Source of the DNA: Gracilibacter sp.
GTDB lineage: Bacteria > Bacillota > Desulfitobacteriia > Desulfitobacteriales > Syntrophobotulaceae
Direction: 5' to 3'
NCBI GenBank assembly: GCA_024637055.1
Contig: JAGXFZ010000078.1
Location: forward strand, 1 to 38,127
DNA: 38,127 bases
Positions 1 through 38,127 of the stretch are shown one piece after another (position 1 is the stretch's first letter; the number at the start of each line of letters is the position of its first letter). The notes under the pieces are model-generated. The model ran no database searches. It saw only the letters and a program-made list of their open reading frames with translations, and was not told the origin of the DNA. A program made the translations under genes and the position numbers.

Positions 1-641
1 CCTGGAAAGTATTTCGTGGACAGGCTGAAGTTCCTGAAGATCAGGTGGTAGTTCAGACTCCGCCTATCAACTATGAAGACCAGGAGGCGGAAAATGATAC
101 AGAGGGTAATAACGAAGGTTCCTCCGAAACCATAGGAGACGTTACACCTAACACCACTCCCAATAGTGGATCTACCACTGATCAGGTCGGAACCAAACAA
201 TATAAAGAGCCGGACCTGAGTCTCATGAACCTTGCTCCATCGGTAGAGGAATACTTCGGCGAAGGTGCTCTAAGCGATGCAGCGAGAACCTTGGCTTTTG
301 GGGCGTGCTGGAACATTCACCAGTACACAGATGGTTACCTCTACGGCATAACAGCCGGGCCCCAGATGAATGAGGATGATATCAGAAAGTACATTATTTT
401 CCACAAAGCTTTGTGGGAGAAACAAATTGAAAATGAGGTGAATTCTAACAGAGCAGCTACTTTTGATGTCTACTTCCGTAATCTCTTGAACAGGGGTATT
501 GATGCCTTCAATAGCAAAGATAAGGTAAGGATTGAACAGTTCCATCAAGAAATCCATGATATGGACACCCACCTGTTAAGAGATGATATGAGTTCTAGAG
601 TATATGGAGCAACACCGTTTGCCACCATACGCTCGGAATAA
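1..641 (+). CDS. C-terminal part of a hypothetical protein (runs off the left edge)
   Basis: The frame of the listed 45..641 ORF stays open to the window edge (WKVFRGQAEVPEDQVVVQTPP...), so the GTG at 45 is probably internal. Confidence 0.6.
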   Translation, partial: WKVFRGQAEVPEDQVVVQTPPINYEDQEAENDTEGNNEGSSETIGDVTPNTTPNSGSTTDQVGTKQYKEPDLSLMNLAPSVEEYFGEGALSDAARTLAFGACWNIHQYTDGYLYGITAGPQMNEDDIRKYIIFHKALWEKQIENEVNSNRAATFDVYFRNLLNRGIDAFNSKDKVRIEQFHQEIHDMDTHLLRDDMSSRVYGATPFATIRSE

Positions 642-766
642 ATCAGCTTCTTCGTTTTTACCGCCATCCTGTGAGGATATAGGTTAAAACGGAGAACGTC
701 CCTTATAGACATCGAAAGAAAAGTAAACAATAGAAAGAGAATTAAAAATAAAATAGCAAACTAATC

Positions 767-821
767 AGAAGGGGCAGTTGCGCAATTAACTATTAGTTAA
801 TAGTGCAACTGCTCCTTCTTT
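767..821 (+). terminator. Rho-independent terminator
   Basis: AGAAGGGGCAGTTGC ... GCAACTGCTCCTTCTTT long stem with T tail. Confidence 0.8.
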
Positions 822-893
822 AATGCTACGATGCTTTTCTCTGCTCTAAAGTTTGCGACAGTTCCTTTTTATAACGAGAGCAACACCAACTTC

Positions 894-922
894 TTGACAG
901 CATAATAATAGTATGTGATAAT
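894..922 (+). promoter_or_regulatory. Sigma-A-like promoter
   Basis: TTGACA (894-899), 17-nt spacer, GATAAT (917-922), upstream of the YhfC-like gene. Confidence 0.75.
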
Positions 923-931
923 CTAAACAAG

Positions 932-963
932 TTCTTTAGATAGTTGTCTAAACATCTAAAGAA
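932..963. promoter_or_regulatory. Inverted repeat, candidate operator for the ArsR/SdpR-type repressor
   Basis: TTCTTTAGAT-N12-ATCTAAAGAA just downstream of the -10, with nested TTTAGA-N6-TCTAAA. Confidence 0.6.
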
Positions 964-989
964 TATTATCAAAATAAGGAAGTGGTTAT

Positions 990-1763
990 GTGGTTAGCAC
1001 GCTATCTATATTAAGTATGGTTTTTACTTTACTTATTTGTTTCTTATTACCGTTAGGCTTAGCTATTTACTTTTTTAAGAAGGAACGCATCTACATTGGA
1101 GCAATCTTCATAGGAGCTTTGATATTTACGGTTTCCCAACTGATGACCAGAATACCGCTACTACAATGGCTAGGGAGTCAAGAATGGTTCATGCAGATGA
1201 GTACCAATACGTTGTTCCTCACTCTATTTCTTGCCTTGACAGCCGCCTTGTTCGAAGAAACAGGGAGATTATTAGGATTTAGATTCCTCTTGAAAAATCG
1301 ACTGGAATGGAAGAATGGTATAGCCTTTGGAATAGGACATGGCGGTTTTGAAGCAATCGTTATTGTGGGGTTGGCTAATATTAATAATATTGTCTTTAGT
1401 TTCCTAATCAATTCGGGACAAAGCGATAAATTAGCAGCAGGCCTTCCTCCAGAAACATATACCTATGTTTTTGACCAGCTGACCAATAATTCTCCAGCTC
1501 TCTTTCTCATTGGAGGACTCGAAAGGATCATGACCATCGTTATCCACATTGCTCTTTCTCTAGTAGTCCTTTATGGCGTCATGAACCGCAAATACATTTA
1601 CTGGTTGTATGCAGTCTTACTTCACACCCTCCTGAATAGCCCTGTTATCCTTATGGAAAACTATGGAATTTGGGTCGTGGAAGCTATACTATTCGTTATG
1701 TTTATAGCAGCCTTGGTATTTATAGTCAAATCGAGGAAGTGGTTCACTGATGGCACCTTCTAA
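990..1763 (+). CDS. YhfC-family intramembrane (glutamic-type) metalloprotease-like membrane protein
   Basis: Multiple TM segments, EETGRLLGFRFLLKN and GIGHGGFEAI motifs typical of YhfC/DUF2324. Confidence 0.75.
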   Translation: MVSTLSILSMVFTLLICFLLPLGLAIYFFKKERIYIGAIFIGALIFTVSQLMTRIPLLQWLGSQEWFMQMSTNTLFLTLFLALTAALFEETGRLLGFRFLLKNRLEWKNGIAFGIGHGGFEAIVIVGLANINNIVFSFLINSGQSDKLAAGLPPETYTYVFDQLTNNSPALFLIGGLERIMTIVIHIALSLVVLYGVMNRKYIYWLYAVLLHTLLNSPVILMENYGIWVVEAILFVMFIAALVFIVKSRKWFTDGTF

Positions 1764-2043
1764 CGATACCTTCAAGGCCTTAGCGGATCCTAATCGTAGA
1801 AAGATAATTGGTTATCTACGCAAGCAGAGCATGACGGCAGGTGAGATTGCGGATAAATTCGATATTTCTAAGCCAAGCATTTCCCACCATTTAAATATGC
1901 TCAAACAAACTGGACTTATTTCCGATGAGAGAAGAGGGCAGAATATGGTTTACTCTCTAAATACATCAGTAATGGAAGAAGTCATGAGAATGCTCTTAGA
2001 TATATTTAAAGGTGAGGAACTTGAAAAGGATACCGAGAAATAA
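1750..2043 (+). CDS. ArsR/SdpR-family HTH transcriptional repressor
   Basis: FKALADPNRRKIIGYLRKQSMTAGEIADKFDISKPSISHHLNMLKQTGLI winged-helix; overlaps upstream CDS by 14 nt. Confidence 0.85.
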   Translation: MAPSNDTFKALADPNRRKIIGYLRKQSMTAGEIADKFDISKPSISHHLNMLKQTGLISDERRGQNMVYSLNTSVMEEVMRMLLDIFKGEELEKDTEK

Positions 2044-2069
2044 CATCTGTCCAGGCAGAGTATGTAATA

Positions 2070-2189
2070 ATGAAAAACTATGTCCAAATGGGAAAAGCTT
2101 ATGGTAGTATTACCTTTGTGATTATATTTGTTTTGACGATCATCAATTTAGGTACACTTGGAGCAGCAATGGGTGTATGTGGTCAATGA
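2070..2189 (+). CDS. 39-aa single-TM small protein (below the ORF-track cutoff)
   Basis: ATG..TGA: MKNYVQMGKAYGSITFVIIFVLTIINLGTLGAAMGVCGQ; fits between genes of the same operon; RBS weak. Confidence 0.45.
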   Translation: MKNYVQMGKAYGSITFVIIFVLTIINLGTLGAAMGVCGQ

Positions 2190-2216
2190 AATTTTACTTA
2201 ATATGGAGGTGGATAA

Positions 2217-2555
2217 ATGGTTGTCACGGTAACCGCAGGACTTTTCTTAATGATCATCGGAACTCTTATTTGGAAGTTTGAGCTTATCCGTCTATTCGGC
2301 GGTAGACGGACGGATAAAGAAACGGACGAAGCAGGGTTGGCTAAATGGATTGGCTCTAATCTTATTATTATCGGAGTAGTAATTAGTGTTTTTGCAGTTA
2401 TCCAGGTGATTCTATTCCGGACTACCTATACATTTGTTGATTTCGTCATAATCATAATTCTTTCTACCCGGATGGCTATGGGTACTGTTAAGTTTCATAG
2501 ACCTAAGGGCTCTAAGCCTTCTTCTAAAAAAGATAAGAATAAGACGAAAAAATAA
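2217..2555 (+). CDS. Small membrane protein, hypothetical (DUF3784-like by appearance)
   Basis: Two or more TM segments; GGAGG RBS upstream. Confidence 0.6.
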   Translation: MVVTVTAGLFLMIIGTLIWKFELIRLFGGRRTDKETDEAGLAKWIGSNLIIIGVVISVFAVIQVILFRTTYTFVDFVIIIILSTRMAMGTVKFHRPKGSKPSSKKDKNKTKK

Positions 2556-2712
2556 CTCAAGAGAAATAATACTAAATCGCCCAAATCATATAACCAAATC
2601 TAAAAGCCTAAATCTAATACTCCAAATCATAATCGCCTAGAATAAAACCATAATAAATTCGCATATAAAAATTATTTAAATAATTTTAATTATTTTTTGG
2701 AGAGCGATGTTT

Positions 2713-2764
2713 AAAATCCCCTTGAGAAGGACAAGATGGTAATAAAATCCTTTTTAAGGGGATT
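2713..2764 (+). promoter_or_regulatory. Inverted repeat covering the Shine-Dalgarno of the 2773 gene
   Basis: AATCCCCTT (2715-2723) pairs with AAGGGGATT (2756-2764), plus inner AAGG/CCTT; the right arm contains the likely SD AAGGGG. Confidence 0.5.
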
Positions 2765-2772
2765 GTGATTTT

Positions 2773-3432
2773 ATGCGTAAAACATATTGGTTTCTAACTG
2801 TATCCGTTTTTTTCCTTGGAATCCTTGTAGGGGTGGCCGGTTATATTGTCTGGGAAACATCTATTCAACCAGGAACACATTATCAGGATAAAGATAATGC
2901 TACCAAGATAGATGCCAGTCAATACCAGATTCCTGATCCAAGTATAGAGAGTCATGATTTAGGACTTTCTAACCTTGATGAAAAAGACCTGACCCCAAAC
3001 AACGGCCAAGAAAAGGATCAAGAGGATTCAGAACTGTCCACTGTAGAACAAGAAAAGTTAATAGCTGACTATAAGCAGAACCTAGGAATCTTATTTGATG
3101 CCTGGAAAGCCGAAGACATCTCAATGTTTAAAGAGCTTATAGCTCAGGCTTACACAGGACAACTTATGGAAACACATATCCAAAAAGCTGAAGAGTTTCT
3201 CTCAGAAGGAGTAGGTCTATATATCGATGAAGTTAGTTTTGATGATATTAGGATTGAAACAGCGGACAAACACTCAGCTACAATCAAGGCCATTTACCGT
3301 TATACAGTCAGAGACTACAATCTTACAGAAGCTTCTCCTTACGGGGACGAATACAAGCATTTTGTCCATGTCAGAGCTAACCTGATTAAAATGGATTCCC
3401 GTTGGCTGATAACAGGAGAGACATCAATTTAA
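2773..3432 (+). CDS. Membrane-anchored/secreted hypothetical protein
   Basis: N-terminal TM (YWFLTVSVFFLGILVGVAGYIVW) followed by acidic soluble domain. Confidence 0.65.
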   Translation: MRKTYWFLTVSVFFLGILVGVAGYIVWETSIQPGTHYQDKDNATKIDASQYQIPDPSIESHDLGLSNLDEKDLTPNNGQEKDQEDSELSTVEQEKLIADYKQNLGILFDAWKAEDISMFKELIAQAYTGQLMETHIQKAEEFLSEGVGLYIDEVSFDDIRIETADKHSATIKAIYRYTVRDYNLTEASPYGDEYKHFVHVRANLIKMDSRWLITGETSI

Positions 3433-3470
3433 GCCATTAAGCAGGATTTAACGTAATTTTGGCGAATATT

Positions 3471-3506
3471 AACAACTTGGAAGATTAACTTCCAAGTTGT
3501 TTTTTT
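3471..3506 (+). terminator. Rho-independent terminator
   Basis: AACAACTTGGAAG-ATTAA-CTTCCAAGTTGTTTTTTT. Confidence 0.85.
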
Positions 3507-3520
3507 GTGAAGGAGAGAAA

Positions 3521-5161
3521 GTGTTGAATAATAAGATAAAACTATTAGTCGTTCTTTTGTTAATTGTAGTAATGTTACCTATACCATCCCAGGCATCCGA
3601 AGTTCAAAGCTATCAGAACCCATCGTATAAAGAGACTGCTCGCAAACTAGAGATCATAGCCAAATCCAAAAATATCCCCAGTGTTATCCTCAAAGCCGTG
3701 GCTTTTAAGGAAAGCGGTTGGAGACAGTTCGACAAGAATGGCAACGTTGTGACCAACCCTTACGGTCCACGTCCAGGTCTGGGAATTATGCAGGTTACAA
3801 GTTATGACTCGTCAAATACAGAATTAGTCAACAAGCTTAAATACGATATTGATTTTAATATCGCATATGGAGCAGATTTATTAAACGCCAAATGGGACTT
3901 CGCTCCTAAGATTGGCAGTGCAGACCGTAACATATTAGAAAACTGGTACTATGCCCTCTGGGCGTATAACGGTTGGGTAGCTTATAATAACCCCAATAAT
4001 GCCGTAGCAGCAGGCAGAATAGCTTATCAAGATAAAGTAATCAACCTTATTGGCAGAGAGTATCTCTCGGGAGTAGTTACTCCTGTGCAGATAACGCCTA
4101 TCCCTAAGAATCTCTTTCCATTTGGAACATTGCCTAGCAAGAGCAAGGCCTGGGAAACACCGGAACCCTATAACCTCGGAGACCTTAGAATTGGAGGCGG
4201 AGACGCTGCTAGCCGAGGAGATGGACAAGGAACTGTTACTAGGATAGCAGGAAGTGACAGAATAGATACAGTTAATCGTATAGCACTTGCAGGATGGCCC
4301 CATGGGACTGAGACAGTAATAATCACAAGAGCGGATAATTTTCCTGATGCCCTCGCCGGAGTGCCTCTAGCTAAAAAACATGCAGCTCCTATCCTGATAA
4401 CCAACTCAGATGAATTGGATCTTGGCGTTATTGATACCCTCAACACCTTGAAACCTACAACTGCAATAATCCTTGGAGGAGAAGGAGCAATCAGTCAAAC
4501 TGTCGAGACTCAACTACGAGAAACTCTTCACTGGACAGAAGATATCCAGAGGATTGCAGGTAAAGACAGATTCGAGACAGCAGCCCTCATAGCACAACAA
4601 TTCCCTAAAGAAGGCATAGTTGCTGTAGCCACTGGCATGGACTTTCCTGATGCTTTAAGTATGGCCTCCGCGGCAGCCGGTGCTGGAATACCGCTTTTAC
4701 TCACAGCCACAGATAAATTACCTGAAGTAACCATTCAAACGCTACAAGAATTACAACCAAAAGGTATCTACCTAGCGGGTGGGGAAGGCGCTATCTCGGC
4801 GACAGTTGTTGAGACATTATCTGAAGTATCTGGTATAGCCTCAGAAGATATAATAAGACTCCATGGCAATAGCCGTTATGAAACGTCAGTGAAGATAGCA
4901 GAGAAATTCTCCCCAGAAGCCGGAGGACTCTACCTCGCAACCGGACAAGATTTCACCGATCCATTAGCTGCCGGAGCGTTAGCCGCCGTTAAGAACGGCA
5001 GCCTTATGCTTATTCCCCCAAGTGGATTCAGCATAGACTCCCCTATAGAAAAATATCTAGTTAAACAACCCCCAACCACTGATGTCACAATAATAGGCGG
5101 CCCCAGCATCATCACCGATTACACAGTCCTACAAATCAAGTACCTCCTAAGACATATCTAG
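3521..5161 (+). CDS. Secreted lytic transglycosylase (SLT-like) with three C-terminal CWB2 cell-wall-binding repeats
   Basis: Signal peptide; VILKAVAFKESGWRQ...GLGIMQVTSYD; three RIAG.DR.ET..iA / FPDAL repeats. The listed start 3497 lies in the terminator T-tract; GTG at 3521 follows AAGGAGAG. Confidence 0.9.
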   Translation: MLNNKIKLLVVLLLIVVMLPIPSQASEVQSYQNPSYKETARKLEIIAKSKNIPSVILKAVAFKESGWRQFDKNGNVVTNPYGPRPGLGIMQVTSYDSSNTELVNKLKYDIDFNIAYGADLLNAKWDFAPKIGSADRNILENWYYALWAYNGWVAYNNPNNAVAAGRIAYQDKVINLIGREYLSGVVTPVQITPIPKNLFPFGTLPSKSKAWETPEPYNLGDLRIGGGDAASRGDGQGTVTRIAGSDRIDTVNRIALAGWPHGTETVIITRADNFPDALAGVPLAKKHAAPILITNSDELDLGVIDTLNTLKPTTAIILGGEGAISQTVETQLRETLHWTEDIQRIAGKDRFETAALIAQQFPKEGIVAVATGMDFPDALSMASAAAGAGIPLLLTATDKLPEVTIQTLQELQPKGIYLAGGEGAISATVVETLSEVSGIASEDIIRLHGNSRYETSVKIAEKFSPEAGGLYLATGQDFTDPLAAGALAAVKNGSLMLIPPSGFSIDSPIEKYLVKQPPTTDVTIIGGPSIITDYTVLQIKYLLRHI

Positions 5162-5178
5162 TAAAGTTAGGGACGGTA

Positions 5179-5207
5179 GTAAAGTTAGGGACGGTTCTTT
5201 ACTTTAC
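5179..5207 (+). repeat. 29-bp GTAAAGT-armed interspersed repeat, with truncated 5' copy at 5161
   Basis: GTAAAGTTAGGGACGGTTCTTTACTTTAC. Confidence 0.95.
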
Positions 5208-5250
5208 ACTTTTACTTTAGTGGAACCTTCATCACAGTTTGTTAACCTAA

Positions 5251-5290
5251 TATAAAACCTCCGTAACTATATTGTTTCGGAGGTTTTATA
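5251..5290. terminator. Bidirectional-looking terminator hairpin
   Basis: TATAAAACCTCCG ... CGGAGGTTTTATA. Confidence 0.8.
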
Positions 5291-5367
5291 ATTAGCGTTA
5301 TATTTTGCTTATATAACTATACAAAAGACAGTTTATACCACATAATGCCATATTCTTTTATATACTA

Positions 5368-5394
5368 AAAGGAATTTACCCCAAAACGTCGAAT
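5368..5394 (+). promoter_or_regulatory. Sigma-H-like promoter for the NRPS gene
   Basis: AAAGGAATT-N11-GTCGAAT matches RnAGGAwWW-N11/12-RnnGAAT. Confidence 0.65.
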
Positions 5395-5437
5395 GTTTTT
5401 TAATATCGATACTTTTGTATTTAATAAGTAGTAGAAG

Positions 5438-8400
5438 ATGATATACGGGGTACAACAATTCATGAATGGAGAAATAATTACTCATCCACTCACCAAGGCG
5501 CAAAGATCGATCTTGATAATTGAAGAATTTCATTCAGGTACAAGTTTTGTAAACGTATGTGCTACTGTCAAGATTAAAGAAAATTTAAACTATGGGCTTT
5601 TAAATAAGGCGATTAACCTTATCATAGAGAGAAATGAAGCATTGAGAGCAAGAGTGATACCCGATGCTGAACCCGTACAATATTTTGCACCCTACCAGCA
5701 GCAAGAATTTGAGCTACTGGATTTTAGTCATGCAAAAAAAGATTATATTTCTTGGGAAAAGACCACGAGCAGGACTCCATTTCATTTTTATGACACGGAT
5801 CTCTTTTATTTCGCTTTAATTAAGTTTAGTGATTCCTCTGGCGGATTTTATATAAAATGCCATCATATTAATCTCGATGCCTGGTCTATAATCTCTTTAT
5901 CTAATCAGGTTTTAGAATATTATTGTAGTTTCAGAGATGGGATTTATCCGGAGGATAGAGATAAAAAATCTTTCATAGAATATATCTCTGATGAAAAAAA
6001 ATATCTTTCATCAGCAAGGTTTTTAAAAGATAAAGCTTTTTGGACAGATATTATTGCTAAAATTGTTGACCCTAATTTATTCGAGAAGAAAAAAACCAAT
6101 AGTACTGCTGCAAGGAGGAAGAGTTACGCCTTTCCATTAGAAGTTTCTTTGATGATAAATCGATTCTGCGCAGAGCATAGGGTTTCACCATTTATCATAT
6201 TTGCTTCAATTATTTCCATTTTTTTCTGGAAAACAAAAGGTAAGGAAGTCATTGTAATTGGAGCACCTTTCTTGAACAGGTCAGGCATAAAAGAGAAGAA
6301 TATGATCGGGATGTTTATAAATAACCTACCTTTCGTCGTGGAAATAGATACATCTTGTTCGTACTTGTCGTTCTTGAAAAATCTTGCTTCGGAATGGATG
6401 AAATTGCTGAGACATGGGAGTTATCCGTATGTCAATATTTTGAAAGAATATCGAGAGGCACATGAAGTAACCGGACGGCTAAATGACATCACCCTCTCTT
6501 TTCAGAATGCTCATTTTGATGTACAGAATATCGATTTTGATACGGAATGGCATTTTAATGATGAAGAAGTCAATCCATTGGGAATCAGCATCAACGATAG
6601 AGAAAACAAAGGAACCTACCATTTGGACTATGACTTTACAATAGACATTGTGGACGAGGAAGAGATAGAAACAATTAATAAAGGCCTATTAAACTTGCTG
6701 GAACAGGCCATGGATAGCCCTGAAAAGAATATCGCCTACCTTAACATTTTGTCAAAGGCAGAGGAACAGATTATTCTCAATTTTAACAATACAGATATAT
6801 CCTTCTCTTTAGATAAAACCATTGTTCATCTTTTTAAAGAACAGGTAATGAGAGTGCCCAATGATATAGCTCTAATATTTAACAATCAGAAGTTAACTTA
6901 TAGAGAATTAGATGTAAGATCCAGCCAACTTGCACAATTCTTAAAAGAAAAAGGCGTAAGAAAAGAAGAAATTATTGGGCTTAAAGTCCAAAGATCATTT
7001 GACTTGGTGATAGGAATTATAGGAATCCTTAAAGCGGGAGCTGCTTATCTTCCTATTGACCCTGCTTATCCTAGCGAGAGGGTAACATATATGCTTAAGG
7101 ATAGTAACTGCAGTATTGTTATTACCAATTGTCCGAACAATGCTATGCCAAATGGGGTTGAGGAGTTTGATCTTTATAGTTTAGATATATGGGAAAAAGA
7201 TATTTCTGATTTTAAATATGATGGATTATCTTCAGATCTGGCTTATGTCATCTACACTTCTGGCTCAACCGGTTTACCTAAAGGCGTGATGATAGAACAT
7301 AAAGCGTTAAACAACTTTGTCCATACCATCAATCAAGCTATTGATTTATCGTCCTACAAGACCATTATTTCCCTGACGACCATATCGTTCGATATTTTTT
7401 TCCTTGAAACTATCCTGCCTATCATTATAGGTATGAAAGTAGTGATAGCCAGTGATGATGAGCACAATGATCCCTCTTTACTACTTAACCTAATAGAAAA
7501 AAATCATATAGAGGTACTGCAAGCTACACCTACTAGGATGAAAACTATCTTAAACGAAAGTGCTAACCCTCCTGCCTTACAAGGGTTATCCCTTCTTTTG
7601 ATAGGGGGGGAAGCTTTTCCAGAAACATTATTATCAACTCTTCGCAGATCAACAAAAGCGAAGATATATAATATGTATGGACCTACCGAGACTACCATCT
7701 GGTCCACAACCAAAAGACTTGATGATGCCGAGAAAATTACTATAGGAAAACCTATCGGAAATACGAAGATCTACATTTTAGATAAATATCTCAAGCCTCT
7801 TCCTATTGGCGTTATTGGTGAGATATTCATATCTGGCGAAGGTCTTGCCCGAGGATATCTGAATAAGCCGGAACTCACAGATCAGAACTTCTTATATCCA
7901 TCTTTTATCCCAGAGACTAGGATTTACAAAACCGGCGACATGGGAAAATTACTTCCCAATGGTGAGCTAGAATACATAGGCAGAAATGATAGTCAGGTAA
8001 AAATTCGTGGTTTCAGAATTGAACTGGGTGAGATAGAGGAGTGTCTCTTGAAACTGGACAGCGTTAAAGAAGTAGCTGTAATTAGCAGCCAAGGCATTTC
8101 TGAAAGAAGCTATCTATGTGCTTATTTGACAGGGACTCGGAAAATTTCGATACCGGATCTTCGTGAACATTTATCTAAATATCTGCCCGATTACATGATA
8201 CCTGCGCGCTTTGCTTGGCTTGCAAGCCTTCCGCAGACCCCTAACGGTAAAGTAAATCGTCAAGCGCTACCTAAAATAGATGAGATAGAAGGTCATCCCG
8301 ATAACAATTATGTAGCTCCAAGAAACAGCGTTGAACAAATACTTGCCCAAGTATGGAGTGAAGTCTTAGAAGTGAGACAAATAGGTATCGATGATGATTT

Positions 8401-9760
8401 CTTTACCTTAGGTGGAGACTCTCTAGCAATTCTAGAAGTACTTTCAGGTGTAGTTCAAAACAACTGGAAACTGAACGCTCAAGACTTCTATGAATATCCA
8501 ACTATCAGAAAGATATCTTCTGTAATACTAAAAGGAACTCATGATAATAATCACGTATCGATTGAGGAATTAAATAATGAATTTGTAATAAAGGATGCAC
8601 TGAAGCAGCATGCGTCATATCAGCCATTTCATACGGGTAATATCTTATTGACAGGAGCCTCAGGATTTTTAGGCATACATCTACTCAAAGAAATCTTAGA
8701 AAATATACCAAGTAAGGTCTACTGCTTGATGCGGGGCCATAATGCTGAACGAAGATTATTTGATTTGTTTAATCATTATTTTCCTAGTCTATCAAAAGAT
8801 AAATTATATGATAGAATTATAGTTATTAATGGGGATATTTCCGCGAAGCAATTTGGTCTACTACACCAAGAGTACTTACAACTGCAAGAAGAAGTTTCAT
8901 CAGTTATACATTCTGCTGCAATGGTTAAGCATTATGGCCCCTATAGTGAGTTCGAGCAAGTAAATGTTAAAGGGACAAAAGAGATAATAAAATTTTGTAA
9001 CGAAGAAAAACACTTGAGTTTCATTTCAACAATTAGTGTTTCCGGTAATTACATGTCTGGTAACGAAAAAAAGAAAGTATTCGATGAAAATGATCTTTAT
9101 ATAGGACAGGACTATATGAACAATGTATATGTCCGAACTAAATTTGAAGCAGAATACCAAATTCTAAAGGCGGTAAAAAAGGGACTAAAAGCGACTATCT
9201 TTAGAGTTGGAGTCTTGACTGGCCGTTACTCTGATGGGTTTTTTCAACATAACATTGAAGAAAACGCTTTTTATCGAAAACTAAAAAGCATTTTTGAAAT
9301 CTCATATCTCCCTGGAAATATTTTTGAGGAGTATATAGAGTTTACTCCCGTAGATTATTGTGCGGACGCCATTGTTCAACTTCTGATGGGTGATTTAGAG
9401 CAACGAAGAGTGTACCACCTATTTAACCACAAAATAATCAAGATACGAGATTTTATTGATGTCCTGAAGCAGTACGATATTAACGTTATAGAAGTGTCCA
9501 CCAATAATTTTTTAGACGTTATTGGTAAACTATCAACAACTTACGAAGGCAAACAAATAATTAGTGGTATTGTTTCGGATGTAGTTGTTCAGGGGGGCTT
9601 ATCCTTTAGCTCGGAAGTTACTGTTGATTCTACAATTAGTCTTATGGATTTGCACAAAATCAACTTTGACTGGCCTGAAATCACACCAGAATATCTAGAG
9701 AAAGTAATAGGCCATATGAGAAAAACAGGATTTCTGGGTAGTATTAGAGAGATATGTTAA
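5438..9760 (+). CDS. Single-module nonribosomal peptide synthetase, C-A-T-R (C-terminal thioester reductase)
   Basis: C: HHINLDAWS; A: LAYVIYTSGSTGLPKGVMIEH, NMYGPTETTIW, YKTGD, GRNDSQVKIRGFRIELGEIE, PNGKVNR; T: DDFFTLGGDSLAI; R: NILLTGASGFLGIHLLKEIL and YVRTK. Confidence 0.95.
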   Translation: MIYGVQQFMNGEIITHPLTKAQRSILIIEEFHSGTSFVNVCATVKIKENLNYGLLNKAINLIIERNEALRARVIPDAEPVQYFAPYQQQEFELLDFSHAKKDYISWEKTTSRTPFHFYDTDLFYFALIKFSDSSGGFYIKCHHINLDAWSIISLSNQVLEYYCSFRDGIYPEDRDKKSFIEYISDEKKYLSSARFLKDKAFWTDIIAKIVDPNLFEKKKTNSTAARRKSYAFPLEVSLMINRFCAEHRVSPFIIFASIISIFFWKTKGKEVIVIGAPFLNRSGIKEKNMIGMFINNLPFVVEIDTSCSYLSFLKNLASEWMKLLRHGSYPYVNILKEYREAHEVTGRLNDITLSFQNAHFDVQNIDFDTEWHFNDEEVNPLGISINDRENKGTYHLDYDFTIDIVDEEEIETINKGLLNLLEQAMDSPEKNIAYLNILSKAEEQIILNFNNTDISFSLDKTIVHLFKEQVMRVPNDIALIFNNQKLTYRELDVRSSQLAQFLKEKGVRKEEIIGLKVQRSFDLVIGIIGILKAGAAYLPIDPAYPSERVTYMLKDSNCSIVITNCPNNAMPNGVEEFDLYSLDIWEKDISDFKYDGLSSDLAYVIYTSGSTGLPKGVMIEHKALNNFVHTINQAIDLSSYKTIISLTTISFDIFFLETILPIIIGMKVVIASDDEHNDPSLLLNLIEKNHIEVLQATPTRMKTILNESANPPALQGLSLLLIGGEAFPETLLSTLRRSTKAKIYNMYGPTETTIWSTTKRLDDAEKITIGKPIGNTKIYILDKYLKPLPIGVIGEIFISGEGLARGYLNKPELTDQNFLYPSFIPETRIYKTGDMGKLLPNGELEYIGRNDSQVKIRGFRIELGEIEECLLKLDSVKEVAVISSQGISERSYLCAYLTGTRKISIPDLREHLSKYLPDYMIPARFAWLASLPQTPNGKVNRQALPKIDEIEGHPDNNYVAPRNSVEQILAQVWSEVLEVRQIGIDDDFFTLGGDSLAILEVLSGVVQNNWKLNAQDFYEYPTIRKISSVILKGTHDNNHVSIEELNNEFVIKDALKQHASYQPFHTGNILLTGASGFLGIHLLKEILENIPSKVYCLMRGHNAERRLFDLFNHYFPSLSKDKLYDRIIVINGDISAKQFGLLHQEYLQLQEEVSSVIHSAAMVKHYGPYSEFEQVNVKGTKEIIKFCNEEKHLSFISTISVSGNYMSGNEKKKVFDENDLYIGQDYMNNVYVRTKFEAEYQILKAVKKGLKATIFRVGVLTGRYSDGFFQHNIEENAFYRKLKSIFEISYLPGNIFEEYIEFTPVDYCADAIVQLLMGDLEQRRVYHLFNHKIIKIRDFIDVLKQYDINVIEVSTNNFLDVIGKLSTTYEGKQIISGIVSDVVVQGGLSFSSEVTVDSTISLMDLHKINFDWPEITPEYLEKVIGHMRKTGFLGSIREIC

Positions 9761-9778
9761 AAAATACCTAATTTAAAA

Positions 9779-9805
9779 ACAGGAATACTTATAAATATGT
9801 CGAAT
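9779..9805 (+). promoter_or_regulatory. Sigma-H-like promoter for the HD-GYP gene
   Basis: ACAGGAATA-N11-GTCGAAT. Confidence 0.65.
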
Positions 9806-9870
9806 TCCTTTGATAATAAAGTTATTTTTTTTATGAAATACTTTTTATTATGGTTTAAGGGTGAAAAATA

Positions 9871-11202
9871 ATGTTATTTAATAATATAAAAAATATAAAA
9901 AAACTCATAGGGAAAACTGTTTTTTATCGGAGTAATCTTTTAAATAAAATTCCAGATGACCAAAAGGAAGAATTCAAAGAGGAAATAACACAGATAAATT
10001 ATGTACGTTCCAGGAATCTAAGCGCTTTATTACTATTTGTTTTAATTGTGCTAATCTTCTTGGATCATGATAGCTTCCAGAAAGGGCACTGGTTGGAAGT
10101 TCCTGGCTACCGTTTATTATTCTACACCCATGTTGTAATGGCACTCGGGATGCTCGTTGTTCTGATCTATTCAATAGTAGCTAGGCTGAATACTGAGACT
10201 GCTCAAACAAAACTCAAGCGGATATTTGTTTTATCATTCTGCTTTATCATCTCAATTTCTAGTGTTTTAGTTTCCATTGCCGACCAGTTTATTCATGGTG
10301 AAATAACTGTCTATATTCTTTCAGTATTTGCCTTAGCCATACTTAACTATCAAAGGCCTGTAACAAATATTACTATTTACTCAGTATCATTCGTGATATT
10401 TATCGTAGGTGTAACCTATGCTCAGACTAATCAGGAAATACTCAGGGGACACTATGTTAATGCTACTGTCCTAGTTATCCTTGCTTTATTTCTTTCCAAT
10501 ATTCTATACTACGGAAAGGTCAAGGAGTTCCTTAGTACCAAGACTATCGAAAGTCAAAAGATGGAACTGGAGGCCAAGAACGAGCAATTATCATCTACGA
10601 ATGCAGAATTAAACGATTCTCTCTTAGCTTTAGATGAATCACAAAACATGATTTTCTCTCTTACCCTGACATTGGAGTCCAAAGATAGTAATACGCATGG
10701 TCACTCCGAAAGGGTCGCTGAATATGTATCAGCTTTAGCAATTCATCTTAAATTGACTGAGACTGATTTTATTAATATTTGGCGGGCAGCTATCCTCCAT
10801 GATATAGGTAAGATAGGTATCCCAGATATTATTCTGAATAAACCTTCCCGCCTGACAGCCGACGAGTGGGAAGTAATGAAGTCTCACCCAGTAAGAGGAG
10901 AATCTATCTGTTCCAAACTTAGATTTGCCCGTGAGATATTACCTATAATACGCCATCATCATGAACATTATAACGGATCAGGTTATCCTGACGGTTTAAA
11001 AGGAGATTCCATACCTTACCTTGCCAGGATTGTAAGTGTTGCGGATACTGTCGATGCGATGACTTCACCGCGTAATTATAAGTTATCGCCAGTCACCATG
11101 GATGAAGCCATAGAAGAACTTAAACGATGTGCAGGTACTCAATTTGACCCAGCCATAGTAGAAGCTTTTGTGGAAGTTCAAAGATTAAAATCTTTCAGAT
11201 AA
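9871..11202 (+). CDS. Membrane-anchored HD-GYP domain protein (putative c-di-GMP phosphodiesterase)
   Basis: N-terminal TM segments; HDIGKIGIP, HHEHYNGSGYPDGLKG, VADTVDAMTS motifs. Confidence 0.93.
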   Translation: MLFNNIKNIKKLIGKTVFYRSNLLNKIPDDQKEEFKEEITQINYVRSRNLSALLLFVLIVLIFLDHDSFQKGHWLEVPGYRLLFYTHVVMALGMLVVLIYSIVARLNTETAQTKLKRIFVLSFCFIISISSVLVSIADQFIHGEITVYILSVFALAILNYQRPVTNITIYSVSFVIFIVGVTYAQTNQEILRGHYVNATVLVILALFLSNILYYGKVKEFLSTKTIESQKMELEAKNEQLSSTNAELNDSLLALDESQNMIFSLTLTLESKDSNTHGHSERVAEYVSALAIHLKLTETDFINIWRAAILHDIGKIGIPDIILNKPSRLTADEWEVMKSHPVRGESICSKLRFAREILPIIRHHHEHYNGSGYPDGLKGDSIPYLARIVSVADTVDAMTSPRNYKLSPVTMDEAIEELKRCAGTQFDPAIVEAFVEVQRLKSFR

Positions 11203-11251
11203 CTATAAAGTAATCTAATACTTTATCGGAAAGAGTATTGGGGAGAATAAC

Positions 11252-12157
11252 ATGACCGAGAACATGGAAATAGAACAAGTACAAGCGTTTCTGGATAAAT
11301 TCGGTACTTTAAATGTAGCGGTTTATTCATATACCATAGATATACTAGGTGTGCAGAGTTTTTCTATCACCGACAAAATCGAAAAGATACTTGGATGCTC
11401 CAAAATTGAGTTTAACACCAATGTTTGGAAAAAAGCGATTTATTCTGAGGATAGGGTTAAAGTTACCAGGTGGAAAAAACAAATACAATCTAAGCTGGAC
11501 TCAGGTATTATCCAGTATCGTATAATTCACCCCGGCGGAAGTGTCCGCTGGATAGAAGAACATCTAACCACTAAGATTGGTTCGGATGAACAACCTAATG
11601 TCTTTCTAGGGATTATCTTCGATATCACAGCGAGGAAAGAACATGAACGTCAATTAGAATACATGGCTTTTTATGATACCCTCACCGGCCTACCTAATAG
11701 AAATTTGCTTATAGGATACTTCCCTAAAGCCATAGCTCGATGCAAAAGAAAGAATACACAACTAGCTATAATGTATCTGGATTTAGATAAATTCAAGAAT
11801 GTTAATGATAGCTTCGGACATGACGTAGGAGATCTGCTATTGAAACAAGTTGCTCAAAGGTTGATGGAATGTGTACGTGATGGGGATATAGTGTCCAGAC
11901 AAGGCGGTGATGAATTTATCATCTTACTAGAAGATATATATAGCAAGGAATTACACGAAATTGCCAAAAGAATTTTAACGAAGATATCTGCACCTTTTAT
12001 AATTGATATGAAAAAAGTAAATATATCTGCCAGCATAGGAATAAGCCTTTACCCCGAACATGGTGAAGACTTGGAAATCCTCACCAGACATGCAGATGAA
12101 GCCATGTTTGAATGCAAGGCCAGCTCGAATTACCAATTCTATGAGAGTAAAGTGTAA
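11252..12157 (+). CDS. PAS-GGDEF diguanylate cyclase
   Basis: PAS region then FYDTLTGLPNRN...RDGDIVSRQGGDEF; intact GGDEF and RxxD I-site. Confidence 0.92.
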   Translation: MTENMEIEQVQAFLDKFGTLNVAVYSYTIDILGVQSFSITDKIEKILGCSKIEFNTNVWKKAIYSEDRVKVTRWKKQIQSKLDSGIIQYRIIHPGGSVRWIEEHLTTKIGSDEQPNVFLGIIFDITARKEHERQLEYMAFYDTLTGLPNRNLLIGYFPKAIARCKRKNTQLAIMYLDLDKFKNVNDSFGHDVGDLLLKQVAQRLMECVRDGDIVSRQGGDEFIILLEDIYSKELHEIAKRILTKISAPFIIDMKKVNISASIGISLYPEHGEDLEILTRHADEAMFECKASSNYQFYESKV

Positions 12158-12163
12158 AGTCGT

Positions 12164-12192
12164 GTAAAGTCGGGGACGGTTCTTTACTTTAC
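12164..12192 (+). repeat. 29-bp GTAAAGT-armed repeat (CG variant), with 5' arm reiteration
   Basis: GTAAAGTCGGGGACGGTTCTTTACTTTAC, preceded by gtaaagt and gtaaagtcgt. Confidence 0.93.
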
Positions 12193-12248
12193 AAAAAAGC
12201 ATACAAAAAACAGGGCGGTTTCCCTGTCTCATCGATAATTACTAATAC

Positions 12249-12270
12249 AACGGCGAATAGCCGTTTTTTT
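12249..12270 (+). terminator. Rho-independent terminator
   Basis: AACGGC-GAATA-GCCGTTTTTTT. Confidence 0.85.
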
Positions 12271-12445
12271 ATTTATCCACATCGTTCACTACCCTTAACC
12301 CGTAAGAACCTTTTTCAATATCTAGATCCTACAGCTTGTTAAACCAATTGGAAATAGTTAAATGAAGGAGAAAAAGTCTCCTCTGTCGAAGCTATGGAAT
12401 AGATGTTAAATAAATATTATGTAAGAAGATTAGGAGGAGATAAAA

Positions 12446-14095
12446 ATCAGACATAAATACTTTACACGTTTAGGCATTATCCTACTCCTTGTCATTTGTC
12501 TTGTTATTCCTCAAGGATCAATTACTACTTACGCCTCCAATCAGAACCCATCCTTGAAGGAGATCGCTGGAATCTTTGACAGAGTAGGTAATGAAAAAAT
12601 GATTCCGCCGGTCATTCTTAAAGCTATTGCTTATACCGAATCAGGATGGCGTCAATGGGATAATAACGGTAACGTAGTATCCTCTTATTGGGGAGGAAAC
12701 CCGAATATAGGGATAATGCAAGTAGGGTCATATAACTCGAACAATACCGCCCTTGTAAATAGACTAAAAAATGATATTAATTTTAATATCGAATACGGAG
12801 CAGACATCCTTCTCTCCAAATGGAATGCCACCCCTCGAATAGGAGACGGAGATCGTAATAAACTTGAAAACTGGTACTTCGCTCTCTGGGCTTACAATGG
12901 TTGGGTTACTTATAACAATCCAAATAATGCCTCAGCTGCAGGAAGAGTTGCTTATCAGGACAAAATAATCAAGCACATTGGGACTGATTACTTCAAAGGA
13001 CTGCTTAATCCTAGCAAAGTAACACCTATCCCTGCCAGGCTTATTCCTTCAGGCACGCTACCTGGGAGGAATACCGTATGGCAAACTCCAGAACCCATCC
13101 ATTACGGCGGGCTTGACCAAGTTGTAGCTTTAACTGATCACGAGATAAGTATAATAGAATCGGTTAACCGTTTAGCAGGATCGGACAGAATCGAAACATC
13201 AATTGAGATTGCTTTAAACGGCTGGCCAAATGGTTCTGAAACCGTTTTATTAGCTAGAGCCGACGATTTTCCCGATGCTTTGGCCGGAGTAGCACTCGCT
13301 GGTAAAAATAAAGCCCCAATCCTCCTCACTTCCCCAAAACACCTAGATCCCAGAGTAGAGGAAACCTTGCTAAAGCTCAAACCTCTTAAAGTCATCCTAC
13401 TCGGAGGACAAAATGCTTTAGAAGATAATGTGGAAGAAAGATTGAGGGAAGTGCTTGACTGGACAGATGATTTCGAAAGAATTGCGGGAAAGGATAGATT
13501 TGAAACAGCAGCCTTGATAGCTTCGAGATTCTCACCTAATAACACCGTTGCCCTAGCTAGTGGCTATAACTTTCCTGACGCCTTAAGCTTAGCTTCTGCA
13601 GCAGCTACCCAGGGCTACCCTCTCTTACTTGTAGGCAAAGATAGCATACCCATGGCTACTGAAGAGTATCTAAAAAACGCAAATCTTCAATCTCTGTATA
13701 TAGCTGGCGGTGAAGGAATTATTTCATCAGAATTACTGGATAGCATTGCTCTGGCTTCTGGTGTGCCGACGGAACAGATAACACGTCTTGCAGGCCAAAA
13801 CCGCTATGACACATCAGCCTTTATATTAAAAGAATTTTACCCTACAGCAACGAAAGTTTTTCTAGCAACTGGGCAGGACTTCCCTGATGCACTATCCGGA
13901 GCCGCCCTAGCTGCCAACAGCAACACCCCCATGCTCCTTATCCACCCTACAGGACCAATAGAAGGCTCAAGTACCGAGAATTATATAAAAACTCTTCCTC
14001 CAGAAGTAGAATTCGAAGTATTCGGTGGAGAGAAAGCCATCCTAGATAGAGGAATACTAAAACTAAAAAACCTATTGGATAATAACAAAATATAA
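12446..14095 (+). CDS. Secreted lytic transglycosylase (SLT-like) with three CWB2 repeats; apparent AUC start
   Basis: ORF track starts at TTG 12554, but the frame extends upstream to a TAG at 12431 and encodes a signal peptide (RHKYFTRLGIILLLVICLVIPQGSITTYAS); AGGAGG at 12432-12437. Paralogue of the 3521 gene. Confidence 0.8.
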   Translation: MRHKYFTRLGIILLLVICLVIPQGSITTYASNQNPSLKEIAGIFDRVGNEKMIPPVILKAIAYTESGWRQWDNNGNVVSSYWGGNPNIGIMQVGSYNSNNTALVNRLKNDINFNIEYGADILLSKWNATPRIGDGDRNKLENWYFALWAYNGWVTYNNPNNASAAGRVAYQDKIIKHIGTDYFKGLLNPSKVTPIPARLIPSGTLPGRNTVWQTPEPIHYGGLDQVVALTDHEISIIESVNRLAGSDRIETSIEIALNGWPNGSETVLLARADDFPDALAGVALAGKNKAPILLTSPKHLDPRVEETLLKLKPLKVILLGGQNALEDNVEERLREVLDWTDDFERIAGKDRFETAALIASRFSPNNTVALASGYNFPDALSLASAAATQGYPLLLVGKDSIPMATEEYLKNANLQSLYIAGGEGIISSELLDSIALASGVPTEQITRLAGQNRYDTSAFILKEFYPTATKVFLATGQDFPDALSGAALAANSNTPMLLIHPTGPIEGSSTENYIKTLPPEVEFEVFGGEKAILDRGILKLKNLLDNNKI

Positions 14096-14106
14096 AGTTA
14101 TTAAGT

Positions 14107-14165
14107 TTAAAGTTAGGGACGGTTCTTTACTTTACAAAATGAAGCAAAAGGACCGTCCCTTGTCT
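14107..14165. repeat. GTAAAGT-armed repeat (14107-14135) followed by a degenerate inverted copy (about 14145-14165)
   Basis: ttaaagttagggacggttctttactttac, then caaaaggaccgtcccttgtct. Confidence 0.85.
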
Positions 14166-14265
14166 GCCTACCTGCCCCCCACAATATTGTAAATCTACCT
14201 AATTTGTAGTAAACTGATAAACGACTAAAACTAGAATTTTTCTATCGAAAGGAAGGCCAAAATAA

Positions 14266-16119
14266 GTGTCACACCCTAAACGCACCCTTGCTCTTATGCT
14301 TTTTGACGCCCTTCTTATTAACCTTGCCCTTTTCGGCAGTTTTTACCTGCGTTTCGAAGGAAAATTGCCTGAAAACTATATACAAACTTACGGAGAGGCC
14401 GCAGTAATATCCACCGTGGCATTGCTGTTTGCTTTTCATTTTTTTGGCCTTTATAGAAACATGTGGCGGTATGCCAGTGTTGGTGAGATGCTTTCTATCG
14501 TCTATGCAGTAACTATCGGTGCTGCCTTAACCATTACCGTTATATATTTTATCGCACCTATTAGATTGCCCCATTCCGTCAGCGTTCTTTTTTGGCTCTT
14601 AGTAACCTTCTCTATCGGAGGATTTAGATTCAGTCAACGGCTGCGTCAGGAAAACCCCATCTTCACCATTTGGAACAAGTCCCCAAGGAAGGTTCTGATT
14701 ATTGGGGCAGGAGATGCTGGAGTCTTAGCTTTGCGCGAACTCAAAAATAGAGATTTTCAAGATGGTATGCCAGTAGGGTTCATTGATGACAGCGAAAGCA
14801 AGATATATCTTAACGTTCAGGGATTCCCTGTCCTTGGTTCTAGACGAGACATTCCAGAAGTTGTAGGGAAATATGGGATAGAAGAGATAATAATAGCCAT
14901 ACCTTCCGCCTCTGGTGATAGCATCAGAGAGATTGTTGAGATATGCAAAGAGACGAAAGTCTCTAACCTAAAAATCCTACCAGGTGTGCATGATATCCTC
15001 AGTGGCAAAATCATAGTTAGTGCCATCAGGGAAGTTCAGGTAGAAGACTTGCTTGGACGAGATCCTGTCTGGGTCGATCTACAAGAAGTAGCGCAATACC
15101 TTAATGACCAGGTTATACTGGTTACAGGTGCTGGGGGTTCGATTGGATCCGAACTTTGCAGGCAGATCGTAAGATTTTCACCGGCTCAGTTGATCCTGAC
15201 GGGACATGGAGAAAATAGCATCTTCGATATCCAGCAAGAACTTAAAGAACATCCGGTTTTTACCGAAATATTTGATATTAAAGACCAGGAAAAAGTTAAC
15301 GTGGTCTTCGAAAAGTACAAGCCATCCGTTGTCTTCCATGCAGCAGCCCATAAACACGTACCACTTATGGAATCTAACCCGGAAGAAGCGCTGAAGAATA
15401 ATATCTTAGGAACAAATAACCTTGCTCAAGCTTCAGACCAAACTGGAGTCAAAACATTCGTCCTTGTTTCTACTGATAAAGCAGTTAACCCTACTAGTAT
15501 CATGGGAGCATCTAAGAGAATTGCTGAGATGATCATCCAGAACTATAATTATAAATCTGATACCAACTTTGTGGCAGTGCGTTTCGGAAACGTCTTAGGA
15601 AGTAGGGGAAGCGTTATCCCAACCTTCAAAAATCAAATTACGGCAGGTGGTCCAGTTACAGTAACTGATCCTCGGATGACCCGCTATTTCATGACCATAC
15701 CAGAAGCTAGTCAACTCGTTATTCAAGCTGGGTCCATGGCTACAGGAGGGGAAATATTTATTCTAGATATGGGCAAGCCGGTTAGAATCATTGATTTAGC
15801 CAGAGACCTCATTCGCCTCTCCGGCCTCGAACCGGATAAGGATATAAAGATAGAAATCACCGGGACTAGACCAGGAGAAAAGCTCTTCGAAGAACTTCTT
15901 ACCTCAGAAGAAGGGACTTCAGCCACCAAACATAAAAGGATTTTTGTAGCCAGACCGAACAACAATAATTCTGAGGTTATAGAACAATTAGTTCAGACAA
16001 TACGGCAACGAGGAAGTTACCTGAATAGAGATGAAATAATCATTGGCTTAAGACAACTCTTACCCGATTTTTGCATGGAGAAAGACAGTACCCAGACAAA
16101 AATAGCTGTAAATAAATAA
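14266..16119 (+). CDS. Membrane-bound UDP-sugar 4,6-dehydratase (PglF/CapD-like)
   Basis: N-terminal TMs, VLIIGAGDAGVLALRELKN, VILVTGAGGSIGSELCRQI, CapD-type SDR. Confidence 0.88.
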   Translation: MSHPKRTLALMLFDALLINLALFGSFYLRFEGKLPENYIQTYGEAAVISTVALLFAFHFFGLYRNMWRYASVGEMLSIVYAVTIGAALTITVIYFIAPIRLPHSVSVLFWLLVTFSIGGFRFSQRLRQENPIFTIWNKSPRKVLIIGAGDAGVLALRELKNRDFQDGMPVGFIDDSESKIYLNVQGFPVLGSRRDIPEVVGKYGIEEIIIAIPSASGDSIREIVEICKETKVSNLKILPGVHDILSGKIIVSAIREVQVEDLLGRDPVWVDLQEVAQYLNDQVILVTGAGGSIGSELCRQIVRFSPAQLILTGHGENSIFDIQQELKEHPVFTEIFDIKDQEKVNVVFEKYKPSVVFHAAAHKHVPLMESNPEEALKNNILGTNNLAQASDQTGVKTFVLVSTDKAVNPTSIMGASKRIAEMIIQNYNYKSDTNFVAVRFGNVLGSRGSVIPTFKNQITAGGPVTVTDPRMTRYFMTIPEASQLVIQAGSMATGGEIFILDMGKPVRIIDLARDLIRLSGLEPDKDIKIEITGTRPGEKLFEELLTSEEGTSATKHKRIFVARPNNNNSEVIEQLVQTIRQRGSYLNRDEIIIGLRQLLPDFCMEKDSTQTKIAVNK

Positions 16120-16178
16120 CTTCACGGATAATAGCCTGAAAAAAAGATAACCTGACAGAAAAGAAGGAGGACGCTTGC

Positions 16179-17534
16179 ATGCTCGAAGTCAAACAAGTAA
16201 TTACAGATAAGGATACAATAGCTCTACAACTCAAAAAAAAGATAGAAGACCATAAAGCCCTTATTGGGGTCATCGGTCTCGGGTATGTAGGTCTTCCGCT
16301 TGCCGTAGAGAAGGGTAAGGTAGGCTTTCCTGTCATAGGTTTCGATATAAACGCTGACAGAGTAGCTAAGGTTAATGCCGGAGACAATTATATAGGTGAC
16401 GTTAAAGATGAAGAACTGAAGGAACTAGCAGAAAGGGGCATATTAATAGCCACTACCGACTTTTCCAAACTGGCTGACTGTGACGTCATCATTATATGTG
16501 TCCCAACACCCTTGACCGTAACCCGTGATCCTGACATATCTTACATGAAGTCCGCAGCTGACCAGATAGCCCGTTATATCCGCCCAGGACAGCTCGTCAC
16601 TTTGGAAAGCACCACTTATCCTGGAACGACCACAGAAGTGATTCTGCCCATCCTGGAAGTGTCTGGACTCAAAGTAGGCAAAGACTTCTTCCTAGCCTTT
16701 TCCCCAGAAAGGGTAGATCCTGGCAATAAACGTTTCACCACCCAAAACACCTCCAAAGTAGTAGGAGGCGTTACCCCGACTTGTTTAGAAATCTCTTATA
16801 CCCTGTATACCCAAACAATCGTAAACGTCGTTCCTGTCAGTTCACCGGCTGCAGCCGAACTGACTAAGGTATTTGAAAACACCTACAGGGCAGTCAACAT
16901 AGCTTTAGTAAACGAAATGATGCTCTTATGCGACCGTATGGGACTGGACGTCTGGGAAGTAGTTGAAGCAGCTTCTACCAAACCCTTCGGCATCCATACC
17001 TTCTATCCAGGACCAGGAGTCGGAGGCCATTGCATTCCTATTGATCCCTTCTATCTTACTTGGAAGGCAAGAGAATACAACTTCCATACCCGCTTCATTG
17101 AACTAGCTGGAGAAATAAATGTAGAAGTATCCTACTATGTAGTTAATAAAGTATATAGAGCCTTGAACGAAGTAGAAAAGAGCGTCAAGGGTGCCAACAT
17201 CCTTATCCTTGGTGTCGCTTATAAAAAAGATATCGACGATGCCCGTGAATCACCGGCCTTGATAATCATAGAGCGTCTGCGTCAAGAAGGGGCTAACATC
17301 ACCTATCATGACCCCTTTATCCCCGAAATCCAACCTCACGGTGGCATGAAAATCCATCTTACAAGTGTCGACCTCACCCCCGAAGCTCTCGCCGCCGCAG
17401 ATGGTGTCCTCATTCTTACAGATCATAGCGCTATAGACTACGATCAAGTGGTTGAACAAGCCCAACTTGTAGTTGACACACGTAACGCCACTAAAAATGT
17501 CCGCAATAACAGAGAAAAAATCTTTAAAATCTAA
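16179..17534 (+). CDS. UDP-N-acetylglucosamine 6-dehydrogenase-like nucleotide-sugar dehydrogenase (WbpA-like)
   Basis: IGVIGLGYVGLPLAVEKGK...; ESTTYPGTT; GVGGHCIPIDPFYL. Confidence 0.9.
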   Translation: MLEVKQVITDKDTIALQLKKKIEDHKALIGVIGLGYVGLPLAVEKGKVGFPVIGFDINADRVAKVNAGDNYIGDVKDEELKELAERGILIATTDFSKLADCDVIIICVPTPLTVTRDPDISYMKSAADQIARYIRPGQLVTLESTTYPGTTTEVILPILEVSGLKVGKDFFLAFSPERVDPGNKRFTTQNTSKVVGGVTPTCLEISYTLYTQTIVNVVPVSSPAAAELTKVFENTYRAVNIALVNEMMLLCDRMGLDVWEVVEAASTKPFGIHTFYPGPGVGGHCIPIDPFYLTWKAREYNFHTRFIELAGEINVEVSYYVVNKVYRALNEVEKSVKGANILILGVAYKKDIDDARESPALIIIERLRQEGANITYHDPFIPEIQPHGGMKIHLTSVDLTPEALAAADGVLILTDHSAIDYDQVVEQAQLVVDTRNATKNVRNNREKIFKI

Positions 17535-17535
17535 G

Positions 17536-17562
17536 GGTGACACAGAACCGTCCCCTGTCACC
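17536..17562 (-). repeat. GGTGACA-armed member of the same repeat family
   Basis: GGTGACACAGAACCGTCCCCTGTCACC (core on minus strand). Confidence 0.9.
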
Positions 17563-17581
17563 TTTAAGTAAGGAGCGTATT

Positions 17582-18640
17582 ATGGAAAAATCTATTGACA
17601 AGCTTGGCTTTGGAATCATAGGATGTGGGCGAATAGCTCCCAAACACGCCGAGTCCATAACAGCTATCCCGGATGCTGAACTAGTTGCAGTCTGTGATAT
17701 TATCCCGGAAAAAGCTGAAGAGTTCGCTCGTCTTTATAATGCCGAGCCTTATTTAGATTATAAAGAACTTCTTCAAAGAGATGATATCGATATCGTGACA
17801 ATTGCCACACCCAGTGGTAACCATGCAGAGATTGGTATAGCAGCAGCTAAGGCAGGGAAGCACGTCATGGTCGAGAAACCCATGTCTATGACTCTCAAAG
17901 AAGCTGATTCTCTGATAAAAGCCTGCCAAGAAAATAACGTAAAACTAAGCGTCATCCACCAAAATCGCTATAACAAATCAATTAAAACTCTGAGAACAGC
18001 CATGGAATCGGGAAGATTCGGAAAACTCACCCATGGCCAGGCTACAGTCAGATGGAATCGTAATGACGAATATTACACCCAAGCCCCTTGGAGAGGGACC
18101 AAGCTCCAAGATGGCGGAGTACTGATGAATCAATCCATCCATAATATCGATCTTTTGCAATGGATGATGGGCCCCGTAGAATCTGTTTACGGTTATACCA
18201 CCACAGCTTTGCGTCCGATCGAAATGGAAGACGTAGCCGGGGCGGTTATTAGGTTTAAAAACGGAGCCATCGGCCTGATAGAAGCTGCTACAACCATCTA
18301 CCCCAAGAATATCGAAGAAACCCTTAATATTTTTGGTGCTACTGGTTCAGTAATAATAGGCGGAATTGCAGTCAACAGGGTAGAGACCTGGGAATTCGAA
18401 GATAGTGAAGAAGAGAAAAAACAGATCTTTGCTTCTCAGGAAAATGATCCTCCCACCGTCTACGGTTTCGGCCATCGTGAGATCATAGAAGACATGATTA
18501 AAGCAGTGAAGTCCAATACATCTCCTCCGCTTAACGGTGAGGAAGGTCGTAAAGCTCTAGAAATCATCTTAGCAATTTATAAATCTCAGGAGACCGGACT
18601 CCCTGTCAAACTTCCAATGTTAGACGATTTCGCCGGTTAG
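17582..18640 (+). CDS. Gfo/Idh/MocA oxidoreductase (WbpB/WlbA-like)
   Basis: FGIIGCGRIAPKHAESI..., EKPMSMTLKEAD. The listed start 17537 lies inside the repeat; ATG 17582 follows TAAGGAG. Confidence 0.85.
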   Translation: MEKSIDKLGFGIIGCGRIAPKHAESITAIPDAELVAVCDIIPEKAEEFARLYNAEPYLDYKELLQRDDIDIVTIATPSGNHAEIGIAAAKAGKHVMVEKPMSMTLKEADSLIKACQENNVKLSVIHQNRYNKSIKTLRTAMESGRFGKLTHGQATVRWNRNDEYYTQAPWRGTKLQDGGVLMNQSIHNIDLLQWMMGPVESVYGYTTTALRPIEMEDVAGAVIRFKNGAIGLIEAATTIYPKNIEETLNIFGATGSVIIGGIAVNRVETWEFEDSEEEKKQIFASQENDPPTVYGFGHREIIEDMIKAVKSNTSPPLNGEEGRKALEIILAIYKSQETGLPVKLPMLDDFAG

Positions 18641-18758
18641 ACTTTTGGAAAAACAAGGTAACCTTAGGTAAATACTCCCTTGGCATTAGACCTAGCACTC
18701 CTTTTTCCAGCAGAACATACGCTGATACTACACGGACCCGAAAAGGAGAGGAAAGCCT

Positions 18759-19001
18759 ATGATGCCACCTTACCAAGGACCTGGACCGGGGATACCACAT
18801 ACGATGCCGGACTATAACCGTGCTATTATGCACGTTATGCCAGCTATTAGACAAAGTTTAAGGGAAGCCAGACCGATAGGCGTTAAACACGCTGTGACGG
18901 AAGCCGCCCTTATATCCTATCTAATAGGTAAAGGATATGATTATCCCCAGGCACTACGTATTGTGGAGACATGGGAGCGATATGAATCCTTCCCAATGTA
19001 A
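18759..19001 (+). CDS. 80-aa hypothetical protein
   Basis: RBS AAGGAGAGG upstream, terminator downstream. Confidence 0.65.
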   Translation: MMPPYQGPGPGIPHTMPDYNRAIMHVMPAIRQSLREARPIGVKHAVTEAALISYLIGKGYDYPQALRIVETWERYESFPM

Positions 19002-19007
19002 AAACTT

Positions 19008-19045
19008 AAATGGCTTAAGCCACTAGGATCTTAAGCCATTTTTCT
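19008..19045. terminator. Terminator
   Basis: AAATGGCTTAAG-N10-CTTAAGCCATTT. Confidence 0.85.
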
Positions 19046-19066
19046 AATTATTATCTAGGATATAAT

Positions 19067-19231
19067 CTAATCTTTTCGACTCTCTCCTAAATCATCTTTA
19101 TCAGACTCTTCTCGAATGTTAAGTATTTGCTCGCCAGTTAGATCATAACCACAGATTGGACATATCCATTCTCTATCGCTGGCCGCTGAGTAAGAGTACT
19201 CTTTACATTGGACACAGTATTTACGAACCAT
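19067..19231 (-). CDS. 54-aa zinc-ribbon small protein (not in ORF track)
   Basis: MVRKYCVQCKEYSYSAASDREWICPICGYDLTGEQILNIREESDKDDLGESRKD; two CxxC knuckles. Confidence 0.7.
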   Translation of the reverse strand: MVRKYCVQCKEYSYSAASDREWICPICGYDLTGEQILNIREESDKDDLGESRKD

Positions 19232-19403
19232 ATCATTCTCGTCCTCTCTCTTATTTTTAACTAGATGTTAAACAGGGTTCATAACAAAATATGGTCATAT
19301 TGAAATTTTTATTCCAATAGAAAATAAAACCTGATAATTTCCTGATTATGTCGTATTATAAGAAGAGAAATGAGATTTTTATAAATGAAGAGAGGGTTGG
19401 CAA

Positions 19404-20216
19404 TTGACGAACAAGATTCACCCTAGTGCAGTTATCGCCAAAAGTGCTATTATAGGCGAAAACGTAAATATCTCGCCTTTCTGTGTAATAGGAGAAAATA
19501 CCCAAATCGGAGAAGGTAGTATTTTAGGTTCAGGATGTATTCTCGCTGATGGTGTCCAGATCGGAGCTAACTCCAATCTTGGAAACCATGTTACGCTAGG
19601 AGAAGCAACCATTATTGGACCGAATACATATATAGAAAGTAACTCGGTAGTAGGCAGACTTCCGCGTGCCTCAGCTACCAGCACAGTTAAAAATGGATCA
19701 GACTTACAGCCTTTGAAAATGGGTAGTAACTGCATAGTGGGCTGTTCAGTCGTCATTTACGCTGGTACAGTTTTAGATGATGCAGTCTTTGTCGGAGATA
19801 GAAGTCTTATTCGTGAACGCTGTATTCTTGGGAAAAACGTAGTAGTAGGTAGTGGTTGTACCGTGGAAAATGACACGAAGATAGGAGCTTACACCAAGAT
19901 TCAGACCGGTTCTTATATCACTGCCTATATGGAAATAGGGGAGAAAGTTTTTATTGCTCCGATGGTAACCACCACCAATGATAATTATATGGGTAGGACA
20001 GAGAAACGTTTCCAATATATCAAAGGGGCAACTATCAAAAGAGGAGCCCGCATCGGCGGAGGAGCCATACTTCTTCCCGGTGTAGATATAGGTGAAGAGA
20101 CCTTTGTAGCAGCAGGAGCCTTGGTCACCAAGGATACACCTGCCAGAAAAGTAGTAAAAGGTTTCCCGGCCAAACCTGTCAGAGATGTACCGGAAGAAGA
20201 ACTTCTAGATAATTAG
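19404..20216 (+). CDS. Left-handed beta-helix (hexapeptide) acyltransferase, LpxA/WbpD-like
   Basis: Repeated hexapeptide motifs (IGENVNISPFCVIGENTQIGEGS...; GARIGGGAILLPGVDIG). Confidence 0.85.
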   Translation: MTNKIHPSAVIAKSAIIGENVNISPFCVIGENTQIGEGSILGSGCILADGVQIGANSNLGNHVTLGEATIIGPNTYIESNSVVGRLPRASATSTVKNGSDLQPLKMGSNCIVGCSVVIYAGTVLDDAVFVGDRSLIRERCILGKNVVVGSGCTVENDTKIGAYTKIQTGSYITAYMEIGEKVFIAPMVTTTNDNYMGRTEKRFQYIKGATIKRGARIGGGAILLPGVDIGEETFVAAGALVTKDTPARKVVKGFPAKPVRDVPEEELLDN

Positions 20217-20250
20217 GCCATTCATGGCCGTCAGAAAGGAAGGGAAGAGA

Positions 20251-21363
20251 ATGAATATTCCTCTTTTGGATTTAAAAGCACAGTACCTACTTATTAAGGA
20301 AGAAATAGATAATGCTGTTTTGGGCGTCCTTGATTCATGTAGATTTATCCTTGGTCCAGAGGTAAAAACTTTGGAAGATGACATAGCAGCTTATTGTGGA
20401 ACGAAACATGCTATAGCTGTTGCCAATGGCACAGATGCTTTGGTTCTTGCCCTTCAGGCCTGTAAGATCGGCCCTGGAGATGAAGTTATCACCAGCCCTT
20501 TTACCTTCTTCGCCTCAGCAGAAACAATAGCTAACGTCGGGGCTACCCCCGTTTTTGTAGATATCGATCCGCTTACCCTTAATCTAGATGTCAATAAATT
20601 AGAAGAGAAGATAACATCTAGAACCAAAGCTATAATTCCAGTACATATTTTTGGCCAGATGGTAGACATGGACAAGGTTATGGACCTCGCTGGAAAATAT
20701 AAACTCAAAATAATAGAGGATGCCGCTCAAGCTATTGGAGCAGAATATAAAGGTAGAAAAGCTGGTTCCATCGGAGATGCTGGGACATTCAGTTTTTTCC
20801 CTACTAAAAACCTAGGTTGCTACGGTGACGGCGGAATGGTCATTACGAATGACGATGCTGTTGCAGATAAAATTAGAATGCTAAGATTCCACGGTTGCAA
20901 AAGCAAATACTACCACGATGAGATAGGCCATAACAGCCGCTTGGATGAGATACAGGCCGCTATCCTTAGAGTCAAGTTTAAATACCTGGATAAGTGGAAC
21001 CAGACTCGCCGAGAAAAGGCTGAAAACTATGACAAACTTCTAGCTCCCTTAGCCCAGCAGGGTAAACTCACCCTCCCAGTAAAAGATCCGGATGGTGTTC
21101 CGGTATACCATCTCTACGTTCTAAGATCTGACGAACGAGAAAAAATAGCTATCGCCCTGGATGAGAAGGGGATAGCTTGTGGCATATATTATCCACTTCC
21201 TCTGCATATGCAGAATGCTTTTGCTTACCTAGGTTATAACCTTGGAGATCTACCTATAGCAGAAGAAGCCTGCACCCAAGCCCTAGCCATTCCTTGCTAC
21301 CCAGAACTTACCTCGGAACAACAGGAAGACATAGCACAAGTAATCCTCAACGCCCTAGCGTAA
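20251..21363 (+). CDS. DegT/DnrJ/EryC1/StrS aminotransferase (WbpE-like)
   Basis: IPLLDLKAQY...; EDAAQAIGAEYKGRKAGSIGDAGTFSFFPTKNLGCYGDGG. ATG 20251 has the better RBS than listed 20224. Confidence 0.9.
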   Translation: MNIPLLDLKAQYLLIKEEIDNAVLGVLDSCRFILGPEVKTLEDDIAAYCGTKHAIAVANGTDALVLALQACKIGPGDEVITSPFTFFASAETIANVGATPVFVDIDPLTLNLDVNKLEEKITSRTKAIIPVHIFGQMVDMDKVMDLAGKYKLKIIEDAAQAIGAEYKGRKAGSIGDAGTFSFFPTKNLGCYGDGGMVITNDDAVADKIRMLRFHGCKSKYYHDEIGHNSRLDEIQAAILRVKFKYLDKWNQTRREKAENYDKLLAPLAQQGKLTLPVKDPDGVPVYHLYVLRSDEREKIAIALDEKGIACGIYYPLPLHMQNAFAYLGYNLGDLPIAEEACTQALAIPCYPELTSEQQEDIAQVILNALA

Positions 21364-21371
21364 ACAGAGGT

Positions 21372-21396
21372 AGACAGGGGGACGGTTCTTCTGTCT
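21372..21396 (+). repeat. AGACAG-armed member of the repeat family
   Basis: AGACAGGGGGACGGTTCTTCTGTCT. Confidence 0.88.
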
Positions 21397-21455
21397 GGCG
21401 CGACAAAGGCGAAGATAGCAGTTTTTCTGCCTAGGGTAGCAGGAAGAAAGAAACT

Positions 21456-21484
21456 GTAAAGTAAAGAACCGTCCCTAACTTTAC
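21456..21484 (-). repeat. 29-bp GTAAAGT-armed repeat, inverted
   Basis: GTAAAGTAAAGAACCGTCCCTAACTTTAC. Confidence 0.95.
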
Positions 21485-21505
21485 TGACTTTAATAAGGAG
21501 AAAAT

Positions 21506-22876
21506 ATGATTTGGAATAATGGTCTTACAGGAAGGAATGAAATCAGAGTCCTCCTGCTTGTATCTGTCATGCTATCAGCAATGATTCTGCCATCCATACC
21601 GATTCATCCTAAGCTTCCACAGATTCGGGTAGAAGAGTTATTGCTGTTCAGTATATTTGGTCTGAACTTTATCCTTTTCGCCTTGAGAGGTTTCCGTTTT
21701 GGGGAACACGAAAAAGCACAACTCGCAGGACAGAAGAAAGTCCTGAAGATTATATTCTGGCTATTTGGCTTGATGACTACCTCCTATTTTATATCTAATT
21801 TCTACGGAGTATATATCTTAGGGGCAGGTAGTTACGGCATGAGGGATGTCATGGAATTAGTGACATACTTTAAGTATTTCCTTATCCTCACCCTTGTCAT
21901 ATCGATTGATATGGGACAAGCCGAATTTGCCTACATGAAGAATGCTTTTCTTGCAGGTTTAACTTTTCTTATCCTCTTCGGTTGGGGACAACACCTCAAC
22001 ATCCTGAATATGAATTACTGGCTCTCCCCATATTTCAACCAGGTTCATTGGGAACATCTCATAGTTGGTAACCCCGCTAGAATTCTAGGAACCTTTGATA
22101 ACCCCAACTATTTCGCTGTATTCACCGTCATGACCTTGGCCTTTCTTACAGCCTGGTACTTCTTTAAGGATCACAAGGGAAAATTCCCGGTCCTCTTATT
22201 CATTCTCATAGGCTTGGTTATAAAGCTCGAATACCTAACTATCTCAAGGACAAACCTCTTCGGAATAGCCCTGCTTTTTACAATCAGCTGCATTTGGGCT
22301 TTCCTTTACCATAACCGCAATAAAAAGGTTATCATCAAAATAGTCGCCCTTTTCGCCCTCACCATCTTCTTGACGCTCACCGCATCGTCCGACTTTATAA
22401 ACAGAGTCCAAGAAGGGACAGATTTTAGTACGAGTACTTCTGTCCTTGGTCACCTGGCACAATGGGAGACAGCTATAGGTACCATTTGGGAGTCCCCCAT
22501 TTTGGGATGGGGCACCCAAAAAGAAGCCATGACCACCAGGGTAGACAACGAATATGCTCTATTCGCAAGAAGATACGGATTGATAGGAATGTCTATATAC
22601 CTAGCGTTCTTTTTCGTGCCGCTATCCTTAGCGATTAGAAGAGTCCGAGCAACGGTTAGAATATATGGTAAAGCTATTCCATTTGACCTTCCTGTCCTAT
22701 TAAATGCAACATATATTCTATTGTTGCCTTCCATACTATTCTACCTCTTCTGGGCCGGCATCTTTTATAACCTTCAACTCATGACTCTTTTTAGCATAAT
22801 AATAGGTTTGGTGTATAATACAGCTAAGCAACCCGCGATGCTGAGGGAACCTGATATTAAGGCGGTTGGTAAATGA
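21506..22876 (+). CDS. O-antigen ligase/polymerase-family (Wzy/WaaL-like) membrane protein
   Basis: Many TM segments; GWGTQKEAM...EYALFARRYGLIGM region. Confidence 0.75.
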   Translation: MIWNNGLTGRNEIRVLLLVSVMLSAMILPSIPIHPKLPQIRVEELLLFSIFGLNFILFALRGFRFGEHEKAQLAGQKKVLKIIFWLFGLMTTSYFISNFYGVYILGAGSYGMRDVMELVTYFKYFLILTLVISIDMGQAEFAYMKNAFLAGLTFLILFGWGQHLNILNMNYWLSPYFNQVHWEHLIVGNPARILGTFDNPNYFAVFTVMTLAFLTAWYFFKDHKGKFPVLLFILIGLVIKLEYLTISRTNLFGIALLFTISCIWAFLYHNRNKKVIIKIVALFALTIFLTLTASSDFINRVQEGTDFSTSTSVLGHLAQWETAIGTIWESPILGWGTQKEAMTTRVDNEYALFARRYGLIGMSIYLAFFFVPLSLAIRRVRATVRIYGKAIPFDLPVLLNATYILLLPSILFYLFWAGIFYNLQLMTLFSIIIGLVYNTAKQPAMLREPDIKAVGK

Positions 22877-24057
22877 AAGTATTAGTCATATCTCATATGT
22901 ATCCCTCATCTATAAACCCTACGTACGGGATATTTGTTCATAAACAAATTAACGCTTTAAAAAACCAAGGTTGTGAGGTCAAGGTCGTTTCCCCCGTTCC
23001 TTACTCTCCTTGGCCCCTTCCCCTACTAAGGAAAAAATGGGAAATCTATGCCACCACCCCTCGCCAGGAATTCATAGCAGGTCTAGAAGTAATGTATCCC
23101 AGGTACTTAGAATTCCCTGGATCACTACTTCAGGCGTATTCCGGATACTTCATGTACCTTGGACTGCGGAAACTAATTAACAGAATCTATGAGAGATTCC
23201 CATTCGACCTGATTCACGCTCATGTGGCCTTACCCGATGGACAAGCAGCAAGTCTTTTAAAAAAGAAATTCAAAGTTCCTACTGTAGTAACCGTTCACGG
23301 TCAGGACTTTCAGGCTACTATGAACAAAAGCAATAGTTGCCGTAAAATGTTGTTCAAAACCCTAAACACTGTTGATAAAATCATAACCGTCAGCTCTAAA
23401 CTCAAAAATTTAGTCCTAGACGAACCTTTCAGTTCAAAAATAACAGTCGTCAATAATGGAATCGATATAGGGGATTGTCAACCTGATACTTTATCGGATA
23501 AGGATCTTAATGGGAAAAGAATAATAAGCATCTCCAACCTCAAGAAAACCAAAGGAATAGACCTGAACCTAGGAGCTATCTCCACCTTGGTAAGAAAATA
23601 TCCTGACCTCGAGTATTATATCGTAGGCGACGGAGAAGAACGAAATAACCTAGAAAACTTAAGGGATAAATTAAACCTTAAAGACAATGTCTTTTTCCTA
23701 GGGAAACTTGATCATCCTCAAACTATGCGAAAACTTGCGGAAGCCGATGTATTTTCTCTTCCAAGCTGGCAGGAAGGATTCGGAGTAGCCTATATAGAAG
23801 CCATGTCCCAGGGCAAACCTGTGATAGGTGTCCAAGGAGAAGGCATCGCCGATGTAGTTAGCCACGGTAGTAACGGGTTGCTGGTCAAACCTCAGGATGT
23901 TGATGATCTCATCCATAACTTGGATTATCTCCTTAGCGATCGGAGCAAAGCAGAATGCATGGGAGAGGTTGGACGAAAAACAGTTTTAGACGGATATACT
24001 TGGAACCAGAACGCAGTCAAAACTGTTGGAATATACAAGGAAATGCTCTCAGAATGA
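22873..24057 (+). CDS. GT4-type glycosyltransferase
   Basis: SWQEGFGVAYIEAMSQGKPVIG; overlaps upstream stop (ATGA). Confidence 0.9.
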   Translation: MKVLVISHMYPSSINPTYGIFVHKQINALKNQGCEVKVVSPVPYSPWPLPLLRKKWEIYATTPRQEFIAGLEVMYPRYLEFPGSLLQAYSGYFMYLGLRKLINRIYERFPFDLIHAHVALPDGQAASLLKKKFKVPTVVTVHGQDFQATMNKSNSCRKMLFKTLNTVDKIITVSSKLKNLVLDEPFSSKITVVNNGIDIGDCQPDTLSDKDLNGKRIISISNLKKTKGIDLNLGAISTLVRKYPDLEYYIVGDGEERNNLENLRDKLNLKDNVFFLGKLDHPQTMRKLAEADVFSLPSWQEGFGVAYIEAMSQGKPVIGVQGEGIADVVSHGSNGLLVKPQDVDDLIHNLDYLLSDRSKAECMGEVGRKTVLDGYTWNQNAVKTVGIYKEMLSE

Positions 24058-24123
24058 TTTGCATTAGATGATAAATTTTGCCATAATAATAGGACTTGTA
24101 TCTAATACTGTGAGGGAATAAAA

Positions 24124-25293
24124 TTGAAAGTTTGCATCTTAACCTCTGCTCATCCTCCTTTCGATGCCCGAATTTTTTATAAAGAAGCACGTTCTTTACA
24201 AAAAGCGGGTTATGAAGTCGTATTGATTGCCCCTAGCTCGGGGGAGGTACAAGGGGAAGTACAAAAGGAAGAAGTCGTACACGATATTCGCGTAAGATAT
24301 GTACCATCTTTTAAAGGACGAGTCCAAAGAGTTCGCAACCTCAAATATATTTATAACGCCGCATTGGAAGAGAAGGCAGATGTATATCACCTCCATGATC
24401 CAGACCTTATTTTGTATGGATTGAGAATACAAGCGAAACTACATAAGCCGGTTATCTACGATGTTCATGAATACTATGCAGATAGCCTACAAACGCGTTA
24501 TTGGCTTCCTGCTCCTTTAAGAAAACTAGCTGCTTCTTTATTTGAACAAGTGGAGAAAAGTACAGCAAAAAAATTGGCAGGAATCATTACTGTGAATGAC
24601 CATATGAAAGCTCAGTTTAGCAAGGTTAATCCGACTGGTGTTAGCTTGTTTAACTTTCCCCTAACAGAGCAGTTTATTTTCGAGAGACCTACAGCCGAAG
24701 CTGAGAATTGGCAGTCCCAACCAAACATTCTTTATTTGGGCGGGATTAACAAGGAGAGAGGTCTAGAGGTTATATTAGAAGCAATGACACTGGTCACAGA
24801 GAAATACCCTCAAGCTGCCTGTGACTTGGTAGGGCCTGTTAATCTAGCGGGAATCTCTGAGGAATACCTTCCTCTAGAGAATTGGTTGCAAAAAGGCAAT
24901 ATTAAAATTCTAGGCAAGATTCCTTACAGTGAAGTTCCGGCTATTTTGAAAAAAAGCAATATTGCTTTGGTACCGTTGCTTCCCACCCTTAACTACACGA
25001 AGGCTATTCCAGTAAAACTCATAGAATATATGGCAGCAGGCTTGCCAGTAGTGGGCTCACGCTTTGGCCATATTGAAAGAATAATCAAGGAAGATAATTG
25101 TGGTCGCTTGGCTGAGCCAGCCGATCCCAAATCATTAGCCGAAGAGATATGTTATCTGATTGAGAATCCAAATCAAGCCCTGCAATATGCTCAAAATGGA
25201 TGGGATGCTTTCCACAGCAAATACACTTGGGAAAGCGAAGAGAGAAAGCTCCTAGCGCTATATTCTGAAATACTTAATTCTAATAGGAATTGA
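24124..25293 (+). CDS. GT4-type glycosyltransferase
   Basis: HPPFDARIFYKEARSLQKAGYEV; KAIPVKLIEYMAAGLPVVGS. Confidence 0.88.
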   Translation: MKVCILTSAHPPFDARIFYKEARSLQKAGYEVVLIAPSSGEVQGEVQKEEVVHDIRVRYVPSFKGRVQRVRNLKYIYNAALEEKADVYHLHDPDLILYGLRIQAKLHKPVIYDVHEYYADSLQTRYWLPAPLRKLAASLFEQVEKSTAKKLAGIITVNDHMKAQFSKVNPTGVSLFNFPLTEQFIFERPTAEAENWQSQPNILYLGGINKERGLEVILEAMTLVTEKYPQAACDLVGPVNLAGISEEYLPLENWLQKGNIKILGKIPYSEVPAILKKSNIALVPLLPTLNYTKAIPVKLIEYMAAGLPVVGSRFGHIERIIKEDNCGRLAEPADPKSLAEEICYLIENPNQALQYAQNGWDAFHSKYTWESEERKLLALYSEILNSNRN

Positions 25294-25302
25294 AGTGATA
25301 GT

Positions 25303-26730
25303 TTGGATACCCGCCTTATTGGAAAAAATGCAGCCGCATTAGGAATATCTGGAGTACTTGCTAAAGCGATCTCAGCAGTGGTTGGGATTGTTGTTACCCG
25401 CTATCTAGGTCCCGCATCTTATGGTGACTACTCTGCGGCCTATGCCTATGTGGGTAGTTTTATTCTCTTTGCAGAAATCGGGATCAGCCAGCTGATGGTT
25501 CAGGAGGGTTCGCGGAATCCTTCCGTTTTACCCAGATACTTCGGCAACTCATTATTCACTAAAACAATCATTGCTTTTTTGTGCTATATTTTCATGTTAA
25601 TTTTCATGTACCCAGCAGGTTATAGCACAACAGTTAAAACCATGATTGTATTCATAGGAATAGCCGTCTGTTTCAATGCTCTTAATCAATCGGTATATAA
25701 TTACTATCAGGTAGTACAGAAACTTTACAAGGCTGCAGCTTACCAGTTCCTTACCATAGTATTCGTTGCTATCTTTACTATGGTAATTGTCCTAAATGGA
25801 ATGGGAGTTGTAGCAATCACCTTCTCCCACCTATTTAGCTATATAATTATCAGTTTACTTCTCTACCTGGCCCTCAGAAAAGAGATTAAACCTAAGGTTG
25901 AGATAAGCAGTCTCTCTGGAATGGTCAAGAGAGGACTTCCTTTCGGTATACATAGAATCTTTTATGCGCTATTTGCCCAACTCAGCATTCTAGTCTTATC
26001 CCTGATTACCACCAATGTAGAACTAGGAATTTTTGCTGCAGCCTATAAGTTGGTACTAATACTGATCTTCCTACCTAGCCTTATGACCAGTGCCATCTAT
26101 CCGGTGCTTTATCAATTGGGAGACACCGATAAGAATAAGCATCAAGATGTTATCGAGAAAGTATTTAAAGTACTGTCAGCAGTTGGGATAGCAGGGAGCA
26201 CGCTCATTTTTATCCTATCAACACCGCTAATAGTATGGCTATATGATGGCAAGTTTAACGCATCCATCCCCATCCTTATGATTGTGTCTTGGCTTTTGGC
26301 TTTAGAATGCATGAGCTTTTCCCTCGGAGATATCCTTACCACCACGAATCGTCAGTGGCAGAGAACGGTGGTCCAGGGCTCAGCTCTTCTTATACTCTTC
26401 ACTCTTATTATGGTACTATTCCCTCACTTCGGAATTTACGGTGTAGCTTACGCCGTAATTATGGTCGAAGTCTATATTTTCTTATGCTATTATATTCTTG
26501 TACGCAGAGGCGTATATAAGATCCGTATATGGCGACAGCTACCTATCACGATAGTTGCTGCTCTGTTTATGGCAGGTACAGCCTGGATGCTTAAAAGTTG
26601 GAATCCTCTTGTCTCTTCAGCAATAGCTGGAACTGTTTTTTGTACCATCCTTGTAACCTTGGATAAGGATTTCAGACGAATCGGAAATTTCGCTTTAAGG
26701 CAAACACTTAGATTTGTCGGCCGGCATTAA
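25303..26730 (+). CDS. Polysaccharide flippase (Wzx-like, MOP superfamily)
   Basis: About 12-14 TM pattern; ALGISGVLAKAISAVVGIVVTRYLGPASYGDYSAAYAYVG. Confidence 0.85.
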   Translation: MDTRLIGKNAAALGISGVLAKAISAVVGIVVTRYLGPASYGDYSAAYAYVGSFILFAEIGISQLMVQEGSRNPSVLPRYFGNSLFTKTIIAFLCYIFMLIFMYPAGYSTTVKTMIVFIGIAVCFNALNQSVYNYYQVVQKLYKAAAYQFLTIVFVAIFTMVIVLNGMGVVAITFSHLFSYIIISLLLYLALRKEIKPKVEISSLSGMVKRGLPFGIHRIFYALFAQLSILVLSLITTNVELGIFAAAYKLVLILIFLPSLMTSAIYPVLYQLGDTDKNKHQDVIEKVFKVLSAVGIAGSTLIFILSTPLIVWLYDGKFNASIPILMIVSWLLALECMSFSLGDILTTTNRQWQRTVVQGSALLILFTLIMVLFPHFGIYGVAYAVIMVEVYIFLCYYILVRRGVYKIRIWRQLPITIVAALFMAGTAWMLKSWNPLVSSAIAGTVFCTILVTLDKDFRRIGNFALRQTLRFVGRH

Positions 26731-26753
26731 ATAAAAAGACAGGGGGATAAGAA

Positions 26754-28037
26754 ATGTTTGAGTGGATAGCACTTGGAATAACAGTGATCATTCTCGTATT
26801 ACTTATTATCAAGAAACCGTTCTGGCTAGTTCCCTTATTAGCAGTAGCACTTGCCTTAGAAATCTCTACTACCTGGTATCCCAGCCTAGGTATAGACCTG
26901 GGAACAGATCAGAGTATAGTCGGAAAATTATTAGGGATGTTGTCTTTGGCTAAGCTTATCGGCATCGCCTTGATTTTGGCTGCTTTCTCTCGTCTGCTCT
27001 TAATAGAGGACATGAAACGAAAACTGAGTGCGGTTTTTAGCGCCCCCTTAACTATAATCTTAATGATTTTTGTCATCTTAGGTGCAGCTAGTATTGTATA
27101 TTCGTTTGATACTGGAACGACAGTAGTAGCGTCTATTAGGCTCTTAGCTCTTTTCGCAATCTTTCTATCCATCGCCCTTTTTATGGATAAAAAGCATGCT
27201 CTTGTTCCTTTTCAAGCAGTCCACCTAACGGCCATGGCCCTCGCTCCGTTATCCTTTTACGAAGGTTTTACAGGTAATCTTATTTGGCAAAGCGAACAAT
27301 TATTAGGGGATACCATGAAAGTGAACGCAACTTTTGTAGATCCTAATATCTTTGCTCGTTTTATTATTTTGGGGATTGTAGCTAATTTCGTACTTCAGCT
27401 CTATACCAGAGATAAGAGTACAGGACTTCTTTATATGGCAGGTCTCGCTATCCTTATTGCTCAACTAGCCCTCATCTCTGTCTTAAGTGGGATACTGACT
27501 CTTATCGTAATCCTTATCGCAACGCTGATTTTCCTACCTAACAGGAAAGCTGTACTTTGGGTTCTAGGATTAGGTGGTCTGTGTGGTGCTATGGTCTTAA
27601 TAGTTCGGCCTGATCTTTGGGAAGGGATGCTTTTACTCACTCAGAATTTTGGAGTCCAGGAAATCATCGCACTATTCCAAAATCATCCCATATTTGGTAC
27701 AGGGCTGGGTACTTCTTCCTTATCTAACATCAGTGTTGTTATTATTGGAACCGAGTTAGGTATATTAGGTTTGATAGTCTTAGCTGTTCTCTGGTTAATA
27801 CTATTTGGTGGATTGTATTCTCTTTATAGTTTAGGGAATAATCAAATAAGCATATTTAATAATTATTTTAACGAATACTATGTGGGAGTAGGGTACTTTC
27901 TCTGGGCACTGACAGTATTTATCAGTTCTCAGAGCGGGGGGGTATTTTTCGAAGATCCTATACTGTGGCTCAGTTGCGCCTGTCTCGTAATGCTCAGATT
28001 CACCAGAGAATACAATACCACTCTAGAATCATTTTAA
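26754..28037 (+). CDS. Wzy/WaaL-like membrane protein paralogue, probably lacking conserved catalytic residues
   Basis: Aligns by eye with the 29338 (-) protein (ALEIS.TWYP; NATFVDPNIFARF) but has LSG for RGG and a shortened SLSNIS loop. Confidence 0.7.
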   Translation: MFEWIALGITVIILVLLIIKKPFWLVPLLAVALALEISTTWYPSLGIDLGTDQSIVGKLLGMLSLAKLIGIALILAAFSRLLLIEDMKRKLSAVFSAPLTIILMIFVILGAASIVYSFDTGTTVVASIRLLALFAIFLSIALFMDKKHALVPFQAVHLTAMALAPLSFYEGFTGNLIWQSEQLLGDTMKVNATFVDPNIFARFIILGIVANFVLQLYTRDKSTGLLYMAGLAILIAQLALISVLSGILTLIVILIATLIFLPNRKAVLWVLGLGGLCGAMVLIVRPDLWEGMLLLTQNFGVQEIIALFQNHPIFGTGLGTSSLSNISVVIIGTELGILGLIVLAVLWLILFGGLYSLYSLGNNQISIFNNYFNEYYVGVGYFLWALTVFISSQSGGVFFEDPILWLSCACLVMLRFTREYNTTLESF

Positions 28038-28074
28038 ATTAGTTGAATCTAGCCAAACTTTGTGCTTAGTCACT

Positions 28075-28103
28075 GTAAAGTAAAGAACCGTCCCTGACTT
28101 TAC
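28075..28103 (-). repeat. 29-bp GTAAAGT-armed repeat
   Basis: GTAAAGTAAAGAACCGTCCCTGACTTTAC, directly 5' of the SD AGGAGG of the next gene. Confidence 0.95.
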
Positions 28104-28118
28104 TAGGAGGAAAAATCT

Positions 28119-29264
28119 ATGTCATCTCAAAGCCCGCGTGTTTATTTAGCTAAACCTCATATGAGTGGCTACGAACAAGAGTATATTGAAAGTGCATTTG
28201 CAACAAATTGGATAGCCCCGTTAGGTCCTAATGTGGATGAGTTTGAAAAGGAAGTTTCCCAATACACGGGAATCCAAGGAGCTCTAGCCTTATCTTCTGG
28301 TTCGGCAGCAATTCATTTGGGCTTAAAGCTCTTAGGGGTAGGAAGAGGAGATAGGGTTTTTTGTTCTTCCCTAACTTTTATAGCTACTGCCAATCCCATT
28401 ATTTACGAAGGTGGAGAACCCGTTTTTATAGATTCTGAGCCAGAGAGTTGGAATATGTCGCCTCAGGCTCTGGAAAAAGCATTCCATACTGCCCAAAAAG
28501 AAGGCAAACTTCCCAAAGCGGGTATCATCGTAGACCTCTATGGGCAAAGTGCAGATATGCAACCGCTTCTAGAGATATTTGACGCTTATAACGTCCCCGT
28601 TCTCGAGGACGCCGCAGAAGCCTTCGGCGCAACCTATCAGGGGCAACCCTGTGGGAAACTTGCTAAGCTTTCCGTCTTATCATTTAACGGTAATAAAATA
28701 ATCACCACATCCGGCGGAGGAATGCTCTTATCAGATGACCTCCAAGCGATGGAAAAAGCCCGTTTCTGGGCAACCCAAGCAAGAGATAAAGCCAGACACT
28801 ATGAACATAGTGAAATCGGCTACAACTACCGTCTTAGTAACGTCCTTGCCGGTATAGGCAGAGGACAACTAAAAGTCTTGGAAGATAGAGTAAAAGCCAA
28901 AAGACGGATTTTTGACACGTATTATCAAGCCCTTAAGCATATAGACGGAATCACATTTATGCCCGAAGCACCTTTTGGCAGATGTAATCGTTGGTTAACA
29001 ACATTAACCTTAGACCCCCAAATAATCAAAGTAACACCCAACCAAATCATAGATAAATTAGAAGAAGATAACATAGAAGCAAGACCTGTCTGGAAACCCC
29101 TACACAGACAACCGGTATTTAAAAACTGCCAGTACTATACCCACGAAGAAGGAAATAGCATATCAGACTACTTGTTCGAGAACGGCATCTGCCTGCCCTC
29201 CGGCACCAACATGACCCAAGAAGACCAAGATAGAGTCATCCAGATTATCAGAAATACCATATAA
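28119..29264 (+). CDS. DegT/DnrJ/EryC1/StrS aminotransferase (PglE-like)
   Basis: RVYLAKPHMSGYEQEYIESAFATNWIAPLGPNVDEFE; SFNGNKIITTSGGGML. Confidence 0.88.
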   Translation: MSSQSPRVYLAKPHMSGYEQEYIESAFATNWIAPLGPNVDEFEKEVSQYTGIQGALALSSGSAAIHLGLKLLGVGRGDRVFCSSLTFIATANPIIYEGGEPVFIDSEPESWNMSPQALEKAFHTAQKEGKLPKAGIIVDLYGQSADMQPLLEIFDAYNVPVLEDAAEAFGATYQGQPCGKLAKLSVLSFNGNKIITTSGGGMLLSDDLQAMEKARFWATQARDKARHYEHSEIGYNYRLSNVLAGIGRGQLKVLEDRVKAKRRIFDTYYQALKHIDGITFMPEAPFGRCNRWLTTLTLDPQIIKVTPNQIIDKLEEDNIEARPVWKPLHRQPVFKNCQYYTHEEGNSISDYLFENGICLPSGTNMTQEDQDRVIQIIRNTI

Positions 29265-29274
29265 AGTTAGGGAC

Positions 29275-29338
29275 GTAAAGTTAGGGACGGTTCTTTACTT
29301 TACATTTTCGTAAAGTAAAGAACCGTCCCTAACTTTAC
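29275..29338. repeat. Inverted pair of 29-bp repeats forming a perfect 29-bp stem with 6-nt loop
   Basis: 29275-29303 and 29310-29338 are exact reverse complements, between convergent genes. Confidence 0.95.
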
Positions 29339-30672
29339 TAAAACTTCCGCCTACGGCTATTGAAAACGGTGCTTTCACCAAACTCTTCTTCTTTGGCATT
29401 AATAACAAGGGCGACAAGCATTCCCATACTTAGCCAAAGCATGGGATCCTCAAAGAAGCGGGCTTCCATTTGGGAACTGATAAAGATAGCTATAATCCAA
29501 CTGAAATAACCAATCCCTAAAACATAGCTTGCTTTAATACTCTGGCTCACGCGATAAAGAGTATGGATAAGGGCTATCCCAATTAGCGAAAATGATATAA
29601 TCCCGATCCATCCCAGCTCAGCAGCTATCGTAACCGCCGAGGTATGAGAGAGGCTGACACTGGTATCAGTTGGATTTGCCAGATAATCAGCTAAATATTT
29701 CTTTTGGAAACCACCAAGCCCCACTCCCCAAGTGGGGCTATTTTCAAATATGTCTATTCCCGCCTTAATCAAATTCATACGCACTGAACCTGGTGCTGTT
29801 AACTCTTGCTTGATATTCAGAAAACGTGTTATAAGACCGGAATTCATGATTACCGCACCTAAGCCCAATACACCCATAATCCCTGCAGGTATTAAGACCC
29901 TGCGACTACGAAGCATGACCAGAAGAAAGAGGATAACCACACCCAAAGTAAGAATTCCTCCACGTGACATTGTCAGCACCAGCTCTCCTACTAAGACAAA
30001 TAAGCCAACCGTATACAGACTCAGTTTTGACTTGCTGTTGGAGAAATATTGAAGGATTAAATTCGAAGCAATAGCAAGAACCAGGAAACGGGCAAAAATA
30101 TTTGGGTCAACGAAGGTAGCGTTAATCCGCCAAAAAGCCCCTTGGACATGAACTTCTTGCCAGAGGAGGTTCCCTGTGTAAGCTTGATAAAAGGTCAAAG
30201 GCGCAAGCGCAAGCCCAACTGCATTTACAAGTTTAAAAGGAATCAATGGGTTGAAGCGGTGGGAGATAATTAGAATAACACTAAAATATAGAGCTATAAA
30301 AACACTTAGCCTCATTGATTCTACCAGTGTCTTGGTCTGATCAATAGAATGGAAATAACTCCCCGCAGCCACCAGTAAATAGAGAATAAGTGCCCAAGTT
30401 AATGGTTGAGTCGAAATCTTACGCAATTTTCGACGCGTATCAGAACAAGTAATAAGCTTAACCAAAGCAACAATTATAATGGCAAAAGTAGTTAACCTTG
30501 AGAGGCTAATTATACCCAGAGTTTGCGCTAAAAAAGGTATATCCGGATACCAAGTACTCGATATTTCTAGAGCTACAGAAAGAGCGAGCAAAAGAACAAG
30601 ACCTTCAGGCCTGAATATACCTAAACCAATAATAACAATAATAGTCAGGGTAAGCAGCACCCATTCTAACAA
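29338..30672 (-). CDS. O-antigen ligase/polymerase-family membrane protein
   Basis: Multiple TMs; VLTMSRGGILTL; GVGLGGFQKKY...SHTSAVTIAAELGWIG. Confidence 0.8.
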   Translation of the reverse strand: MLEWVLLTLTIIVIIGLGIFRPEGLVLLLALSVALEISSTWYPDIPFLAQTLGIISLSRLTTFAIIIVALVKLITCSDTRRKLRKISTQPLTWALILYLLVAAGSYFHSIDQTKTLVESMRLSVFIALYFSVILIISHRFNPLIPFKLVNAVGLALAPLTFYQAYTGNLLWQEVHVQGAFWRINATFVDPNIFARFLVLAIASNLILQYFSNSKSKLSLYTVGLFVLVGELVLTMSRGGILTLGVVILFLLVMLRSRRVLIPAGIMGVLGLGAVIMNSGLITRFLNIKQELTAPGSVRMNLIKAGIDIFENSPTWGVGLGGFQKKYLADYLANPTDTSVSLSHTSAVTIAAELGWIGIISFSLIGIALIHTLYRVSQSIKASYVLGIGYFSWIIAIFISSQMEARFFEDPMLWLSMGMLVALVINAKEEEFGESTVFNSRRRKF

Positions 30673-30685
30673 ACCATCGACCTCC

Positions 30686-31333
30686 TTAAAAAACTACTCT
30701 TTTCTTAGGTATTACTTTTGCCGGTACACCAATAACCGTCATGCCATCTGAAACATCCTTCACCACAACCGCACCGGCACCAACAATACTCCAAGTTCCA
30801 ACTTTCTTCCCAGGAATCACAATAGCACCGATACCAACATGACTTCCTTCCCCAACACTGACCTTACCGCATAAACCAACGTTAGGAGATACATGAACGT
30901 AGTCTCCTAATTTATTATCATGCTCCACCACGGCAGCCGTATTGACAATACAATGATTGCCAACTGCAGCATCAGCATTAACAACAGCATTAGGCATTAT
31001 CACCGTTCCATAACCAATCTTAGCCGACCGACTTATTACAGCCCTTGGATGGATTAAAGTCTCATACTGCTCAAGAGGTATGGCAAGTCGCTCAAATAGT
31101 TTTTTGCGATCAGCATTGTTACCGATAGCTAGGCAGAACGTATACTCTTCCACATTTAAACTAGATAGGAAAGCAGTATTCGCATATATGATTCCGTTGA
31201 CTTCATTCGTTTTCTCAATAGCATCATCCACGATGGCATATAATGTTAAGTCCTCATTTTCAGCTACAATATCTTGTATAACCTTACTATGGCCACTAGC
31301 ACCTATTAAAATCAATTTAGTCATTATCGGCAC
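30686..31333 (-). CDS. PglD/NeuD-like sugar O/N-acetyltransferase
   Basis: [19 protein letters not shown]-terminal hexapeptide repeats. Confidence 0.88.
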
Positions 31334-31937
31334 CTTCTTTTCTTATTGTACCTTTGAATTTTTCCGTTGTAACATGTCCAACCTGATTTATACCTTCTGA
31401 TTTAAAGACCTTGAACGCAGTTAAAAAGAGTATTTTAATATCCAGCCAGAAAGATTGATTATCGACATACCAAACATCTAGCTTGAATTTATCTTCCCAG
31501 CTTAGTGCATTACGCCCATTAACCTGAGCCCAACCGGTAATTCCAGGCTTCGCTTCATGCCTCCGGGCCTGTTCAGAAGTATATAAAGGTAGATACTCCA
31601 TCAATAACGGACGGGGACCCACCAAACTTAAATCTCCCTTTATTACATTAAATAACTGAGGAAGTTCGTCCAAGCTCAACTTACGGATTATTCTACCTGT
31701 CTTTGTTAAGCGTACATCATCAGGCAAAAGTTCACCATTTTCATCACGTTCATCCGTCATAGTCCTGAACTTGTAAACATAAAAAGGTTTCCCATGTAGT
31801 CCCGGACGCTGCTGGGTAAAGATAACAGGAGAACCTAATTTTCTACTAATAACCAAAGATGTAATAAGTAAGATAGGAGAAGCTATTATTAACCCAATAA
31901 TGGAAACGGTCAAATCAAACAATCTTTTTAACATCAT
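31317..31937 (-). CDS. Initiating sugar-phosphate transferase (PglC-like)
   Basis: [54 protein letters not shown]. Confidence 0.92.
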
Positions 31938-33175
31938 TTACTCCTGCTTACATCGCTTAACATATGTAATTCAAGTTTTATAGCTAGTTTTGCCCATGAA
32001 TAATTATTTTCAACATATTTTCTAAGAGCATACCCTGTTTGAAGCTTATATTGCTCGTCATGAATCTTGTTTAATATATCTGTTGCCAACTCATCCGGAC
32101 TCTCAGAGAGATTGATTCCTTCCACATCCTTAAAACTACCAATCACTTCTTTACTAGAATACATCATAACCGGCAGACCTGAAGCCATATAGTCATATAA
32201 TTTATTCATACTAAAGCCCCATTTATAAAGAGGGGATTTTTTGATAGATATAAAAGATAGATCAGCTAGACTCAACAAATAAGGTATTTTTTCCTTAGAT
32301 ATAGGATCCAGAAAGGTCACATTGCTTAAATTGTTTGTCCGCGCTAACCTTATCAGATCATTCTTCTTTAAACCATTGCCAACTAGAATAAATTGTACAT
32401 CGGAATTATCTTTAAGTAAATTTGCAGTCTCAATCAAAGGTTCGAGATGATTGGCTATCCCATGGGAGCCGGTATAAACGACTGTATATTTATAGGATTG
32501 CATCACTCTTAAAATATCTTCATCCTGCCTGATTTCCTGAAAACTTTCAATGTTTACACCATTAGGCAGATAGACCACTTTATCGTTATCGACACCTCTA
32601 GATTCAACATAGTCAGCCGCCTTATCAAACAAAACAATAATCTTGGCAGCTTTCTGATATAAAAACTTCTCAAAAACATACAAAGCCTGAGCAATCGGAT
32701 TATGCTTACTTAGTTTCCCGAAGTCCACAAACGTCTGAGGCCAAAGATCGCGTTCCTCAAAATAAAAGACACTCTTAGACTTCTTAGATATTAAATAACC
32801 AATATACGCTGCCAACGGATGCACACTTGACCCGATAATAATATCCGGTTCTTCAGTCTTTAATTCCTTGATCCCAGCCCTATAGGCGTTATAAGTATAA
32901 TCCAAAATATTTTTAATGCGCTTTATAGTTCCCTGATAGGCCGCAGTCTTCACCCATACAAAGTTAATCCCATTAATACTCTCTTTAACAGAAGAAACAC
33001 CGCTATCATAACGATGAGTTTCTTCCTTAACAAAATGATTATATGAAGAAGCAAAGATCGTAACCTCATGCCCTTTTTTTACAAGCTCATATGCCAAATC
33101 ATAATGCCGCGTACCACCCACATAAACAGGCGTCGTAGCATAATGATTAAAAATCCAGATGTTCAATATAATCAA
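31934..33175 (-). CDS. GT4-type glycosyltransferase
   Basis: [42 protein letters not shown] at 33166 may be the better start. Confidence 0.88.
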
Positions 33176-33216
33176 CCTCTCTTGATTATATTACCATAAA
33201 ATAGTACCACACAAAA

Positions 33217-33265
33217 GTAAAGTCGGGTAAAGTCGGGTAAAGTCGGGGACGGTTCTTTACTTTAC
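33217..33265 (+). repeat. 29-bp repeat (33237-33265) preceded by two tandem 10-bp copies of its 5' arm
   Basis: gtaaagtcgg x3 then ggacggttctttactttac. Confidence 0.95.
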
Positions 33266-33335
33266 ACTTTTCCCCAAACATTACTCAACCAAAGCTTCCC
33301 ATTTTCCAATAAAAGCAAAATATTTCTAATATTAA

Positions 33336-33362
33336 ACAGGTAAAAAACTAAATGCGTCGAAT
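33336..33362 (+). promoter_or_regulatory. Sigma-H-like promoter for the REC-GGDEF gene
   Basis: ACAGGTAAA-N11-GTCGAAT (one mismatch in the -35). Confidence 0.55.
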
Positions 33363-33418
33363 TATCAAAAAATAATGATGACTAACCTTCATGATTTTAT
33401 AAAGAAGGGCGAACACGA

Positions 33419-34324
33419 ATGGATAATACCATAATGATCGTTGATGATCAGACTCTTAATCTACGTTTATTAGAAGAAGTATTGAAGGATTACACAGTTA
33501 TTCTGGCGAAGGATGGAGAACATGCTCTCCAAATCCTAGAAGGAGATAATTTACCAGACCTTATATTACTTGACGTTCTTATGCCTGGGTTGAGCGGATT
33601 TGAAGTGATTAAGAAAATTAAAGACAATGATAAGACAAGAGACATCCCGGTTATCTTCATAACAGGTCTTAAGTCGGTCCAAGATGAAGAAGAAGGCTTA
33701 AATCTTGGCGCAATGGATTATATCATGAAGCCTTTTAACCCAGCAATCGTTCGGGCCCGTGTTAGAAACACCTTGCGATTTAGGAATCAACAGAAGATGC
33801 TGGAAACTATGGCACATATAGATGGCTTAACTGAAATTTCCAATCGAAGAAATTTTGATGTGATTCTGAATAGAGAATTTAAGAGTGCAGTACGAAATAA
33901 AAGATGGCTCTCTCTCATCATGATAGATGTTGATCAGTTTAAACACTATAATGACAGCTATGGTCATGCCAAAGGTGACGTAGCTCTGATAAAAATAGCC
34001 AAAACAATTAAATCATGCCTTAAGCGATCGGATGATTATGTTGCAAGATATGGGGGAGAAGAATTTGCCGTTATTCTTCCCGATACTGATGAGATTGGGG
34101 GAACGGAAGTCGCAGAAAGTATCCGTCAGGCAATTAATACTATCAAAATGGAACATAAAAAATCAAAAGGGGACCCTTGGCTAACAATAAGTTTGGGCGG
34201 GTATAGTTGCATACCGGAACATTCACAAAATGAGCAACGTATTATTGAAAAGGCTGATATTTGCCTCTACAGAGCAAAGAACAACGGTAGAAATTGCGTT
34301 GAGTGGGAGCAAAGTGTAAAGTAA
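33419..34324 (+). CDS. Response regulator-GGDEF diguanylate cyclase (PleD/WspR-like architecture)
   Basis: REC: IMIVDDQ...LILLDVLMPG...KPF; RSDDYVARYGGEEF with I-site RxxD. Confidence 0.93.
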   Translation: MDNTIMIVDDQTLNLRLLEEVLKDYTVILAKDGEHALQILEGDNLPDLILLDVLMPGLSGFEVIKKIKDNDKTRDIPVIFITGLKSVQDEEEGLNLGAMDYIMKPFNPAIVRARVRNTLRFRNQQKMLETMAHIDGLTEISNRRNFDVILNREFKSAVRNKRWLSLIMIDVDQFKHYNDSYGHAKGDVALIKIAKTIKSCLKRSDDYVARYGGEEFAVILPDTDEIGGTEVAESIRQAINTIKMEHKKSKGDPWLTISLGGYSCIPEHSQNEQRIIEKADICLYRAKNNGRNCVEWEQSVK

Positions 34325-34344
34325 AGAACCGTCCCTAACTTTAC
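34316..34344 (-). repeat. 29-bp GTAAAGT-armed repeat overlapping the 3' end of the REC-GGDEF CDS
   Basis: GTAAAGTAAAGAACCGTCCCTAACTTTAC. Confidence 0.95.
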
Positions 34345-34362
34345 CTAACTTTAAAGATTGAG

Positions 34363-36524
34363 GTGGAGAGCAATATGTTACAAGCTAGGTTTCTTCTTTT
34401 GTCTTTCATCATTCTTCTGGCTCTGATCTTTCCAGCAAACATCTTCGCAGTAACAGATAATGAAACGGAGAGGCTTTCCGGCAGTAATCGGATGGCCACC
34501 ATGTATGAGATAGCACTACACCAGTATCCAGATATGGTCGATAATGTTGTACTAGCTTCTGGCTATGGGTTCGCAGATGCCTTGGCAGGCGTTCCTTTTG
34601 CCCATCAAAAAAATGCACCTATCTTGCTTGTAGATAAAATTCCAAAAACCAACAGTCATGCAATTCAATATATCACCGACCATCTTCGCACCGATGGCAA
34701 GGTATACATACTAGGGGGCTCAGGTGTTATCAGCCTGGAATGTGAAACAATGCTGAAATCTTTAGGCGTTACTCCTGAGAATATTACCAGAATCGCCGGG
34801 CCAATCGCTACGAGACCGCTGTAGAAATAGCAAAAAACATGGTGCATGACGGTAGTGAATATTACCTCGTCTCCGGTGTTAACTTTCCCGATGCCTTAAG
34901 TGCTTCAGTCCTTGCAGCCACTACTGATTATTACACCGCCGAAGAAGCGGATTATCTAACAAGCGAAGGTACGTCCGTTAAACCAAGCAGGGGCGGAATA
35001 CCTATCTTACTTTTACCTTCGAATGGAACCATCCCTGACATAATCATCACCTATCTTAATAAAGCACCCCTCGACCCAACTCAGAAGCAAACTCTCCAGG
35101 TAATAGGTGGTATAGGTGCAATTCCAGATAAAACACTGCAAGAATTAAATACTAAAGTAACGCAATTAGCATATCAAGGTGTAAAACGTATCAGCGGTAA
35201 TGATCGTTACGAAACCAATAAAAACCTTGTCCTCCAACAGGACAGATTCGACAAATCCTGGCAGGATAATGGACAAGGCTTGCCTGTGCCTCAGGTTGTT
35301 CTCGCTTATGGACAGGATTATCCTGACGCCTTAACGGGAGCAGTTTTGGCAGCCAACCTCAAAGCACCGCTGGTATTGATTAATAAAAATATGCCATCAG
35401 CCACCTCAGACATACTCCTTAACTTCTACCAGAGAAACCTTTCTTCCGAGCCAACCGCCACCAACATCATTGTCTTGGGTGGTACAGGTGTAGTATCCCA
35501 AGAGACTGTCGTTAAAGCAGATTACTTATTTAACGATGGAAAGATAACGGGAGGAACGCAAGTAAGTACACTAGCCACTGACTTCAATTTCCCTTTCGCA
35601 GCAGTCCAAGCATCTAACGCTATCATTTATGTATCAGATACCAATAACCATTTAATCAAGATGATAAAGCCGGATGGAACTGTGACCACATATGCTGGTG
35701 AAATAAATGAACTAGATGCCTACGGTATGCCTATCGGAGGCCATGTCGATAGCCAAAGAGCAACAGCCCAGTTCAATTTCCCTAAAGGATTAGCGTTAGA
35801 TAATAATGGGAATCTCTATATAGCCGATTCCGGTAATGGTGATATCAGAGTGATTGACAATCAAGGAATGGTATCTACCTTAGTCCAAGGTTTAAACCAA
35901 CCATCTGGTTTAGTTTTCAGCGACAACGGAAATCTCTATGTCACCGAAACTATGAAACACCGGGTGCTTGAAGTAAAAATGGACGGTACTTTTGAAGTCA
36001 TCGCCGGAGGTAATTATGAAGAAAGAGATGGTTACCTCGAAGGGGCTTTGGCTGATGGCCAAGGAGAAGAAGCTAAGTTTAACGAACCAACCGGACTCGC
36101 CCTAGGAGAGGATGGAAGCATCTATGTCTCAGACAGCGGCAACCAAAGAATCAGAATAATTGATACCGATAACAGAGCTACAACCTTAGCAGGCAGTGGG
36201 ACAGACTTAATCCCCTACACCACCTATATTGAGGGCGATTTCCAAGATGGCAGCCTTCAGACGGCAGCCTTTAACTTTCCTACGGGTATTACCATCGACT
36301 CAGATGGAGCAATCTATGTGGCGGATAGTTATAACCACGCCATCAGATTAATCTCCGATGGGCAAGTCACCACCCTAACCGGAACAGGAACATACGGCAA
36401 AGATAACGGATACCTGGACCAAGCCCAATTTGATGGACCAAGCCATTTGGAATTCCTAGACAATGGTAACCTGCTTGTAGTTGATCGACTGAATAACCAG
36501 CTAAGGGTTATAGAATTTGAGTAG
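34363..36524 (+). pseudogene. Frameshifted secreted CWB2 (about 3 repeats) + NHL beta-propeller protein
   Basis: ORFs 34363..34824 and 34839..36524 join through a -1 shift near 34803: ITRIAGP then NRYETAVEIAKNMVHD in the other frame; NHL units (GNLYIADSGNGDIRVID etc.) follow. Confidence 0.8.
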
Positions 36525-36539
36525 TGGTATAAAGTTAGC

Positions 36540-36602
36540 GTAAAGTTAGGGACGGTTCTTTACTTTACATTTTGTAAAGTAAAGAACCGTCCCTAACTTT
36601 AC
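36540..36602. repeat. Second inverted pair of 29-bp repeats (perfect 29-bp stem, 5-nt loop)
   Basis: 36540-36568 and 36574-36602 exact reverse complements. Confidence 0.95.
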
Positions 36603-36604
36603 TC

Positions 36605-36633
36605 TTGTTATAATTTTAAAACAGCGCTATAAT
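36605..36633 (+). promoter_or_regulatory. Sigma-A-like promoter for the transporter gene
   Basis: TTGTTA-N17-TATAAT. Confidence 0.65.
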
Positions 36634-36667
36634 AGATGTATACCCTGCGGGGGTATACATCTATTAT
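36629..36667. promoter_or_regulatory. 17-bp-arm palindrome, CsoR-family-like operator
   Basis: ATAATAGATGTATACCC-TGCGG-GGGTATACATCTATTAT overlapping the -10. Confidence 0.6.
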
Positions 36668-36682
36668 TAAAGGATGAACGAT

Positions 36683-37663
36683 ATGGAAATGAAAAGTGTA
36701 CTTAAAAAAATGATATTATGGCCGTCCAAAAACATTGCTCTAGCTATACCAGCAGTATTGTTGTTAGGATTTATAGTCGGACTTATCTTAGATACTTCTT
36801 CATTGAAGGTACTCATCTTACCCATCGCTATGTTAATGATCTATCCCACCATGATAGGTTTCAAACCCCAAGAAGTCCTGAACTTCTCTCATGGTCGCTT
36901 GATGATTACTATCATAATATTGAACTTTATCGCAATTCCTATAATCGCCTACCTCTTAGGAACAGGATTCCTACTAAGCGATCCCCAACTATTCGCTGGA
37001 CTGGCCATCACAGCTCTACTACCCACTAGTAACATGACCATTGCCTTCACCATGTTAGCCAAAGGTAACGTACCCGCTGCTATCAAATCGACAACCACAG
37101 GCCTACTTCTAGGATCTTTACTTGCTCCTTGGTACCTGCTAGTTATGGTAGGGAAATACGTACCCATCGATATCTTCCTAACCCTAAAAACAATCTCCCT
37201 CATCATCATCGTTCCCCTAATCCTAGGGATGATCACCTATTCCTATATCATGAAGAAATACTCCTTGGAGTATTTCAAAAAGACTATCAAACCATATCTT
37301 CCTGCTGCCAGCTCCTGGGGAATGATCTTCATCATCTTCATCAGTATCAGCATGAATGCTCCCAGAATCATCTCTAGCCTGAACTTATTTTTAATCGCCC
37401 TGCTAGTACAAATCGTATTCTACGGTATCAATTATAGCTTAGCTATCTTTTTCAGCAGAAAAATGTTCAACCCTCAAGACGGCTTAACCCTAGTCTTTTC
37501 CACCGCCCTTAGGAATTTATCGATTGCTATAGGGCTAGCAGCAACAGCCTTCGGACCTAATGCCGCACTTATGGTATCTCTGGCATTCTTAATCCAAGGT
37601 CAAGCGGCGGCTTTGTTTATCAAGCTTAATAACCGCTATGGGTTGCTTGGCAAATCTGGCTAG
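36683..37663 (+). CDS. Bile acid:sodium symporter / ACR3-like transporter
   Basis: About 10 TM; LLPTSNMTIAFTMLAKGN; AAAGGA SD is 8 nt before ATG 36683 (listed start 36674 abuts the SD). Confidence 0.75.
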   Translation: MEMKSVLKKMILWPSKNIALAIPAVLLLGFIVGLILDTSSLKVLILPIAMLMIYPTMIGFKPQEVLNFSHGRLMITIIILNFIAIPIIAYLLGTGFLLSDPQLFAGLAITALLPTSNMTIAFTMLAKGNVPAAIKSTTTGLLLGSLLAPWYLLVMVGKYVPIDIFLTLKTISLIIIVPLILGMITYSYIMKKYSLEYFKKTIKPYLPAASSWGMIFIIFISISMNAPRIISSLNLFLIALLVQIVFYGINYSLAIFFSRKMFNPQDGLTLVFSTALRNLSIAIGLAATAFGPNAALMVSLAFLIQGQAAALFIKLNNRYGLLGKSG

Positions 37664-37733
37664 ACGAAGAAATCACATATCCATCACTTAACTTAATAAG
37701 AAAGTATATCTAAGCTTAATAAGTAAGTAATCT

Positions 37734-37769
37734 AAAAGACCTCACATCTAAATGGTGTGAGGTCTTTTT
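37734..37769 (+). terminator. Rho-independent terminator
   Basis: AAAAGACCTCACA ... TGTGAGGTCTTTTT. Confidence 0.88.
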
Positions 37770-37935
37770 GTTGTTACAAGTCTTATTTTCTACTTTTATT
37801 AATGAAAAATATCCTGAACATGAAGAAGTAACGTATCTCTACAAGAATAATTTCTACTACCATTCAGGAATCATCTCCTCTGTCTCTCAATCCATGCTCT
37901 TAGATTAGAAACAGGTAATATTAATTTATCAAAAC

Positions 37936-37963
37936 AAAACCTGACCACAAGAGGTCAGGTTTT
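37936..37963. terminator. Bidirectional terminator hairpin
   Basis: AAAACCTGACC-ACAAGA-GGTCAGGTTTT. Confidence 0.8.
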
Positions 37964-37968
37964 AACAT

Positions 37969-37994
37969 GGTGACAGAGGACGTCCTCTGTCACC
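37969..37994. repeat. Perfect 26-bp palindrome, derived GGTGACA-armed repeat
   Basis: GGTGACAGAGGACGTCCTCTGTCACC. Confidence 0.85.
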
Positions 37995-37999
37995 TCCCT

Positions 38000-38127
38000 C
38001 TAATCCTTTAACGCCTTCACCAACCTAGAATACAAAGGATCCGGTACATCCTTCAACTTACGACCATCTACCCTAAGAATCAAGCTCTCATTCACCTTAA
38101 GTTCAAGAGCTAGCTCCCTAGCCGTAA
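38000..38127 (-). CDS. C-terminal end of an unidentified CDS (runs off the right edge)
   Basis: Open minus frame ...TARELALELKVNESLILRVDGRKLKDVPDPLYSRLVKALKD*. Confidence 0.6.
   Translation of the reverse strand, partial: TARELALELKVNESLILRVDGRKLKDVPDPLYSRLVKALKD

Follow-up and report, generated by a model that had tools for sequence, protein, structure and literature searches.

Hairpin elements in the window and their distribution

The window, meaning the whole 38,127-nucleotide stretch of Gracilibacter sp. DNA that was analysed, carries short inverted repeats in its intergenic regions. All are built around the same core, GGGACGGTTCT. Exact matches to this core number 13 in the window, whereas a first-order Markov null predicts 0.01 (maximum 1 in 300). 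The source genome (2.58 Mb assembly) contains 65, against 1 for the reversed control, and in 56 of these 65 the arms form a run of 5 or more contiguous Watson-Crick pairs. A dispersed hairpin family with a shared core and arms complementary within each copy, as proposed in a preliminary description of this DNA, is thus confirmed. The elements are as follows.

5167..5183, plus strand: partial copy (left arm and start of the core), tandem to the next element
5179..5207, plus strand: hairpin element, arms GTAAAGT/ACTTTAC
12163..12193, plus strand: hairpin element, GTAAAGT arms; left arm tandem upstream from about 12148; overlaps a stop codon
14108..14134, plus strand: hairpin element, arms TAAAGT/ACTTTA
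about 14142..14170, minus strand: degenerate copy, core GGGACGGTCCT; a GGAAGCA-armed copy occupies the orthologous site of a same-genus genome (G001)
17536..17562, minus strand: hairpin element, arms GGTGACA/TGTCACC; the orthologous G001 site has an AGACAG-armed hairpin
21372..21396, plus strand: hairpin element, arms AGACAG/CTGTCT; other arms in the G001 ortholog
21456..21484, minus strand: hairpin element, GTAAAGT arms; kept in G001
28075..28103, minus strand: hairpin element, GTAAAGT arms
29275..29303, plus strand: hairpin element, GTAAAGT arms; first member of an inverted pair
29310..29338, minus strand: hairpin element, GTAAAGT arms; second member of this pair
33237..33265, plus strand: hairpin element, GTAAAGT arms; two additional left arms upstream, from 33217
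34316..34344, minus strand: hairpin element, GTAAAGT arms; overlaps the stop codon of a gene ending at 34324
36540..36568, plus strand: hairpin element, GTAAAGT arms; first member of an inverted pair, missing at the orthologous G001 site
36574..36602, minus strand: hairpin element, GTAAAGT arms; second member of this pair
37969..37994, no strand assigned: derived copy with GGTGACA arms, perfect palindrome GGTGACAGAGGACGTCCTCTGTCACC, core mismatches lost

The 13 exact cores comprise 11 with GTAAAGT/ACTTTAC arms and one each with GGTGACA/TGTCACC and AGACAG/CTGTCT. The last two lie exactly where they had been described, and the reading of 37969-37994 as a derived GGTGACA-armed form also held. Eleven GTAAAGT copies of 29 bp had been counted; the number of this arm type stands, except that the copy at 14108-14134 lacks the outer G. 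The 11 intergenic loci become 10 if 21372 and 21456 are taken as one, and the degenerate copy near 14142 and the partial copy at 5167 are additions to the earlier list. An Rfam search of the window gave no matching family.

Between 5170 and 36602, 8 of 15 elements sit near a stop codon, at most 11 nt ahead of it or 15 nt beyond it, and some overlap it. The left arm is repeated in tandem upstream of 27 of 56 elements in the source genome and 43 of 151 elsewhere (in the window, for example, at 5167-5207, 12148-12193 and 33217-33265). Tandem repeats of the right arm are fewer, at 8 and 13, respectively; the null is about 4% and 2.5%. The palindrome at 37969-37994 has a paralog with the same flank (C35:11349; L053, about 7350) that keeps the core. 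Another copy (C23:7533; L052, about 3534) resembles a chimera of GGTGACAG-armed and AGACAAG-armed elements joined at GGGAC.

Comparison with G001 showed that GTAAAGT copies are kept at five syntenic places, while the pair at 36540-36602 is missing. The element ends cannot be placed at this empty site because G001 is too diverged there. At the sites of 17536 and 21372, G001 (contig C80), which represents another species of the genus, has hairpins with different arms, which may reflect replacement, independent insertion or turnover of the stem. Neither a transposition event nor an exact insertion junction was observed. The window also encodes, at 5438-9760, a 1440-aa NRPS-like protein with condensation, AMP-binding, carrier and reductase parts. 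This gene lies between G001-syntenic blocks and is unmatched in the compared G001 stretch.

RAYT genes flanked by the elements

As the preliminary description had stated, there is no transposase in the window; in particular, no RAYT is found there. The source genome, however, has four Y1_Tnp (Y1/RAYT) genes, and one of them (on contig C5) is bordered by two inverted copies of the element with the same arms. The upstream flank carries GTTAGGGACGGTTCTTTACTTTAC shortly before the start codon, and the downstream flank carries a GTAAAGT copy in inverted orientation, with an arm that overlaps the stop codon. These arms are those of the window's GTAAAGT type. The encoded protein (P0001) is a RAYT by the features tested: it scores 87.2 bits against NCBIfam REP_Tyr_transpos (NF047646, cut-off 80) and 66 bits against PF01797 (Y1_Tnp), and it contains the motifs NHIHLL and YIHNNP. 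Its sole PDB sequence match is 4ER8, the E. coli TnpAREP bound to a REP hairpin, which is also the top fold match of its structure model (pLDDT 89.5). In this model the C-terminal domain is helical. Matches to HTH_23, HTH_3 and HTH_31 occur in few of 39 family members (best E about 1e-4) and are weak in P0001 itself (0.047), so that a C-terminal helix-turn-helix of the TIRYT type is weakly supported in these RAYTs.

The RAYT genes on C124 and C106 are also flanked in inverted orientation, by repeats with the related core GGGACGGGG(A/C/T)T, and the Y1_Tnp gene on C118 has GGGGACAGGTACA on its upstream side only. At its stop codon the C124 gene is followed by three tandem copies of a second repeat family with the core GGGACGGGGTTA (L051). 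A RAYT with GGTGACA or AGACAG arms was not found in the source assembly, which is 85% complete. The RAYT of G001 is 77% identical to the C5 protein and has GTAAAGT arms as well.

A scan of genomes gave 80 further RAYT loci, spread over Clostridia, Negativicutes and Bacilli. The core was present within 400 bp of the gene in 65 of the 80 loci, on both sides in 49, and the downstream copy frequently adjoins the RAYT stop codon. The link to Y1 (RAYT) transposases, put forward earlier by analogy, is therefore borne out both in the source genome and in other Firmicutes.

Copy number points in the same direction. In a set of 300 genomes from the phylum, a strong RAYT match is present in 45 of the 54 with at least 10 copies, against 42 of the 246 others (odds ratio 24, p 2e-20; the lists for this 2x2 test were compiled by hand, and small count errors are possible). 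Nine of the 54 high-copy genomes are without a strong match. The highest copy numbers reach about 150 per genome. One genome (G120) has four RAYTs, each with arms of its own (TGCGACA, GTGTCA, GAAACC and TTGTCAA), and its dispersed copies share these arm types. By a simple rule, 17, 2, 6 and 28 of 80 listed copies, respectively, were assigned to them, although the split between GTGTCA and TTGTCAA is rough because the rule overlaps for these two.

Constant core and covarying arms

The 31-nt elements of the RAYT loci align without gaps. Over about 80 loci in Firmicutes the core is nearly constant, whereas the arms vary from locus to locus (42 distinct 7-nt arms in 47 loci) and yet stay complementary. 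The mean arm stem is 5.7 bp, compared with 2.8 bp when arms are paired across loci and a maximum of 3.34 in 300 permutations. The arm covariation check suggested in the preliminary description came out positive, with 201 double-sided compensatory cells observed and 84 in shuffles. The covariation score was 0.468, against 0.185 in shuffled and 0.135–0.162 in slid controls. Each of the middle arm columns is Watson-Crick paired in 46–49 of 63 cases (18–22 expected), and in 68 of 75 stems the two sides keep a symmetric register. Neither a single arm type nor arm mismatches at chance level, named beforehand as findings that would speak against the family, was observed, since the arms are diverse genome-wide and their complementarity is far above chance. 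The arms showed no general preference for G·T over A·C; such a preference is seen only beside the core, where it is partly due to composition.

Core and arms are both related to the transposase. The core class follows the RAYT tree, with 9 changes against at least 17 when shuffled. Arm sequence is correlated with RAYT sequence (Mantel r 0.33, reached in 0 of 2000 permutations), and arm identity climbs with RAYT identity from about 0.3 below 40% to 0.9 above 80%. We also sought a foot tetranucleotide guide in 40 loci, but no position outside the foot exceeded 0.26 bits. With no conserved tetranucleotide there, the elements lack the GTAG tag that marks canonical REPs.

The core itself may form the tip of the hairpin by folding to GGGA-CGG-TTCT, in which two pairs are G·T wobbles. 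The evidence is no more than suggestive: this fold has 4 pairs, and in an unconstrained analysis the wobble-position variants of the window's core class are almost all T to C. RNAalifold predicted the arm pairs only, and the energy advantage of the top strand is small (-4.9 vs -4.5 kcal/mol). An apparent rule that every core variant keeps its pairing proved to be an artefact of a search pattern that forces pairing, and only the unconstrained analysis was retained, as suggestive.

Nature and relationships of the elements

The elements are 20–40 bp long, intergenic, present in many copies, partly arranged in inverted pairs and associated with a cognate RAYT, as are REP-like sequences in the broad sense. 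We consider them likely to be REP-like, non-autonomous hairpins of a RAYT (Y1 HUH) of the TIRYT/subclass 2.1/Bertels group 1 type. The core-bearing strand of each copy would fold to a hairpin in which the variable arms form the lower stem and GGGACGGTTCT the tip, probably with a short upper stem GGGA/TTCT containing the two wobbles and closed by CGG. The RAYT would recognise the single strand in this folded form, with the tip as a shared signature and the stem as the address of the individual enzyme. By cleaving and rejoining the hairpin the RAYT could spread the copies, much as E. coli TnpAREP acts on GTAG REPs in vitro. Recognition and mobilisation in trans are inferred here from what is known of the enzyme family (PMC8266576). 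The GGTGACA and AGACAG copies of the window could then belong to other RAYTs that either lie outside the incomplete assembly or have been lost.

Perfect stems could also arise without any recognition, if template switching during replication mends the mismatches of quasipalindromes so that the stems drift as perfect pairs. The palindrome at 37969-37994, which lost the core mismatches that its paralog keeps, would fit this process, and the polar left-arm duplications and the chimera-like copy on C23 are signs of template switching. However, such correction should erase the core mismatches too, and yet the core persists in almost every copy and throughout the Firmicutes sampled. Template switching would also leave the placement at RAYT ends, the link between arm and RAYT sequence and the copy-number correlation unexplained, and we regard it as an unlikely account of the family. 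Somewhat less probable still is an origin as transcription terminators or mRNA 3' end hairpins with a function in the RNA. The position of 8 of the 15 window copies around stop codons agrees with this, as does a terminator-like hairpin that G001 has in place of the pair at one site. On the other hand, elements follow same-strand genes in both orientations, a consistent T-run is absent, the core is fixed and Rfam has no match; a constant core and a link to RAYTs are both unnecessary for a terminator. A secondary use of the elements as terminators or in RNA is possible. Short, dispersed, intergenic inverted repeats might finally be double-stranded palindromic sites for a regulator or nucleoid protein, but a dimer site would conserve its arms, and here the arms vary fully while only the asymmetric centre is constant, which makes this reading very improbable.

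Di Nocera 2013 (PMC3733652) described TIRYT genes whose inverted repeats at both gene ends share GGGGWSAS. Some of these TIR families were dispersed as single copies, dimers and clusters, repeat families were named in only some species, and most TIRs were treated as inverted repeats rather than as hairpins with a shared tip. The present loci resemble TIRtrons/TIRYT in having a Y1 HUH RAYT-like gene bounded on either side by inverted repeats. GGGGWSAS is found exactly in the GGGGACAG core class (L108, L115, L134, L139) and with one position off (G for A) in the GGGGACGG class, into which the window's family falls. Because of this resemblance of the flanks, the family may be placed with the TIRYT/subclass 2.1 type. 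The repeats here depart from those descriptions in being hairpins whose arms covary, and in reaching about 150 copies in a genome. Automatic and manual searches by Quentin 2018 (PMC6006769) gave no REP-like sequences near subclass 2.1 genes. What is new is that the present repeats form hairpins in high copy number, in which the tip is constant and the arms covary and match the RAYT. A text search of the open-access literature with the core on either strand returned, by title, only unrelated subjects and none linking the word to a repeat; most subscription literature lay outside its scope.

REP/BIME elements had been named as the closest analogy. This stands as far as the association with RAYTs is concerned; the elements are not canonical GTAG REPs, their constant part is the tip and not the foot, and the transposases appear to group with TIRYT/subclass 2.1. 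With the GTAG REPs, BIMEs and REPINs of group 2 and 3 RAYTs (E. coli, Pseudomonas, Stenotrophomonas) they share short intergenic hairpins, inverted pairs, copies flanking a cognate RAYT and several RAYT-REP pairs per genome, and the GTAG-REP enzyme reads features of stem and loop (PMC8266576), as we presume for the present RAYTs. They differ in a foot without GTAG or any other conserved tetranucleotide and in the 11-nt tip as the constant part. CGTC-tagged REPs are dispersed palindromes too, and the complement of our core includes CGTC, but in those REPs it is unpaired and terminal, with a CCA tail and no transposase (PMC3733652), whereas here it lies inside the tip and a RAYT is associated. 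At the ends of IS200/IS605 elements (IS608, ISDra2) a Y1 HUH enzyme recognises hairpins in single-stranded DNA, as we presume for the present repeats; in contrast to these insertion sequences, the gene is low-copy, the repeats are dispersed away from it, and a tetranucleotide guide was not found.

More tentatively, the same design might hold for this second-largest RAYT class as a whole: a near-universal GGGAC-type tip that marks the substrate, and a freely replaceable stem that works as an address private to one RAYT. Mutually exclusive RAYT-REP pairs could then coexist in a genome, and a stem could be exchanged if both arms change together. A large transposase class reported without REP-like partners gains a candidate substrate in many Firmicutes, and a DNA word recurrent in their genomes becomes annotatable. 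The loci also offer natural pairs of enzyme and hairpin by the dozen, with stem and tip varying independently of each other, so that reading of a folded strand by HUH enzymes and changes in its specificity are directly testable.

The copies are unevenly distributed. In the source genome, 39 of the 65 lie on contigs C3, C63 and C5, which together make up 94 kb (3.7% of the assembly). The copy-rich contigs of G001 are C80 and C44, one of which carries its RAYT; 16 of 52 copies are on the 147 kb RAYT-bearing contig and 13 on a contig matching part of C63.
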